Origin: Mycobacterium sp. ITM-2016-00316
GTDB lineage: Bacteria > Actinomycetota > Actinomycetes > Mycobacteriales > Mycobacteriaceae
Reading direction: 5' to 3'
Assembly (NCBI RefSeq): GCF_002968335.2
Contig: NZ_CP134398.1
Span: 1,054,001-1,118,000, forward strand
Length of the DNA: 64,000 bases
Under the pieces are notes generated by a model. The model did no database searches, was not told where the DNA came from, and worked only from the letters and a program-made list of their open reading frames with translations. Each line of letters starts with the position of its first letter. Within the stretch, counting starts at the first letter, position 1. The position numbers and the translations under genes were made by a program. Below, piece after piece: positions 1 to 64,000 of this stretch.

Positions 1-951
1 GCGATCCTGCAGGCCACCAGCATCGTGGCGCTGGCCGCCAACGGTGGCCTGATGCAGGGTTGCAGCCTGGACATCATCGAGGACTCGTCGATCTTCGGCC
101 TGGTCATCATCGTGCTGGTCATGACCGCCGGCGCCGCCCTGGTGATGTGGATGGGCGAGCTGGTCACCGAGCGCGGCGTCGGCAACGGCATGTCGCTGCT
201 GATCTTCGCGGGTATCGCGGCCCGCATCCCGGCCGAGGGCAAGGCCATCCTGGATGCCCGCGGCGGCATGGTGTTCACCTTCGTCTGCATCGGCGCGCTG
301 GCCGTCCTGGTCGGCGTGGTGTTCGTCGAGCAGGGCCAGCGCCGCATCCCGGTGCAGTACGCCAAGCGCATGGTGGGCCGGCGCATGTACGGCGGCACCT
401 CGACCTACCTGCCGCTCAAGGTCAACCAGGCCGGCGTCATCCCGGTGATCTTCGCGTCCTCGCTGATCTACATCCCGCAGCTGGTCACCCAGCTCATCGA
501 CAGCGGTCGCGAGAACCCGGGCACCGGGTGGTGGAGCTCGTTCGTGGCCAACCACCTGTCCAACCCGACGGCACCGGTCCATATCGCCTTCTACTTCGGC
601 CTGATCATCTTCTTCACGTACTTCTACGTCTCCATCACGTTCAACCCGGAGGAACGGGCCGACGAGATGAAGAAGTTCGGCGGCTTCATCCCGGGTATCC
701 GGCCGGGCAAGCCCACCGCTGACTATCTGCGTTTCGTGCTGAGCCGCATCACCCTGCCGGGCTCGATCTACCTCGGCGTGATCGCGGTGCTCCCGAACGT
801 CGTTCTGCAGGCCGGCAGTGGCGGCGCTACCCTGCAGAACCTGCCCTTCGGCGGCGTTGCGGTGCTGATCATGATCGGCGTGGGGTTGGATACCGTGAAG
901 CAGATCGAGAGCCAGCTCATGCAGCGCAACTACGAAGGTTTCTTGAAGTGA
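1..951 (+). CDS. secY: Preprotein translocase subunit SecY (C-terminal part, 5' cut by window)
   Basis: The reading frame is open from base 1, so the start lies upstream; about 316 residues are present against roughly 440 for the family. SecY is the channel subunit of the Sec translocon in the plasma membrane. Visible signs are alternating hydrophobic segments, the conserved cytosolic stretch with VGRRMYGG and LPLKVNQAGVIPVIFASS, and FNPEERADEMKKFGGFIPGIRPG followed by the last membrane helices. It is followed after 15 bp by adk and then map, the standard end of the spc ribosomal operon. Identification is secure; only the N-terminal part is missing. Confidence 0.97.
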   Translation, partial: AILQATSIVALAANGGLMQGCSLDIIEDSSIFGLVIIVLVMTAGAALVMWMGELVTERGVGNGMSLLIFAGIAARIPAEGKAILDARGGMVFTFVCIGALAVLVGVVFVEQGQRRIPVQYAKRMVGRRMYGGTSTYLPLKVNQAGVIPVIFASSLIYIPQLVTQLIDSGRENPGTGWWSSFVANHLSNPTAPVHIAFYFGLIIFFTYFYVSITFNPEERADEMKKFGGFIPGIRPGKPTADYLRFVLSRITLPGSIYLGVIAVLPNVVLQAGSGGATLQNLPFGGVAVLIMIGVGLDTVKQIESQLMQRNYEGFLK

Positions 952-966
952 GAGAGGTTTCCTGAA

Positions 967-1512
967 GTGAGAATCGTATTGCTCGGACCTCCCGGTGCCG
1001 GAAAAGGAACCCAGGCGGAGAAGCTCGCCGCCCAGCTGGGCATCCCGCAGATCTCCACCGGCGACCTGTTCCGCCACAACATCGGCGCCGGCACCCCGCT
1101 CGGTGTGGAAGCCAAGAAGTACCTGGACGCCGGTGACCTGGTGCCCGCCACACTCACCAACGCACTCGTCGACGACCGGATCGACCACGACGACGCGGCC
1201 GCCGGGTTCATCCTCGACGGATACCCGCGCTCGGTCGAGCAGGCCGAGGCGCTCAAGGAGATGCTGGCCAAGCGCGGCCTGAAGCTGGACGCGGTGCTCG
1301 AGTTCCGGGTGTCCGAGGACGAGTTGCTCGAGCGTCTCAAGGGTCGCGGCCGCGCCGACGACACCGAAGAGGTCATCCGCAACCGGATGGCGGTCTACAA
1401 CGCCGAGACCGCACCGCTGCTGGACTACTACGCAGACGAACTGAAGACTGTCGAGGCCGTCGGCACCCTGGACGAGGTGTTCGCCCGGGCGTTGCAGGCG
1501 CTCGGCCAGTAA
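967..1512 (+). CDS. adk: Adenylate kinase
   Basis: Cytosolic nucleoside-monophosphate kinase (ATP + AMP to 2 ADP). The 181 residues match the short actinobacterial form (Mtb adk is also 181). The P-loop [10 protein letters not shown] sits at residues 7-16, the AMP-binding DGYPRS motif near residue 81, and an arginine-rich LID follows. The short LID has no zinc-binding cysteines. GTG start 15 bp after secY stop, so it is almost certainly cotranscribed with secY and map. Confidence 0.97.
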
Positions 1513-1539
1513 TCAGGAGCACCCCTTGATCGGCCAATC

Positions 1540-2334
1540 ATGATCAACGTGCCCGGCCTGCGTCGCAAGGTCGTTCCACAGCGCAGCCCCGGCGAACTCG
1601 ACGCGATGGCCGCCGCGGGCGCGCTGGTGGCCGCGGCGCTCAAAGCCGTCCGGGAGGCCGCCGCCCCCGGCGTGTCCACCGGTGAACTGGACCGGATCGC
1701 CGAATCGGTGATCCGCGACGGCGGCGGTGTGCCGTCGTTCCTCGGCTATCACGGGTTCCCGGCCACCGTCTGCGCATCGGTCAACGACCGCGTCGTGCAC
1801 GGCATCCCCTCGGATGCCGAGAAACTCGTGGCCGGTGACCTGGTGTCGATCGACTGCGGGGCCATCCTCGACGACTGGCACGGCGATTCCGCCGTGACGT
1901 TCGGCATCGGGGCACTCATCCCGGCCGACGAACTGCTGTCCGAGGCCACCAGGGCGTCCATGGAGGCGGGTATTGCCGCGATGGTGCCCGGCAACCGGTT
2001 GACCGACGTGTCCCACGCCATCGAGGTCGGCACGCACGCCGCCGAGGCGCGCGACGATCGGAAATACGGCATCGTCGCCGGCTACGGCGGGCACGGCATC
2101 GGGCGCGAAATGCACATGGACCCGTTCCTGCCCAATGAGGGCGCGCCCGGTAAGGGCCCGTACCTCGAGGTCGGATCGGTGCTGGCGATCGAGCCGATGC
2201 TGACACTGGGTACGGCGAACACCAAGGTGCTCGACGACGACTGGACCGTGGTGACCACCGACGGTTCACGTGCCGCGCATTGGGAGCACACCGTGGCCGT
2301 CACCGCGGACGGCCCGCGCATCCTGACGCTCTGA
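1540..2334 (+). CDS. map: Methionine aminopeptidase, type I
   Basis: Removes the initiator methionine from nascent proteins. The 264-residue protein has the pita-bread metal-binding residues in order: [12 protein letters not shown] (two Asp), [12 protein letters not shown] (His), EPM (Glu) and the final WEHTVAVT (Glu). ATG start 27 bp after adk. It matches Mtb mapA (Rv0734), which also follows adk. In Mtb sigL comes next; here a 3.3-kb opposite-strand block separates map from sigL. Confidence 0.95.
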
Positions 2335-2344
2335 CCCGGCAGGT

Positions 2345-3010
2345 TCAGTGCACATCCTGGTCACTGGCCAGGAGGGTGAGGGTCTCCCAGTTCTGTTGCG
2401 TCGCGGCCGCTGCCGCATCGGCATCGCCGTGGCGGCACAGTTCGATGATCCGTTCGTGTTGCGCGATCGACTGGCGCCCGGACAACGACGAAAAGCGCTG
2501 GTATTCCAGCCGCCTGAGTACCGGAGTCACCGACTCCAGCGCCACCGCGATGGCCTGGTTCTCACTCGCCTCCACGGCGACGTGGTGAAACCGGTCGTCC
2601 GCCCGCAGGGCCGCCGCGGCGTCGCCCGCAGTGAGCGCGTCCGCGAACTCCTTGTTGGCCTCCGCCATGGCGGCATACTCACCGGTGCCCATCAGCGGGA
2701 CCGCGGTGCGGACGGCGAGCGCATGCATGGCCGCGGCGACGGCCTGCGCGTCGAGCACGGCCTTGCGTTCGATCGTCGACACGACGGTGGACCGTCCGGG
2801 CATGGTGTGCACCAGGCCGGCCGTCTCCAGGCGGGCCATGGCCTCCCGGATCGGTGTGCGACTGATGCCGAGCCACTTCTCCAGTTCCGGGTCGCGCAGT
2901 TTCTCCCCGGGAGCCAACGTGCCGTTGACGATGGCGTCCCGCAGTGACAGGTAGGCCTGCTCGCGCAGCAGCGACCGCTTGTGTTTGCCCTGCTCACCCG
3001 GTACCGGCAT
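2345..3010 (-). CDS. GntR-family (FCD/FadR-type) transcriptional regulator
   Basis: 221 residues from the chosen ATG. The N-terminal winged helix reads LREQAYLSLRDAIVNGTLAPGEKL...ISRTPIREAMARLE, the classic GntR recognition helix. The C-terminal all-helical FCD ligand domain has the DDRFH and QHERIIELCRHGD motifs, whose Asp/His residues usually bind a metal and a carboxylate effector. An in-frame ATG 45 bp further up would overlap the preceding gene, so the downstream ATG, 10 bp after the GMC oxidoreductase stop, is preferred. It is last in a three-gene minus-strand block and probably regulates it. The effector is unknown. Confidence 0.9.
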   Translation of the reverse strand: MPVPGEQGKHKRSLLREQAYLSLRDAIVNGTLAPGEKLRDPELEKWLGISRTPIREAMARLETAGLVHTMPGRSTVVSTIERKAVLDAQAVAAAMHALAVRTAVPLMGTGEYAAMAEANKEFADALTAGDAAAALRADDRFHHVAVEASENQAIAVALESVTPVLRRLEYQRFSSLSGRQSIAQHERIIELCRHGDADAAAAATQQNWETLTLLASDQDVH

Positions 3011-3020
3011 GCAGACGATC

Positions 3021-4613
3021 TTAGTTTGCGTGCTGATGGACACCGACTCCTGCAACGCCGGCCAGACCCCGGTCGGGCCGGATCAGGTCGGCGGCCTTCT
3101 CGCCGATCATGATGGTGGCCGCGTTGGTGTTGACCGACACGATCCTGGGAATCACCGACGCATCGGCCACCCGCAGGCCGGTCAGGCCGTACACGCGGAG
3201 CTGGGGGTCGACGACCGCGTCGGGACCGGTGCCCATCGCACAACTGCCGACCGGGTGGAAGTAGGTACTGGTCGCGCGTGCGATGAACGCGCGTAGCGCC
3301 GCCTCGTCGGTGACGTCGGGCCCGGGCAGCACCTCGCGGCCCCGCCACGGCGCGAACGCCCGGGTGGCAGCAATGTCGCGCGCCACCGTCAACCCATGGA
3401 TCATCCGCCGCATATCGGACTCCGCCCCGAGATAGTTCGGGTCGATCAACGGAGCCAGCGCCGGATCTGGTCCCGCCAGCCGTATGGAGCCGCGGGCCTC
3501 GGGCACGGTCGTGAACCCGATGGTGAAGCTGTTCGGGGGTGCGCAGAGATGCGGCGGGTGCAGGGGAACGTGGATGAACATCATCTGCATATCCGGGCCG
3601 GAAAGTGCTGCGCTGCTGCGCCAGAGCATCGATGCCTCGGCCAGATTGGTACGCCCGGCGGGGATCGGCTGCAAGGCCTCGTAGACGATGCCGCACAGCG
3701 GATGGTCGTGCAGGTTGCGACCCACACCGGGCAGGTCGTGGAGCACGGGAACCCCGGCGGCTTCGAGTTCACCGGCCGGGCCGACGCCGGACAACAGCAG
3801 CAGTCGAGGGCTGTCCACCGTCCCCGCGCTCAGGACCACCTCGGCCCGGGCATGGACGGTCACCAACTCGCCCGCCCGATCGAATTCGACACCGATACAG
3901 TGGCTTCCGTCGAAGAGGAGCCTGAGTGCGCGTGACTCGGTCGCAATGTCGAGGTTCGGCCGGCCGGCCCGCGCCGGGTGCAGGTAGGCGGCGGCGGTGC
4001 TCTGCCGGGCGCCATCGGAGATCGACAGATCGTGCCAGCCGGCGCCCTCGGGGTGGGCGCCGTTGAAGTCGTCGGTCAGTGGGAAGCCAGCCTCCGAGGC
4101 ACCGTCGAGGAACACCTGCGACAGGGCGTTGGCCGCCTCGGCCGCCGGAGCGGGCCGCATCGGCCCATCCGAACCGCGGTAGCGCGGGTCCCGTCCGCGG
4201 GTGGATTCCATTCGCCGGAAGTAGGGCAGAACAGACTCGTAATCCCATCCCGGGCAACCTGATTCGGACCATCTGCGGAAATCGTCGGGGTGCCCGCGCA
4301 GATACACCATGGCGTTGATGGCACTGCTACCGCCGAGGGTTCGCCCGCGCGGCCAGCCGTGGGAATGTCCATCGGTGCCCGCCTGTGCAACCGTGCGATA
4401 TCCGTGGTCGACATCGCTGCCCCACAGCGTCGGCCAGGCCGGCGGTTCGGCAATCGCCGGGTGCGAGTCCACCGGGCCGGATTCCAGGAGTAGCACCTCG
4501 ACATCTGGATCTTCGGCAAGTCTGGTGGCCACCACGCAGCCTGCCGAGCCGGCTCCGACGACGACGTAGTCGTATTCCCTTGCCGTGGTGCCGGTCTCCG
4601 ATGCGCCCAGCAT
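3021..4613 (-). CDS. GMC-family FAD-dependent oxidoreductase (choline dehydrogenase-like)
   Basis: 530 residues. The N-terminal dinucleotide fold YDYVVVGAGSAGCVVA, the GMC signature GRTLGGSSAINAMVYLRG, and the C-terminal FHPVGSCAMG (catalytic His) with NTNAATIMIGEKAADLI place it in the glucose-methanol-choline family. These enzymes oxidise an alcohol using FAD; the substrate cannot be read from sequence. The start ATG has an AGGAGA-type site about 8 nt upstream; an in-frame ATG 48 bp earlier is less likely. It sits between the alpha/beta hydrolase and the GntR regulator, suggesting a small catabolic operon (ester hydrolysis then alcohol oxidation), which is inference. Confidence 0.93.
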   Translation of the reverse strand: MLGASETGTTAREYDYVVVGAGSAGCVVATRLAEDPDVEVLLLESGPVDSHPAIAEPPAWPTLWGSDVDHGYRTVAQAGTDGHSHGWPRGRTLGGSSAINAMVYLRGHPDDFRRWSESGCPGWDYESVLPYFRRMESTRGRDPRYRGSDGPMRPAPAAEAANALSQVFLDGASEAGFPLTDDFNGAHPEGAGWHDLSISDGARQSTAAAYLHPARAGRPNLDIATESRALRLLFDGSHCIGVEFDRAGELVTVHARAEVVLSAGTVDSPRLLLLSGVGPAGELEAAGVPVLHDLPGVGRNLHDHPLCGIVYEALQPIPAGRTNLAEASMLWRSSAALSGPDMQMMFIHVPLHPPHLCAPPNSFTIGFTTVPEARGSIRLAGPDPALAPLIDPNYLGAESDMRRMIHGLTVARDIAATRAFAPWRGREVLPGPDVTDEAALRAFIARATSTYFHPVGSCAMGTGPDAVVDPQLRVYGLTGLRVADASVIPRIVSVNTNAATIMIGEKAADLIRPDRGLAGVAGVGVHQHAN

Positions 4614-4660
4614 GATGGTGTCTCCTCTGTTGTCGGTGTTGTGTACCAGGGTTTTTCGCA

Positions 4661-5476
4661 TCAGGACCGGGTGGCGCCCGCGGCCTGGCTGATCAGGTCG
4701 GCGACGGCGCCGGGCTGGGAGACGGTGACGGCGTGGGAGGCGTCGACCTCGACGGTGTGCGATGTGGCGCGTTCGCCCATGTACCGCATGGAGTCGGCGG
4801 GGATGGCAAGGTCCTTGGTGGTGACCATGTTCCAGGACGGGATGGTCTTCCAGGCGGCCTTGGTCGCGGGGTCTTCCAGCGCGGCTGCAGTGATGGGCCG
4901 TTGGGTGGCTGCCATCAGCGTGGCGACGTCGGCGGGCACGTCGGCGGCGAACACCGCGGCGAACTCGTCCTGCTTGATGTAGAGCTCATCGGCGATGCCG
5001 CCCTCGGGCAGGGGATAGGGCACCGCGTGCAGCGCGGGCCCGAGCTCGGCTCCGGGGAACTTGGCGGCCAACTGCCCGGTGCTCTCGCCCACCTCGAGGA
5101 TGAAGCTCGCCACGTACACCAGGGCCTTGACATTGGGGCTGGCGTCCGCGGCTTCGCTGATCACCGAACCGCCGTAGGAATGGCCGGCGAGGACCACCGG
5201 GCCGGCCACACTGTCGACGACGCTGCGCACATATGCGGCGTCGGCGGCGAGGCCGCGCAGCGGATTGGCCGCCGCGATGACCGGGTAGCCGTCGGCCTGG
5301 AGCTGTTCGATGACGCCATTCCAGCTGGAGGAGTCGGCGAAAGCCCCGTGCACGAGCACCACGGTGGGCCGGTCGGCCGGGGCGGGTGGCTGCGCTGCTG
5401 CGCCGGTGCAACCCGCGCTCAGGGCTGTCACGGACAGTGCGGCGGTCACGGTGATGAGGGCGGTACGGATGGTCAT
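4661..5476 (-). CDS. Alpha/beta hydrolase, predicted lipoprotein
   Basis: 271 residues from the chosen ATG. An N-terminal hydrophobic signal ends in a lipobox (LSAGC, Cys23), so the mature protein is probably anchored outside the membrane. Hydrolase features: HGAF oxyanion region near residue 43, nucleophile motif GHSYGG with Ser100, and a C-terminal DASHAV His. It resembles the MhpC/salicylate-esterase-like group often annotated alpha/beta hydrolase. It is first in the minus-strand block with the GMC oxidoreductase and GntR gene. A perfect palindrome lies 27 bp upstream of its start. Substrate unknown. Confidence 0.9.
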   Translation of the reverse strand: MTIRTALITVTAALSVTALSAGCTGAAAQPPAPADRPTVVLVHGAFADSSSWNGVIEQLQADGYPVIAAANPLRGLAADAAYVRSVVDSVAGPVVLAGHSYGGSVISEAADASPNVKALVYVASFILEVGESTGQLAAKFPGAELGPALHAVPYPLPEGGIADELYIKQDEFAAVFAADVPADVATLMAATQRPITAAALEDPATKAAWKTIPSWNMVTTKDLAIPADSMRYMGERATSHTVEVDASHAVTVSQPGAVADLISQAAGATRS

Positions 5477-5502
5477 GGATCGTCTCCGGGTAGATGGGAT
5501 AA

Positions 5503-5518
5503 ATGCAATATATTGCAT
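5503..5518. promoter_or_regulatory. Perfect 16-bp palindrome, probable operator of the hydrolase-GMC-GntR block
   Basis: ATGCAATATATTGCAT is identical to its reverse complement and is an AT-rich island in GC-rich DNA. It lies 27-42 bp upstream of the hydrolase start. GntR/FCD regulators bind short symmetric AT-centred sites, so autoregulation by the GntR protein of the same block is the simplest reading. That link is inference. Confidence 0.6.
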
Positions 5519-5637
5519 ATCGGTTGTCTACGTCCAGCGGCCGGCGGGCGCCGGGCCGCGTCCAGCGTCGGGCCTCCCGCAGGAGGAGGGTCAAGCGGTG
5601 TCGACCGTGGGCAATCTCCCAGGTACCGGCGTTAGGT

Positions 5638-5665
5638 TGAACTCGGCGGCCACCCACGTCGTATC
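5638..5665 (+). promoter_or_regulatory. Candidate SigL-dependent promoter of sigL-rslA
   Basis: TGAACT (5638-5643), a 16-nt spacer, then CGTATC (5660-5665). This matches the published Mtb SigL promoter form (TGAACC-N16/17-CGT) and SigL is known to transcribe its own operon. The predicted transcript start would fall only about 10 nt before the gene, giving a very short leader. Confidence 0.5.
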
Positions 5666-5682
5666 AGAGACGGAGGTTGGGA

Positions 5683-6207
5683 GTGGACGATCCGGAGGCC
5701 GCGATGATGCGGGTCTTGTACGACGAGCACGCAGCAGCGCTGTGGCGCTACGCCCTGCGCCTGACCGGCGATGCCGGCAGGGCGGAGGACGTGGTGCAGG
5801 AGACGCTGTTGCGGGCCTGGCGCCATCCCGAAGTCAGCGCCGACCCGGATCGGCCCGCTCGGGCCTGGCTGTACACCGTGGCGCGTAATCTCGTCATCGA
5901 CGAACGGCGCAGTGCGCGGTTCCGCAACGAGGCAGGGACGCCCGATGTCGAAACGGTCGCCGGAAACACCGCCGCTGCCGGCCCCGACGAAGTGGACACC
6001 GCGTTGGACCGACTGTTGATCAGCACCGCGTTGAGCGAACTCTCCGAGGACCACCGCGCGGTCATCCGGCGGGCCTACTACCAAGGCTGGAGTACCGCGC
6101 AGATCGCCGCCGACCTCGGCATCGCCGAAGGGACGGTGAAATCCCGGCTGCATTACGCGGTGCGCGCGCTGAGACTGAACCTGCAGGAAATGGGGGTGAC
6201 CCGATGA
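5683..6207 (+). CDS. sigL: ECF RNA polymerase sigma factor SigL
   Basis: 174 residues. Region 2 (LYDEHAAALWRYALRLTG, AEDVVQETLLRAW) and region 4 (LSEDHRAVIRRAYYQGWSTAQIAADLGIAEGTVKSRL) are typical ECF, and the sequence closely follows Mtb SigL (Rv0735). Chosen GTG start has CGGAGG ending 6 nt upstream; a TTG six bases earlier is also possible. The stop overlaps the next gene by 4 nt (ATGA). In Mtb SigL is held by the anti-sigma factor RslA and controls a small set of envelope and polyketide genes. Confidence 0.95.
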   Translation: MDDPEAAMMRVLYDEHAAALWRYALRLTGDAGRAEDVVQETLLRAWRHPEVSADPDRPARAWLYTVARNLVIDERRSARFRNEAGTPDVETVAGNTAAAGPDEVDTALDRLLISTALSELSEDHRAVIRRAYYQGWSTAQIAADLGIAEGTVKSRLHYAVRALRLNLQEMGVTR

Positions 6208-6917
6208 CCGAATTCACCCAGACCGCCGCGGGCGACCCGTACCTCACCTGGGACGCCAGTTACGTGCTCGGCGCGCTGACTCCCGGCGAGCGCCGAGACT
6301 TCGAGGCACACCTGCAGACGTGTGCACGCTGCCGCGACGCGGTCGCCGAGCTGACCGGGATGCCGGCGCTGCTGGCGATGGTGGACCTCGACGAGGTGGC
6401 GGCGCTCGACAACCGGCTGCCCGACCCGCCGTTGCGTCCGGAGCTGCGCGAGCATGTGCTGGACCGGGTGCGAGCCCGCCGCCGCAGGTCCCGGTGGCTG
6501 ACCACCGTCGCGGTGGGTGTGGCGGCAGCACTGCTCGCCGTCGGTCTGGTCGTGGTCATCGCGCCGGAAACCGTGGGACTGCAACAGGGTTCACCGGCCG
6601 TCGCGATGCTGGCGATGGACAAGGTCAACGAGACGCCGATCAATGCGAGTATCGCGCTGTCCAGCTACAGCTGGGGCACTCGCATCGACATGGCGTGCAG
6701 CTACGGGGACTGGGGTCAACGCGACGGTGCGGCGCAGAATCTCGGAATGGTCGTCGTGGGACACGACGGCAGCCGGACCCAGGTCGCGACCTGGCTCGGC
6801 CTGTCCGGCGCCACCGCGCTGCCCAGCGGCAACGTCGCGCTGCCGCAAAGCGGAATCGCCTCTGTGCAACTGGTTTCCGCCGACGATGGCACGGTGCTGC
6901 TGGAGCGGAATCTGTGA
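6204..6917 (+). CDS. rslA: Anti-sigma-L factor RslA (membrane zinc anti-sigma)
   Basis: 237 residues. The cytosolic anti-sigma domain carries the ZAS motif His36-x3-Cys40-x2-Cys43 (HLQTCARC), which in RslA binds zinc and releases SigL on oxidation. One membrane helix lies at about residues 99-120. The outside domain (130-237) has the anti-sigma-K-like C-terminal fold pattern. Translationally coupled to sigL by a 4-nt overlap. Matches Rv0736 in position and layout. Confidence 0.93.
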   Translation: MTEFTQTAAGDPYLTWDASYVLGALTPGERRDFEAHLQTCARCRDAVAELTGMPALLAMVDLDEVAALDNRLPDPPLRPELREHVLDRVRARRRRSRWLTTVAVGVAAALLAVGLVVVIAPETVGLQQGSPAVAMLAMDKVNETPINASIALSSYSWGTRIDMACSYGDWGQRDGAAQNLGMVVVGHDGSRTQVATWLGLSGATALPSGNVALPQSGIASVQLVSADDGTVLLERNL

Positions 6918-6980
6918 GGTCCGCGAGATCCGTCGGCGCCTCGATACGGGAAAAGCCCCGCCGGTACGGTAAGAAAGGTC

Positions 6981-7484
6981 ATGCCCTCACCTCCCGGCAA
7001 ACGTGACCCGATCACGCTGGCGCGCGCGAACTGGGAACGGGCCGGCTGGGGTGAGGTCGCCGACGGCATGGTGGCGGTGACCTCGGTGATGCGGGCCCAT
7101 CAGATCCTGCTGGCCCGGGTCGAGACCGCGCTGCGGCCCTACGACCTCAGTTTCTCCCGGTTCGAACTGCTGCGGCTGCTGGCTTTCAGTCGCAACGGCG
7201 AGCTGCCCATCACCAAAGCCTCTGACCGCCTGCAGGTTCACGTCACCAGCGTCACGCACGCCATCCGGCGGTTGGAGAGCGACGGGCTGGTGGAGCGTCT
7301 GCCACACCCGACAGACGGGCGCACCACCCTGGTGCGGCTGACCGAACTGGGCCGCTCCACCGTCGAGGACGCGACCGAGACGCTCAACAAGGATGTCTTC
7401 GCCGATATCGGTATCTCCACCGACGAGTCCAGGTCGCTGGCGACCTCGATCGAGACGCTGCGCCGTCACGCCGGCGATTTCTGA
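6981..7484 (+). CDS. MarR-family transcriptional regulator (Rv0737-like)
   Basis: 167 residues with a winged-helix MarR core: LSFSRFELLRLLAF, ITKASDRLQVHVTSVTHAIRRLESDGLVER and the wing HPTDGRTTLVRLTELG. Same position as Rv0737 after rslA in Mtb. The 63-bp gap from rslA means it could be cotranscribed or have its own promoter. Ligand and targets are unknown. Confidence 0.9.
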   Translation: MPSPPGKRDPITLARANWERAGWGEVADGMVAVTSVMRAHQILLARVETALRPYDLSFSRFELLRLLAFSRNGELPITKASDRLQVHVTSVTHAIRRLESDGLVERLPHPTDGRTTLVRLTELGRSTVEDATETLNKDVFADIGISTDESRSLATSIETLRRHAGDF

Positions 7485-7489
7485 GGCGG

Positions 7490-8710
7490 CTACGCCGACG
7501 GCAGCGGGATGGTGGCGGTGACGGTGGTGCCCACGTCCGGCCGGGACCGGATGTGCAGCCTGCCACCCACGATCTCGGCGCGTTCGGCCATCGACAGCAA
7601 CCCGTAGCCGCCCATCTCGTCGCTGCCCAGCGGATGCTCGAACGTATCGAATCCGACTCCGTCGTCGACGATTTCGAGCCGTGCCAGGTCGTCTTTCACG
7701 CTGTAGGTCAGCTTCGCGCGGGTGGCGTGGGCGTGCTTGACCACGTTCTGCAGGCATTCCTGGGCGATCCGGTACAGCGCCAGTTCGATGTGATCGGGTA
7801 GCCGGTCCTGTGCGAGGTCGACGTCGATGGCGGGTTGCGGTATCGAACGGGCCAGACTGGCAAGTCCGCCGGCCAACCCGAGATCGTCGAGCACCGGCGG
7901 ACGCAATCCACCGATCGCGGCGCGGGCCTCCTGCAGCGTCAGGTCCACCAGTTCGCGGGCCTTGGCGAGGTGATCGGCTGCCACGTTCGAGGGTGCACCC
8001 GCCTCGTCGGCCACCGCCCGGGCGGCCGCGTCCAGCCAGTAGGACAGCGTCACGAGGCGCTGGGAGATACCGTCGTGGATATCGCCGGCCAGTCGCCGCC
8101 GTTCCAGTTCCTGGGCCTGGATGACCTGCTCGACGAAGTTCTCGTGGGCCCGTTCACGGGCCACGAGCTGGCGGTGCAGCCGGGCCTGATGCAGCGCACC
8201 GGCGATCAACCGTCCGATCACCAGCAGCAGTTCGACGTCACGCGCGGTGAACTCGCGCCGGTGCACGGTGTGCACGTTGAGCACCCCGACCAGTCCGCCC
8301 GGGTCGGTCTCCATCGGCACCGACACCATCGAGGTGAAATCCGAGCCGCGCAGCGACTCGAACGGCAGATAGCGCGGGTCGGACTCCTTGTCGTGGCTGA
8401 TCACCACCGGCTGCCGGTTGCTGGCCACCCAGCCGGAGATCCCACTGCCCAGCGGCAACCGGATCTTGCCGACCTCGCTGTCGAAGGGCGGGGTCGCTCC
8501 GGTGAGGGTCAGCGAACGGTCGGTGTCGTCGAGGACATGCACGAAGCAGACGTCTGTCGCGGTCGCATCGGTGATCATCCGGGCGGCGGCCGCGGCCAGG
8601 GGCTCCACGCCCGGCCCGCTGGAGGTCGCCTGGATCAACTCGCGCAACAGTGCCAGCTCGCGGTCGGAGGTCAGCACGTTGCGACCGGGCGGCTTCTCGG
8701 CGTGGGTCAT
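7490..8710 (-). CDS. GAF-domain sensor histidine kinase (HisKA_3 / NarX type)
   Basis: 406 residues, no membrane helix, so a cytosolic sensor. A GAF domain covers about residues 25-175. The HisKA_3 dimerisation helix carries the phospho-acceptor His212 in LAGDIHDGISQRL, followed by an HATPase domain (ECLQNVVKHAHA, DDGVGFD, GGYGLLSMAERAEIVGG). Start ATG overlaps the stop of the response regulator gene by 4 nt, so the two are coupled. The single GAF lacks any recognisable heme motif; it is not an obvious DosS/DosT, which have two GAF domains. Signal unknown. Confidence 0.93.
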   Translation of the reverse strand: MTHAEKPPGRNVLTSDRELALLRELIQATSSGPGVEPLAAAAARMITDATATDVCFVHVLDDTDRSLTLTGATPPFDSEVGKIRLPLGSGISGWVASNRQPVVISHDKESDPRYLPFESLRGSDFTSMVSVPMETDPGGLVGVLNVHTVHRREFTARDVELLLVIGRLIAGALHQARLHRQLVARERAHENFVEQVIQAQELERRRLAGDIHDGISQRLVTLSYWLDAAARAVADEAGAPSNVAADHLAKARELVDLTLQEARAAIGGLRPPVLDDLGLAGGLASLARSIPQPAIDVDLAQDRLPDHIELALYRIAQECLQNVVKHAHATRAKLTYSVKDDLARLEIVDDGVGFDTFEHPLGSDEMGGYGLLSMAERAEIVGGRLHIRSRPDVGTTVTATIPLPSA

Positions 8711-9369
8711 TGATATATCCCCTCGCGCAGCGCAGTGGCGACGGCACCCGTGCGGTCGCTCACGCCGAGCTTGCGGTAAATGGAGCTCAGGTGGGTTTTG
8801 ACGGTTTCGTCGCCGATCACCAGCTTGTTGGCGATCCCGCGGTTCGACAGCCCGCTGACCACGTAGGACAGGATCTCGCTCTCGCGCTGCGTCAGACCCT
8901 GCCGGACGCCGGGCCAGAACTCGTCGCGCTGCAGGCGGGCCGCGGTGTCGGCGGCGCGGGCGGCCATGGTCGGGTCGATCGCGGTCTGCCCCCGGTGTGC
9001 GAACTCCAGCTGGCGCACCAGTTCGTCGCTGCTGATGCTCTTGAGCAGATAACCCGACGCCCCGACCCGCAGCGCCTGGAACAGGTACTGCTCGTCGTCG
9101 TAGACCGACAGCATCACGACCTTGCGGTCCGGGTCCCGCTCGCGCAGCGTGACGCACAGATCCAGGCCGCTGGAGCCCTGCATGCGGACGTCGCACAACA
9201 CGATGTCGGGTTGCAGCTCCTGCACGACGAGGACAGCCTGCTCGGCGCCGATGGCCTGACCGACCACCTGGACCCGGTCGCCGAAGGTGGTCAGCATGGC
9301 CTTGAGGCCCTCGATGACCATCTCGTGGTCATCGACCAGCACAAGGCGCAGCGGGCTGGAGGGCGCCAT
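8707..9369 (-). CDS. NarL/LuxR-family response regulator
   Basis: 220 residues. Receiver domain with acidic pair DD (13-14), phospho-acceptor Asp60 and Lys110; C-terminal GerE helix-turn-helix (LTQRESEILSYVVSGLSNRGIANKLVIGDETVKTHLSSIYRKLG). Partner of the adjacent kinase. The recognition helix differs from DosR, so I do not call it dosR. A symmetrical C-run/G-run element lies about 55-70 bp upstream. Confidence 0.94.
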   Translation of the reverse strand: MAPSSPLRLVLVDDHEMVIEGLKAMLTTFGDRVQVVGQAIGAEQAVLVVQELQPDIVLCDVRMQGSSGLDLCVTLRERDPDRKVVMLSVYDDEQYLFQALRVGASGYLLKSISSDELVRQLEFAHRGQTAIDPTMAARAADTAARLQRDEFWPGVRQGLTQRESEILSYVVSGLSNRGIANKLVIGDETVKTHLSSIYRKLGVSDRTGAVATALREGIYQ

Positions 9370-9422
9370 GGCAACACCTTAAGGGTGGCGACCCGCACTT
9401 CTTCCCAACTTGGCCTGCCCAA

Positions 9423-9438
9423 TCCCCCTTATGGGGGA
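9423..9438. promoter_or_regulatory. Inverted repeat between the response regulator and HAD gene
   Basis: TCCCCC-TTAT-GGGGGA is a perfect 6-bp inverted repeat with a 4-nt centre in the 100-bp divergent intergenic region. NarL-family regulators (for example NreC) recognise CCCC-TATA-GGGG-like sites, so it could be the operator of the adjacent regulator. Inference from shape only. Confidence 0.4.
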
Positions 9439-9473
9439 CGCGGCGGGTATGTGACGTGGGCCACTGTGGGGGC

Positions 9474-10271
9474 ATGTCCACGCATGAGGCAAAAGCATGG
9501 CCCGCGTCCGGTCAGTTCTGGTGGCATGGCGACGAGCCCGACGACCCGGCCGCCTACCCGCTGCATGCGGTGGTCTTCGACCTCGACGCCTTGTCCGATC
9601 TGGACCTCGACGGCCATCGCGTGGTCTACAACGCCGCATTCGCCTCGCTGGGGCTGGACCTGCAGTGGAGCGTCGGGCGCTATCAGCGGCTGATGGCGCT
9701 GCCCGACGAACGTCAGCGGGTCGCCGCCGAACTGCGCAAACGGTGCGTCGGCACGGAATGCGATGTGCTGGTCAAGGTGCTCGTCGACGAAATCTGCGCG
9801 GCCAAGGACATGATGTTCGAGGAGATGATCCTGGACGCCGGGCTGACGCCGCGCCCGGGCCTGGTGGACCTGGTGATGGACGCCTTCGTGGCGCACATCC
9901 CGGTCAGCGTCGTCACCACCGGCCGGCGCAGCTGGGCCGAGCCGCTGGTGCGTCAGCTGGTCGGTGAGGGTCTCGTCGAATCCGTCGTGACCGCCGACGA
10001 CGTGAGCGGACCGAATCTGTTCGCTCATGCGCTCGCCGAACTCGGGGTCGCGCCCCATGATGCGCTGGCGGTGGCCGGCTCACCCGCCGCGTTGCGCGGC
10101 GCGAACGCGGCCGGTGTGGCCACCGTGCTCATCGACGCCGACGCCGGGCGAGGACGGGCGGCCGCAGCGGTGCGTGCCGGGTACAACGGCACCGGGGAGG
10201 CGTTGCGGCTGGCCAACTGTCGCCGCCTGCACGCCCGGTGGTGGGATCAGCACAGCCCGTCGGCGGCCTAG
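9474..10271 (+). CDS. HAD-superfamily hydrolase (beta-phosphoglucomutase/phosphatase-like)
   Basis: 265 residues from the chosen ATG; a GTG 18 bp earlier is in frame and neither has a strong ribosome site. HAD motif I appears as VVFDLDALSDLDLDGH (nucleophile and second Asp kept, though the usual DGTL is changed), a motif II-like Thr lies in VSVVTTGRR, and later PHDALAVAGSPAALRGANAAGVATVLI resembles motifs III/IV with GS replacing the usual GDS, so an acidic residue looks lost. Activity is therefore uncertain. Divergent from the two-component genes; convergent with mmsB with a 4-nt overlap. Confidence 0.75.
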   Translation: MSTHEAKAWPASGQFWWHGDEPDDPAAYPLHAVVFDLDALSDLDLDGHRVVYNAAFASLGLDLQWSVGRYQRLMALPDERQRVAAELRKRCVGTECDVLVKVLVDEICAAKDMMFEEMILDAGLTPRPGLVDLVMDAFVAHIPVSVVTTGRRSWAEPLVRQLVGEGLVESVVTADDVSGPNLFAHALAELGVAPHDALAVAGSPAALRGANAAGVATVLIDADAGRGRAAAAVRAGYNGTGEALRLANCRRLHARWWDQHSPSAA

Positions 10272-11143
10272 CCGTTGCGGATGTACTCGATGACCGCGCT
10301 GAAGTCCTTGTCGGCGTGGTCGCGGGCAAAATTGGCGTAGATCTCGGCGGCGTGGCTGCCCAGCGGCGCCGCGGAGCCGGTCGAGGTGACGGCGTCCATC
10401 GCCAGGCCGAGGTCCTTGTTCATCAGCGCCGTCGCGAAGCCCGGCTTGAAATCGTGGTTGGCCGGTGAGGTGGGAACGGGCCCGGGCACCGGGCAATTCG
10501 TGTGAACCGACCAGCAGTTACCGGTGGCGCCGGTGATCACGTCGAACAAGGCCTGCTTGTCCAGTCCCAGCTTCTCGGCGAGCACGAATGCCTCCCCGAC
10601 GGCGATCTGCTGGACCGCGAGCACCATGTTGTTGCATACCTTGGCCGCCTGGCCGGCGCCGGAGTCGCCGCAGTGAATGATCTTGCCCGCCATGGCCTCC
10701 AGTACGGGGCGACCGCGCTCGACTGCCTCGGCGTCCCCGCCGACCATGAACGCCAGCGTGCCGGCCACCGCGCCCTTGACGCCACCGGACACCGGCGCAT
10801 CGAGCTGGGCGAAACCGTGGTCGGCGGCCAGCGTGTGCACTTCCCGCGCGTCATCGACGGAGATGGTGGAGCTGTCGATGAACAGGGCGCCCGCGGCGGC
10901 CTTGGGCAGGATGTCCACGTAGCAGTTCTTCACCAGCGCCCCGTTGGGCAACATGGTGATCACGATGTCGGCCCCGGCAACGGCCTCGGCGCCGCTGTCG
11001 AAAACGCTGGCGCCGTTGGCCTTTGCGGCATCCTTGGCCGCGGTGACGGGATCGAAGCCCTGCACGGCATGTCCGGCCGCCAGCAGGTTGGCCGCCATCG
11101 GGCCGCCCATGTTTCCCAGTCCCAGAAAAGCAACGGTGCTCAT
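10268..11143 (-). CDS. mmsB: 3-hydroxyisobutyrate dehydrogenase
   Basis: 291 residues. NAD-binding GLGNMGGPMAANL at the N-terminus, substrate-binding DAPVSGGVKGA, and catalytic Lys in GAGQAAKVCNNMVLA. Oxidises 3-hydroxyisobutyrate to methylmalonate semialdehyde in valine breakdown. Last gene of the mmsA-fadE9-mmsB operon, matching Rv0751c. Confidence 0.95.
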   Translation of the reverse strand: MSTVAFLGLGNMGGPMAANLLAAGHAVQGFDPVTAAKDAAKANGASVFDSGAEAVAGADIVITMLPNGALVKNCYVDILPKAAAGALFIDSSTISVDDAREVHTLAADHGFAQLDAPVSGGVKGAVAGTLAFMVGGDAEAVERGRPVLEAMAGKIIHCGDSGAGQAAKVCNNMVLAVQQIAVGEAFVLAEKLGLDKQALFDVITGATGNCWSVHTNCPVPGPVPTSPANHDFKPGFATALMNKDLGLAMDAVTSTGSAAPLGSHAAEIYANFARDHADKDFSAVIEYIRNG

Positions 11144-11161
11144 CTTCTGCCTTACCTCTCG

Positions 11162-12322
11162 TTAGCCGGCGGCCCGGGCGCGGGCGGATTCCGCCCGGCC
11201 GATGACCACGCGCATGATCTCGTTGGTCCCCTCAAGGATGCGGTGTACCCGCAGATCCCGGACGATTTTCTCCAAGCCGTATTCCTTGAGGTAGCCGTAG
11301 CCGCCGTGCAGCTGCAGGGCCTGGTCGGCGACCTCGTAACAGGTATCGGTGACGTAGCGCTTGGCCATCGCGCACAGGGCCACCTTGTCAGGGTGGTTGC
11401 TGTCGAGGGCGGATGCCGCCCGCCACAACATGTTCCGCGAGGTCTCCAGGCCGGTGGCCATATCGGCGAGCGTAAAGCGGATGGTCGGCTCATCGAGCAG
11501 TGCTCCGCCGAACGCCTGCCGGTCGGCCAGATAGGCCACCGTCTTGTCGTAGGCGGTCTGCGCGCCACCCAGCGAGCACGCCGCGATATTGATGCGGCCG
11601 CCGTTCAGCCCGTTCATCGCGATCCCGAACCCGGTGCCCTCGGTGCCGCCCAACAGCGCCTCAGCCGGCACCCGGGCGCCCTCGAAAACGACCTGAGCGG
11701 TGGGCTGGGCGTTCCATCCCATCTTCTGTTCATCGACGCCGAAACTGACACCGGGGGTGTTCTTCTCGACGACGAACGCCGAGATGCCGCGGGGTCCGTC
11801 GGCGCCGGTGCGGGCCATCACCACATACAGGTCCGAGACACCCGCCCCGGAGATGAACTGCTTCACCCCATCCAGGACGTAGTGGTCACCGTCCCGAACG
11901 GCCCTGGTGCGCAACGCCGCCGCGTCCGATCCCGCTCCTGGCTCGGTGAGGCAGTAGCTGGCGATGGACTCCATGGACGCGAGCTTGGGCACCAGCGTCT
12001 TGCGCTGCTCGTCGGTGCCGAAGCTGTCCACCATCCAGGCACACATGTTGTGGATGGACAGGAACGCGGCGATCGTGGGGTCGGCGGCGGCGAGCGCGGT
12101 GAAGATGCGCACCGCGTCCAGGCGGCGTAACCCGCTGCCGCCGGCGTCCTCGGCACAGTAGATCCCCGCCATGCCCAGTTCGGCGGCCGCCCGCAGCACA
12201 TCGGTCGGGAAGTGATGGGACTCATCCCATTCCAGCGCGAACGGCGCGATGCGTTTCTCGGCGAAGGCGGCCGCCGTCTCGGTGATGACGCGCTCGTCGT
12301 CATCCAACTCGAACACCGGCAC
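11162..12322 (-). CDS. fadE9: Acyl-CoA dehydrogenase FadE9 (isobutyryl-CoA dehydrogenase-like)
   Basis: 386 residues, standard ACAD length. FAD-dependent domain pattern with CLTEPGAGSDAAALRT and QFISGAGVSDLY in the middle and a C-terminal QLHGGYGYLKEYGLEKIVRDLRVHRILEGTNEIMR; the Glu in EGTNE is the usual catalytic base of this subgroup. GTG start lies directly after the mmsA stop with no gap, so translation is probably coupled. Valine pathway role follows from the operon and from Rv0752c. Confidence 0.93.
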   Translation of the reverse strand: MPVFELDDDERVITETAAAFAEKRIAPFALEWDESHHFPTDVLRAAAELGMAGIYCAEDAGGSGLRRLDAVRIFTALAAADPTIAAFLSIHNMCAWMVDSFGTDEQRKTLVPKLASMESIASYCLTEPGAGSDAAALRTRAVRDGDHYVLDGVKQFISGAGVSDLYVVMARTGADGPRGISAFVVEKNTPGVSFGVDEQKMGWNAQPTAQVVFEGARVPAEALLGGTEGTGFGIAMNGLNGGRINIAACSLGGAQTAYDKTVAYLADRQAFGGALLDEPTIRFTLADMATGLETSRNMLWRAASALDSNHPDKVALCAMAKRYVTDTCYEVADQALQLHGGYGYLKEYGLEKIVRDLRVHRILEGTNEIMRVVIGRAESARARAAG

Positions 12323-13843
12323 CTACTTCATGGTGGGGATGACGAATTCGGCGCCATCCTTGATGCCGGAGGGCCAGCGCTCGGTGACGGTCTTGACCTT
12401 GGTGTAGAACTGGATCGAGGCGGGTCCGTGCTGGTTGAGGTCGCCGAAACCGGACCGCTTCCAGCCGCCGAAGGTGTGGTAGGCCACCGGAACCGGGATC
12501 GGCACGTTGACCCCGACCATGCCGACCTGCACCCGGGAGACGAAGTCGCGGGCGGCGTCGCCGTCGCGGGTGAAGATCGCCACGCCGTTGCCGTATTCGT
12601 GTTTGGTGGGCAGTTCGAGTGCGGCTTCGTAGTCCTCGGCGCGCACGATGCACAGCACGGGTCCGAAGATCTCGTCGGTGTAGATGGACATGTCGGTGGT
12701 GACGTGGTCGAACAGGGTGGGCCCGATGAAGTAGCCCTTCGACAGGTCCTGGTCATCGAAGGTGAGTTCGTCGGTGGCGCGTTCGCGGCCGTCGATCACG
12801 ATTTCGGCGCCGGCGTCCACACCCTGGCCGATGTAGTCGCGGACCCGCTCCAGCGCAGCGCCGGTGACCAGGGGCCCGTAATCGGCCTTGGGGTCCAGGC
12901 TGTGCCCGACGCGCAGTTGGTTGACGCGCTCGACGAGCTTGGCGCGCAAGCGGTTTGCGGTTTCCTCGCCGACGGGCACCGCGACACTGATGGCCATGCA
13001 GCGCTCACCGGCGCTGCCGTAGCCGGCGCCGATCAGGGCGTCGACGGCCTGATCGAGGTCGGCGTCGGGCAGCACGATCATGTGGTTCTTGGCGCCGCCG
13101 AAGCACTGTGAACGTTTGCCGTGCGCGGCGGCGGTGGAGTAGATGTACTGCGCGATATCGGAGGACCCGACGAAGCCGACGGCCTGGATGTCGGGGTGGG
13201 TGAGGATGGCGTCGACGGCTTCCTTGTCGCCCTGGACCACCTGGAAGACGCCCGGGGGCAGCCCGGCCTCGATGAACAGTTCGGCCAGGCGCAGCGGGAC
13301 CGAGGGGTCGCGCTCGGAGGGTTTGAGGATGAACGCGTTGCCGCATGCCAGGGCGGGGCCGGCCTTCCACAGCGGGATCATGGCCGGGAAGTTGAACGGG
13401 GTGATACCGGCGACGACGCCGAGCGGCTGGCGGATCGAGTACACGTCGATACCGGTGCCCGCGCCCTCGGTGAATTCGCCCTTGAGCAGGTGGGGGATGC
13501 CGATCGCGAATTCGATGACCTCGATACCGCGCTGGATGTCGCCCAGGGAGTCCGCGACAGTCTTGCCGTGCTCGATGGACAGCAGCTGGGCCAGCTCATC
13601 GGCGTTCTGGTTGACCAGGTCGACGAAGCGCATGAAGACGCGGGCGCGGCGCTGCGGGTTGTAGGCGGCCCACACCTTCTGGGCCTCGACCGCGTTGGCG
13701 ACGGCGGTCTGTACATCGGCGGTCGAGGCCAGCAGCACCTGGGCCTGGACCTCGCCGGTGCTGGGGTTGAGCACATCGGCGGTGCGGGTGGATGCGAGGG
13801 TGCTGCGCTCGCCGTTGATGAAGTGCGGAATCTGTGTGGTCAT
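12323..13843 (-). CDS. mmsA: Methylmalonate-semialdehyde dehydrogenase (CoA-acylating)
   Basis: 506 residues of the aldehyde dehydrogenase family. The catalytic Cys lies in GSAGERCMAISVAVPVG, and the N-terminal IPHFINGERS...ADVLNPSTGEV is typical of MmsA. Converts methylmalonate (or malonate) semialdehyde to propionyl-CoA (acetyl-CoA). First gene of the operon with fadE9 and mmsB; matches Rv0753c. Confidence 0.96.
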   Translation of the reverse strand: MTTQIPHFINGERSTLASTRTADVLNPSTGEVQAQVLLASTADVQTAVANAVEAQKVWAAYNPQRRARVFMRFVDLVNQNADELAQLLSIEHGKTVADSLGDIQRGIEVIEFAIGIPHLLKGEFTEGAGTGIDVYSIRQPLGVVAGITPFNFPAMIPLWKAGPALACGNAFILKPSERDPSVPLRLAELFIEAGLPPGVFQVVQGDKEAVDAILTHPDIQAVGFVGSSDIAQYIYSTAAAHGKRSQCFGGAKNHMIVLPDADLDQAVDALIGAGYGSAGERCMAISVAVPVGEETANRLRAKLVERVNQLRVGHSLDPKADYGPLVTGAALERVRDYIGQGVDAGAEIVIDGRERATDELTFDDQDLSKGYFIGPTLFDHVTTDMSIYTDEIFGPVLCIVRAEDYEAALELPTKHEYGNGVAIFTRDGDAARDFVSRVQVGMVGVNVPIPVPVAYHTFGGWKRSGFGDLNQHGPASIQFYTKVKTVTERWPSGIKDGAEFVIPTMK

Positions 13844-13952
13844 GACATCCGTCCAAAGGGGTGAGCAGAATTCAGGGCCCGGCGCACGGCCGAGATACTT
13901 GCATATCCTAGTAATTAGGCCCGGAGTTTGGCAAGGGTCAACACGGGGCCTC

Positions 13953-13987
13953 TTTTATTTACGATACGGTGCCGTTAAGATAATCGA
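13953..13987 (+). promoter_or_regulatory. Possible promoter giving a leaderless monooxygenase-TetR transcript
   Basis: The AT-rich stretch carries TTTTAT (13953-13958) and TAAGAT (13976-13981) separated by 17 nt. Transcription would start about 7 nt downstream, at the ATG itself. No ribosome site precedes that ATG. Leaderless messages are common in mycobacteria. Confidence 0.35.
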
Positions 13988-15505
13988 ATGGCTGACCCCG
14001 ATATCGACATCGACGTGCTGGTGGTGGGAGCCGGGCCCACCGGTCTGACACTGGCGTGTGCGCTGCGCCTGCACGGATTGTCGGTGCGGATCGTCGATCG
14101 CGCAGCCGGTCCGGCCACGACATCGCGGGCGAACTTCCTGCACGCCCGCGGTTCGGAGGTGCTTGGCCGCATCGGCGGCCTCGGAACTCTTCCCGAAGAG
14201 TCGTTGCGCGCCATGCGGATCACCAGCTATCTGGGTGGACATCCGCTGATGACGCTGGAGTTCGGCGACCCGGGTCTGGGCACCGCCGCACCGCCGATGG
14301 TGGTGTCGCAAGCCAGGGTCGAGGGTGCGTTGCGAGACCGGTTGGCCGCACTCGGTCTCATACCGGAGTGGGGCAAGGCCCTGGTCGGTCTGCAGCAGGA
14401 ACCCGGCTGCGCGCTGGCGGAACTCGATGGCGGCGAGACGGTCCGGGCCCGCTGGGTCGTCGGGTGCGACGGCACCTCCAGTAGCACAAGGCAATTGGCC
14501 GGGATCGGGTTTCCCGGGGTGAAGCTGACCGAACGCTTCCTGCTGGCGGACGTGCATCTGGATTGGGACATCGACAGGGGAGGTACGTCCGGGTGGATAC
14601 ACCCCGATGGTGTGATCGGTGTGATGCCGATGCCCGACCCCCACGGCGGCGACGATCTCTGGCGGGTCTTCGCCTATGACCCGGGCCAGGGCCAAAAGCC
14701 CACCGACGGTGAGATTCTCGAGCGGATTCGAACGGTGCTTCCCGAGCGCACCGGGCTCGATGTTCGGGTCGGTGATCCGCAATGGCTGTCGGTGTTCACC
14801 GTGCACCGCAGGCTGGCCGAAACCTACCGGCGCGGCCGGATCCTGATCGCCGGTGATGCAGCCCATGCCCATTCGCCGTTCGGTGGGCAGGGGATGCTCA
14901 CCGGGATCGGGGATGCCGAGAATCTGGCATTCAAACTCGCGTTGGTGGTGCGCGGGTTGGCCGCCGAGGCGCTGCTCGACACATACGAGGCCGAACGGCG
15001 CCCCTTGGCCGAGGGGGTGTTGCGGGGTACCAGCGCGGTGACCAGGGTCAACATCGCGAGCAACCCGGTCGGGCGCTTCCTGCGGGATCGGGTGGCGCCG
15101 CGCGTCTTCAGCATCGGTGCCGTGCAGCGCTGGACGACCTTCACCGCGTCACAACTGTGGGTGAGTTATCGCAAGGGACCGCTCGGCGGGCGTGGACCCA
15201 GGCCGCGCCCGGGGGACCGGGTCGCCGACCTTGCCTGCACGCTGGCCGACGGCACCCCCGCACGGTTGCACCGCGAGCTCGGCGGCCGGTGGGCATTGTT
15301 GCGTCCATCCGGCAGCACGCTCGGAGTGGACGCCACCGCTGCGCTGCGCAGGCTCGGCGATTTCGTCGGCTGCCTCGGTCACGACGGTGCGGAGTTGATG
15401 CTCATCCGCCCGGACGGGCACCTGGCGTGGCGGGGTAGTCCCGGCGAGGAGGCCGACCTGAACCGCTGGCTCGCTTCGGCTCTGGAGACCGGTACCGTCC
15501 GATGA
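13988..15505 (+). CDS. FAD-dependent aromatic monooxygenase (class A, RebC/TetX-like)
   Basis: 505 residues. N-terminal VLVVGAGPTGLTLACAL (FAD), middle VGCDGTSSSTRQLAGI (DG motif binding FAD and NADPH) and GRILIAGDAAHAHSPFGGQGMLTGIGDAENLAFKLA (GD motif) identify a class A flavin hydroxylase. The C-terminal thioredoxin-like extension is as in phenol/antibiotic hydroxylases. Its stop overlaps the TetR start by 4 nt, so the enzyme and repressor form a pair, typical of detoxification of an aromatic compound. Substrate unknown. Confidence 0.92.
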   Translation: MADPDIDIDVLVVGAGPTGLTLACALRLHGLSVRIVDRAAGPATTSRANFLHARGSEVLGRIGGLGTLPEESLRAMRITSYLGGHPLMTLEFGDPGLGTAAPPMVVSQARVEGALRDRLAALGLIPEWGKALVGLQQEPGCALAELDGGETVRARWVVGCDGTSSSTRQLAGIGFPGVKLTERFLLADVHLDWDIDRGGTSGWIHPDGVIGVMPMPDPHGGDDLWRVFAYDPGQGQKPTDGEILERIRTVLPERTGLDVRVGDPQWLSVFTVHRRLAETYRRGRILIAGDAAHAHSPFGGQGMLTGIGDAENLAFKLALVVRGLAAEALLDTYEAERRPLAEGVLRGTSAVTRVNIASNPVGRFLRDRVAPRVFSIGAVQRWTTFTASQLWVSYRKGPLGGRGPRPRPGDRVADLACTLADGTPARLHRELGGRWALLRPSGSTLGVDATAALRRLGDFVGCLGHDGAELMLIRPDGHLAWRGSPGEEADLNRWLASALETGTVR

Positions 15506-16122
15506 ATCGGCCGGCGGGCCGGGGGCGACCGCGTGATGCCGCAACCGATCTGGCCATCCTGCGGGCCGCCCTGGCGCTGTTCATCGAAAAGGGTGTCGAG
15601 GGGACCAGCATGGAACAGATCGCCAAGCGGGCGGGCGTCGGCAAGCCGACGATCTATCGCCGCTGGTCGAGTAAGGAAGAGGTGATCGCTGCGGCCATGG
15701 AGACCCTGGTGGCCGAGGAGGTCGGGTGGGTGGCACCGGATGCCATCGAGACACAGTCGCCGTATGCGTTGGTGGAGGCGGCGATCGACGGTGCGGCTGC
15801 CATGGCAGCCACCGCTGAGTACCGCGCCCTGGTGGCCAGGGTGTTCGGCTCGGCGGTCAGTCACCCGGAGTTGATGGCCCGCTACTGGGAGCGCTATATC
15901 CTGCCGCGTCGCCAACTGGCCGCGCGGCTGTTGGAGCGGGCCCGTCAGGAAGGCACCGTGGCCGCCGACACCGACGTCGACGTCACCATCGACATGATGG
16001 TGGGTGCGATCACCTACCGTGTGCTGCAACCGAATCCACCCGATGCCACCGAGATGCGGCGGTACCTGCGGCAGGTCTACCGCCAAGTCGGGCTGCTGCC
16101 GAGTCGGGGGGATCGAGACTAG
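15502..16122 (+). CDS. TetR-family transcriptional regulator
   Basis: 206 residues. N-terminal helix-turn-helix AALALFIEKGVEGTSMEQIAKRAGVGKPTIYRRWSSKEEVI; C-terminal TetR_C-like ligand domain. Coupled to the monooxygenase gene by ATGA overlap and probably controls it. Convergent with the MarR gene; the stop codons overlap by 4 nt. Confidence 0.93.
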   Translation: MNRPAGRGRPRDAATDLAILRAALALFIEKGVEGTSMEQIAKRAGVGKPTIYRRWSSKEEVIAAAMETLVAEEVGWVAPDAIETQSPYALVEAAIDGAAAMAATAEYRALVARVFGSAVSHPELMARYWERYILPRRQLAARLLERARQEGTVAADTDVDVTIDMMVGAITYRVLQPNPPDATEMRRYLRQVYRQVGLLPSRGDRD

Positions 16123-16580
16123 GCCTGCCGTTCCTGATGCCACCGGTCCAGTAGGGCCGGGATCTCCGCCATCAGAAAGGCGTAGAAGTCGCGCATCTGA
16201 CTCAGCCGCTCACGGGCCGCACTGTCGCCCTCGGTGGCCGCGATGCCGGCGTCGGCCGCGGCCTGCATGGCCGAAAGGGTCTCGTTCTGGTTGGTGAACA
16301 GGACGGCCCAGGCATCATCGCGCAGCCTGAAGTGGTCGCGCCTGCTGGCCGGTGCCGGAACTCGTTCGGCAAGGCCGACAGAGGTGAGCATCTTGAGTGC
16401 GCCCGAGATCGAACCCGCACTCGCCTGCAGGTCATCGGCGAGCTCGCCCATGGTCATGCTGGCGCGCTCGGTGAACAACAGCGTTGCGAGCACCCGCGCC
16501 GTCATGCGCTGCAGGCCGTGGCTGGACAGCACCAGCGCGAGTTGTTCGGCGGCGTGCTGCCGTTCTGGCGAGATGGACAC
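16119..16580 (-). CDS. MarR-family regulator, divergent from the ABC exporter
   Basis: 153 residues from a GTG with a GGAAGG ribosome site. Winged helix: ASMTMGELADDLQASAGSISGALKMLTSVGLAERVPAPASRRDHFRL; the C-terminal half is helical. This arrangement resembles the MarR/GbsR regulators paired with drug exporters. A symmetric site in the divergent intergenic region is the probable operator. Confidence 0.88.
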   Translation of the reverse strand: MSISPERQHAAEQLALVLSSHGLQRMTARVLATLLFTERASMTMGELADDLQASAGSISGALKMLTSVGLAERVPAPASRRDHFRLRDDAWAVLFTNQNETLSAMQAAADAGIAATEGDSAARERLSQMRDFYAFLMAEIPALLDRWHQERQA

Positions 16581-16615
16581 CCGAAAACCTTCCCCGTACA
16601 GAAAGCTTCAATAAT

Positions 16616-16631
16616 TACTGAAAGTTCAGTA
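16616..16631. promoter_or_regulatory. Inverted repeat, probable MarR operator
   Basis: TACTGAA-AG-TTCAGTA: perfect 7-bp arms with a 2-nt centre, in an AT-rich island between the MarR gene and the exporter genes. Adjacent TATATT (16629-16634 region) could be a -10 element. Size and position fit a MarR dimer site controlling both directions. Confidence 0.5.
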
Positions 16632-16724
16632 TATTGATCCGCGGTGTTCCGGGAAGTCTGGTCGGAGATGGTATCCAGCTGCGTTCCGCCGGTGTCCGGC
16701 GGCACGCCCGACCGAAGGGTGACC

Positions 16725-17624
16725 GTGTCCCCCGTGCCGTCTCCGTCCGCTCCGGCTGCCACGCCGGAGGTCATCCGCGTCCAGGATCTGACGTTCAGCT
16801 ATCCCAAGGCCGCCGAACCCGCCATCCGTGGAATGGATTTCGCCGTCGGGCAGGGCGAGATATTCGGGTTCCTCGGCCCCAGCGGCGCCGGGAAGTCGAC
16901 CACCCAGAAGCTGTTGATCGGCCTGCTCCGCGGCCACGGCGGCAGTGCCACGGTGTTCGGCCGGGAGCCGCTCGACTGGGGCCCGGACTACTACCAGCGG
17001 GTGGGCGTCTCCTTCGAGCTGCCCAACCACTATCAGAAGCTCACCGGCCTGGAAAACCTCCAGTTCTTCGCATCCTTGTATGACGGACCCACTGCCGACC
17101 CGATGGAACTGCTCGACTCCGTGGATCTGGCCGACGCGGCCAAGGTCCGGGTGGGCAAGTACTCCAAGGGCATGCAGATGCGGCTGACCTTCGCCCGATC
17201 GCTGATCAACAATCCCGAACTGCTGTTCCTCGACGAGCCGACCTCCGGGCTGGACCCGGTCAACGCGCGCAAGGTCAAGGACATCATCCTGGGGCTGAAG
17301 GCACGCGGTGCGACGATATTTCTCACCACCCACCACATGTCGACGGCCGACGAACTGTGCGACCGCGTCGCGTTCGTGGTCGATGGACAGATCGTGGCAC
17401 TCGACACCCCGGCCGAGCTGAAAATCGCGCGCAGTCAACGTCGGATACGGGTGCAGTATCGATCGGGCGGGGCGCTCGAATCCGCCGAATTCGGACTGGA
17501 CGGCCTGGCGGACGACCCGGAATTCCAAGCCGTGCTGCGTGATCACCACATCGAAACCATCCACAGCCGGGAAGCCAGCCTCGACGACGTCTTCGTCGAG
17601 GTGACCGGAAGGCGGCTGACATGA
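16725..17624 (+). CDS. ABC transporter ATP-binding protein (fluoroquinolone-exporter type)
   Basis: About 299 residues from the chosen GTG, which has GAAGGG five nt upstream; the frame stays open back to 16644. Walker A GPSGAGKSTTQ, signature YSKGMQMRL, Walker B LLFLDEPTSGLD and the switch His in TTHHM are intact, and a C-terminal extension follows as in drug exporters. Followed by two permease genes, each overlapping the previous gene by 4 nt. Layout matches Mtb Rv2688c-Rv2687c-Rv2686c, reported to export fluoroquinolones; substrate here is inference. Confidence 0.93.
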   Translation: MSPVPSPSAPAATPEVIRVQDLTFSYPKAAEPAIRGMDFAVGQGEIFGFLGPSGAGKSTTQKLLIGLLRGHGGSATVFGREPLDWGPDYYQRVGVSFELPNHYQKLTGLENLQFFASLYDGPTADPMELLDSVDLADAAKVRVGKYSKGMQMRLTFARSLINNPELLFLDEPTSGLDPVNARKVKDIILGLKARGATIFLTTHHMSTADELCDRVAFVVDGQIVALDTPAELKIARSQRRIRVQYRSGGALESAEFGLDGLADDPEFQAVLRDHHIETIHSREASLDDVFVEVTGRRLT

Positions 17625-18334
17625 CCCGCCTGCTGACCGCGACTCGACTCGAACTGATGCTGCAGTACCGGCAGAAGTTCCTGCACGCGGGTGTGTTCTC
17701 CGGGCTCATCTGGCTCGCCGTGCTGCTCCCGATGCCCCACGATCTGCGTCCGGTCGCCGAGCCCTACGTGCTGGCCGGCGATATCGCGATCATCGGCTTC
17801 TTCTTCATCGGTGGTTCGGTGTTCTTCGACAAGCACGAGCGCACCCTGGGCGCACTCCTGTCGACGCCGCTGCGGTTCTGGGAGTATCTGAGCGCCAAAC
17901 TCGCTGTACTGAGTGCGATTTCACTACTGGTCGCGGTGATCGTGGTGACCGCCGCAGACGGGCTCGCCTATCGGCCGGTGCCGTTGGTCTCCGGTGTGCT
18001 GCTCGGCACCCTGCTGATGCTGATCGTCGGGTTCATCACCTCGCTGCCCTTCGCCGCGGTCACCGACTGGTTCCTGGCCGCCACCATCCCGTTGGCGGTC
18101 ATGCTGGTGCCGCCGGTCATCCACTATTCGGGCTTGTGGCCGAACCCGGTGCTCTACGTGTTCCCGATGCAGGGGCCGATGCTGCTGCTGGGTGCTGCGT
18201 TCGATCAGGTGGATCTGACCGGCTGGCAGCTGCTCTATGCGGTGGCCTATCCCGTGCTGTGCATGGTCGTGCTGTGGCGTGCCGCCCACACGTTGTTCGA
18301 CCACTACGTGACGGAAAGGGCGGGCGTGCTGTGA
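17621..18334 (+). CDS. ABC transporter permease (first membrane subunit)
   Basis: 237 residues with about six hydrophobic helices and no signal peptide. The segment VFFDKHERTLGALLSTPLRFWEYLSAK is the conserved ABC-2 cytosolic coupling loop. Start overlaps the ATPase stop by 4 nt. Position equals Rv2687c. Confidence 0.9.
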   Translation: MTRLLTATRLELMLQYRQKFLHAGVFSGLIWLAVLLPMPHDLRPVAEPYVLAGDIAIIGFFFIGGSVFFDKHERTLGALLSTPLRFWEYLSAKLAVLSAISLLVAVIVVTAADGLAYRPVPLVSGVLLGTLLMLIVGFITSLPFAAVTDWFLAATIPLAVMLVPPVIHYSGLWPNPVLYVFPMQGPMLLLGAAFDQVDLTGWQLLYAVAYPVLCMVVLWRAAHTLFDHYVTERAGVL

Positions 18335-19077
18335 CGGTCCCCTCCGCTCGTGCGCTGGCGGCCTTCGGCCGCAACGACCTTCGCGGCACCTACCGCGATC
18401 CGCTGCTGGTCATGCTGGTGCTCGCCCCGGTCATCTGGACAACATGCGTTGCGGTGCTCACACCGATGTTCACCGATATGCTGGCCGCCCGCCGGCAGTT
18501 CGACCTGGTGCCGTACTACCCGTTGATTCTGACGGGGTTTCTGCTGCTCACCAGCATCATCATCGCCGGCGGAATGGCAGCGTTCCTGGTGCTCGAGGAG
18601 ATGGACGCCGGTACGCTGACAGCGCTGCGGGTGGCACCGGTGTCGCTGTCGACGTTCTTCGGGTACCGCGCGGCCACGGTCATGCTGGTCACCACCGTCT
18701 ACGTGGTGGCCACGATGTCGTTGAGCGGGATTCTGGAACCGGGCCTGATCCCGGTGCTCATACCGATCGGGATGCTCGCCGGATTGTCCGCCGTGGTGAC
18801 CTTGCTGCTCATCGTCGCGGTGGCGGGCAACAAGATTCAGGGTATCGCGATGATGCGGGCGCTCGGTATGTTGATCGCCGGTCTGCCGTGCCTGCCCTGG
18901 TTCATCGACTCGGCCTGGAACCTGGCTTTCGGTGTGCTGCCGCCCTACTGGGCGGCCAAGGCGTTCTGGGTCGCCAGCGAGCAGGGCACCTGGTGGCCGT
19001 ATCTTGTCTTCGGCGCGTTGTACAACCTGGCAGTCGCCTGGCCGCTGTTCCGCCGTTTCGTTGCCAAGAACACCTGA
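18331..19077 (+). CDS. ABC transporter permease (second membrane subunit)
   Basis: 248 residues from a GTG that overlaps the preceding stop (GTGA). Six predicted helices; the loop LEEMDAGTLTALRVAPVSLSTFFGYRA is the ABC-2 signature region. Upstream in-frame extension to 18136 would run through the first permease gene and is rejected. Position equals Rv2686c. Together the three genes form a complete heterodimeric exporter. Confidence 0.9.
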   Translation: MTVPSARALAAFGRNDLRGTYRDPLLVMLVLAPVIWTTCVAVLTPMFTDMLAARRQFDLVPYYPLILTGFLLLTSIIIAGGMAAFLVLEEMDAGTLTALRVAPVSLSTFFGYRAATVMLVTTVYVVATMSLSGILEPGLIPVLIPIGMLAGLSAVVTLLLIVAVAGNKIQGIAMMRALGMLIAGLPCLPWFIDSAWNLAFGVLPPYWAAKAFWVASEQGTWWPYLVFGALYNLAVAWPLFRRFVAKNT

Positions 19078-19090
19078 GAACTGTTGGCAG

Positions 19091-19733
<643 letters not shown>

Positions 19734-20021
19734 CTACTTCTTGAGTCCCAGCGGACCCGCCAGTTCGGTCAGCGTCGGGATCAGCTTGTCCCAACCGCCC
19801 AGTACCTGAATGGCCACATGATCTGCGCCGGCCTCCAGATGCTGGTGCAGTCGCGCCGCGACGGCATCAGCATCGCCGTGCGCCACCACCGCGTCGATCA
19901 ACCGGTCGCTGCCCGGCTTGGCGATGTCGTCCTCGGTGAAGCCGAGCCGGCGCCAGTTGTTCAGGTAGTTGCTCAGGTTCAGATAGAAGTCGACCGCCCC
20001 GCGACCGACCTCGCGGGCCTC
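19734..20021 (-). pseudogene. Luciferase-like oxidoreductase remnant (C-terminal ~95 codons)
   Basis: Encodes the same C-terminus (AREVGRGAVDFYLNLSNY to GPLGLKK) as the intact oxidoreductase at 25390-26241. The homology stops at about 20021, exactly where the stop codon of the AfsR-like gene lies (20020-20022). An open frame continues upstream to 20150, but that part is a shadow of the AfsR-like gene. Confidence 0.85.
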
Positions 20022-22959
20022 AGGCGTGCATCGCCGCTCGTCGGTCCAACAGTGGCGTCCAGACGTGCTCACCGGTTGCCTTGGCCGCGACCCGAGCGGA
20101 CTGCAGGGTCTTGTGCGCCGTCGCCGGATTCCGCTGCAGGCGTTCGGCATCGGAGATCAGCGCGAGGTACAGGGGGCGGAAGATGCGGGTGCCGTCCTGG
20201 CAATGGACTGCCAGCGCCGCTCGCATATCGGCCACGGTGTCCGCCTCGTCGCCGTCGAGTGCGCGTGCCCACCGCCCGATGATGTGCGCGGACGCACCGA
20301 GTTGCTGCAGACCTGATGCGTCGAGTTCGGCGGCCAGTTCGGCGGCGCGCGCGCCGACGTCGTCGACCACACCGGTCATGGGCGCCAATTGGAGCTCGCT
20401 GGTGGCCACGATTGCGGTGCCGAAGGTGTCGTTGCGCTCACGTCCGAGTGCCCGGCCGGCGTCGATCGACGCCATCGCGGCGCTCTCGTCACCATCCAGG
20501 CCGTGTGCCCACGCGGCCAGGGCATGGCCTCGGACGTCGAACGCGAGTAGCGCGCCGACCCTGCGCCAATCCGGGGGCGGCAGCTGCTCGCACAGCATCG
20601 AGGTCTCGGCCAGGCAGGCGTCGAGGTCACCGGCCATGAAAGCCGCCAGCGCACGCAGGTAATGCCCTGCAGATCCGGCGACGGCATCGCCGGTGGAGCG
20701 GTACGCGGCGACGAGCCCGTCGGCGAGGGCCGCGGACTCCCGGTATCGGCCGGCGCCTGCTCGTGCCAGCGCCTGTAGCGCCACACTCGCAGTGAAGTCC
20801 CCCGTGCGGTGGCCGATGTCGAACGCTCTCCGCAAGGCTTCGTTGACCGCGTCCGATGTCTGACCGTCGAGTACGGCGTGCGCGGCGGCGCGGTGCAGCC
20901 ACAGCGTGGACTCCCGCGCCGCGCGATCGTCGCCGACCGGCAGGCGGGTGCAGACCTCCAGGCCTCGGGTGGCCAGCAGCAGACTGTCCCGGTAGGCGCC
21001 GGGCCCGGAGTTCCCGAGCATGGCGGCCTCGATGACGTCGAGCGCGACGGTAGCCTCCAGTTGGTCACCGGCCCGCCAGGCATGATCGGCCGCCTCGGTC
21101 AGCTCATCCGGTGTCTGTGCGCCCGCCGCGTAGGACACCGCGATGCGTGCATGGCGGCGCGCCTTATCGGTGCCCGCGGTCTGGGCGGACACGGCGTCGC
21201 GCACGATGCCGTGCGCGAACCGGTACCAGCCCGGGCGGTGGTCCTGTGCGACCAGCATCCCCGCGTCGACCGCGGATTCCAGGGCTGCCGCCACGCCCCC
21301 GATTTCGCTGACCGCGCCCAGTCGTTCTGTGCTGAAAGCGATTCCGATCATCGCCGCCGAGGCGAGTGCGGACCGGGTGTCGGCAGGCAGAGCGGCTGTG
21401 CGCCGGCGGACCAGTCCGAGGACGGCCGCGGGGACGCGGTCGTGCGGAATGTCGTCGGTGGTTGCGTCCAATGCGTCCTCATCATGCAGAAACCGGACCA
21501 GTTCCTGGATATAGAACGGATTCCCGCCGGTGCGCTCCAGCAAGGCGGTGATGAATCGAACTGTCGGGATCGTCCCGGTGAGCCGGCGCACGAGGTCGCC
21601 TGCGGCATCGGCGTCGAGGCCGCGGATGTGCCACGTGGTCACGTCGGTGCGCGCGAAGAGTCGCTGGAACTCCTCGACCTCCCAAGGTCCGTCCGGACCG
21701 GGGTGCTGCCAGGTGATCACCACGTGCAGCGGGTGGCGCGGCAGGGCTGTGGCGATGACATCCAGCACGGCGCACGTCATGGAATCGGCGCGGTGAAGGT
21801 CGTCGAGCACGATGACAGTCGGAGCGATCACGGTGGCCAACACCGCTTCGGCGGTGTCGATCACCGCCTGATCGTCACCGAGGGTCGTGGTGTCCGCGGT
21901 GAGACCATCGAGGGAGCGCAGCACCCGGGTCCAGGTCCACAACACCGGGGTGGCGATCTCGGTGTTGTGCCCCGCCCACGCCGTGGTCATGCCGAGGCGG
22001 GCGGCCAGATCCACCGCGGCCGAAGCCAAGGTGGTCTTGCCGATGCCGCTTTCCCCGATCAGCACGGTCATGCCACCGTGACCGCGGACAGCGGTGTCCG
22101 CCACGGCCCGTTGCAGTCCATCCAGCTCGCGCCGCCGGCCCACCGGTGCCTGTGCTTGGGTCGCCGGGTTGGCCTCGGCCTGCGTCCTGGCCTGGGCGCC
22201 GGGCACATCGTCGCGGATCTGTTGCGCGATCCGGCGTAGCGCTGCACTGGGCGCCACTCGCAGTTCCTGCTCCAGCAGGTCGCGGATCCGGTCGTAATGC
22301 CGCAGTGCCTCGGCACGCCTCCCGCAGCGGTGCAGAGCCACCATGAGGTGACCCCACAGCGATTCGCGCAGCGGGTTCGACGCCACAGCTGCGGTCAGCC
22401 CATCCACCAATTCTGCTGCGCCGCCGCGCAACAACGCGGATGCGTAGCGGATGTCATCGGCGTCTGCCCGCACCCCCTGGAGTCGGTGAACCTCGACCCC
22501 GGCGTAGGAGAAGCCGGCGACATCGGCCAGCGGTTGCCCACCCCACAGCGTGACCGCCTGAGCCATGGTGGCCTCGGCGGCATCGGGCCGTCCGTCCTTC
22601 GCCAGGCGGCGACCCGCCTCCACCAACTGCTCGAACTCGGCACTGTCCAACCGGTCCTCACCCAGCACCAGGCGGTACCCGCGGCCCGCCGTGGTCAGCC
22701 GCGGGTTGTCGTCGACGGCCAGGACACGGCGCAGGTTGGCGACGTAGGACCGCAAGGATGAGAGGGGTTTGGGCGGAGGTGCGTCATCCCAGACCCGGTA
22801 GACGATGGTGTCCACGTCCACCACCCGATCGGCGTCGACGAGCAATCCTGTCAGCACCGCCCGCTGGCGCAGCCCACCGAGATCCAGCGGTTCGCCGTGC
22901 CAAAGTGCGGCAACGGGACCGAATAGGCGGTACTCGAGCAATCCGTCCCCCTCGACCAA
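20020..22959 (-). CDS. AfsR/SARP-type transcriptional regulator with AAA ATPase domain
   Basis: 979 residues. Residues 5-100 form an OmpR-like DNA-binding domain (GLRQRAVLTGLLVDADRVV...SSLRSYVANLRRVL), followed by a bacterial transcriptional activation domain (about 105-250, AVTLWGGQPLADV, RCGRRAEALRHYDRIRDLL). A STAND/AAA domain has Walker A GESGIGKTTL near residue 305 and Walker B VIVLDDLHRAD. The C-terminal half is TPR-like helical repeats. Such proteins switch on secondary metabolism or morphology genes in actinomycetes. The gene ends precisely at the edge of the duplicated segment, so its native C-terminus may be altered. Divergent from the LpqN-like lipoprotein. Confidence 0.88.
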   Translation of the reverse strand: MVEGDGLLEYRLFGPVAALWHGEPLDLGGLRQRAVLTGLLVDADRVVDVDTIVYRVWDDAPPPKPLSSLRSYVANLRRVLAVDDNPRLTTAGRGYRLVLGEDRLDSAEFEQLVEAGRRLAKDGRPDAAEATMAQAVTLWGGQPLADVAGFSYAGVEVHRLQGVRADADDIRYASALLRGGAAELVDGLTAAVASNPLRESLWGHLMVALHRCGRRAEALRHYDRIRDLLEQELRVAPSAALRRIAQQIRDDVPGAQARTQAEANPATQAQAPVGRRRELDGLQRAVADTAVRGHGGMTVLIGESGIGKTTLASAAVDLAARLGMTTAWAGHNTEIATPVLWTWTRVLRSLDGLTADTTTLGDDQAVIDTAEAVLATVIAPTVIVLDDLHRADSMTCAVLDVIATALPRHPLHVVITWQHPGPDGPWEVEEFQRLFARTDVTTWHIRGLDADAAGDLVRRLTGTIPTVRFITALLERTGGNPFYIQELVRFLHDEDALDATTDDIPHDRVPAAVLGLVRRRTAALPADTRSALASAAMIGIAFSTERLGAVSEIGGVAAALESAVDAGMLVAQDHRPGWYRFAHGIVRDAVSAQTAGTDKARRHARIAVSYAAGAQTPDELTEAADHAWRAGDQLEATVALDVIEAAMLGNSGPGAYRDSLLLATRGLEVCTRLPVGDDRAARESTLWLHRAAAHAVLDGQTSDAVNEALRRAFDIGHRTGDFTASVALQALARAGAGRYRESAALADGLVAAYRSTGDAVAGSAGHYLRALAAFMAGDLDACLAETSMLCEQLPPPDWRRVGALLAFDVRGHALAAWAHGLDGDESAAMASIDAGRALGRERNDTFGTAIVATSELQLAPMTGVVDDVGARAAELAAELDASGLQQLGASAHIIGRWARALDGDEADTVADMRAALAVHCQDGTRIFRPLYLALISDAERLQRNPATAHKTLQSARVAAKATGEHVWTPLLDRRAAMHA

Positions 22960-23061
22960 GTCGTGCCGATCATTTCAGACAGCCGGCCACCGCGCTTCCA
23001 ATCACTTTCCAACCGTTCCCGGTTACCGTCGCGCCGCGATTCGACGACGACGGGAGACGAT

Positions 23062-23763
23062 ATGGCAAAGCCGATCAACGGGCGGGTTCTGGTGGCCGCC
23101 GCTGTGCTGACGGGAGCGGTACTGACCGGGTGCGGTTCTGGCGACACGGCGTCGTCATCATCCTCTGCGTCGGCGCAGACGTCGGAGCCGACGTCCTCTG
23201 CCGCGCCGGATACTGCGACCAGCGCCACGGCAACGGCGTCCAGCGTGAATTACACGGTTGCCGACTACCTGCGTGACAACGGCATCACCCAGACGCCGGT
23301 CGTCCGTGGCGATGCCGGTGCACCCGACATCAACCTGCCGATGCCGGCGGGCTGGCGCGATGTCGGCGCGGACACCCCCGAGGACGCCTGGGGCGCGATT
23401 GTTCTGGACGATCCCGCCGTTGCCGATCCACCGGCGATCATCGCTCGGGTCGCCAGACTGACCGGCAACGTCGATGCGGCGAAGATCCTCGAACTGGCTC
23501 CCAATGCGGTGCGCAAGCAGCCCGGATTCGAAGGGCCGGACGCAGGCACCCCGTCCGAACTCGCCGGGTTCGAGGCGGCTCAGATCGCCGGCACCGTCCA
23601 GGCGGACGGCGCCGCGATGTTCGTCGCACGCAAGACGGCGGTGATTCCGGCTGCGGACGCGGTCTACCTGCTGGCACTCGACGCCCAGGGCACGCCGGAA
23701 CATGCGCCTGCGTTGACGGAGGCGATGTCGGTGATCGACGCCGACACCACCATCGAACCCTGA
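23062..23763 (+). CDS. LpqN/LpqT-like lipoprotein
   Basis: 233 residues from an ATG with GGGAGA four nt upstream. Signal peptide with lipobox LTGC (Cys24), then a Ser/Thr/Ala-rich linker (27-60) and a domain starting VNYTVADYLRDNGITQTPV and containing LPMPAGW, typical of the mycobacterial LpqN family. The role is unknown; LpqN in Mtb is an envelope lipoprotein. Located between the AfsR-like gene and rmlC, inside the interval bounded by the direct repeats. Confidence 0.85.
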   Translation: MAKPINGRVLVAAAVLTGAVLTGCGSGDTASSSSSASAQTSEPTSSAAPDTATSATATASSVNYTVADYLRDNGITQTPVVRGDAGAPDINLPMPAGWRDVGADTPEDAWGAIVLDDPAVADPPAIIARVARLTGNVDAAKILELAPNAVRKQPGFEGPDAGTPSELAGFEAAQIAGTVQADGAAMFVARKTAVIPAADAVYLLALDAQGTPEHAPALTEAMSVIDADTTIEP

Positions 23764-23779
23764 GCGGGCCGGTTTCCGG

Positions 23780-25677
<1,898 letters not shown>

Positions 25678-26266
25678 GTCCGCATTGGTGTTGAGCACCA
25701 CCTTGTGCTCGGGGGCCAGGAAGACGGTGTTGCCGATCAGATTGTGGGCCTGGCCGGTGTGCTGGGGGGTGGTCAGGTACGGATGGGCGCCCGCGCTGCG
25801 GGCGGCCGCCAGCTTGAGCACCTTGGGCCCGAGCGCGGCGATCACCCGTCGGCTGGTCGGCACCTTCTGGGCGTCCAGCGCATCGAGATACTCGACGAGC
25901 ACGTCATAGGGTTTGCGGTACTCCTCGGTGTGCTCGGGGTGACCGATGCCGATCCCGAGCAGGAATCGGCCGGGGAAGGCCTTTTCCACCCGGTGGTAGG
26001 CCTGCGCGACCTCCTCGGCATCGGCCGTCCACACGTTGACGATGCCGGTGGCCACCTGCAGATTTTCGGTGGCCTCCAGCAGCGGCTCGACATAGTTCAG
26101 GTCGCCCTTGGGCGAACCGCCGATCCACAGCGCGCCGTAGCCGAGCTTTTCGATCTCGGCAGCCTGCTCGGGCTTGGGGACACCGAACGTCCAGACGCCG
26201 TAGCGGCCGAGGTCGGGCTTGAGCGTGACAGCGTCGGTCATGTGTTGTCCTTCGTTCCGGGTCTCG

Positions 26267-27112
26267 TTACTGCAGGCCGAGCGGGCCGGCCAGTTCTGCG
26301 AGCGCAGGCACCAGCTTGTCAGTACCCGTCAACACCTGAACCGGAACGTGGTCGGCGCCGGCGCCGAGATGTTCGTGCAGGCGTGCGGCGATCGCGTCGG
26401 CCGTGCCGTGGGCAACGACCGCGTCGACCAGTGCGTCGCTGCCGGGCTTGGCGACATCGGCATCGGTGAAGCCGAGCCGCTTCCAGTTGTTCAGGTAGTT
26501 GGCGAGGTTCAGATAGATCTCCAGCGCGTTGCGGCCCACCGCGCGTGCCTTGGCGGCGTCGGTCGTGAGAACCACCTTGTGTTCCGGGGCGAGGAAGGCG
26601 TCGGGTCCGATGAGCTCGCGGGCTGTACGGGTGTGCTCGGGGGTGGTGAGGTACGGGTGGGCGCCGGCGCTGCGCCGCGCCGCGAGTTTGAGTACCTGCG
26701 GGCCGAGCGCGGCCACCACGATGCGGTCCTTCGGCACCCCGTGCTGAGCCAGCTCGCCGAGGTAATCGGCGAGCGCGTCGTAGGGCTTCTTGTACTCGGT
26801 GTGCGCCTCGGGGTGGCCGACGCCGATGCCGAGCAGGAACCGGCCCGGGTACTCCTTCTCGATGCGGTGGAAGGATTCGGCGACCGGGGCGGCCGCCGCG
26901 GTCCAGATGTTGACGATGCCGGTGGCCAGCTGGAGGGAATCGGTGGCGCCGAGGATCGGCTCGATCCATTCCAGCTCGGCAGGCGGTGAGCCGCCGGCCC
27001 AGATCGCGCCGTAGCCCAGGCCTTCGATATCGCGGAGTTGCGCACGCGAAAGCTGCTGCCACTGGCTGTAGTGACCGAATACGCCGAACCTGCCCAAGTT
27101 TGGTTTGCTCAT
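26267..27112 (-). CDS. Luciferase-like (probable F420-dependent) oxidoreductase, paralogue
   Basis: 281 residues from MSKPNLGRFGVFGHYSQW; an ATG 33 bp earlier is in frame but gives a non-homologous start. Same motifs as the neighbour (LGYGAIWAGGSPPAELEWIEP, YPGRFLLGIGVGHPEAHTEYKKPYDALADYL), and similar over the whole length. 25 bp separate the two genes, so they are probably one operon with rmlB-rmlC. Confidence 0.88.
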   Translation of the reverse strand: MSKPNLGRFGVFGHYSQWQQLSRAQLRDIEGLGYGAIWAGGSPPAELEWIEPILGATDSLQLATGIVNIWTAAAAPVAESFHRIEKEYPGRFLLGIGVGHPEAHTEYKKPYDALADYLGELAQHGVPKDRIVVAALGPQVLKLAARRSAGAHPYLTTPEHTRTARELIGPDAFLAPEHKVVLTTDAAKARAVGRNALEIYLNLANYLNNWKRLGFTDADVAKPGSDALVDAVVAHGTADAIAARLHEHLGAGADHVPVQVLTGTDKLVPALAELAGPLGLQ

Positions 27113-27171
27113 GGTCGGGTCAACCGCGGTCGAACCCGTGCGCATTCCGATCCGCGCAGATTGATCGCCAA

Positions 27172-28677
27172 CTATTCGGTGCCGGCGGCCGAGAGTTCAC
27201 CCGGAGTCGGCGTGACCGGTGCGGGCGCCACCAGCGGCAGGCACACGGCGAACCGGGTGTCCCCGGGCTTGCTCTGCACCGAGATGTTGCCGCCGTGCTT
27301 TTCCACCACGATCCGCCAGGCCAGGTCGAGGCCGAGGCCGGTGCCCTCACCGAAGGGCTTGGTGGTGAAGAACGGGGTGAAGATGCGTTCGATGACATCC
27401 TCGGGGATTCCCGGGCCGTCATCGCAGATCTCCACCCGGATCATCTGCTCGTTCTCCCGCGCGGTGCGGATGGTCAGCGTGCCGTGGCCCTGCATCGCCT
27501 GGATCGCGTTGTCGATGATGTTGGTCCACACCTGGTTGAGATCGCCTGGGTAGCACTGCAATTCGGGCAGTGTCTTGTCCAGGTCCTTGACGATGGACAC
27601 CGGCCTGCCCTTGCCGGGCCCGCCGATCTTGTCGCCGAACATCATGATGGTGCTGCGCAGCAGCTCGTGTACGTCGGCGCTGCCGTAGGCGCCGCGGTCC
27701 ATCTGCGAGTACTGCTTGGCGCCGGCCAGCAGCGCCGAGGTCCGCTTGCTGGCCTCGGCGATCTCGTTCATCCGCAGCTCGTTGTCGATGGTGTATTTCA
27801 GCCACCCGATGGCACCTTGCAGTGACGCGGTGGCGTCGACATCGTCGACGGAGGTGAGGACCTTTTCCAACCAGTCGGTGTCCAGGCCCGCCTCGACGAA
27901 TGTCGGCGCGTAATCCCAGGCGCCGATGATGTCGTGGTCCTCCAGCCAGTCGCCGATCGCGTCCTCGCGGTCCGAGGCCTCCAGCGCGGAGAGCTCGACG
28001 TCCCGGTTCTTGGCGACCTGCTCGGCCACGTCGTCCTGGATGCGGACCAGGACCCGCAGCGCTTCGGGGCTGAATTTTCCGTCCGCGAGCATCGACAGCT
28101 TGTGCCGCATCTTGCCGACCGTCTCGCGCAGATCCGAGACGGCGCGCGCCGTCGCGGCGGCCGGGTTGTTGAGCTGGTGGGTCAGGCCCGCCGTGATGGT
28201 GCCCAGCGCCAGCAACTTCTCGCGCTGCCCGATGATCTGGCTCTGGCGCCGGCCGCCGACCAGCTGGCCTTCCATCAGGTGCACCGCCATCGGGAACTGT
28301 TGGCGCATGAACTCGGCGAAGGTGTCGGCCTGCAGCACGAACACCCGTGATCTGGTGACCAGCCGCACCGAGGCCTGGTAGAGCTGCTCCTCGCCGGGGA
28401 TGTAGGCCGACCACGCACCGAAGTACACGCCGCGCTGGGAGGTGCGGTTGGTCTGGATGTCGACGCCGCCGGAGCGCTTCGACATGACCAGCTCACCGTC
28501 GATCAACACGTAGAAGCAGGTCGCCGATTCGCCCTCGACCACGAGCGGACCCGCCGGGAAATACTGGATGTGGCCGGCTTCGCAGAGGATGTCCAGCTGC
28601 TCATCGGAGAGATGCTCGAAGAGGAACAGTGTGCGCAACTCGTCGCGCACACACTCTTCACCGTTCTGTGCGCCCAT
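27172..28677 (-). CDS. Soluble sensor histidine kinase with N-terminal cNMP-binding domain
   Basis: 501 residues without membrane helices. Residues 15-130 form a cyclic-nucleotide-binding beta-roll (FPAGPLVVEGESATCFYVLIDGELVMSKR), though the usual phosphate-binding arginine motif is not clear (GVYFGAWSAY is seen in its place). Kinase core: phospho-acceptor His167 in LGTITAGLTHQLNNPAAA, then N-box NQVWTNIIDNAIQAM, G1 DDGPGIP and G2 GEGTGLGLDLAW. Lies just downstream of the receiver/flavoprotein gene, so the three parts probably form one signalling unit. Confidence 0.9.
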   Translation of the reverse strand: MGAQNGEECVRDELRTLFLFEHLSDEQLDILCEAGHIQYFPAGPLVVEGESATCFYVLIDGELVMSKRSGGVDIQTNRTSQRGVYFGAWSAYIPGEEQLYQASVRLVTRSRVFVLQADTFAEFMRQQFPMAVHLMEGQLVGGRRQSQIIGQREKLLALGTITAGLTHQLNNPAAATARAVSDLRETVGKMRHKLSMLADGKFSPEALRVLVRIQDDVAEQVAKNRDVELSALEASDREDAIGDWLEDHDIIGAWDYAPTFVEAGLDTDWLEKVLTSVDDVDATASLQGAIGWLKYTIDNELRMNEIAEASKRTSALLAGAKQYSQMDRGAYGSADVHELLRSTIMMFGDKIGGPGKGRPVSIVKDLDKTLPELQCYPGDLNQVWTNIIDNAIQAMQGHGTLTIRTARENEQMIRVEICDDGPGIPEDVIERIFTPFFTTKPFGEGTGLGLDLAWRIVVEKHGGNISVQSKPGDTRFAVCLPLVAPAPVTPTPGELSAAGTE

Positions 28678-28690
28678 TGTTCGCGTCCTC

Positions 28691-29953
28691 TCAGGCTTCC
28701 GCCAGATACCTGTGCACCAACATCACTGCCATCGAGCCCTCGCCGACCGCGGCGGCCACCCGCTTGGCGGACTCCGACCGCACGTCCCCGGCGACGAAGA
28801 CGCCGGGGACGCTCGTCTCCAGGTGATGCGGCGGCCGGTCCAGCGTCCAGCCGACCTTGTCGCGGAGATCCGGCCCCGACAATATGAAGCCGTTGTCGTC
28901 GCGGGCTATTCCCGCCTCCTCCAGCCATTCCGTGCGGGGGGTGGCCCCGATGAAACAACACATCCGGTTGCACGCCACGGGTTCGGTTTCGCCGGTCCGC
29001 TTGTCGAGGAGCACCAGCCCGGACAGGAAACCGTCGCCCGGGGTGATGTCGACGACCTCGGTGCACGTCCTGACCTTGATGTTGTCGGTCCGGTTGATGC
29101 GATCGACGAGGTACTGCGACATCCCGGCCTCCAGCGATGAGCCGCGGATCAGCATGGTGACCGACTTGGCCGTCTGCGACATGTACATCGCGGCCTGGCC
29201 CGCCGAGTTCGCGCCGCCGACGATGTAGACATCCTCGCCCGCACATTCGTTGTTGTCGGCCACGGACGCGCCGTAGTAGACACCCCGGCCGATGTAGTTG
29301 TCCCCGGGGGCGTCGGGATTCTCCCAGCATCCGGTGATCTCCAGCTGGCGGTAGTCGACGCCGGTGGCCAGGATCACCGCGCGGGCGCCGATGGTCTGGT
29401 CATCGTTGAGGTGGACGGTGTGGGCCGCACCGATACCCCCGGTCTTGAGCCGGCCGGCCTCCTGCGTCGTGATGACCTCGGCGCCGAAGCGCTCGGCCTG
29501 CCGCCGGGCGGTCGTCGTCAGCACGGCGCCCGCGACGCCGTTTTCGAAGCCGAGGTAGTTCTCGATCTTCGAGCTGCGGCCGGCCTGGCCACCGGTGGTG
29601 GCCTTCTCGATGAGGACGGTCTTGAGGCCTTCGGAAGCGCCGTATACCGCGGCGGCCAGGCCGGCGGGGCCGCCGCCGATCACCGCGAGGTCGTACATGT
29701 CCAGCTGCGGACTGGTGGACAACCCGAGCAGCGCGGCCAGTTCCGCGTCGCTGGGCGCGACCATCGTGTGGCCCTTCTCGGTGATGACCACCGGAAGGAC
29801 GCTGTCATCGAGGCCGGCGGCCTGGAGCAGTTGCTGGCCCTTGGGCTCGTCTGCGTTCACGCTTCGGAACGAGTACTCGTTGCGGGCCAGGAACTGGCGC
29901 ACCTCCCAGGACCGGTCGTTGTACCGGTGACCGATGACCTTGGTGTACGGCAT
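28691..29953 (-). CDS. Thioredoxin-reductase-like flavoprotein (3' part of a frameshifted receiver fusion)
   Basis: 420 residues if begun at MPYTKVIGHR. Residues 1-80 have a glutaredoxin/thioredoxin-like fold pattern without CxxC. From residue 88: FAD site VIGGGPAGLAAAVYG, GGQAGRSSKIENYLGF, NADPH site YIVGGANSAGQAA, and C-terminal GVFVAGDVR. In place of the redox CxxC of thioredoxin reductases there is GVYYGASVADNN, so disulphide reductase activity is unlikely. The frame continues upstream as EEWRSVGDRG, exactly what would follow the receiver ORF if one base were added near 29983. Homologues are single proteins of receiver plus flavoprotein. Confidence 0.85.
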   Translation of the reverse strand: MPYTKVIGHRYNDRSWEVRQFLARNEYSFRSVNADEPKGQQLLQAAGLDDSVLPVVITEKGHTMVAPSDAELAALLGLSTSPQLDMYDLAVIGGGPAGLAAAVYGASEGLKTVLIEKATTGGQAGRSSKIENYLGFENGVAGAVLTTTARRQAERFGAEVITTQEAGRLKTGGIGAAHTVHLNDDQTIGARAVILATGVDYRQLEITGCWENPDAPGDNYIGRGVYYGASVADNNECAGEDVYIVGGANSAGQAAMYMSQTAKSVTMLIRGSSLEAGMSQYLVDRINRTDNIKVRTCTEVVDITPGDGFLSGLVLLDKRTGETEPVACNRMCCFIGATPRTEWLEEAGIARDDNGFILSGPDLRDKVGWTLDRPPHHLETSVPGVFVAGDVRSESAKRVAAAVGEGSMAVMLVHRYLAEA

Positions 29954-30393
29954 CCCACGGTCTCCGACCGAGCGCCACTCCTCAGCAGTCCGTCGATGAC
30001 GGGATAGAGCTTCTCCTCCGGCGGGTCCCACGGCTTGAGCAGATAGTGGTCGAGGTCGACGACGTTGATCGCGTCGATCGCGGCGTGGGTGTCGGCGTAG
30101 GCCGTGAGCAACACCCGGCGGGCCATCGGAAAGAACTCCATCGCCTTCTCGAGGAATTCGATACCGCTCATCTGCGGCATCCGGTAGTCCGCGACGAACA
30201 CGGCGACGGTGTCGCCGCGCAACTTCAGCTCCTTGAGGGCCTCCAAGGCGTCGGCGCCGGATTCGGCACGGATGATGCGGTAGCGCTCGCCATAGTGGCG
30301 GCGCAGGTCGCGGGCCACCGCACGGGAGACGGCCGGGTCGTCATCGACCGTCAGGATTGCGGGTAAACGGGGTTGGTTCTCAGATCCGGGCAT
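29857..30393 (-). CDS. Receiver domain (5' part of a frameshifted receiver-flavoprotein fusion)
   Basis: A full CheY-like receiver: acidic residues in TVDDDP (16-19), phospho-acceptor Asp69 in VADYRMPQMSG, Thr97 and Lys120 (HYLLKPWDPPEEKLYPVIDGLL). After residue 137 the frame runs into unrelated sequence to a stop at 29857, while the expected continuation is found in the -1 shifted frame. One base appears missing near 29983. As read, the protein is a receiver with about 40 nonsense residues. First gene of the minus-strand signalling unit. Confidence 0.85.
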   Translation of the reverse strand: MPGSENQPRLPAILTVDDDPAVSRAVARDLRRHYGERYRIIRAESGADALEALKELKLRGDTVAVFVADYRMPQMSGIEFLEKAMEFFPMARRVLLTAYADTHAAIDAINVVDLDHYLLKPWDPPEEKLYPVIDGLLRSGARSETVGCRTPRSSVTGTTTGPGRCASSWPATSTRSEA

Positions 30394-30506
30394 TGCCTAT
30401 CAGTATGCGCCGCTGGTCTGACGAAATTCTGCCCGGATGTCCCGTTCGGGGGCGGCATCGCCGAGGGCGAACGCGGCATCCGTCCCGGGGTTTTTAGACT
30501 CCGAGA

Positions 30507-30977
30507 ATGACCGTCCTCGAATTCTCCGACTCCGTTGCCATCGCGCTCGCCCCGGCTGCGGTCTACGCGCTGGTCTCCGATGTCACCCGGATCGGGGAGT
30601 GGAGTCCGGTGTGCAAGGCCTGCTGGTGGGACGAACCCGGCGCCGGTGCCGTGGTGGGGGCGTGGTTCACCGGCCGTAATGTCCTTCCCGAAAGAACCTG
30701 GGAGACGCGCAGCCAGGTGGTCGTTGCCGAACCCGGACGCGAGTTCGCGTGGGAGGTGAACAACGGCTGGGTGCGCTGGGGTTTCAGCATCGAGCCGCGG
30801 GATGCCGGATCGCGACTCACCCAGTACTGGCGATTCCTGCCCAAGGGCCTTGACGGATTTCGCGAGCGGTTCGGTGACGACGCCGATGCGCAGATCGCTC
30901 AGCGCTCCGCGTTGGCGCTCAGCGGTATTCCCGCCACGCTCGCCGCGATCAAAGCCGCCGCCGAAGCGCAGCAGTAG
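30507..30977 (+). CDS. SRPBCC-family (polyketide cyclase/START-like) protein
   Basis: 156 residues. FSDSVAIALAPAAVYALVSDVTRIGEWSPVCKACWW is the standard start of the SRPBCC hydrophobic-ligand fold, ending in the long C-terminal helix. Ligand unknown. Divergent from the receiver gene; convergent with the universal stress gene (9-bp gap). Confidence 0.88.
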   Translation: MTVLEFSDSVAIALAPAAVYALVSDVTRIGEWSPVCKACWWDEPGAGAVVGAWFTGRNVLPERTWETRSQVVVAEPGREFAWEVNNGWVRWGFSIEPRDAGSRLTQYWRFLPKGLDGFRERFGDDADAQIAQRSALALSGIPATLAAIKAAAEAQQ

Positions 30978-30986
30978 ATCCCCCGA

Positions 30987-31868
30987 TCAGGACGAGCGCG
31001 CAACGATGACGGGAGTGTGGGCTGTCTGTGCGACCGCGGCCCCGACCGATCCGAGCAACATCCCGGCGAACCCGCCGCGGCCGTGGCTTCCGACGACCAC
31101 GAGTTGCGCCGACTCCGCGTGCACGAGCAGCTGGTGGGCGGGATGGTCACGGACCACCACCCGTCGGACCGCGACATCGGGATAGCGCTCTTGCCACCCG
31201 GCCAGCCGCTCGGCCAGTATCTCTTCGGCTTGCGGCTGTAGCGTCATCCACTCGTCGTTGGGGTACGCGTACACCGTCAGATCGCTCCACGCGTGCACCG
31301 CGATCAGTTCGACCCCGCGCAGCGAAGCTTCCTCGAAGGCCACCGCGACCGCCGTCTCCGAGGCGGGTGAGCCGTCGATACCCACCACGATGGGGGAACG
31401 CTCGGACTGCAGCTGCGCATCCGCCGTGGCGTGAATCACCGCGACCGGGCAATGAGCGTGCCGGAGCAGCCCGGTGCTGACCGAGCCGAGCAGAGCGCGA
31501 CCGACGCGGCCGAGCCCCCGACTGCCCACCACCACCAGCTGCGCGCCCTTGGACAGGTCGGACATCGTCGACACGGCATTGCCCTCGACGAGGTGTTCGG
31601 TGATCGGTAGCGGGCCTGAGGCGGCGGCAGCCTGCTCGGCGATCGCCGTCGCCCTGGACAGGATCTCTCGACTGTGCTGCGTGGCGATCCGTTCCAGCTG
31701 GTCCGCGATGGAAATCTCGTACCAGGTGCGTAGTCGATCGTCGGGCAGGACGTGTGCCAGGGTGAGCCCGACCTTGTGCAGGGCAGCCTCCCGCGCGGCC
31801 CAATCGACAGCTGATTCGCTCTCCTTCGAACCGTCGACTCCCACCACGATCCCTCGGTGTGACGTCAT
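30987..31868 (-). CDS. Universal stress protein, two UspA domains
   Basis: 293 residues in two tandem UspA folds (about 1-145 and 155-293). Both have the ATP-binding pattern G-2x-G-9x-[22 protein letters not shown] and [19 protein letters not shown]. Closest in layout to the DosR-controlled Mtb tandem USPs (Rv1996/Rv2005c/Rv2623 type). A weak DosR-like box lies about 115 bp upstream. Confidence 0.92.
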
Positions 31869-31979
31869 CTCAAACTCCTCGAATCGGCGATCCGGCGTGC
31901 CACGGACCGCAATGGTGCGGGCCCGAATCGAACGTAGAGCGCGTCGCGGCCCGCCGGACGGAGGCTTTGGTCACCGCCT

Positions 31980-32660
31980 TCAGGGAACAATGGCCCCTCC
32001 CGGCGCAGGGATATGCGTGAGCGACCCGGTGCCCGAGCTTGCTCGCCGCGCGATACCGCGCAGCATCTTCTGTTCCATCACGAAATGCGGGATGTCAAAC
32101 CAGAAGTGGCCGGCCGCGCCGCCGTTGCCGCGTGCCAGCAATCGGGTAGCGCCGATTTCCTGCCGGAGGACGAACGCCCACGACCCCGAGGCCTTTTGGC
32201 CGCGTTGAACACGCTCGAAGTCGGCAGCGGACATCAGCACCAGATGCGAGTGAGGCTGCACCGCGGCCACCATCTGGCGGGCCGCCGGACCATAACGGCG
32301 GGCCAGCCAGATCGTGTCACCGACGTGCACGTGTTGCCATTCGGGGTGGATGGCATCGGCGTTGTGAATGTCGGCGCCGACCGCGCGCTCCAGCAGTGAG
32401 TAGCTGTAGAACCCGCCCCGTCCCTCACCGATCTGGGCCAACCACGGCCAGATGTCGGCGCTGGAAGCGTGCACGCTCACCGCGCGGGTGGTTCGCGGGC
32501 CGGGCACGTGGACCAGTTCGTCTCCCGGCAGCGTGGCTCGAACCTCGTCGGCGCGCGCTCCCCAGGTGTAGAGCCACGGCCGCAGGTGTGCGACATACAC
32601 CGCGGTGAGGCCCGCCACGGCCGAGAGCGCTGCCAGCGCGGGGTGCTGCTTTCCCACCAT
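31980..32660 (-). CDS. Conserved membrane-anchored SRPBCC-like protein
   Basis: 226 residues from an ATG preceded by GGAGG. One N-terminal hydrophobic helix (ALSAVAGLTAVYVAHL) followed by a soluble domain with VSVHASSADIWPWLAQIGEGRGGFYSYSLLE, a START-like pattern common in uncharacterised mycobacterial proteins. A strong DosR-like box lies about 95-110 bp upstream. The in-frame extension to 32816 would cover that box and is rejected. Function unknown. Confidence 0.82.
   Translation of the reverse strand: MVGKQHPALAALSAVAGLTAVYVAHLRPWLYTWGARADEVRATLPGDELVHVPGPRTTRAVSVHASSADIWPWLAQIGEGRGGFYSYSLLERAVGADIHNADAIHPEWQHVHVGDTIWLARRYGPAARQMVAAVQPHSHLVLMSAADFERVQRGQKASGSWAFVLRQEIGATRLLARGNGGAAGHFWFDIPHFVMEQKMLRGIARRASSGTGSLTHIPAPGGAIVP
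31983..31996. promoter_or_regulatory. Weak DosR-like box upstream of the first universal stress gene
   Basis: GGGAA-CAAT-GGCCC: nine of ten arm positions resemble GGGAC-N4-GtCCC. It overlaps the last codons of the upstream gene, about 115 bp from the USP start. Position is compatible but the match is weaker than the others. Confidence 0.3.
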
Positions 32661-32755
32661 GACCTCCGTTCGGCGGTTGCTGTGGTGCGAGGCGGGAGCC
32701 GCCGACTCCCTGAGAGTTACCAGGCATCTGAGCACCTGTCCGCCGTCGCCGGCTA

Positions 32756-32769
32756 GGGACCGAAGTCCC
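32756..32769. promoter_or_regulatory. Strong DosR-like box
   Basis: GGGAC-CGAA-GTCCC: both arms are perfect for the Mtb DosR consensus core GGGAC-TWWA-GTCCC. It lies between the SRPBCC-like gene (minus) and the RafH-like gene (plus) and could serve either. Confidence 0.6.
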
Positions 32770-32837
32770 TTCCATCGGGGTCGTTCGTCCGGGGAAGGCC
32801 AGCGGCCGTCCACCACCGGGTGGGCGGCGGGAAGCCG

Positions 32838-32851
32838 ATGACTTTGGGCCC
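32838..32851. promoter_or_regulatory. DosR-like box before the RafH-like gene
   Basis: ATGAC-TTTG-GGCCC, two differences from GGGACTTTGGGCCC-type sites. About 37 bp upstream of the RafH-like start and about 70 bp from the strong box, forming a pair as is usual for strongly hypoxia-induced genes. Confidence 0.45.
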
Positions 32852-32887
32852 TTACCGACCGAACCCCGCGGGGGTACCAAGGGAGAC

Positions 32888-33674
32888 ATGCCCAACGGAG
32901 TGGATGCGGTACCAGCCTTCGACCTCGATATCACGATTCACGGAGTCTTCCCGGGCGCCGTGGAGTACGGGCGAATCAAGATCGGCGGTCTGGGGCGATT
33001 CACCCGTCACCCGATCACCCACGCGCGCCTGCGACTGACGCGGGGCCGTCGCGATGTCGATGCGTATGCGGTGATCGCTCAGGCCAACATGCAAGTGCGG
33101 GGACGTGCTGTTCGCGCCCAGGTTGAAGCCGCCACCGCCCATGAAGCGATCGACAAGCTGGAGGCGCTGATGCGGCGGCGTCTTCGAGCACGTGTGTGAA
33201 CTGTGGGAACCGCACCGCGGACCAGATGCGGCGCCCCCCTGGCGTCACGCCGCGGAGTCCGGCGCGCGGCGCCCGCCGATATCCGGTGAGGCCCGGATCA
33301 GCAGGCACAAAAGTTACGCCATGGCCCCGTGCACCGTCGATGAAGCCGTCGTCGAAATGGAGATGTTGGGCTATGACTTCCACCTCTTCAACGAGATCGG
33401 CAGTGCTGCAGCGGCTGTCGTGTATCGCAGCGCACCGACGGGGCTGCGCCTCGCCCTGGTGGCCCCCGACCTCGTCGACCAGGTGGCGCCCTTCCAGCTG
33501 CCGGTCAGCATCAGCGGCCATCCGGTGCCTTGTCTGCGTGAGGAGGCAGCGGTGGAGCGCATGGACCTGATGGATCTGCCCTTCCTGTTCTACATCGACG
33601 CGGCAGCGGGGCGTGCCGGCGTGCTCTACCGGCGCCTGGACGGCGACCTCGCGATGATCACGCCCGCCGGGTAG
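32888..33674 (+). pseudogene. RafH/Rv0079-like ribosome hibernation factor, split by a 2-nt frameshift
   Basis: Two abutting frames together encode about 262 residues, the length of Mtb/M. smegmatis RafH. The first (32888-33199, 103 codons) is the S30AE ribosome-binding domain (ITHARLRLTRG, AYAVIAQANMQVRGRAVRAQVEAATAHEAIDKLEALMRRRL). The second (from about 33192) is the HPF C-terminal domain with CTVDEAVVEMEMLGYDFHLFNE and LPFLFYIDAAAGRAGVLYRRLDGDLAMITP, close to Rv0079. The break lies in a GTGTGTG run at 33192-33198; adding GT restores one frame. RafH binds ribosomes in dormant cells and is DosR-controlled. It may be genuine decay or a sequencing error. Confidence 0.82.
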
Positions 33675-33684
33675 GTCGGGCCGC

Positions 33685-34566
33685 TCAGGCGCGGACCACC
33701 GCCACGGGCGCCGACGCGGATTCGGCAACGGCGGTGCTGACCGAACCCAGCAACATTCCGGAAATCCCGCCCCGGCCCCGGCTTCCGACCACCACCAGCT
33801 GAGCATGCCTGGACTCGTCGATCAGCCAGCGAGCCGGCTTGTCGCACACGATGCGTCGGTAGACCGTGACGTCCGGATACTGCTCCTGCCACCCGGCCAG
33901 CCGTTCTCCGAGAATCTCGTGGCCCTGGTCTTCGAACGTGTGCCAATCCATACCCAGAAACGGAAACAGCGCGTCGTCGCTCCAGGCATGCAACGCGACA
34001 AGGTCGACTCCGCGGCGCGACGCTTCGGCGAAGGCGAACCCGATCGCCGCCTCCGACGACGGCGAACCATCGACTCCGAGCAACACCGGCAGATCACGGT
34101 CGGTGTTTCTGACCACGCCGTCTTTGGTCACGACCAGCGGACACCGAGCGTGGTGCAGCAGGCCGCGACTCACCGAGCCCAGTACGGCTCCACCGACCGG
34201 GCCTAGTCCGCGACTGCCGATCACGATCAGATCGGCGCTGCCCGAGGCTTCGGTGAGCTCCGTCATCACACCGTCGTGCCGACGTTCGACCAGGACCTCC
34301 GGTGCGGGCGAACCGTCCACGGCAGCACACAGAGTCTCCTTCGCGAGCTTGATGACGTTGTCGGCGTTGTCTTCCTGCCACCCTTGATAGTCCGACAGCA
34401 CAGCCTCTATCGACCAGCTGACAATGATCGGCGAAACGACGTGCATCAGGGTGACGGGGCGGCGACGCAGAGCCGCGGCACGGGCCGCCCAGCGCACCGC
34501 TGCCAGTGATTCCGGGGAGCCGTCGATGCCGACGAGTATCCCGAATCGAGTTGATGATTGCGACAT
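33685..34566 (-). CDS. Universal stress protein, two UspA domains
   Basis: 293 residues from an ATG with an AGGAG site about 9 nt upstream. Both domains keep the ATP-binding loop (VIGSRGLGPVGGAVLGSVS; VVGSRGRGGISGMLLGSVS). Convergent with the RafH-like gene (10 bp apart) and divergent from the pyridoxamine-oxidase-like gene, with a DosR-like box about 80-93 bp upstream. Confidence 0.92.
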   Translation of the reverse strand: MSQSSTRFGILVGIDGSPESLAAVRWAARAAALRRRPVTLMHVVSPIIVSWSIEAVLSDYQGWQEDNADNVIKLAKETLCAAVDGSPAPEVLVERRHDGVMTELTEASGSADLIVIGSRGLGPVGGAVLGSVSRGLLHHARCPLVVTKDGVVRNTDRDLPVLLGVDGSPSSEAAIGFAFAEASRRGVDLVALHAWSDDALFPFLGMDWHTFEDQGHEILGERLAGWQEQYPDVTVYRRIVCDKPARWLIDESRHAQLVVVGSRGRGGISGMLLGSVSTAVAESASAPVAVVRA

Positions 34567-34645
34567 TCGGTACTCCTGTGAACGGGTTGATCTGACGTTA
34601 GGGCAGCGTCGGTGCCCGCTCAGGAGTCCTTGGTGTGTCGAACAA

Positions 34646-34659
34646 GGGACTTTGTACCT
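34646..34659. promoter_or_regulatory. DosR-like box between USP and PNPOx-like genes
   Basis: GGGAC-TTTG-TACCT. The left arm is perfect; the right arm has two differences. It is 37-50 bp upstream of the PNPOx-like ATG and could also serve the divergent USP gene. Confidence 0.45.
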
Positions 34660-34695
34660 CAGACGGGGAAGGTGCGAGCTGCCTACAGTCGACAC

Positions 34696-35145
34696 ATGAC
34701 CGATGATGACCACTCGATGACGATCCTGTCCGTGACCGAGTGCTGGAATCTGCTGGCGGGCGCAGCGCTTGGCCGGTTGGTGACCACCGTCGACGGCAAC
34801 CCGGCGATCTTCCCGGTGAACTACGCCGTGCAGGATCGGACGATCGTGTTCCGTACGGCACCGGGCACCAAGCTGGTCAGTGCGGCGATCAACAACAATG
34901 TCCTGTTCGAAGCGGATGGGCACGGTCTGAGCGAGGGCTGGAGCGTCATCGTGGCGGGAGTTGCGCGCTCGATACGCAGCGACGAGGACATCGCCGAGGC
35001 CGAACGGGCCGGGGTGGTTCCCTGGACAGGTTCGGAGAAGCCGCATTTCGTCCGGATCCGGCCGCGAAACGTCACGGGCAGACGATTTCGGTTCAGTGTC
35101 ACCTCAGTCTCGGCTCTGCCCGTCGAAGATCCAGTGCTGGGATGA
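34696..35145 (+). CDS. Pyridoxamine 5'-phosphate oxidase-like flavin-binding protein
   Basis: 149 residues of the split-barrel FMN/F420 fold: ECWNLLAGAALGRLVTTVDGNPAIFPVNYAV, FRTAPGTKL, GWSVIVAGVARSI, KPHFVRIRPRNVTGRRF. This small form matches the Mtb DosR-regulon proteins Rv0080/Rv3129, not true PdxH. Cofactor and substrate unknown. Followed after about 58 bp by pfkB. Confidence 0.88.
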   Translation: MTDDDHSMTILSVTECWNLLAGAALGRLVTTVDGNPAIFPVNYAVQDRTIVFRTAPGTKLVSAAINNNVLFEADGHGLSEGWSVIVAGVARSIRSDEDIAEAERAGVVPWTGSEKPHFVRIRPRNVTGRRFRFSVTSVSALPVEDPVLG

Positions 35146-35203
35146 CGAAACGCGTTGCGCGGAAACGCAGCACTGGCACCGCGCACCGCGGGTTTGGCGG
35201 ACC

Positions 35204-36159
35204 GTGACACCGTCGTCGATCATCACCGTGACGATGAACCCGGCGCTCGACATCACCGTCGATGCCGACGAGGTGGTGCCCACCGAGAAAGTCCGTTGCC
35301 GGGGCGAGAGATACGACGCCGGCGGCGGGGCGTCAACGTGGCCCGCTTCGCGCGGGCGCTCGGGGCGTCGGTGTCGGCGGTCTTCACCGCGGGCGGCCAC
35401 ACCGGCGCGCAGCTCGTCGACCTCGTGACGGCTTCCGGTGTCGACTCCAGCCCCGTCGGTATCCAGGGCACGACGCGCGAGAGTTTCACCGTCAACGACC
35501 GTGGCTCGGGCACGCAGTTCCGGTTCGTGCTGCCCGGGCCCTCGGTCGATGACGGCGAGCAGGCCCGCTGTCTCGACATCCTGCAACGCGAGGCCGCGTC
35601 GGCTCGGTTCGTGGTCGCCAGTGGCAGTTTGCCGCTCGGTGTGCCGCCGGACTTCTATCAGCGCGTCGCGACCGTCTGTGCTCACGCCGGTGTGCGGCTG
35701 ATCCTGGACACCTCCGGGGGCGGGCTGATGCACGTCACGTCGGGGGTGTTTCTGCTGAAACCGAGTGTGCGGGAGCTTCGTGAGTGCAGTGGCCGGGCGC
35801 TGGACACCGAGCAGGAACAGACGCACGCCGCCCGCGAGCTGATCGACAACGGTGTCGCAGCAGCCGTTCTGGTCTCCCTCGGCGCGCAGGGCTCGCTGCT
35901 GGTGACACCGTCGGAGTGCGCCCGGTTCCCGGCGATCCCGGTGGTGGCCGCCAGTGGTGTCGGAGCCGGAGACGCGATGGTTGCCGGTCTCACCGTCGGT
36001 CTGGTACGCGGCTGGACGTTGGGCCGGTCGGTGCGCTACGGCGTGGCCGCCGCGACCGCAAAGCTGCAGACGCCGGGAACCTCGGTGTTCGACCGTGTGC
36101 AGGTGGAGCGATTCTTCGAGTCCGTGCCGATGCAGTCGGCGTCCGAGGTCAGGAGTTGA
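35204..36159 (+). pseudogene. pfkB: PfkB-family 6-phosphofructokinase, interrupted by a 1-nt frameshift
   Basis: The first part (from GTG 35204) reads IITVTMNPALDITVDADEVVPTEKVRC...GERYDAGGG, the second (in the next frame) GVNVARFARALG...GSLPLGVP...SGVGAGDAMVAG to 36159. Together they follow Mtb PfkB (Rv2029c) end to end, including the catalytic GAGD. The break is in the G run at 35327-35330; one extra G restores the frame and the motif GGGGVNVAR. Rv2029c is DosR-controlled. Without correction the enzyme loses its N-terminal substrate site. Confidence 0.85.
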
Positions 36160-37036
36160 CGCCGGGGCCGTGGGTCACTGGAGTCCGGACGGCGGCCGGC
36201 GTCGTGGGCCTGCCGGAGTCGGCATGCGCCACGACGACAGCGAGCTCCGCGGGAGTCGCGTGACCGATCTTGTTGACGGCTGAGGGCACGTCCGGGGCGT
36301 TGTCACCATCGACCATCACCACTCCGCCGAGTTCCGGATCGGCACCGAGGAACTCCGCCAATCCGGTGCTGGTCGCCACGGGGTAGATGTGCACATCCGG
36401 GAACCGTTGCCTGCAGCGCGATGTCAGTTGGTTCACCGCGTCCGCACGGCTCTCGTCGTCTCCGGAGTCGGTCCACACCGCCAGTACCGGCCATCCCCGG
36501 TGTCGCGACTCGGCAACGGCTTCAGCGATCGTCGAGCCGTTGTCACGGGAGCTCGCGCCGACCGGCACGATGACCCACCTCGGTGCGGGCTCGCCGGTGG
36601 CGGCGTCGGATGGGCTGCGCACGATTGCCACCGGACACGTGGCCCCGGCGGCGACCGAAGTCGCCGTCGAACCCATCAGGGCCGCGGTGATCCGATTCAT
36701 GCCCGACCATCCGACGCAGACCATCTCGGCAGCACCGGACTCGGCGAGCAGAACTCCCGCCGGCGAGCCCTGGGCGATTGTCGTGACGACCGTCACCGCG
36801 CTGTCGCGTTCGGCGATGCGTTCCCGTGCGGCGCCGAGGGCGCGCTTTGCTGTTGCGACGGCGGGCACGTACTCAGCGGCCGTCAACGTGCCCGACAGGT
36901 CGGTCCGGAGCACGTAGATCAGCCGCAGCGTGGCATTGCGGGATACCGCTTCGTCGATCGCCCACAGCGCCGCCCGCCCGGCTTGTTCGGATCCGTCGAT
37001 CCCGACGATGATCTCCTTGGTCTTGGCACCAGACAT
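36149..37036 (-). CDS. Universal stress protein, degenerate second domain
   Basis: 295 residues from MSGAKTKEIIVGIDGSEQAGRAAL. The first UspA domain has an altered ATP loop (VGWSGMNRITAALMGSTAT), and the second lacks the glycine loop entirely (VMVDGDNAPDVPSAVNKIG), so it probably does not bind ATP there. 3' end overlaps pfkB by 11 bp. An in-frame extension to 37192 is rejected because homology starts at the chosen ATG. Confidence 0.85.
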   Translation of the reverse strand: MSGAKTKEIIVGIDGSEQAGRAALWAIDEAVSRNATLRLIYVLRTDLSGTLTAAEYVPAVATAKRALGAARERIAERDSAVTVVTTIAQGSPAGVLLAESGAAEMVCVGWSGMNRITAALMGSTATSVAAGATCPVAIVRSPSDAATGEPAPRWVIVPVGASSRDNGSTIAEAVAESRHRGWPVLAVWTDSGDDESRADAVNQLTSRCRQRFPDVHIYPVATSTGLAEFLGADPELGGVVMVDGDNAPDVPSAVNKIGHATPAELAVVVAHADSGRPTTPAAVRTPVTHGPGVNS

Positions 37037-37225
37037 GTTGGCCGCCTCCCAGATTGATGGGATATGCGACTCATGGTAAGGAGTCGGACACATGGGCCGG
37101 CGGAGCCGAAAGTCACCACCATGGCGGCAAAGGTCCATCTCGTGTACCTCGGTCCAGGTGGGGCGGCCGTCATCGCGAACAGCGATCTGCATCAGCGTCT
37201 TTCGGCCCGCGTGTCGACTGCCGAA

Positions 37226-37239
37226 GGGTCTTTGTGCCC
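37226..37239. promoter_or_regulatory. DosR-like box upstream of the Rv2004c-like operon
   Basis: GGGTC-TTTG-TGCCC, within a 275-bp divergent intergenic region and 73-86 bp upstream of the Rv2004c-like gene. Arms differ from GGGAC/GTCCC at three positions. The remaining intergenic bases hold no gene that I can support. Confidence 0.4.
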
Positions 37240-37311
37240 TGAAGAGCGAGGACCATTGCTACCCGGCCGGGGACGCTCGGCCGTGTCCGGCACCTTCGGC
37301 GGGAAACGACG

Positions 37312-38808
37312 ATGGTGAGTATGAGTGCAGCGCACGAGCGACTCGCGGAGACCTTCGAGTCGGTCGGTGCCGCCGAGATCCGGGAAACCCACACCGGTCT
37401 GGTCGTACTCGCCGGTGATCGCGCATACAAGGTGAAGAAGCCGGTGGTCACCGACTTCCTGGACTTCAGCGCTCCCGAAGACCGAGAACGTGTCTGCCTG
37501 CGCGAGGTGAGCCTGAATCGGCGCCTGGCACCCGCGAGTTATCTCGGCGTGGCCCACCTGGTCGGATCGTCCGACGACCCTGGCGAACCGGTCATCGTGA
37601 TGCGCCGCCACCCGGACTCACGCTGCCTGGCGACGTTGGTCACCGATGGCCGATCTGTCGAGACCGAGCTGGACCAGATCGCCACCCTGTTGGCCCGTTT
37701 CCATCGGACCGCCGAACGCAATCACCTCATCGACACCTGTGCGACGGTCGACGCGGTCACCGCCCGCTGGCGGGAGAACCTGGCCGAACTGCGCAGCTAC
37801 GCCCCCGATATCCTCCCCGTCGAGCGGGTCGTCGAACTGGAACGGCTGTTCACCGCATTCGTCTCCAGCAGACGGGCTCTGTTCGGGCGACGCATCGAGG
37901 AGCGCCGGATCGTCGACGGCCATGGTGACCTGTTGGCCGCCGACATCTACTGCCTGTCGGAGGGCCCCGCGCTGCTGGACTGCCTGGAGTTCGACGATCA
38001 CCTGCGCTATGTCGACGGTGTCGATGACGCCGCGTTCCTCGCGATGGACCTGGAGTTCCTGGGCCGCAAGGACCTCGGCGCGTACTTCCTGGATCAGTAC
38101 GTGCGACGGGCCGACGATCAGGCCCCACCGGCGCTGGTCCACTTCTACATCTCCTACCGCGCGGTGGTCCGCGCCAAAGTCGACTGCATCCGGGTGCTGC
38201 AGGGGCGCGCCGAAGCTCGCGACGATGCCCGCAGGCACCTCTGCATCGCACTCGAACATCTCAGGACGGCAGCGGTTCAGCTGATCATCATCGGAGGCGG
38301 CCCCGGCACGGGGAAATCGACGTTGTCCCGATCACTGGCCGCCGACATCGGGGCACAGGTGATCTCGACCGATGACACTCGGCGCGAGTTGCAGCAGGGC
38401 GGTCGAATCAGTGGGTCCGCCGGTACGTTACGAGCAGGCCTGTACACCCCGGAGAACGTAGATCTCGTCTATGACGAGGTCTGCCGTCGAGCGCAACGGC
38501 TACTGGCCGGTGGCCAGACGGTCATCCTGGACGGGACCTGGCGCGACCCGCGGCACCGCCGTTCGGCACATGCGATCGCCGGTGAGCTTTCGGTGCCGGT
38601 CGTCGAGTTCGTGTGCAGGACAAGCCTCGACGACGCCGAGGCGCGTATCGCGACCCGGGTCGACACGTCCTCCGATGCGACGGTGGAGATGGCCGCCCCG
38701 CTCACGCCCGACCTCGACGACTGGGTGAGTGCCCATCGTGTGGACACCGGTCGCCCGCTGCATGAGAGCACCGCCGAAGCCCGGCAAATCTGTTGCACCG
38801 GAATTTGA
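37312..38808 (+). CDS. Rv2004c-like protein: phosphotransferase-like domain plus P-loop kinase
   Basis: 498 residues, the same length as Mtb Rv2004c, a DosR-regulon gene. The N-terminal part (1-310) resembles aminoglycoside-phosphotransferase-like folds (VKKPVVTDFLDFS, RRIVDGHGDLLAADIY, LLDCLEFDDHLRYVD). The C-terminal part has Walker A GGGPGTGKSTLSRSLA and VISTDDTRREL, a zeta-toxin/kinase-like ATPase. Substrate unknown. First gene of an apparent four-gene operon with the alcohol dehydrogenase, PEP synthase and a USP. Confidence 0.9.
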   Translation: MVSMSAAHERLAETFESVGAAEIRETHTGLVVLAGDRAYKVKKPVVTDFLDFSAPEDRERVCLREVSLNRRLAPASYLGVAHLVGSSDDPGEPVIVMRRHPDSRCLATLVTDGRSVETELDQIATLLARFHRTAERNHLIDTCATVDAVTARWRENLAELRSYAPDILPVERVVELERLFTAFVSSRRALFGRRIEERRIVDGHGDLLAADIYCLSEGPALLDCLEFDDHLRYVDGVDDAAFLAMDLEFLGRKDLGAYFLDQYVRRADDQAPPALVHFYISYRAVVRAKVDCIRVLQGRAEARDDARRHLCIALEHLRTAAVQLIIIGGGPGTGKSTLSRSLAADIGAQVISTDDTRRELQQGGRISGSAGTLRAGLYTPENVDLVYDEVCRRAQRLLAGGQTVILDGTWRDPRHRRSAHAIAGELSVPVVEFVCRTSLDDAEARIATRVDTSSDATVEMAAPLTPDLDDWVSAHRVDTGRPLHESTAEARQICCTGI

Positions 38809-38852
38809 TCGACACGGCCGGCATATCAAACTCCAGAAAGAAGGGACCTGTT

Positions 38853-39899
38853 GTGAAAGCTCTCGTCTACCAAGGACCCGGACAACGATCGTGGCAGGAG
38901 GTGCCCGACCCGCAGCTCCAGCACCCCGGTGACGCCATCATCCGGGTCGACGCGGTCACGATCTGCGGTACCGATCTGCACATCCTGAAAGGTGATGTGC
39001 CCGAGGTAACCCCGGGTCGCGTCCTCGGTCACGAGGCCGTCGGCACCGTGACCGCAGTCGGCGCGGCGGTCGAGACCCTCGATATCGGGGACCGCGTGCT
39101 GGTGTCCTGTATCAGCTCATGCGGAAGATGCCGCTACTGCCGGAAGGCGCAGTACGGGCAGTGCCTGGGGGGCGGCGGGTGGATTCTCGGGCACCTCATC
39201 GACGGGACGCAGGCGGAGTACGTGCGGGTTCCGTTCGCCGACAACTCGACACACAAGGTGCCCGACGGGGTCAGCGATGAACAGATGGTCATGCTGGCCG
39301 ACATCCTGCCCACCTCCTACGAGGTGGGCGTGCTCAACGGTGCGGTCCAGCCGGGTGATGTGGTGGCCATCGTCGGTGCCGGACCGATCGGCCTGGCAGC
39401 GATACTCACCGCCCGGCTGTACAGCCCGAGAACCATCGTGGCCATCGACGTGGCCGACTCCCGTCTGGAGGCCGCGCGTAAGTTCGGCGCCGATGTGGTG
39501 GTCAATCCGGACACGGAGTCGGTGCGGGCGGTGATCGACGGGTTGACCGGCGGCCTCGGTGCCGACTGCGTGATGGAGGCCGTGGGCACACCGGGCACCT
39601 TCGAGGACGCCGTTCGGCTGGTCCGCGCCGGGGGCCACGTCGCCAATATCGGGGTGCACGGGGCGCCGGCGACACTGCACCTGGAAGACATCTGGATCAA
39701 GAATCTCACCATCACCACCGGGCTGGTCGATACCTATTCCACGCCGACACTGGTAGATCTGGTGGCCGGCAACCGGCTGGACACCGCGGCGATGATCACG
39801 CACCGCTTCACCTTCGACGATTTCGAGGCCGCTTACGACGTCTTCAGCCGGCCGGCCGAAACGGGAGCACTGAAGGTCTTGCTGACGGTGCCGAAATGA
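38853..39899 (+). CDS. Zinc-dependent alcohol dehydrogenase (MDR family)
   Basis: 348 residues from a GTG preceded by AGAAGGGA. Catalytic zinc ligands Cys38 (ICGTDLH) and His60-Glu61 (LGHEAVG); structural zinc cysteines in CISSCGRCRYCRKAQYGQC; NAD site VAIVGAGPIGLAAIL. Sequence is like the threonine/sorbitol dehydrogenase side of the family. Stop overlaps the PEP synthase start by 4 nt. Confidence 0.93.
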   Translation: MKALVYQGPGQRSWQEVPDPQLQHPGDAIIRVDAVTICGTDLHILKGDVPEVTPGRVLGHEAVGTVTAVGAAVETLDIGDRVLVSCISSCGRCRYCRKAQYGQCLGGGGWILGHLIDGTQAEYVRVPFADNSTHKVPDGVSDEQMVMLADILPTSYEVGVLNGAVQPGDVVAIVGAGPIGLAAILTARLYSPRTIVAIDVADSRLEAARKFGADVVVNPDTESVRAVIDGLTGGLGADCVMEAVGTPGTFEDAVRLVRAGGHVANIGVHGAPATLHLEDIWIKNLTITTGLVDTYSTPTLVDLVAGNRLDTAAMITHRFTFDDFEAAYDVFSRPAETGALKVLLTVPK

Positions 39900-42226
39900 C
39901 CAGTATCGCCACGCCGGTGCTGCGCAGCCTTGCCGATATCCGGGTGGCCGACGCCGACAGCGTGGGGGGTAAGGGCGCGAATCTGGGCGAGCTCATCGCG
40001 GCCGGCTTACCGGTCCCGCCCGGCTTCGCCCTGTCTTGCGGCGCCTACCGCGCCTCGATGCGGTCCGGCGGCGTCGACTCGGACCTCGCGGCGCTGCATC
40101 GCGAAGCGCTCGCACACGTCGAGGACACTGCGCGTCTCGACGAACTCTGCACACGCATGCGCCACCTGGTGCGGTCTTCGGGGATGACCGACGATCTGCG
40201 GGCCGAAGTACTCGCGGCCTACCGTGAGCTCGGCGCGGATCCGGTGGTGGCCGTGCGGTCTTCCGCCGCGGGAGAAGACGGCAGCGATGCGTCGTTCGCG
40301 GGCATGAACCGCACCATCACCAACATCACCGGTGAATCGGAACTCCTGGGAGCCGTGGTGGCCTGTTGGGCGTCGCTGTTCACGCCGCGGGTTCTCACCT
40401 ATCGGGCCAGCCGCGGGTTCACCGGCGACCCGGCGATGGCCGTGGTGGTTCAGCGGATGGTCCCCGCGGACCGCGCGGGCGTCGCGTTCACCGCCGATCC
40501 CAGCACCGGAGACCGCAGCCACATCGTGGTCGAAGCCGCGTACGGACAGGGGGAGGTGGTGGTGTCGGGCAAGGTCCAACCGGATACCTATGTCATCGAC
40601 AAGGCTTCCGGGCGAGTGATCGACGTCAACATCGGGACCAAACCGTTCAAGATCGTGCGCGGCGCCGACGGTCGCGACGCGATCGTCGAACTGGCTGCCG
40701 CGCAAGCCACCGCGCGGGTGCTCTCCGACACCGACCTCGCCGGTCTCACCGAACTGGCACTGGCCGTCGAGCGTCACTATGCAGAACCCCAGGACATCGA
40801 ATGGGCCATCGAGGGCGGTACCTCATGGCTGGTGCAGGCCAGGCCGATCACCACTCTCGGCGTCGAGGTGGCACCGGATTCCGGCTCCGATCGGGCCGGC
40901 ACCGGGCTGCTGCTGCGTGGATTGGCCGCTGCACCGGGCATAGCGACCGGCCGCGTGCGGGTGCTGCAGAATCCGCGCGAGGGACATCAGTTGCGCGACG
41001 GCGAGATCCTGGTGGCACCGATGACGAACCCGGACTGGCTGCCGACAATCCGAAGAGCGGGTGCACTGGTCACCGAGAGCGGCGGCATGACGTGCCACGC
41101 CGCGATCGTCGCACGTGAACTCGCGGTCCCCTGCGTGGTGGGTGCCCGCTCGGCCACCACCGTCCTGCGGCCCGGCTCCATGGTCACCGTGGACGGCACG
41201 CGAGGCCAGATCTACACCGCGGCGGCGACACCGGCACCGGTCCCGGTGCGCGAGATTCGCTCCGGCATCATCGAGCGGCCCGCCGCGCCGGTCACTGCGA
41301 CCCGGATCTACGTGAACATGGCGCTACCGGATCAGGTCGAGGCCGTTGCGGCCACCGATGTCGACGGTGTGGGGCTGCTGCGCGCCGAACTCATGCTCAC
41401 CGATGCGCTCGGTGGGCAGCATCCACAGGCATTGATCGGGCGCGGTGAACAGCGCACCATCATCGCGGCGATGGTCACCGCCATCACCCGCATTGCCGCG
41501 GCGTTCCACCCACGGCCGGTCATCTACCGGGCCACCGACTTCCGCAGCAACGAGTTTCGCGATCTCGTCGGCGGACCCGACTACGAACCGGTCGAACACA
41601 ATCCGATGATCGGGTATCGGGGGTGCTACCGCTACATCAAGGACCCCGCCCTGTTCGCACTGGAACTGGCGGCACTCGCCGAGGTGCGCGACCAGTACCC
41701 GAATGTCCATCTGATGATCCCGTTCGTGCGAACCCGGTGGGAACTCGAAGAGTGCCTGGGACTCGTGGACGCCAGCCGGCTCGGTGGGCAACGTGGGCTG
41801 CACCGGTGGGTCATGGCCGAGGTGCCGTCGGTGGTGCACTGGTTGCCGGCGTATATCGCCATGGGTATCGACGGTGTGTCGATCGGCAGCAACGACCTCA
41901 CCCAGCTGATGCTCGGGGTGGACCGCGACTCGGAGATCTGCGCGGAGGTCTTCGATGAGTCCGACGCCGCCGTCCTGGACGCCATCGGGAGCATCATCGC
42001 CACGGCCCGCAGACACGGTGTGCCGTCCTCGCTGTGTGGGCAAGCGCCCTCGGCGAACCCGGCATTTGCCGAACAGCTTGTCCGAATGGGCATTTCATCC
42101 ATCTCGGTGAACCCCGATGCCGCCGTCGCCACCCGCCGGGTGGTGGCCGCCGCCGAACAACGGCTCCTCCTGGAGTCCGTCAACCGCCCGTCGAGAACCA
42201 CGGAAGGACCGTCACACCATGAATGA
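39896..42226 (+). CDS. ppsA: Phosphoenolpyruvate synthase
   Basis: 776 residues (E. coli PpsA 792). N-terminal ATP-grasp domain (GGKGANLGELIAAGLPVPPGFAL, VRSSAAGEDGSDASFAGMN), central phospho-His401 in GGMTCHAAIVARELAVPCVVG, C-terminal PEP domain with RSNEFRDLVGG, GSNDLTQLMLGVDRDS and catalytic Cys714 in LCGQAPS. Makes PEP from pyruvate and ATP, useful for gluconeogenesis during non-growth. Its 3' end overlaps the USP start by 8 nt. Confidence 0.94.
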   Translation: MTSIATPVLRSLADIRVADADSVGGKGANLGELIAAGLPVPPGFALSCGAYRASMRSGGVDSDLAALHREALAHVEDTARLDELCTRMRHLVRSSGMTDDLRAEVLAAYRELGADPVVAVRSSAAGEDGSDASFAGMNRTITNITGESELLGAVVACWASLFTPRVLTYRASRGFTGDPAMAVVVQRMVPADRAGVAFTADPSTGDRSHIVVEAAYGQGEVVVSGKVQPDTYVIDKASGRVIDVNIGTKPFKIVRGADGRDAIVELAAAQATARVLSDTDLAGLTELALAVERHYAEPQDIEWAIEGGTSWLVQARPITTLGVEVAPDSGSDRAGTGLLLRGLAAAPGIATGRVRVLQNPREGHQLRDGEILVAPMTNPDWLPTIRRAGALVTESGGMTCHAAIVARELAVPCVVGARSATTVLRPGSMVTVDGTRGQIYTAAATPAPVPVREIRSGIIERPAAPVTATRIYVNMALPDQVEAVAATDVDGVGLLRAELMLTDALGGQHPQALIGRGEQRTIIAAMVTAITRIAAAFHPRPVIYRATDFRSNEFRDLVGGPDYEPVEHNPMIGYRGCYRYIKDPALFALELAALAEVRDQYPNVHLMIPFVRTRWELEECLGLVDASRLGGQRGLHRWVMAEVPSVVHWLPAYIAMGIDGVSIGSNDLTQLMLGVDRDSEICAEVFDESDAAVLDAIGSIIATARRHGVPSSLCGQAPSANPAFAEQLVRMGISSISVNPDAAVATRRVVAAAEQRLLLESVNRPSRTTEGPSHHE

Positions 42227-43106
42227 GCACGCAGCGCCGATCATTGTCGGCGTGGACGGCACGATCGTCGCGCACCACGCCGCCCGCTGGGCGGGTGCGC
42301 TCGCTCATCACCTGGGAACCCCACTACAGATCGTGCATGCGATGTCCCACGGCCGGCATCAATTCAGTGATGCGATGGCCGCTGTCGCCGCGGCCAGTGT
42401 CAGCGCCCAACATGAGGCCGCGCCGATGATTCTCAAGACCGCGGAAGAGGCGGTCCGGCGTGACCACCCGGACCTCGAGATCAGCACCGTCGCCCTCGAT
42501 GAGCCCGTCGAGGATGCGTTGCAGGCCCTCAGCCGGAACGCCCGGCTGCTGGTACTGGGCTGCGACGACGTATCACCCGGTGCGGCACTGCTGGTCGGAT
42601 CGCTCACACTTGACCTGTGCAGCCATGCGGATTGCCCGGTGATCGCCTGGCGTGGGGAAATCCTCAGACCGACAACACAACCCATCGTGGTCGGAGTGGA
42701 TGGCTCCAGCGACGCCGCGCTGGAACTGGCCTTCGAACTGGCTGCCGCGCTCGGGGCTCCGGTGCAGGCGGTCCACGCATGGTCGATGCGGGTGCCCGCC
42801 GGTGACGTCTCGATTCCCTTCCTGATCGACTGGGGAGCTGTCGAATTGGAGCAGGTGAATGCCTTGAATCGGGCCGTCGAGCCCTACCGCCGGGCGCACC
42901 CGGAGGTCAGCGTCGATGTCCTCGTCGATGCTCTCGGCCCCCGCCGTGCACTGCTGCAACAGTTGTCCGACGCGCAGATGGTGATCGTCGGCAGCCGCGG
43001 GCGTTCGCCGCTGGCGGCGACGGTCCTGGGGTCGACGAGTCTGAACATGCTGCATCACTCGCCGGTGCCCGTGGCGGTGTGTCGCTCGACGCACAGCACG
43101 GGGTGA
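42219..43106 (+). CDS. Universal stress protein, two UspA domains
   Basis: 295 residues from MNEHAAPIIVGVDGT. The first ATP loop is degenerate (VLGCDDVSPGAALLVGS), the second is canonical (VIVGSRGRSPLAATVLGSTS). Last gene of the Rv2004c-adh-ppsA-usp run, start inside the ppsA end. Convergent with the next USP. Confidence 0.9.
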   Translation: MNEHAAPIIVGVDGTIVAHHAARWAGALAHHLGTPLQIVHAMSHGRHQFSDAMAAVAAASVSAQHEAAPMILKTAEEAVRRDHPDLEISTVALDEPVEDALQALSRNARLLVLGCDDVSPGAALLVGSLTLDLCSHADCPVIAWRGEILRPTTQPIVVGVDGSSDAALELAFELAAALGAPVQAVHAWSMRVPAGDVSIPFLIDWGAVELEQVNALNRAVEPYRRAHPEVSVDVLVDALGPRRALLQQLSDAQMVIVGSRGRSPLAATVLGSTSLNMLHHSPVPVAVCRSTHSTG

Positions 43107-43125
43107 GCGAGCCGGCCGTCGGCCG

Positions 43126-43998
43126 CTACTGTCGCGCGACGATCACCGGCACCGTTGCCGCCTGAACCACCGCGTTGCTCACCGACCCCAGCAGCGCGCT
43201 GCCCACTGCGCCGTGCCCGTGACTTCCCACGACGATCAACTGACACGAGCTCGAATGCTCGACGATCCGTGCGGCGGGCTGGTCGGCGACCACGACGCGT
43301 TCCACGGGTACGTCGGGGAAGCGCTGCTGCCAGGCCGTGAGCATTTCCCGGATCTGCCGGTTCACCTCTGGACGCAGTGTCTCCCAATCGAATCCGGGCA
43401 TTTCGAAAGCGCCGGGAGACCACCATGCATGCATGGCGACCAGTCCCACCCGGCGTCGGGACGCCTCGTCGAAAGCCAGCGCGATCGCCGACTGCGAGGA
43501 GGGCGACCCGTCGAACCCGAGTAGCACCGGCGCGTCGGCCATGGGTGGGGGTTCCTCCCCTGGGATCACGACGACCGGGCAATGCGCGCGATGCAGTAGG
43601 CCCGCGCTGACGCTGCCCAACACCAGCCGTGAAAGAGCGCCCTTGCCTCGCGATCCCACGACGACCATGCCGGCCGTACGGGAGGCATCCACCAGCGCCG
43701 CGGTCGGAGTGGCCACGATCAGGTCGGTCGACACCGAGACGGCGCCGCCGGTGGTCTGCTCCGCCAGGCGAGCGGTGTCATCGAGAAGTTCTCGCCCGAC
43801 CTTCATCTGCCATTCCAGGTACCCCACCGGTACCGGTGCGACGGGCCAGGCCCCGATGGGTAACGAGCTCGCGTGGAGCAGGACCAAGGGAACACCGCGG
43901 AGCTCGGCCTCCCTGGCCGCCCATTCGACGGCGGCTCGCGACGATGGCGAATCAGCCACTCCGGCAACGATCTTCTCGACTTCGACCGGCTCAATCAT
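43126..43998 (-). CDS. Universal stress protein, two UspA domains
   Basis: 290 residues with two intact ATP loops ([38 protein letters not shown]). The ATG overlaps the stop of the acyltransferase gene upstream by 4 nt, so it is coupled to it. Fifth USP of the island. Confidence 0.92.
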
Positions 43999-45449
43999 CG
44001 TGTTCCTTCCAGTGCTGATCGGTTTTCGCCTGATCCGTCGGTCGTGCTGGATTCGAGCAGCGCCAACGCGGGCCGGCCCGGGCGCGGGTGCCGGGCAACG
44101 GCGGTGAGGTGGGCGATGGCCCGGCCGATGCCGCCGGCGAGGTCCTCGACATCGGGAAACGCATCGAAATCGGTGGTGATTCCGAAGAACAGGTCCTCGC
44201 CGTAGCTCAGGATGGCCACCGCGGCACGAAGCCGCAGCGCCACCGGTGGAACAGGAAGCATGCGAACAACTTCGCGCCCCAACACCTGAAGATGGCGCTG
44301 CGGTCCGGGCACGTTGGTCGCCAGCGTGACGACGCCGCGTTGCGGCAGAGCGGTCAGCATTCGGATGGCCCGCGACGCGAAGGCGAACGGCACCAGGTTC
44401 AACGCGGACACCGCGGAGCTGCCGGCCTGGCGTTGACCTCCGGATTTGGCTCGCGCCATCCGCCGGTGCACGGTGTGCAGCTGTTCCACCAGGTCGGGTT
44501 CGTCAACCGGTAGGTAGGGCAACATGACCGAAACCCGGTTGTCGACCTGGTCCATGGCATCGCTCGATCGCACCGAGACGGGTACCAGAGTGCGCAGCGC
44601 CCGGTGATGGGGCACCTCGCCGCGACGCTTCAGCGCGGATCGGAAACTGTCGGTGATGGCGGACAGGGCGACATCGTTGAGGGTGACGTCAAACGCCTGG
44701 CTGACCGATGCCACATCGACCAGGGGTACTTGGACGGCGCTGTAACGCCGCATCGTCGTCACGGGTCCGTTCAGCGTGGATCTGGGTCCGGCGCGCAGCA
44801 GACTGTCGATGATCTGCACCGTGCCGCCGACGGTCAGTGCGGCTGCTGCGGTCACCGCCGACGCAGTGTCCCAAGCGCTGCGTGCCCACCGGAGCGGATT
44901 GAGCGTGAACGCCGGCAGTGCGGGCGCCACGGGGGTGTCCGCGTGGGCAGCGCGGATGGCGCTGACGAACGTCTCGCCTTCACCGCCGTCGCTCAGCCCG
45001 GCGAGCATGTGCATGGTCGCGATGCCGTCGCCGATGCAGTGATGCACCTTCATCAACAACGCCCAGCGGCCGTCGGCGAGGCCCTCGATGATCCAGCACT
45101 GCCAGAGCGGTCGTTCCCGGTCGAGACGGGGCTCCATCGCCTCCGCGGTGAACCGGAACAGGGCTGCGTCGTCACCCGGGTGTGGCAGCGCGGCGCGGCG
45201 GATATGGTGCGCCATATCGGGTGCCGGGTCGTCCACCCACTCCGGCGCCAGCAGGTCGAGCGGTTGCCTGTGTAGGACTTGCCGCAGCCGAGGAATCGCG
45301 GAGATCCGGTCACTGATGGCAGCCACCAGCTGGTCGTGGTCGGGAATCGGTCCGTTCAGCACGGATACCGCCCCGACCGCCAGGCTGACGTGGGGATCGG
45401 CGTCCTCGGCGTCCAGGAAACCGGCATCGAGGGTGTTGAGGCGGGCCAC
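43995..45449 (-). CDS. Wax ester synthase/diacylglycerol acyltransferase (Tgs-like)
   Basis: 484 residues from a GTG. Starts [28 protein letters not shown] as in the WS/DGAT family, with catalytic HHxxxDG at 136-142 (HHCIGDG) and the C-terminal [13 protein letters not shown] segment. Makes triacylglycerol or wax ester storage lipid at the membrane. The Mtb homologue Tgs1 (Rv3130c) is DosR-induced and builds dormancy lipid. A DosR-like box lies 59-72 bp upstream. Confidence 0.93.
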
Positions 45450-45491
45450 CCCTACGACTATCGGCGCGCGGGCGGGCCAGGGTCAGAGTCA

Positions 45492-45521
45492 CAGGTCCCT
45501 GCTCAGCGGGACCTGCGGCCC
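45492..45521. promoter_or_regulatory. DosR-like box and inverted repeat upstream of the acyltransferase gene
   Basis: GGGAC-CTGC-GGCCC at 45508-45521 fits the DosR core except one position. It overlaps a perfect 8-bp inverted repeat CAGGTCCC...GGGACCTG (45492-45499 and 45508-45515, 8-nt spacer). The 298-bp region between the acyltransferase gene and infA otherwise holds only a candidate infA promoter. Confidence 0.45.
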
Positions 45522-45561
45522 TTCCTGTCCGCCGGCTCGGCCCGGCCCAGGTCACGCGATT

Positions 45562-45590
45562 TTGGTGCATACCCCGACAGCGGGTATCGT
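45562..45590 (+). promoter_or_regulatory. Candidate vegetative promoter of the infA-rpmJ-alpha operon
   Basis: TTGGTG (45562-45567), 17-nt spacer, TATCGT (45585-45590). The predicted leader before infA would be about 150 nt. A housekeeping promoter must exist in this gap; this is the best-looking pair but is only a visual match. Confidence 0.35.
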
Positions 45591-45747
45591 GGACCAACGG
45601 TGCGGCTTCCGCGCCGACTCTTTGCGTGCCTGTCTTGGAACCTTCACGATTTCGGTGATCCGGCCCACGTTCTCAGTCGGTGCTGCTGGCGTGCCAAGCC
45701 GAGGGTGCACAAGATACGAAAACGAAGGCAAGGATCGCTAACACAGT

Positions 45748-45969
45748 ATGGCCAAGAAAGACGGTGCCATCGAGGTCGAGGGCCGTGTCGTCGAACCTCT
45801 GCCCAATGCGATGTTCCGCATTGAGCTGGAGAACGGACACAAGGTTCTGGCCCACATCAGCGGCAAGATGCGGCAGCACTACATCCGCATCCTGCCCGAG
45901 GACCGCGTAGTGGTGGAGCTTTCGCCCTACGACCTGTCCCGGGGCCGCATCGTGTACCGGTACAAGTAA
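45748..45969 (+). CDS. infA: Translation initiation factor IF-1
   Basis: 73 residues, full length, one S1/OB fold: [61 protein letters not shown]. Binds the ribosomal A site during initiation. First gene of the alpha-operon region. Confidence 0.98.
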
Positions 45970-46051
45970 CACGCCCCTCAACTGCAACAACCACTACCTG
46001 TGGTGGGCACTCCGGTGTCTGCCGCAACCGACCTAGAAGGATCGCGAAGCC

Positions 46052-46165
46052 GTGAAGGTGAACCCGAGCGTCAAGCCGATCTGCGACAAGTGCAGGGTGA
46101 TCCGCCGGCATGGGCGGGTCATGGTGATCTGCTCGGATCCGCGGCACAAGCAGCGGCAGGGTTAG
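46052..46165 (+). CDS. rpmJ: 50S ribosomal protein L36
   Basis: A 37-codon gene from a GTG with an AGAAGGA site. Translates to [20 protein letters not shown] and ends KQRQG; the zinc-ribbon pattern Cys11-x2-Cys14, Cys27 and His32 is the zinc-binding (C+) form of L36. In starvation for zinc mycobacteria replace such proteins with C- versions; this is the zinc form. 82 bp after infA. Confidence 0.95.
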
Positions 46166-46219
46166 TCCCAGTCCAAGCACGCAGAACCACCCACAACTGA
46201 ATGCAGACCTCCCAGTACC

Positions 46220-46281
46220 AGTGAGCGGATTCGCCGCTCACTACACGCCCGGCACGGAGGCCGGGCCCCGCCAAGACGGGG
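46220..46281 (+). promoter_or_regulatory. Structured leader upstream of rpsM (three hairpins)
   Basis: Three inverted repeats in a row: a 9-bp stem (46220-46228/46234-46242), a perfect 7-bp stem GCCCGGC/GCCGGGC (46247-46253/46260-46266) and CCCCG/CGGGG (46266-46270/46277-46281), the last two mutually exclusive at one base. None is followed by a T run. In E. coli ribosomal protein S4 represses the alpha operon by binding a structured leader before rpsM; a similar role here is inference. Confidence 0.5.
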
Positions 46282-46327
46282 AACGGACTGGGAACAGACC
46301 TCCGCATAGAGAAGGAATCACTGCCTG

Positions 46328-46702
46328 ATGGCACGTCTCATGGGCGTCGATCTCCCGCGTGACAAGCGCATGGAGATCGCGCTGACCTATATCTACGGCA
46401 TCGGCCGTACCCGCTCCCAGGAAATCCTGGAAGGCACCGGCATCAGCCGGGACCTGCGCACCAAGGACCTCACCGACGATCAGGTGAGCCAGCTGCGCGA
46501 ATACATCGAAGGCAACCTCAAGGTCGAGGGTGACCTGCGCCGCGAGGTCCAGGCCGATATCCGTCGCAAGATCGAGATCGGTTGCTACCAGGGACTGCGC
46601 CACCGTCGTGGCCTGCCCGTGCGTGGACAGCGCACCAAGACCAACGCGCGCACCCGCAAGGGCCCGAAGCGCACCATCGCCGGCAAGAAGAAGGCCAGGT
46701 AA
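46328..46702 (+). CDS. rpsM: 30S ribosomal protein S13
   Basis: 124 residues. [25 protein letters not shown], helix-two-turn-helix region, and basic tail [36 protein letters not shown]. Standard S13. Only 6 bp separate it from rpsK. Confidence 0.98.
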
Positions 46703-46708
46703 CCCCGG

Positions 46709-47125
46709 ATGGCACAGGCAAAGAAGGGCGGCACCGCCGCCAAGAAGGGTCAGAAGACCCGCCGCAGGGAAAAGAAGAACGTCCCGCACGGCGCTGCTCA
46801 CATCAAGAGCACCTTCAACAACACCATCGTCTCGATCACCGATCCCCAGGGCAACGTCATCGCCTGGGCCTCGTCGGGTCACGTCGGCTTCAAGGGTTCG
46901 CGTAAGTCGACCCCGTTCGCCGCGCAGCTCGCCGCCGAGAACGCTGCCCGCAAGGCGCAGGAACACGGCGTCAAGAAGGTCGATGTTTTCGTGAAGGGCC
47001 CGGGTTCGGGCCGCGAGACCGCGATCCGCTCGCTTCAGGCCGCAGGCCTCGAAGTCGGCGCGATCTCCGACGTCACTCCGCAGCCGCACAATGGCTGCCG
47101 TCCGCCCAAGCGGCGCCGGGTCTAG
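46709..47125 (+). CDS. rpsK: 30S ribosomal protein S11
   Basis: 138 residues with a basic N-terminal extension ([20 protein letters not shown]) typical of actinobacteria, then [19 protein letters not shown] and the conserved C-terminus [18 protein letters not shown]. Confidence 0.98.
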
Positions 47126-47142
47126 GGAAGAGGATTTAGACA

Positions 47143-47748
47143 ATGGCTCGTTATACCGGCCCCGCGACCCGCAAGTCGCGTCGCCTCGGCGTCGACCTCG
47201 TCGGCGGCGATCAGTCGTTCGAAAAGCGCCCCTACCCGCCCGGCCAGCACGGCCGCGCGCGGATCAAGGAGAGCGAATACCGCACCCAGCTGCAGGAGAA
47301 GCAGAAGGCTCGCTTCACCTACGGCGTCATGGAGAAGCAGTTCCGCCGCTACTACGAAGAGGCCAACCGCCTCTCGGGCAAGACCGGCGAGAACCTGCTG
47401 CGCATCCTGGAAAGCCGCCTGGACAACGTCGTGTACCGCGCCGGCCTGGCGCGTACCCGCCGGATGGCTCGCCAGCTGGTCAGCCACGGCCACTTCACCG
47501 TCAACGGTGTGAAGGTCGACATCCCCAGCTACCGCGTGTCGCAGTACGACATCATCGATGTCAAGGACAAGTCGATCAACACCCTGCCGTTCGAAGCTGC
47601 ACGCCAGGCCGCGGGCGAGCGCCCGATCCCGGGTTGGCTGCAGGTCGTCGGCGAGCGTCAGCGCATCCTGGTTCACCAGCTGCCCGAGCGGGCACAGATC
47701 CAGGTGCCGCTCACCGAGCAGCTCATCGTCGAGTTCTACTCGAAGTAA
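47143..47748 (+). CDS. rpsD: 30S ribosomal protein S4
   Basis: 201 residues. MARYTGPATRKSRRLGVDL, an S4 RNA-binding domain in the middle (ESRLDNVVYRAGLARTRRMARQLVSHGHFTVNGVKVDIPSY) and the usual IVEFYSK end. No N-terminal zinc cysteines (C- form). S4 is the translational repressor of the alpha operon in E. coli. Confidence 0.98.
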   Translation: MARYTGPATRKSRRLGVDLVGGDQSFEKRPYPPGQHGRARIKESEYRTQLQEKQKARFTYGVMEKQFRRYYEEANRLSGKTGENLLRILESRLDNVVYRAGLARTRRMARQLVSHGHFTVNGVKVDIPSYRVSQYDIIDVKDKSINTLPFEAARQAAGERPIPGWLQVVGERQRILVHQLPERAQIQVPLTEQLIVEFYSK

Positions 47749-47758
47749 ACGGTTAGAT

Positions 47759-47795
47759 GTCCCGGGCCGCCGCCCATTCTCAGGTGGCCTGGGAC
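47759..47795 (+). promoter_or_regulatory. Stem-loop between rpsD and rpoA
   Basis: GTCCCGGGCC (47759-47768) pairs with GGCCTGGGAC (47786-47795) with a single wobble, 17-nt loop, no T run. Possibly an RNA processing or partial attenuation site setting rpoA level. Confidence 0.4.
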
Positions 47796-47836
47796 GCCCA
47801 GACGGCATCAAATAGCGGGTGCCGAGAAGGAGATAG

Positions 47837-48895
<1,059 letters not shown>

Positions 48896-48958
48896 ACCCA
48901 GCAGAACCGTCCCGGTCCTACCTGATACGGGGATCGGCCACATTAGGAGATAGTCGCA

Positions 48959-49531
48959 ATGCCCAAGCCCACCAAGGGTCCTCGCCTCGGCGGGTCGTCC
49001 TCGCACCAGGCCGCGCTGCTGGCCAACCTGGCCACCTCGCTCTTCGAGCACGGCCGCATCAAGACGACCGAGCCGAAAGCACGGGCGTTGCGTCCGTACG
49101 CGGAGAAGCTGATCACCCACGCCAAGAAGGGCACGCTGCACAACCGGCGTGAGGTGATGAAGAAGATCCGCGACAAGGATGTGGTGCACACCCTGTTCGC
49201 CGAGATCGGTCCCTTCTTCGCCGATCGCGAGGGTGGCTACACCCGGATCATCAAGGTGGAGGCACGCAAGGGCGACAACGCCCCGATGGCCGTCATCGAA
49301 CTGGTCCGGGAGAAGACCGCGACCTCTGAGGCCAACCGCGCTCGCCGCGCGGACGCATCGCAGAAGGTCGCGGCTGCCGCCGCCCCGCAGGCCGCTGTCG
49401 AGCCCGAGGCCGCCGAAGGCCCGACGGCCGACGAGGCTGCCGAGGAGACCATCGAAGCTCCGGCCGAAGAGGCCGTCGCCGAGGAGGCCACCGAGGCTGA
49501 GTCCGAGGACAAGGCCGACGACGCCAAGTAG
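48959..49531 (+). CDS. rplQ: 50S ribosomal protein L17
   Basis: 190 residues. Core [52 protein letters not shown], followed from about residue 125 by an Ala/Glu/Pro-rich acidic extension ([15 protein letters not shown]) seen in mycobacteria; this tail is longer than in most bacteria. Probably last gene of the ribosomal operon, ending 12 bp before a strong hairpin. Confidence 0.97.
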
Positions 49532-49538
49532 CAATGCC

Positions 49539-50438
49539 ATGGACAAGCCCGCCATCGACTCCGATGGCGGGCTTGCTCATTTTCCCGACGCCACGGTAGC
49601 CCCGATTCGTCTACGGCTGGATGTCGCCTACGACGGCACCGACTTCGCGGGCTGGGCCACCCAGGAAGGGCAGCGCACCGTCGCCGGTGTCCTGGAGGGT
49701 GCCCTGTCGACGGTGTTCCGCACCCCGGTGATCCTGCGGGCGGCCGGGCGCACCGATGCCGGTGTGCACGCCAGCGGCCAGGTGGTGCATGTCGATGTGC
49801 CCGAAGATGCGCTGCGACACGCGTACCCGCGCGCCGCACGTCCGGCGGGCGAGCCCGAATTCCTGCCGCTGACAAGGCGTCTGGCGCGGTTCGTGCCCGA
49901 GGACGTCCGGGTGCTCGGCATCGTGCGCGCCCCGGAGGGTTTCGATGCGCGGTTTTCCGCACTGCGCAGGCATTACGAATACCGGCTCGCCACGGCGCCG
50001 TATGGCGCCACCCCACAGCAGGCCCGGTTCGTCACGCCGTGGCCACGCCCGCTCGACGTGACCGCCATGGCGGACGCGTCGCGCCACCTGGTCGGCCTGC
50101 ACGACTTCGCCGCCTTCTGTAAGCACCGCGAGGGTGCCACCACGATCCGCGAGATGCAACGCCTGGACTGGACGCGCGACGGTGACCTGATCACCGCCCA
50201 TGTCAGCGCCGACGCGTTCTGCTGGTCGATGGTGCGGTCATTGGTGGGTGCCCTGCTGGCCGTGGGGGAGGGCCGCCGGGAGCCGGCGTGGTGTGCGTCG
50301 CTGCTCGGTGCGTCCAAGCGCTCCAGCGATTTCGCCGCGGCTCCGGCCCGTGGGTTGACGCTGGTGGGGGTGGACTATCCGGCCGATGATCAGCTGGCGG
50401 CGCGCATCACCGTGACCCGCGATCTCCGCACCCTCTGA
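49539..50438 (+). CDS. truA: tRNA pseudouridine(38-40) synthase
   Basis: 299 residues from ATG 49539. Core begins [27 protein letters not shown], with catalytic Asp in [14 protein letters not shown] and [16 protein letters not shown]. The first ~20 codons are non-conserved and are the only in-frame way to start; they include a perfect hairpin. Mtb TruA also has a variable extension of similar size. Follows rplQ by 7 bp. Confidence 0.93.
49544..49583 (+). terminator. Terminator-like hairpin inside the first codons of truA
   Basis: Perfect 14-bp stem (49544-49557 with 49562-49575), 4-nt loop ACTC, followed six bases on by TTTT (49580-49583). It starts 12 bp after the rplQ stop. It looks like the intrinsic terminator of the ribosomal operon placed within truA coding sequence; the weak T run may make it partial. 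Confidence 0.65.
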
Positions 50439-50445
50439 GGCGGCC

Positions 50446-51135
50446 TCAGAGCCGCTGCGCGACGAAATCGGCGGCCTGGTTCACCATGCCCGCCTTGATG
50501 TAGGCCGGCGCCAGGTGGTCGGCCCAATAGGACTCCCAGTTCTCCGGATCGGTCGGATTGCAGATCGGGTCGTCGCCGTGGCACAGCTCGATGGTGCGTT
50601 CCTGGTAGACCGGGCTGAAGTTCGAGAGCGGGCCCACCCAGGCGATCCCGTTGCCGAACAGCGCCACCGCGGCGACCTTCTGGTCGATGCCCGGTGGCAG
50701 CGGCTTGGTGAACCCGAAGGCAGCGAACGGGACGGCCAGCACCACATCGGTGACGGCCGCACCGAGGGAGTAGCCACCCAGGACGAGCCGGGTGTCCGGG
50801 CAGTTGGCCGACATGTACTGCGCCCGGGCGCTCATATCGTTGGCGCCGATGTCGATCTGGGTGTCCGCGGGGTATTTCACCGCATACAGTGCGACGTTCT
50901 TGCCCGTCTTGGAGCGCAGTGCGCTCACGAGGGCGTTGCCGATCGGACCGGCACCGGCGGATTCCATGCGCCCCCGCGCGAAGATCAGCTCGGCGTCGGG
51001 GCAGGACACCGCCCCGGCGGTCGGCAGCAGGGCGGGCGCAGTGAGCGCGGGTGCGGTCAGTGCGGCCAGCACGACGAGCACTGCAGACGCCAGCACGGTG
51101 ACGCGGCGGACCGGACCTCTCGGCGTCAAGATCAC
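50446..51135 (-). CDS. Secreted cutinase-family esterase
   Basis: 229 residues. Signal peptide with hydrophobic core VLASAVLVVLAALTAPAL ending near Ala42; mature protein starts VSCPDAELIFARG. Serine hydrolase nucleophile GGYSLGAAV, catalytic Asp in CHGDDPIC and His in WADHLAPAY. Mycobacterial cutinase-like proteins are envelope esterases or phospholipases. One of four tandem paralogues. Confidence 0.92.
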   Translation of the reverse strand: MILTPRGPVRRVTVLASAVLVVLAALTAPALTAPALLPTAGAVSCPDAELIFARGRMESAGAGPIGNALVSALRSKTGKNVALYAVKYPADTQIDIGANDMSARAQYMSANCPDTRLVLGGYSLGAAVTDVVLAVPFAAFGFTKPLPPGIDQKVAAVALFGNGIAWVGPLSNFSPVYQERTIELCHGDDPICNPTDPENWESYWADHLAPAYIKAGMVNQAADFVAQRL

Positions 51136-51186
51136 CGCACCGAGTGTAGCGGCCGGAATTGACGTGTGCGTTGCGAAGTGAGCCGT

Positions 51187-51897
51187 CTACCGCACCCGGG
51201 CGGCGGCGAAGTCGGCGGCCTGGTCGATCAGCCCGGAACTGATGTAGCCGTCCTGCAGGTGGTCACCCCAGACCCGCTGCAGATCGTTGAGGTCGTTCGG
51301 CAGACCGCCCGAACAGACCGGGTCTTCGGCGTTGCAGACGTCGATCGTCCGGTCGAGGTACTGTCCGGCGATCTGGTGGCCGGGGAGCTGCTTGGAGAAG
51401 TTGCCGACCAGCACGACGGCGGCCACGTGGCTGTCCATCCCGGGCGGCAGCGGGCGGTTGAAGCCCATGCCCGGCTGGGTGGCCGACAGCGCCAGGACGG
51501 CCGATGCGGCGCCCAGCGAGTAGCCGCCCACGATCAGCCGGGTGTTCGGGCAGGCGCCCGCCATGTACTGGATGCGGTTGCTGATGTCGTTGGCGCCCTG
51601 CGGTATCTCGGTGTTGGCCCGGTAGTTCACCCCGTACACGCCGACCGGCTGGGGCAGCCGGGCATTCAGCGCGGCCACCAGCGCATTGCCGAGCCTGCCG
51701 ACGCCGGGGGCCTCGTTGCGCCCACGCGCGAAGATCAGCTCCACGGGTGCGCACGGCTCGGCCGAGGCGCGGGGAACCTGCGCGGCCGGCCCGGCCGTCG
51801 TCGTGGCCACGAACCCGCCGGCGATGGCCGCTACCGCGGCGACGGTGGCGGCGAACTTACGCGCGCGGCGCTTTGCTGGGAGGGTTCGGAAGGACAC
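51187..51897 (-). CDS. Secreted cutinase-family esterase
   Basis: 236 residues. Signal with AAIAGGFVATTTAGPAAQV, mature SAEPCAPVELIFARGRNEAPG. Nucleophile GGYSLGAAS, acid in CNAEDPVC, His in WGDHLQDGY. Closest in the cluster to the 50.4-kb gene (both GYSLG). Confidence 0.92.
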   Translation of the reverse strand: MSFRTLPAKRRARKFAATVAAVAAIAGGFVATTTAGPAAQVPRASAEPCAPVELIFARGRNEAPGVGRLGNALVAALNARLPQPVGVYGVNYRANTEIPQGANDISNRIQYMAGACPNTRLIVGGYSLGAASAVLALSATQPGMGFNRPLPPGMDSHVAAVVLVGNFSKQLPGHQIAGQYLDRTIDVCNAEDPVCSGGLPNDLNDLQRVWGDHLQDGYISSGLIDQAADFAAARVR

Positions 51898-51921
51898 CTG
51901 ATGGAGTGTACCGGGGTGCGC

Positions 51922-52569
51922 TCAGAGCAGACCGGCGGCGAAGCTCGCGGCCTGGTCCGCAGGGCCACCGTCGTAGGCGCGGTGGGCGGCGACGTCCTCG
52001 CCGGGGCCGCAGACGGGGTCGCCGAAGTTGCACAGATCGATGGACCTGCCGCCCCAGACCGGGCTCACCGTCAGCGGCAGTCCCACCTTTGCCGACGGGT
52101 TGCCGAACACCGCGAGCGCGGCGACGTGCTCGGGGGTGTTCGGCGGCAACGGGGCGTTGAACCCGATGCCGGGCACCGGGACCGCGGCGATGACGTCGAT
52201 GACGGCCGCACCCTGTGAGTAGCCGCCCAGCACCATTCGCGTGTTCGGGCAGTTGTTGATCATCCATTGGATGTGGCCGCTGGCGTCGTTGGCGCCTCCG
52301 GCGGCGGCCAGGAAGTCGAAGCTTGCCGGGTAGTTCACCGCGTAGGTGCCCACCGAGCGTCCGCCCACCTTGTTGCGCAGCGAGTTCACGAAGGCATTCC
52401 CGATCCGGCCGAGGCCCGGATCCTCATTGGTGCCGCGGGCGAACACGACTTCGATGTCGGGGCATCCCTCGGCCTGGGCCGGCGACGCCGGCGTCAGGAT
52501 CAGCGCGCCTGCTGCGGTGGCAGCGGCGGCGAGGAATACGGAACAACGGCGAACAAGATCAATGGCCAC
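51922..52569 (-). CDS. Secreted cutinase-family esterase
   Basis: 215 residues. Signal SVFLAAAATAAGALILTPASPAQA, mature EGCPDIEVVFARGTNEDPG. Nucleophile GGYSQGAAV, acid in CNFGDPVC, His in DVAAHRAY. The C-terminal triad loop is shorter than in the two preceding paralogues. Confidence 0.92.
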   Translation of the reverse strand: MAIDLVRRCSVFLAAAATAAGALILTPASPAQAEGCPDIEVVFARGTNEDPGLGRIGNAFVNSLRNKVGGRSVGTYAVNYPASFDFLAAAGGANDASGHIQWMINNCPNTRMVLGGYSQGAAVIDVIAAVPVPGIGFNAPLPPNTPEHVAALAVFGNPSAKVGLPLTVSPVWGGRSIDLCNFGDPVCGPGEDVAAHRAYDGGPADQAASFAAGLL

Positions 52570-52609
52570 GCCAAAGCATAACGCGGAGGCGGGCTAAACA
52601 AGTCCCGGA

Positions 52610-53299
52610 TCAGACGCGACCGGCGATGAACCCGGCGGCCTGCGGGATGAATCCCGATGATTCGTAGTGGGTGTGTGCGAAGGGGTTGCGCCCGCGCGAG
52701 CAGATCGGATCACCGTCGGCGCACAGGTCGATACCGCGGCCGCTGAACGGCGGTGGGGCCACCGACACCGGGTTGCTGAACTTGGCGCCGGGGTTGCCGA
52801 AGACCGCCATCGCGGCGACATTTCCGGCCAGGTTGCCGGGCAATGGCGGCGCCGAACCGAATTCGCCGATCTTCTCGCCGACCGGCGGCAGTCCGACGAG
52901 CATCGACACGATGGCCGCGCCCTGCGAATACCCGCCGAGCACGACCTGCGTTCCCGGGCATTTCTGTGCCAGGTAGGAGATGCGCCCCGTCGCGTCATAG
53001 GCGCCGTCGGCGGCGGTGAAGAAGTCGTAGGTGGCGGGATAGTTGATCCCGTAGGTGCTCAGCGTGCGGCCACCGAGTTGCGGACGCAGCGAATCCGCGA
53101 GTGCCTGTCCGACGCGGCCGATGCCGGGGGGCTCGCTGGTACCGCGCGCGAAGATCAGTTCGACATCGGAGCAGGGCTCGGCGGACGCGACCGGTGCGGG
53201 ACCGGCCAGGACGGCAATTGCGGATACCAGGGCGGATCCCAATGCGGCCGACCGGGCAGCCATCGTGCGCAGCTTCACGATCAACATCTTCACATTCAA
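52610..53299 (-). CDS. Secreted cutinase-family esterase
   Basis: 229 residues. Signal SALVSAIAVLAGPAPVASA, mature EPCSDVELIFARGTSEPPGIGRVG, the form seen in Mtb Cut3/Cut4-like proteins. Nucleophile GGYSQGAAI, acid in CADGDPIC, His in PFAHTHYE. First transcribed of the four minus-strand cutinase genes, separated from the next by 40 bp. Confidence 0.92.
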   Translation of the reverse strand: MNVKMLIVKLRTMAARSAALGSALVSAIAVLAGPAPVASAEPCSDVELIFARGTSEPPGIGRVGQALADSLRPQLGGRTLSTYGINYPATYDFFTAADGAYDATGRISYLAQKCPGTQVVLGGYSQGAAIVSMLVGLPPVGEKIGEFGSAPPLPGNLAGNVAAMAVFGNPGAKFSNPVSVAPPPFSGRGIDLCADGDPICSRGRNPFAHTHYESSGFIPQAAGFIAGRV

Positions 53300-53302
53300 A
53301 GG

Positions 53303-54313
53303 TTAGCTACGGCTAATCGGTTGCCCGGCCGACGGTTGCACGGGCGGGACGTCGGGCCAATTGGCCTGTGCCACCTGTTCGGTGCGGTCGCCCTGACGGG
53401 CCAGTGCCAGGCCGAGCAGGACCACCGCGCCGCCGATGGTCTGGGTGACGGTGATCGCCTCACCGAGCAGCGCCCAGGCGGCGAGCACCGCGAACAACAC
53501 CTCCGAGAGGCCCACCAGGGAGGCGAACCGCGGTCGCAGCCGGGCCACACCCATGATGCCCAGCGTGTAGGCGATGGCGGTCGGGATGACGGCGAGCGCG
53601 ATGACGGGGACGAACCAGGGCAGGGTCAGGCCGGCCACCGCGGCGTTCTCGGTGCTGAAGCGCATCGGCATCACACCGGAGACGCCGAGTGCGGCGACGG
53701 CGACGGCGCCGACGATCAGACCCGCCGCGGCCAGCGTGATGGGACTCAGCCCCGTGCCGTCGGAACTGGCCTTCTCCGACATCATGAAGTAGCAGGCCGC
53801 GCAGACCGCGGCGGCGAGTCCCCACAGCACTCCGGTCGAGTTGATGTGCGCGCCCGAGAACACGTCGAGCACCAGCGTGATGCCGGTGATCGCGATGGCG
53901 ACGCCGGCCAGGGTGAGGTTGCCCGGCCTGCGCCGGGTCCGTGCCCACAGCCAGCCCACCACCAGGATCGGGGCGGTGTATTCGAGCAGCAGTGCCACGC
54001 CCACCGACAGATGGGAGACGGCGTTGTAGTAGCAGAACTGGGCGCCCGCGACGGGGACCACGCCGTACGCGATGATCGTGCGGTGATGCTCCAGTGCCTC
54101 ACGGACCCACCCCGGCCTGGCGAGACTGGCGAACACGGCCATGGCCAGCGCCCCGCCCGCCAGTCGTGCGGTCACCGCGGCGGTCGGGGTCCAGCCCGCC
54201 TCCATGAGCGATTTCGCCAGCGGACCGGAGAGGCCGAAGGCGAAGGCGGACGTGATGGCGAACATCAGGCCGAGCCGGAACCGGTGCGTGGACCGCGCGT
54301 CGGTCATCGTCAT
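53303..54313 (-). CDS. EamA/DMT-family transporter
   Basis: 336 residues from MTMTDARSTHRFR (GGAG six nt upstream); an in-frame ATG at 54379 would read through the divergent regulatory region. Ten hydrophobic helices in two EamA repeats (RLGLMFAITSAFAFGLSGPLAK; VLWGLAAAVCAACYFMMSE). Probable metabolite or drug exporter; substrate unknown. Divergent from the CGNR regulator. Confidence 0.88.
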   Translation of the reverse strand: MTMTDARSTHRFRLGLMFAITSAFAFGLSGPLAKSLMEAGWTPTAAVTARLAGGALAMAVFASLARPGWVREALEHHRTIIAYGVVPVAGAQFCYYNAVSHLSVGVALLLEYTAPILVVGWLWARTRRRPGNLTLAGVAIAITGITLVLDVFSGAHINSTGVLWGLAAAVCAACYFMMSEKASSDGTGLSPITLAAAGLIVGAVAVAALGVSGVMPMRFSTENAAVAGLTLPWFVPVIALAVIPTAIAYTLGIMGVARLRPRFASLVGLSEVLFAVLAAWALLGEAITVTQTIGGAVVLLGLALARQGDRTEQVAQANWPDVPPVQPSAGQPISRS

Positions 54314-54331
54314 GAGGCGCTCCAAGGTGTA

Positions 54332-54401
54332 ATGAGTAAAATGAATGTTGCTCATGACAATATCGGTGACGGGAGTCATGCGTCAAATGATTTTCACTCA
54401 T
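54332..54401. promoter_or_regulatory. Long-range inverted repeat between the DMT transporter and CGNR gene
   Basis: ATGAGTAAAAT (54332-54342) is repeated inverted as ATTTTCACTCAT (54390-54401) with one inserted base. The region is AT-rich and also holds two TCATGAC copies. It is a probable binding region for the CGNR regulator; the right half lies at the very start of that gene. Confidence 0.4.
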
Positions 54402-54950
54402 GACACGGAGCTCACACTGCGGGCCGCGTGCGTGCTGATCAACAGCGACCGCGGTTCATCGGACGGCAACGTCGACACGATCGGCGATATCGCCGGACTG
54501 GACGACTACCTGGCCGAGTTCGGCTGGACCGGGCGCCGGGACCGGGACGCCGCCGAACTGGCCGACGTGCACCGGTTGCGGGAGCGCATCGGCCGGCTCT
54601 GGGCGGCCGCCGACGACGAGGAACGCGCGGTCGGTCAGGTGAACGCGCTGCTCTCCGATACCAAGGCCTCGCCCTGGCTGACCCGGCACGCCGAGATGCC
54701 GGAATGGCATCTGCATCTGGCCTCGATCCACGACCCGCTGGCGCGCAGGATGGGCGCCGAGATGGCGATGGCGCTGGCCGACCTCATCCGCGGCGGTGAA
54801 CTGCGCCGGCTCAAGACGTGCGCCGCCCCGGATTGTGACGCCGTGCTCTTTGATGTGTCCCGAAACCGCTCGAAGATCTTCTGCGACACCGGAAACTGCG
54901 GCAACCGGCAACACGTGGCGGCCTACCGGCAACGGCGCGGCAAGGAGTAG
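54378..54950 (+). CDS. CGNR zinc-finger (ABATE-domain) regulator
   Basis: About 190 residues. N-terminal ABATE-type stress domain, C-terminal zinc finger CAAPDCDAVLFDVSRNRSKIFCDTGNCGNRQHVAAYRQRR with the CGNR signature. Such proteins are putative DNA-binding regulators of neighbouring transporters. Start uncertain: ATG 54378 is 2 nt from GGGAG; ATG 54387 is 11 nt away. Confidence 0.85.
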   Translation: MRQMIFTHDTELTLRAACVLINSDRGSSDGNVDTIGDIAGLDDYLAEFGWTGRRDRDAAELADVHRLRERIGRLWAAADDEERAVGQVNALLSDTKASPWLTRHAEMPEWHLHLASIHDPLARRMGAEMAMALADLIRGGELRRLKTCAAPDCDAVLFDVSRNRSKIFCDTGNCGNRQHVAAYRQRRGKE

Positions 54951-55016
54951 CAGCGCGCCGGAAAGTGGTGCGGACAGCCGTGCGGCAGGCCGGTTAGGGT
55001 CGAAGCCGGGGGGCAC

Positions 55017-56414
55017 ATGGTTCGGCGTTCGGTGACACGGCTTCAGGTCAGCGGTTACCGCTTCCTGACGCGCAGAATGGAATACGCGTTGGCGTACCGG
55101 GATATCCGGATGCTCGACGACCCGATCCGCAGCCAATCGATGGCGCTGGCCGCCGGCATGGTGCTGGCCGCGATCGTGGTGGCGGTCTGTGCGGTGCTGG
55201 CGCTGCTGCGGCCGCACGGAAGTCTGGGAACCGATCCCGTCGTCATGGTGCGGGAGTCCGGTGCGATGTACGTACGAGTCGGTGACGTCATGCACCCGGT
55301 GCCCAACCTGGCGTCCGCTCGGCTGATCGCCGGAACCCCGGCGGCGCCTCGGCTGGTGAGCGCGGCCATGATCGCAGCCGCCGAACGCGGTCCGCTGATG
55401 GGCATCCCGGGCGCGCCGGGCGATCTCGCGCCGGCACTCGCGGACGAACAGCAGGCCTGGACGGTGTGCGATGACAGCGACGACTCGAGCACGACGATGA
55501 TCATCGGCCCACCCGCGCCGTATCCGATCGCTCCGCCGGTCCTGGTCACCGCGGCGCAGGAACGCGCGCGGGGCACCTTCGTGTTGTACGCCGGGCGGCG
55601 CGCCGCAGTGGACCTGCGTGACCGGGCAGCGATACGGGCGCTGCGTCTCGACGATATTGTCCCGCTGAGGGTTTCGGCCGCACTACTGGATCCCCTCCCG
55701 GAGGCGGCGCCGATCGCGGCGCCCCGGGTGCCCGGTGCCGGAGGTCCCGGACCTGCCGGGCTCGCCGATTTCCGGGTCGGGGAGGTGCTGCGCGTGCCGC
55801 GGGCCGGTGACGCCGCCGACCACTATGTGGTGCTTGCCGGTGGAGTGCAGCGGGTGGGGCGGGTGGCGGCCGACCTGATCCGCTTCACGGACTCACACGG
55901 TGCCGGCGAAATACCCGACGTACCGGCCGACCGGATCACCGCGGTGCCGGTGCTGGACACCTTGGCGGTCACCGATCTGGCCGATCCGGTGCTCGCCGGT
56001 GCGGAGCGCGGTGGTGTGCTGTGCACACGTTGGCAGTGGCGGCGGTCCGCACCGACAGTGGACACCGCCGTGTTGGCGCCGGGCACCCGGCCGGAGCCCG
56101 AACACGCGCTCGAGCTGGTCCAGGCCGATGGCGCCGGACCCGGGATCGACGCCGTCGCGGTGCCGGCCGGCCACAGTATCTACACCCGGGCGGCGGGTGT
56201 CACCGGGGAAGGCCTGTCGACCGGCCCGCGGTACCTGGTCACCGGGTCTGGCGTGGCCTTCGGTGTCGGTGACGCCGAAGCGGCCGAAGCCCTCGGGCTG
56301 CCGCCGGCACCGGGAGCCGCGCCGTGGCCGCTGCTCGCGCTGTTACCGCGCGGACCCGAACTCGGTGTCGCCCGTGCCACCGTCGTGCGGGACAGCATCA
56401 GCGCCCCGTCGTGA
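55017..56414 (+). CDS. eccB4: ESX-4 secretion component EccB4
   Basis: 465 residues. Short cytosolic N-terminus (TRLQVSGYRFLTRRMEYALAYRDIRM), one membrane helix at about 43-65, then a large outside domain with repeat motifs and Cys pair in AWTVC and GVLCTRW, as in EccB proteins. Anchors the type VII machine in the membrane. ATG follows GGGGGG. 3' end overlaps mycP4 by 72 bp on the opposite strand. Confidence 0.93.
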   Translation: MVRRSVTRLQVSGYRFLTRRMEYALAYRDIRMLDDPIRSQSMALAAGMVLAAIVVAVCAVLALLRPHGSLGTDPVVMVRESGAMYVRVGDVMHPVPNLASARLIAGTPAAPRLVSAAMIAAAERGPLMGIPGAPGDLAPALADEQQAWTVCDDSDDSSTTMIIGPPAPYPIAPPVLVTAAQERARGTFVLYAGRRAAVDLRDRAAIRALRLDDIVPLRVSAALLDPLPEAAPIAAPRVPGAGGPGPAGLADFRVGEVLRVPRAGDAADHYVVLAGGVQRVGRVAADLIRFTDSHGAGEIPDVPADRITAVPVLDTLAVTDLADPVLAGAERGGVLCTRWQWRRSAPTVDTAVLAPGTRPEPEHALELVQADGAGPGIDAVAVPAGHSIYTRAAGVTGEGLSTGPRYLVTGSGVAFGVGDAEAAEALGLPPAPGAAPWPLLALLPRGPELGVARATVVRDSISAPS

Positions 56415-57710
56415 CCTCAGCGCCACCGATGCCACCGCAAGCACCGCGCACACCGCGGCACCGAACAGGGCGAACCGTCGCGGCCCGGCCTCGCTGACCA
56501 CGGCGGGCGGCCGCGCGAGGGGGCGCGCCGCGCTCGGCGGTACCGGACCGGCGATACCGTGCATCGCTGCCAGCACATCCACCACGCCGTGGCCCACCAA
56601 CGGATTCCACCCCGATGCGGGACGCCGCGCCGTGCTCTCGATGCGGTGCATCACCTGCCGGGCGGTCAGGTTCGGGGCCACCGCGCGGAGCAGCGCGGCA
56701 ACTCCCGATACCACCGGGGCCGCATAGCTGGTTCCCGAAATCGGCTGTGGTTCAGCGTATCCCGGCATGGTGTCCACCAGACCCTCCCCGGTCGGGTTCA
56801 GCGATATCACGGCCTCGGCGGGGGCGGCGACGTCCACCCACGGACCAGCCAAGGTGAAGTCCGACGGTGCCCCGTCGGCATCCACCGACCCGACCGTCAG
56901 GACATGGTCGTCATACCAACTGGGGCTGGCCACCACCTCGACGCGATCCCAGTCCGGCCCGCCGGCGGCAGCGGGCAGTGGGTTCTGTTTCGGGCACGTG
57001 CCCTGTCCGCCCACATTGCCGGCCGCGGCAACGACCACCACGTTGCGGGTGTCCACCGCGTACGCCAGGGCCGCACCCAACGCGCGGTCATCGAGCGCGT
57101 CGGCGACCGCGAGGCAGGCCACCGACGAGATGTTGATGACCGTCGCACCCTGGTCGGCGGCGGCCCGCACCGCCGCCGCGAGCGATTCGACATCGCCGAC
57201 ACCGTCCCCGCCGCCGGCGTGCCCGGAGGCGCGGAATTTGATGCTGGACTGCCGGATTGCCAGAATGGCGGCATCCGGGGCGATACCGCTGAACCCGCCG
57301 GCCGGGTCGGGAGCCGCACCGATGATCCCGGCGACGATGGTGCCGTGGCCGTCACAGTCTGCGGTGCCGTCACCGTCGGCGACATAATCCCCACCCGGCA
57401 CCAGATGCGGTAGCAGCCGGTGCCGCGCCACGCCGGTGTCGATGACCGCCACCAGCTGCCCGGCGCCGCGGGTGCGAACCCACGCGGTGCGCAGTTCGGG
57501 CCTGTCCCGTTGCGGGCCGGCCACCACCGCCGGTGCGGTGGCGCAGGTCGCGAATTGTTCTGTGGGATAACGCGAAGCGGCCGGTCCGGCAGGCGGCAAC
57601 AACCGATCCTCGATCGGTGGCGGACCGACGGCGGCGGCAGGGATCGCACCGAGGACCGGCGCGACCGTCAGCAGCACGGTCGCGATCATCGGCGCAGTCC
57701 GGCCGGTCAT
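56343..57710 (-). CDS. mycP4: ESX-4 mycosin, membrane-anchored subtilisin-like protease
   Basis: 455 residues. Signal peptide at 1-27; catalytic triad Asp91 (VAVIDTGV), His122 (CDGHGT), Ser328 (SGTSYAAP), oxyanion Asn in AAAGNVGG; C-terminal membrane helix at about 411-430. Mycosins stabilise the type VII complex. Its ATG overlaps the eccD4 stop (ATGA). The frame is open further upstream, but that would run through eccD4 and is rejected. Confidence 0.94.
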   Translation of the reverse strand: MTGRTAPMIATVLLTVAPVLGAIPAAAVGPPPIEDRLLPPAGPAASRYPTEQFATCATAPAVVAGPQRDRPELRTAWVRTRGAGQLVAVIDTGVARHRLLPHLVPGGDYVADGDGTADCDGHGTIVAGIIGAAPDPAGGFSGIAPDAAILAIRQSSIKFRASGHAGGGDGVGDVESLAAAVRAAADQGATVINISSVACLAVADALDDRALGAALAYAVDTRNVVVVAAAGNVGGQGTCPKQNPLPAAAGGPDWDRVEVVASPSWYDDHVLTVGSVDADGAPSDFTLAGPWVDVAAPAEAVISLNPTGEGLVDTMPGYAEPQPISGTSYAAPVVSGVAALLRAVAPNLTARQVMHRIESTARRPASGWNPLVGHGVVDVLAAMHGIAGPVPPSAARPLARPPAVVSEAGPRRFALFGAAVCAVLAVASVALRSRRGADAVPHDGGTGDTEFGSAR

Positions 57711-59020
57711 CCGACACTCATCGATCGCACCAACTCGTACACATCGGCGACCCAACATGCCAGCGGCACCACCCCGGCAAGCAGGATGTATTCGGCCACA
57801 TCGCCGCCGCGTGCCCATGACGACGCGCGCGTGCCCCGGCCTGCCCGGCACCAGCCCGCGAGCGCCACGGTCAGCACCACGGCCGGGCCTGCGTACCGCG
57901 GTGCCGATACCGTCGCCAGCGCGACCGCTGTCGCGGCGCAGATGAGGCCGCACCACCCCAGGGCGGTGCGGCACCGCGGGTCGGCGTAGCACCGGGTCCG
58001 CAGCAGCAGCAGGGCCGCCAGCACCGCGGCCAGCGCGAATCCGGGCAGCCACGAGGCGGCGCGCAGGCAGCCGGTGGCGATCGCGCCGGCGGCCAGCGCG
58101 GCCGTCGCGGCGCCTCCGGTGACCAGCCCGGCGAAGACTGCGCGGCCACCGACCGCGGCCGCGGCGGACACCGGTGCGGCGCCGATACCGTCGCCGGGAA
58201 AGGGAGGACGAAGACCGTTGAGCGCCAGCGCAATCCGGCCGGCCGCGCTGAGTAATCCCAGGGCCAGCGTGCCGAGCACGGCACCCGATGCCGCCAAGTC
58301 CACGGGCACCACGAGCGAGAACGCTGCCACCGCCGCCACGGCCGCGGACGCGGTGGCCGCAGCGGTGAGCAACCAGACATCGACGCGCGCGGCGCGCAGC
58401 AACCACAGCGTCGCGACACAGCCGGCGGCCGCGCCGAGTGTCACCCCCGGCGCGCCGCCGCCAGCGGGTACCGCCAGAAACCCTGCTACGCAGACGAAAC
58501 CAATCGACAGACCGTGCAGGGTCGAGCGCATGGCGTCCCATCGCCAGGCGGCGATCAGGCACACCGCGGCGCTGATCGAGGCGGTCCCCGCGGCCGCCAT
58601 CGGCGCGCCACCGTGGATGCCCGAGTAACCGAGCACGATCACCGCGGCCAGACCGGCGCACGTCCAGAACCCGGCGCAGACCGCGGGGCCGGATTCGGGA
58701 CCCGGCTCGCCCCCTGCCACGGTGCGGAAGGCATCTTCGGGTAGCGGGCCGGGTGCCGGGGCGCCGACGACAGAGAGCACCATGACGTCGCCGTCGGATA
58801 CTCCGCTCTCGTGCAGGGTCATCGACTCATCACAGTGACCACCGCACAGACGGTCCAGTCGCCAACCCTGCGGCGCGGCATCCGACGCCTCGTCGCCGGC
58901 GACGAGGCCGACGATATCGGGCAGCAGCAGGCCCAGTTCGGCATGCCGTGGCAGCACGAGGTCGACCACGTGCGGCCGCCGGGCATCCTGAATCGACACC
59001 CGGCACAACGGATCATCCAT
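57707..59020 (-). CDS. eccD4: ESX-4 membrane channel component EccD4
   Basis: 437 residues from MDDPLCRVSIQDARRPHVVDLVLPRHAELG. Residues 1-90 form the ubiquitin-like domain of EccD; the rest is about 11 hydrophobic helices. EccD forms the membrane pore region. Coupled to mycP4. Divergent from eccC4, with about 110 bp between starts. Confidence 0.92.
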   Translation of the reverse strand: MDDPLCRVSIQDARRPHVVDLVLPRHAELGLLLPDIVGLVAGDEASDAAPQGWRLDRLCGGHCDESMTLHESGVSDGDVMVLSVVGAPAPGPLPEDAFRTVAGGEPGPESGPAVCAGFWTCAGLAAVIVLGYSGIHGGAPMAAAGTASISAAVCLIAAWRWDAMRSTLHGLSIGFVCVAGFLAVPAGGGAPGVTLGAAAGCVATLWLLRAARVDVWLLTAAATASAAVAAVAAFSLVVPVDLAASGAVLGTLALGLLSAAGRIALALNGLRPPFPGDGIGAAPVSAAAAVGGRAVFAGLVTGGAATAALAAGAIATGCLRAASWLPGFALAAVLAALLLLRTRCYADPRCRTALGWCGLICAATAVALATVSAPRYAGPAVVLTVALAGWCRAGRGTRASSWARGGDVAEYILLAGVVPLACWVADVYELVRSMSVG

Positions 59021-59129
59021 CGCCCATCCCCCCGAACACTCCCCGATGTCACGGTAGCCGGGCGCCGAGCATCCACCGCGCATCAAAATTCGGGGGAACC
59101 GGCGGGGCGCGCGCTGCGTCGAAACAGGA

Positions 59130-62100
59130 ATGGAGTTCCTGAGGGAGAAGCGTCTGCCCGCTCCGCCCGTGCCGGACACGGAGGTGCCGCTGCGGCGACC
59201 ACCGGAGGTACCCGCCGCGGAGCCCGCGAGTCCGTTGGCGCGCCTGTTGCCGGTGCTGATGCTCGTCGCGGTCGGCGGCATGGTGGTGCTGTACCTGAAC
59301 GCATCGAGCGGGCCGGGTGGGGCGGCTCCGCGCAACCCGATGTACCTGATCTTCCCGGTCATGATGGTGCTTTCGGTGCTCGGCACACTGGCGCACACCG
59401 CGCGCGGGCGGACAGCCGAATTGAACGCCGGTCGGCGGGACTACCTGCGTTACCTGGACACTGTGGCGGCGGTGACCCGCGAAACCGCACGCCGACAGCA
59501 TGTTTCGGCGCATTGGAGACATCCCGACCCCACGGTGCTGTGGACGCTGGCCGGCGGCCGGCGAATGTGGGAGCGCAGGCCCGCTGACCCGGACTTCTGC
59601 CGGATCCGGGTCGGTCTGGGCGCCGGACCGCTGGTGACGCCGCTGATCGCCGGCCCGGCCGACCCGGTTGCCGAACCGGACCCGGTGACCACGGCCGCGC
59701 TGGAGGAACTCCTCGCCGGCCGATCCGTGGTGCCGGACCTGCCCGTCACGCTCGACGTCACCGGACACATCGGTTTCGACGGTGAGCCGGCCGCAGCGCG
59801 AGCCCTGGTGCGTGCCATCGTCTGCCAACTTGCGGTATTGCACAGCCCGGAGGATGTTTGCGTGACGGGACCCGTTGGTCCGCAGTGGGACTGGCTGAAA
59901 TGGCTGCCACACCATCGGGTGCGCGCGGGCGCGGGCGGGCCTACCCGCGCCGTGGCGATCCTGGACGAGGGCATGCCGACCCAGACCGGCCCCGATGTCA
60001 CGGTGCTCGATCTCAACGGAGGCGGTGACACCGTCATCGAACTCGCCGGCCTCGACCACGTGGACGGTCTGTCGCCCGCTCAGGCGGAAATGTGTGCGCG
60101 CCGGCTGGCCCGGTGGCGCACCGGACCGGATGCCCGAGCGGCCCGGACGACATGGACGAATCTGATCGGCGTCGCTGCCGCGGCGGATCTCGATCCGGCC
60201 GTGCTGTGGCGTCCCCGTGCAAATCCGGACCGGCTGCGGGTGCCCATCGGTATCGGTGACGGCGTGGATACTCGGGGCGAACCGGTGCTCCTGGACATCA
60301 AGGAGGCCGCCGAGGGTGGGATGGGCCCGCACGGGCTGTGCGTCGGGGCCACCGGATCGGGAAAGTCCGAGTTCCTGCGCACCCTGATCCTCGGTTTGGT
60401 GGCTGCGCATTCGCCCGACGATCTCAATCTCGCCCTCATCGATTTCAAGGGCGGCGCGACGTTTCTCGGCTTCGAGAAGCTCGTCCACGTGTCGGCGGTC
60501 ATCACCAATCTGGACGACGAGGCATACCTGGTCAGCAGGATGCACGATGCGCTCTCCGGTGAGATGAATCGCCGGCAGCAGGTGCTGCGATCGGCAGGCA
60601 ATCTCGCCAACATCGCCGAGTATCGCAGGGCGCGGTCGTCCCGCTCCGATCTGCCCGCGCTACCCGCCCTGTTCATCGTCATCGACGAGTTCTCCGAGTT
60701 GCTCAGCCAGCGCCCCGAGCTCGCCGAGCTGTTCGTGGCGATCGGTCGGCTGGGTAGGTCACTGGGGATGCACCTGTTGCTGGCCAGCCAGCGCCTCGAT
60801 GAGGGCAGACTGCGCGGCCTGGAGACCCACCTGTCCTACCGAGTGTGCCTGAAGACGTTCTCGGCCGGCGAATCCCGGGCGGTTCTCGGAGTGCCCGACG
60901 CCTACGAGCTGCCGGCCGCGCCGGGTGCGGCCTATCTGAAGACCACCGACGGCCGGTTGGTGCGGTTGCGGACGGCGTATGTGTCCGGCCGGGATGATTC
61001 CCGGGCCGCACCAAACCTGCGTCCACGCCGGTTCACCGCAGCGTCCGATGACGCTGCCGGCCAGGCTGCGGTGCCCCTCGACGCCGGCGCAACGGTGCTG
61101 GAGACCGCGCTGCACCGGCTGGCCGGCCGGGGCAGTCCGGCGCACACGCTGTGGCTGCCCGCGCTGCCCGCGTGTCCGACTGTGGAAGAACTGCTCACCC
61201 GGCACCACGGCATCCGCCTGACCGCGCCGATCGGTCTGGTGGACAACGCCTTCGCGCAGCGTCGCGACCTGCTCACCGCAGATCTGAACGGGGCCGGAGG
61301 GCACGTCGCGGTGGTGGGTGCGACGCGATCCGGTAAGTCCACCTCGTTGTGCACGCTGCTGCTGGCGCTGGCTGCCACGCACAGCCCCGCCGATGTCCAG
61401 TTCTACTGCCTGGACTTCGGTGGCGGCACATTGGCTGCGCTACAGCACCTTCCGCACACCGGCGTCATCGCAGGGCCTGGCGACGGCGAGTTGGTGCGGC
61501 GGACCGTGGCACAGCTGCAGGCGCTGATCCGACGCCGGGCGGACGCCGGTCGTGCCGCGGCCCCCGATGGTTACGGCGAGGTGTTCCTGGTGGTGGACGG
61601 GTGGGGTGCACTCCGAGAGAGCGACGACGCCCTGGTGGAGGCCATCACCGCCATGGCCGCCCAGGGTCTCGCCCACGGAATCCACGTCGTCGTCACGGCC
61701 TCCCGCTGGGCAGAGCTGCGGCCCGCGCTCAAGGACCAACTCGGCACCCGGATCGAATTGCGCCTGGGTGAGCCCGCGGAATCCGAGATGGACCGCAAGG
61801 CTGCCCGCCATCTCATCGACAGTCCGCCGGGTACCGGACTCACCCGAGAGGGCCGGGTCTGCGTCATCGCGCAGTCTCGACCGGACACCATCGAGGCCAT
61901 CGCGCAGGAGCTGCGCATGCGTTACGCCGGCCGCTCGGCGGTCCCGGTCCGGCTGTTGCCCGCCCTGGTGGAGCGCCAATCGGTGCCCGCCCGCAACGCG
62001 GGTCCGACGAACGTCACCATCGGCATCGGAGAATCCGAATTGAGACCCATGGCCGTCGATTTCGCCGAGACCGCTCATCTGATCGTGCTGGGCGACAGCG

Positions 62101-62699
62101 GTTGCGGTAAGACCGCGGCGCTGCGGACGGTGTGCACCCAACTGACCCGTACCTGCACGCCGCTACAGGTGCAGATCCATCTCGTCGATGTGCGCAGGAC
62201 ACAGCTCGGTGTGGTGGACACCGGGTACCTGGCCGGTTACCTGATGTCCACCGGGATGCTGCAGACACACCTCGCCGGGCTGACCGATGAGCTGCGTGGG
62301 CGGCTGCCCGGCGCCTCGGCCACCCCGCAGCAACTGCGCGACCGGTCGTGGTGGTCGGGTCCGGAAATGTATGTGATCGTCGACGACTACGAGTTGATCT
62401 CGGGCGCCGGAACGGACCCACTGGCACCGCTGCTGGAGTTCCTCCCGCACGCCCGTGACATCGGACTGCACGTGGTCATCGCGCGCCGCGCCGGCGGTGC
62501 GGCGCGGGCGATGTTCAACCCGGTGCCCGCGACCATGCGTGAGCTCGGCTGCGCCGGGCTGCTGATGAGCGCGGGCGCGGACGAGGGCGCCCTGCTCGGC
62601 CTCGCGCGGCCCACACCGCTGCCCCCGGGGCGGGCCCTGCTCACTCGCAGGGGGCACGCCGACGAGCGGGTGCAGATCGCGTGGACCCCCGAACCGTGA
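59130..62699 (+). CDS. eccC4: ESX-4 motor ATPase EccC4 (FtsK/SpoIIIE type, three ATPase domains)
   Basis: 1189 residues in a single chain. Two N-terminal membrane helices (about 30-70), then three FtsK-like domains with Walker A Lys412 (GATGSGKSE), Lys736 (GATRSGKST) and Lys994 (GDSGCGKTA). Walker B of the first reads LFIVIDEFSELL; later ones are VFLVVDGWG and MYVIVDDYEL. Drives export of EsxT/EsxU-type WXG100 substrates. Stop overlaps the next gene by 4 nt. Confidence 0.95.
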   Translation: MEFLREKRLPAPPVPDTEVPLRRPPEVPAAEPASPLARLLPVLMLVAVGGMVVLYLNASSGPGGAAPRNPMYLIFPVMMVLSVLGTLAHTARGRTAELNAGRRDYLRYLDTVAAVTRETARRQHVSAHWRHPDPTVLWTLAGGRRMWERRPADPDFCRIRVGLGAGPLVTPLIAGPADPVAEPDPVTTAALEELLAGRSVVPDLPVTLDVTGHIGFDGEPAAARALVRAIVCQLAVLHSPEDVCVTGPVGPQWDWLKWLPHHRVRAGAGGPTRAVAILDEGMPTQTGPDVTVLDLNGGGDTVIELAGLDHVDGLSPAQAEMCARRLARWRTGPDARAARTTWTNLIGVAAAADLDPAVLWRPRANPDRLRVPIGIGDGVDTRGEPVLLDIKEAAEGGMGPHGLCVGATGSGKSEFLRTLILGLVAAHSPDDLNLALIDFKGGATFLGFEKLVHVSAVITNLDDEAYLVSRMHDALSGEMNRRQQVLRSAGNLANIAEYRRARSSRSDLPALPALFIVIDEFSELLSQRPELAELFVAIGRLGRSLGMHLLLASQRLDEGRLRGLETHLSYRVCLKTFSAGESRAVLGVPDAYELPAAPGAAYLKTTDGRLVRLRTAYVSGRDDSRAAPNLRPRRFTAASDDAAGQAAVPLDAGATVLETALHRLAGRGSPAHTLWLPALPACPTVEELLTRHHGIRLTAPIGLVDNAFAQRRDLLTADLNGAGGHVAVVGATRSGKSTSLCTLLLALAATHSPADVQFYCLDFGGGTLAALQHLPHTGVIAGPGDGELVRRTVAQLQALIRRRADAGRAAAPDGYGEVFLVVDGWGALRESDDALVEAITAMAAQGLAHGIHVVVTASRWAELRPALKDQLGTRIELRLGEPAESEMDRKAARHLIDSPPGTGLTREGRVCVIAQSRPDTIEAIAQELRMRYAGRSAVPVRLLPALVERQSVPARNAGPTNVTIGIGESELRPMAVDFAETAHLIVLGDSGCGKTAALRTVCTQLTRTCTPLQVQIHLVDVRRTQLGVVDTGYLAGYLMSTGMLQTHLAGLTDELRGRLPGASATPQQLRDRSWWSGPEMYVIVDDYELISGAGTDPLAPLLEFLPHARDIGLHVVIARRAGGAARAMFNPVPATMRELGCAGLLMSAGADEGALLGLARPTPLPPGRALLTRRGHADERVQIAWTPEP

Positions 62700-63811
62700 G
62701 CGCCACGGTACTGGTCATCGGACCGGGCACGGTCAGCGGTCCGAACCCGGTGCCGACTGAAATCATCTCTGCGGCAATCGATGCCATCGACGACGAGCAT
62801 GTGCTCGTCGGTGAACGGCCGGTCGCCCTCGACGAGCTGTGGGCGCGGGTCATCGCCGCGGCAGCCGGAGAACCGGCCGACGGACTGCTGCTCGTGTGTC
62901 CCGGCTGGTGGAGCGAGGCCCGGGTGAATCGCATCCGGCGCGCCGCGGGTGAGCACTGCGAGGAGCCGGTCATCCTGCGCCGGCACGACACGCTGCGATC
63001 ACCGGCCGCGAGTGTCGTCGAGATCGCACCGGAGTTCGTGATCTGCCGTGGCCCGGCCCTGCCCATCGCGGTGACACCACGCCTGGGTGCGACGGCCCGG
63101 GTCGCCGAAACCGTCGCGCACGGCGTCCTAGGAGCAGGACCGGTGGTGATCGACGCGCCGGTGGGCGTGGCCGGCGCGGCGGAAATCGCGGCCGCCCTCG
63201 CCGAGATGCTGCACGGCCACGATGTGCAGATCGTCGACGACGCCGCGGTGGTCGCCGTGTTCGGGGAACGCCCACTGTGCGGGCCGGAGCCGCGCCGGCG
63301 CATGTCGGGGTGGGCGGTGTCGGTGGGCCTGCTGCTGGCCGTCGGGATGCTGGTCGGTCTGCCCCGGACGGGCGAGCCCGCCGAGCGGCCCATGACGCTG
63401 CTCACCGAGGGCCGCGTCACGGTGAAGATCCCTGCCGGATGGGTGGTCCGCCGGATCACCGACGGCGCGGGTTCGCGACGCGTACAAGCATTTTCGCCGA
63501 CCGAGGAAGCCGCCGCCATCCTGCTCACGCAATCGGTGGCCGTGCCGGATACGGCTCGCACCGCCGAGGTCCTGGAGGCTGCGCTGGCACTGCAGCCGCC
63601 GGGGGTGTTCACCGGATTGCGCGCCGACGACCACCAGGGTGGGCGTGCCGTGCTCAGCTATGTCGAGACGCGCACGGACCGGAAGATCGCCTGGGCGGTC
63701 TTTCTCGACGGACACGTGCGGATCGCGATCGGATGCCAACAGCCATCCTCCGGGGCCGAGATCCGGCAGTACTGCGATGAGGCCATCCGGTCGGCACACG
63801 CGACACCGTGA
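62696..63811 (+). CDS. Type VII secretion-associated protein (Rv3446c family)
   Basis: 371 residues from a GTG overlapping the eccC4 stop (GTGA). The N-terminal half is an ATPase-like alpha/beta fold without a Walker motif, a membrane helix lies near residue 210 (VSVGLLLAVGMLVGLP), and the outside part (VTVKIPAGWVVRRITDGAGSRRVQAF) is a LpqN-like fold. Always found between eccC4 and esxU in ESX-4 loci; precise function unknown. Confidence 0.88.
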   Translation: MSATVLVIGPGTVSGPNPVPTEIISAAIDAIDDEHVLVGERPVALDELWARVIAAAAGEPADGLLLVCPGWWSEARVNRIRRAAGEHCEEPVILRRHDTLRSPAASVVEIAPEFVICRGPALPIAVTPRLGATARVAETVAHGVLGAGPVVIDAPVGVAGAAEIAAALAEMLHGHDVQIVDDAAVVAVFGERPLCGPEPRRRMSGWAVSVGLLLAVGMLVGLPRTGEPAERPMTLLTEGRVTVKIPAGWVVRRITDGAGSRRVQAFSPTEEAAAILLTQSVAVPDTARTAEVLEAALALQPPGVFTGLRADDHQGGRAVLSYVETRTDRKIAWAVFLDGHVRIAIGCQQPSSGAEIRQYCDEAIRSAHATP

Positions 63812-63908
63812 AATGAATTCGAAGCACACGGAACCGAATCGGGCGCCGCTGCGTCCTATTCACAACAGCATTTCCGCAAGGGAAGTCATTCACCGGGGGA
63901 GGACCACC

Positions 63909-64000
63909 ATGCCCGCACTCAACACCGACCTGGAGCTGATGCACTCGGTCTCCGGTCAGATCGATGCCCGCAATCAGGAGATCCGGGCGATGCTCGGCAC
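63909..64000 (+). CDS. esxU: WXG100 protein EsxU (5' part, cut by window end)
   Basis: Only the first 30 codons are present: MPALNTDLELMHSVSGQIDA then RNQEIRAML. This matches the start of EsxU (NxDxxLMxSVxG.xDARNxEIRAML) and sits where esxU sits in Mtb. ATG preceded by GGGGAGGA. EsxU pairs with EsxT as the secreted heterodimer of ESX-4. Confidence 0.88.
   Translation, partial: MPALNTDLELMHSVSGQIDARNQEIRAMLG

Follow-up and report, generated by a model that had tools for sequence, protein, structure and literature searches.

Genes of the island

We analysed a 64,000-nt stretch of the genome of Mycobacterium sp. ITM-2016-00316 (NZ_CP134398.1, positions 1,054,001–1,118,000, forward strand), hereafter the window, to which all coordinates refer. 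A preliminary description, made from the sequence alone, had marked positions 27172–45521 as an island of DosR-type dormancy genes. From 30987 onwards, its genes include USP1 (30987–31868, minus strand; two Usp stretches by Pfam), a gene for an SRPBCC-fold protein with an N-terminal helix (31980–32660, minus), the rafH region (32888–33674, plus; ribosome hibernation factor), made of two frames (32888–33199 and 33192–33674), USP2 (33685–34566, minus; two Usp domains by Pfam) and a gene for a PNPOx-like flavin protein (34696–35145, plus; Pyridox_ox_2). A pfkB-type hexose kinase gene (35155–36159, plus; above the TIGR03168 cut-off) and USP3 (36149–37036, minus) follow. A gene for an Rv2004c-like kinase (37312–38808, plus; Pfam AAA_33) opens the next unit; a zinc alcohol dehydrogenase gene (ADH, 38853–39899) begins 44 bp past it, and is overlapped over 4 bp by the PEP synthase gene (39896–42226), which in turn is overlapped over 8 bp by USP4 (42219–43106), all on the plus strand and all recognized by Pfam. 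Finally, USP5 (43126–43998, minus; Pfam) overlaps by 4 bp the gene of a Tgs-like wax ester/triacylglycerol synthase (WS/DGAT; 43995–45449, minus; 386 bits to TIGR02946, cut-off 310).

The families named in the preliminary description were present. For RafH, the N-terminal frame matches the M. smegmatis protein (PDB 8whx) and the following frame is the S30AE C-terminal domain (S30AE_C); the PNPOx-like protein, PfkB, the acyltransferase, the kinase, ADH and PEP synthase were confirmed by the profiles given above. The five USPs were likewise found by Pfam, but only four have the tandem domains ascribed to all of them, USP3 showing a single Usp stretch. One SRPBCC-family protein in the span is backed by Pfam. 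The protein encoded at 31980–32660 gave no matches in Pfam and NCBIfam searches; its AlphaFold model (pLDDT 82) resembles SRPBCC-fold structures in Foldseek matches. In the window, searches against Rfam and for tRNA genes returned no matches.

The kinase is presumably Rv2004c-like, and the pairing of island genes with individual Rv genes is likewise presumptive. The gene families of the island are those of known DosR targets. The kinase was matched in 88 of 118 genomes of the genus (E≤1e-30). PEP synthase lies downstream of it on the same strand in 25 of 63 loci, and USP5 lies downstream of Tgs in all five loci having both.

DosR-type boxes

We compared simple patterns and a matrix as descriptions of the boxes. 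At the stringency of the preliminary description, GGGAC-N4-GTCCC with up to 2 mismatches occurs 50 times in the window, against 84.7 expected from shuffles, and the published DosR consensus GGGACTTNNGNCCCT with up to 3 mismatches occurs 53 times against 64 expected, sites 45485 and 46746 being among those found. Over the whole genome, the consensus occurs less often than its reversed control does (143+148 versus 299+308, totals). As these counts show no enrichment, we adopted a 20-bp DosR matrix built on sites from other mycobacteria (90 sites, 85 in the version behind the ranks for the island and 464 kb). The matrix is not fully independent of the island, since its training sites come only from upstream of kinase, Tgs, USP1–3 and rafH homologues, which are the same gene families.

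With the matrix, 5 of 18,429 island positions score at least 16, against 1 of 445,552 elsewhere, i.e. five of the six such sites sit in the 4% of the scanned 464 kb that is the 18.4-kb island; at a score of at least 12 there are 6 positions in the island and 8 elsewhere. The matrix comparison proposed in the preliminary description thus shows an excess of boxes in the island, while the simple pattern shows none in the window. The lone site of at least 16 outside the island, at 46743, was taken as chance; it lies inside a reading frame (46709–47125) that is putatively a ribosomal protein gene. Elsewhere in the genome, strong matrix sites are found shortly upstream of fdxA-like ferredoxin and nitroreductase genes, ahead of a sulfate permease gene, and some 0.5 kb ahead of a dosR.

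Three intergenic regions (32662–32887, 37037–37311 and 45450–45748) hold the best boxes, and in each the best score was reached by none of 1000 dinucleotide shuffles. The first is the promoter region common to the SRPBCC gene and rafH. It contains a box with 0 mismatches to the published consensus upstream of the SRPBCC gene (32752–32771, minus; rank 2 in 464 kb) and a box before rafH (32836–32855, plus; rank 1), both identical in M. frederiksbergense. The second contains a box before USP3 (37099–37118, minus; rank 4), 73.5 bp from its start, a spacing also found for USP3 homologues, and a box before the kinase–ADH–PEP synthase–USP4 unit (37224–37243, plus; rank 3), which alignments show to be kept in five relatives with some changes. 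The third carries two boxes in front of the acyltransferase gene, the nearest at 45482–45501 (minus; rank 5) and a second at 45506–45525 (plus; rank 9), with palindrome centres 43.5 and 65.5 bp from the start, respectively; both are identical in M. frederiksbergense and similar in strain P9-22. In the fourth region (34567–34695), between USP2 and the PNPOx gene, there is a weak DosR-like box (34644–34663, plus; rank 26), of which two relatives keep the left half; the best score of this region was reached by 21 of 1000 dinucleotide shuffles. The same count was obtained for 31869–31989, where the box at 31981 (rank 53) is not convincing. Five units thus have good DosR-type palindromes in their promoter regions, of which there are three, and the two units served by the fourth region have a weak one. 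Accordingly, of the six boxes originally listed, those at 32756, 32838, 37226 (37224 in the matrix) and 45508 are good, 34646 is weak and 31983 (matrix 31981) is doubtful, and two good boxes, 37099 and 45482, had been overlooked.

The palindrome centre, which differs by one base from that of the 20-mer depending on orientation, is 43.5 bp from the start for rafH, the PNPOx gene and the acyltransferase gene (boxes 32836, 34644 and 45482), so that the weak box 34644 has the spacing of rafH. Among 107 boxed promoters of other species, in which one promoter may give several in-frame starts, 20 in-frame starts fall at 41.5–43.5 bp. There is also a hump at about 58–80 bp (16 at 64.5–66.5 and 15 at 70.5–72.5); because it is broad, we claim no second preferred spacing. 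The cross-species matrix together with the preferred spacing (about 42–44 bp before the start codon) can help to judge weak boxes elsewhere.

Boxes before homologous genes in other mycobacteria

We searched promoters of homologues for the published consensus with up to 2 mismatches, the expectation from dinucleotide shuffles being given in brackets. The survey covers 63 loci, with five left out (three near relatives of the window, L086–L088, and two duplicates, L098 and L104), and near-duplicate species may persist among the loci counted. A box precedes 42 of 58 kinase homologues (1.8), 12 of 18 acyltransferase (0.4), 24 of 44 USP3 (1.0), 17 of 36 USP1 (1.1) and 4 of 15 USP2 homologues (0.2), as well as 3 of 5 of rafH (0.4), 2 of 5 of PNPOx (0.1), 4 of 28 of PEP synthase (1.0) and 1 of 4 of USP5 (0.1). 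The SRPBCC gene 31980–32660, suggested earlier as a member of the regulon, is backed by 5 of 9 boxed homologue promoters (0.2). As background for this test, promoters of a receiver–flavoprotein fusion gene in other genomes have such a site in 2 of 29 cases (0.5); the counts for HK (0/4) and TrxC (0/3) are not promoter tests, as these starts lie inside or just past the fusion gene.

No box was found in the promoters of ADH (0/12) and USP4 (0/13) homologues. The kinase promoter probably drives ADH, PEP synthase and USP4 as well, because the genes overlap or almost touch and the homologues of ADH and USP4 are boxless; for these two, we infer the control from position only.

The counts of simple patterns below shuffle expectation would fit a chance origin of the box cluster in GC-rich DNA, with the genes forming merely a stress cluster. 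This explanation is largely contradicted by the matrix enrichment, the intergenic position of the boxes, their spacing and the boxes before homologues elsewhere, and we regard it as barely credible. Positions 30987–45525 are thus very likely a DosR-controlled hypoxia/NO island, as predicted from sequence. The original proposal of a DosR-type island holds for the named genes and the concentration of matrix sites, but not for the simple pattern or for the left end of its span.

DosR and DosS

The preliminary description implied a DosR acting in trans. Indeed, the genome encodes a DosR (370 bits to DevR, PDB 3c3w), a second copy 78% identical to the first, and one DosS, which matches DevS structures; all lie outside the window, 0.5 to 0.9 Mb from the island. 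The genome thus has both dosR and a DosS/DosT-type kinase.

It might be argued that the boxes are real but mainly serve another NarL/LuxR-type response regulator, the island answering another signal, since 15 places in the genome match DosR at E≤1e-10, DosR included. However, the second-best match is itself DosR-like (the 78% copy) and the next is only 44% identical. In addition, the sites found by the same matrix near dosR, ferredoxin and nitroreductase are the set expected for DosR. We therefore consider another regulator improbable.

If DosR is the regulator, the haem kinase DosS would sense low oxygen or NO and phosphorylate one or both DosR copies, all encoded outside the island. DosR would then bind the palindromes in the four promoter regions and activate about seven putative units: SRPBCC–USP1; rafH; USP2; PNPOx–pfkB; USP3; kinase–ADH–PEP synthase–USP4; and acyltransferase–USP5. 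Judging from the families, RafH would idle ribosomes, the Tgs-like enzyme would store triacylglycerol, the USPs would bind nucleotides, and PEP synthase, PfkB and ADH would redirect carbon. We infer binding, induction and operon structure from the boxes and gene order.

Apparently broken reading frames

Three frames appear broken: rafH, pfkB and the receiver–flavoprotein gene. Those of rafH and the receiver–flavoprotein are single open frames in M. frederiksbergense, and pfkB is matched by TIGR03168 only from profile position 38, its N-terminal part presumably lying in another frame. The island may be decaying, with part of its programme lost in this strain, as these frame breaks and the missing N-terminal profile part of PfkB would suggest. 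Under a strict filter, 380 kb contain 7 isolated one-base breaks, so that three in 18 kb would exceed expectation, although the comparison is uneven, as the filter caught only one of the three; a looser filter yields far more candidates, of which many are compensated close by or sit in frames with weak support. However, at one palindromic hexamer one-base indels relative to M. frederiksbergense are overrepresented (5 of its 94 sites versus 1129 of 380,062 hexamer positions overall), which resembles a systematic read error; this hexamer was chosen post hoc, and a few hexamers with 1–2 events in 17–33 sites show slightly higher rates. The strict filter finds 4 isolated one-base breaks in the assembly of the relative, and the identity there of both boxes before rafH also speaks against decay. 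We suspect sequencing error, and rank it above decay, which is the less likely explanation.

Comparison with known systems

The island shares homologous gene families and box type with the M. tuberculosis DosR (DevR) regulon, relatives of dosR and dosS being present in the genome, but here a single island holds the genes together with ADH and PEP synthase. The island indicates that an environmental mycobacterium related to M. frederiksbergense has retained, predicted boxes included, a low-oxygen programme known above all from the tuberculosis bacillus.

The island is a relative of the M. smegmatis cluster MSMEG_3926–3955 (PMC2799521), a published hypoxia-induced cluster (PMC2799521, PMC11303327). 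In both, USPs, RafH (MSMEG_3935; PMC13393426), PEP synthase (MSMEG_3934) and acyltransferase (MSMEG_3948) are clustered, and the M. smegmatis homologues of island genes are induced by hypoxia (PMC2799521). The M. smegmatis cluster, in contrast, holds a DevR copy and the NiFe hydrogenase Hyd3, neither of which is seen among the 20 ORFs scanned here (27172–47143), both dosR copies lying elsewhere. In the Streptomyces coelicolor OsdR island (PMC5069765), a DevR-like regulator, whose palindrome is related (consensus AGGGCCGATCGGCCCT), is predicted to target, among others, USPs, zinc ADH and pyruvate phosphate dikinase, and osdRK adjoins the island. PEP synthase is therefore not the new member it was suggested to be, its M. 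smegmatis homologue belonging to the published cluster (PMC2799521, PMC11303327); a zinc ADH is among the predicted OsdR targets of Streptomyces (PMC5069765). The island is well supported and ordinary; its gene content adds little beyond the M. smegmatis cluster.

The kinase/receiver–flavoprotein pair

The span first proposed began too early, as 27172–30393 is occupied by a conserved pair of its own. It consists of a histidine kinase with a cyclic-nucleotide-binding domain (27172–28677, minus; Pfam) and a receiver domain fused to a thioredoxin-reductase-like flavoprotein (28691–30393, minus; Pfam), in two frames (28691–30031 and 29857–30393). The two genes are partners in 29 of 30 loci. In 30394–30506 the best DosR site scores 6.9, a value also attained in 52 of 1000 dinucleotide shuffles, which is unconvincing, and control of this separate pair by DosR is not supported.

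The receiver-fused flavoprotein lacks the redox-active CxxC that a thioredoxin reductase has in the NADPH domain: none of 150 aligned sequences has CxxC at the place of TrxR, and the fragment in the window scores 204.8 against TIGR01292 (cut-off 343.45). Response regulators with REC–thioredoxin reductase architecture ('Mycobacterium-like') are mentioned in PMC5847659, and likewise have a receiver fused to a TrxR-like flavoprotein; the sequences aligned here differ in having no CxxC, and stand outside the DosR story. Our literature search returned this mention of the architecture and no functional study among the material retrieved. We speculate, with little confidence, that the left end is a second, DosR-independent redox signalling arm, in which the cyclic-nucleotide-binding kinase would phosphorylate the receiver domain of the CxxC-less NAD(P)H flavoprotein, the output of this two-component system would be enzyme activity, neither transcription nor thioredoxin reduction, and the neighbourhood of dormancy genes would couple cAMP to redox state under oxygen limitation. 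The pair is widespread, being present in about half of the genomes sampled from the order.

Predicted DosR sites in the island

The preliminary description had seen a block of dormancy and stress genes (27172-45521) with DosR-like boxes before several of them. The loose box pattern used there was not enriched in the window over shuffled sequence (50 observed vs 84.7 expected), and we therefore searched for the mycobacterial DosR consensus GGGACTTNNGNCCCT, as used in PMC6448022, before homologues of these genes in other mycobacteria, allowing at most 2 mismatches and taking expectations from dinucleotide shuffling. The consensus preceded 42 of 58 homologues of the Rv2004c-like AAA_33 kinase (37312-38808; 1.8 expected), 12 of 18 of the Tgs-like acyltransferase (43995-45449; 0.4), 5 of 9 of the second SRPBCC gene (31980-32660; 0.2), 3 of 5 of the ribosome hibernation factor rafH (32888-33674; 0.4) and 2 of 5 of the PNPOx gene (34696-35145; 0.1). 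For the universal stress proteins the counts were 17/36 for USP1 (1.1 expected), 4/15 for USP2 (0.2), 24/44 for USP3 (1.0) and 1/4 for USP5 (0.1), and for PEP synthase 4/28 (1.0). No such site preceded homologues of the zinc alcohol dehydrogenase (ADH; 0/12), USP4 (0/13) or the first SRPBCC gene (0/1).

A 20-bp score matrix was built from 90 distinct sites, with near relatives left out, and scanned over 464 kb of the host genome; its top five sites all lay inside the island. The result held when four more relatives were removed (85 sites): scores of at least 16 were found at 5 of 18,429 island positions vs 1 of 445,552 elsewhere. Regulation of the island by DosR is a well-supported prediction, and ordinary in kind. 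In M. smegmatis, MSMEG_3926-3955, which includes a PEP synthase and has a DevR copy alongside, is reported as upregulated at 2.5% oxygen saturation and similarly at 0.6% (PMC2799521); it has five USPs and the acyltransferase MSMEG_3948 (PMC11303327), and its RafH is MSMEG_3935 (PMC13393426). Comparative reconstruction of such regulons is credited to Gerasimova 2011 in PMC11876180 and PMC10034137.

The palindrome centre lies 43.5 bp upstream of the start codon for rafH, PNPOx and the acyltransferase, and at 65.5 bp for a second acyltransferase box, 73.5 bp for USP3 and 79.5 bp for the kinase. In other species, where 107 promoters with a box were examined, 20 in-frame starts lay at 41.5-43.5 bp, with few at adjacent distances; beyond this there was only a broad hump. 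The 41.5-43.5 bp spacing is what a site covering the -35 element would show if the transcripts were leaderless. In Mycolicibacterium frederiksbergense the two boxes that separate the SRPBCC gene from rafH are identical to those here, and the kinase box (37224-37243) is retained with some changes in five relatives.

The regulator elsewhere in the genome

A GerE search of the host genome gave 28 matches, one of which scored 370 bits against M. tuberculosis DevR (3c3w). Searching with the first DosR revealed a second copy at 1641164-1641799 (78% identical; next-best match 44%). One DosS-type kinase, at 1647189-1648895, matches the DevS GAF and ATPase structures. In 18 further stretches, picked mostly for holding consensus matches, the matrix gave strong sites a short way before three genes, a ferredoxin gene (presumably fdxA-like) and two of nitroreductase type; others precede a sulfate permease gene or lie about 0.5 kb upstream of the dosR at 1996429. 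The stretch G000:C1:1641164-1648895 holds the second dosR, dosS, a sulfate permease, a nitroreductase-type gene and several strong DosR sites, and is probably the main dos locus.

Gene content and arrangement

Pfam, NCBIfam, PDB and fold searches bore out the genes first listed. The second SRPBCC-like protein had no match in Pfam or NCBIfam; in structure comparison its AlphaFold model, with a mean pLDDT of 82.4, hit SRPBCC-type structures, PYL1 among them, at E about 5e-5 and a TM-score of about 0.4-0.5. By their coordinates, neighbours among the kinase, ADH, PEP synthase and USP4 genes overlap or lie 44 bp apart, and the acyltransferase and USP5 genes overlap; this geometry suggests two operons, kinase-ADH-PEP synthase-USP4 and acyltransferase-USP5.

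At the same place, between collinear flanks, M. frederiksbergense has no match to pfkB-USP3 (35245-37185) or PEP synthase (39914-42195), and across 63 loci PEP synthase lies downstream of the kinase on the same strand in 25 and ADH in 8. The island is therefore a mosaic.

Its left end had been drawn too far out, taking in a separate unit (27172-30393): a conserved pair of a cyclic-nucleotide-binding histidine kinase (27172-28677) and a receiver domain fused to a CxxC-less thioredoxin-reductase-like flavoprotein (the receiver-flavoprotein gene, 28691-30393), a fusion present in about half of the order's sampled genomes. The fusion was matched at E<=1e-60 in 115 of 200 genomes; in 9 of these the best match listed starts past residue 150 and does not include the receiver, a further 2 do not appear in the list of places, and 104 remain with the receiver part. 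Of the 30 best loci, counting the one in the window, 29 have the histidine kinase next to the fusion. We aligned 150 sequences (that of M. frederiksbergense, the 120 best database proteins and those of 29 loci): all keep the phospho-acceptor Asp, and every one lacks CxxC at the thioredoxin reductase place, which argues against thioredoxin reductase activity. Sources label such proteins 'fused response regulator/thioredoxin-disulfide reductase', and PMC5847659 terms the receiver-TrxR architecture Mycobacterium-like.

Broken reading frames

Two genes that are each open in M. frederiksbergense are split here, the receiver-flavoprotein gene at about 29984 and rafH at 33165-33183. A third break, in pfkB at about 35330, is suggested by a profile match, the open frame being without the N-terminal profile part. 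Decay of the island could have broken all three frames; we think sequencing error likelier. Over 380 kb, isolated one-base breaks number 7 in the host genome and 4 in M. frederiksbergense, by a filter that detects the receiver-flavoprotein case and misses rafH and pfkB. One palindromic hexamer, chosen post hoc, is rich in one-base indels relative to M. frederiksbergense (5/94 sites in G000:C1:874001-1338000), as expected of modified-base read error. Another S30AE_C protein is encoded at 1403756; rafH is therefore not the host's sole hibernation-type factor.

Genomic setting

The host genome is one contig of 5.99 Mb (window, G000:C1:1054001-1118000). Among the named genomes of the collection M. 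frederiksbergense LB 501T is the nearest to it, with a kinase protein 92% identical and collinear DNA blocks at 92-99% identity (380,202 bases aligned, a repeat stretch left out). A stretch at G000:C1:about 875000-887000, with strong self-similarity and many overlapping alignments to M. frederiksbergense, is probably a long repetitive gene. The island's end directly precedes a gene run, read from sequence, which we take to be infA-rpmJ-rpsM-rpsK-rpsD-rpoA.
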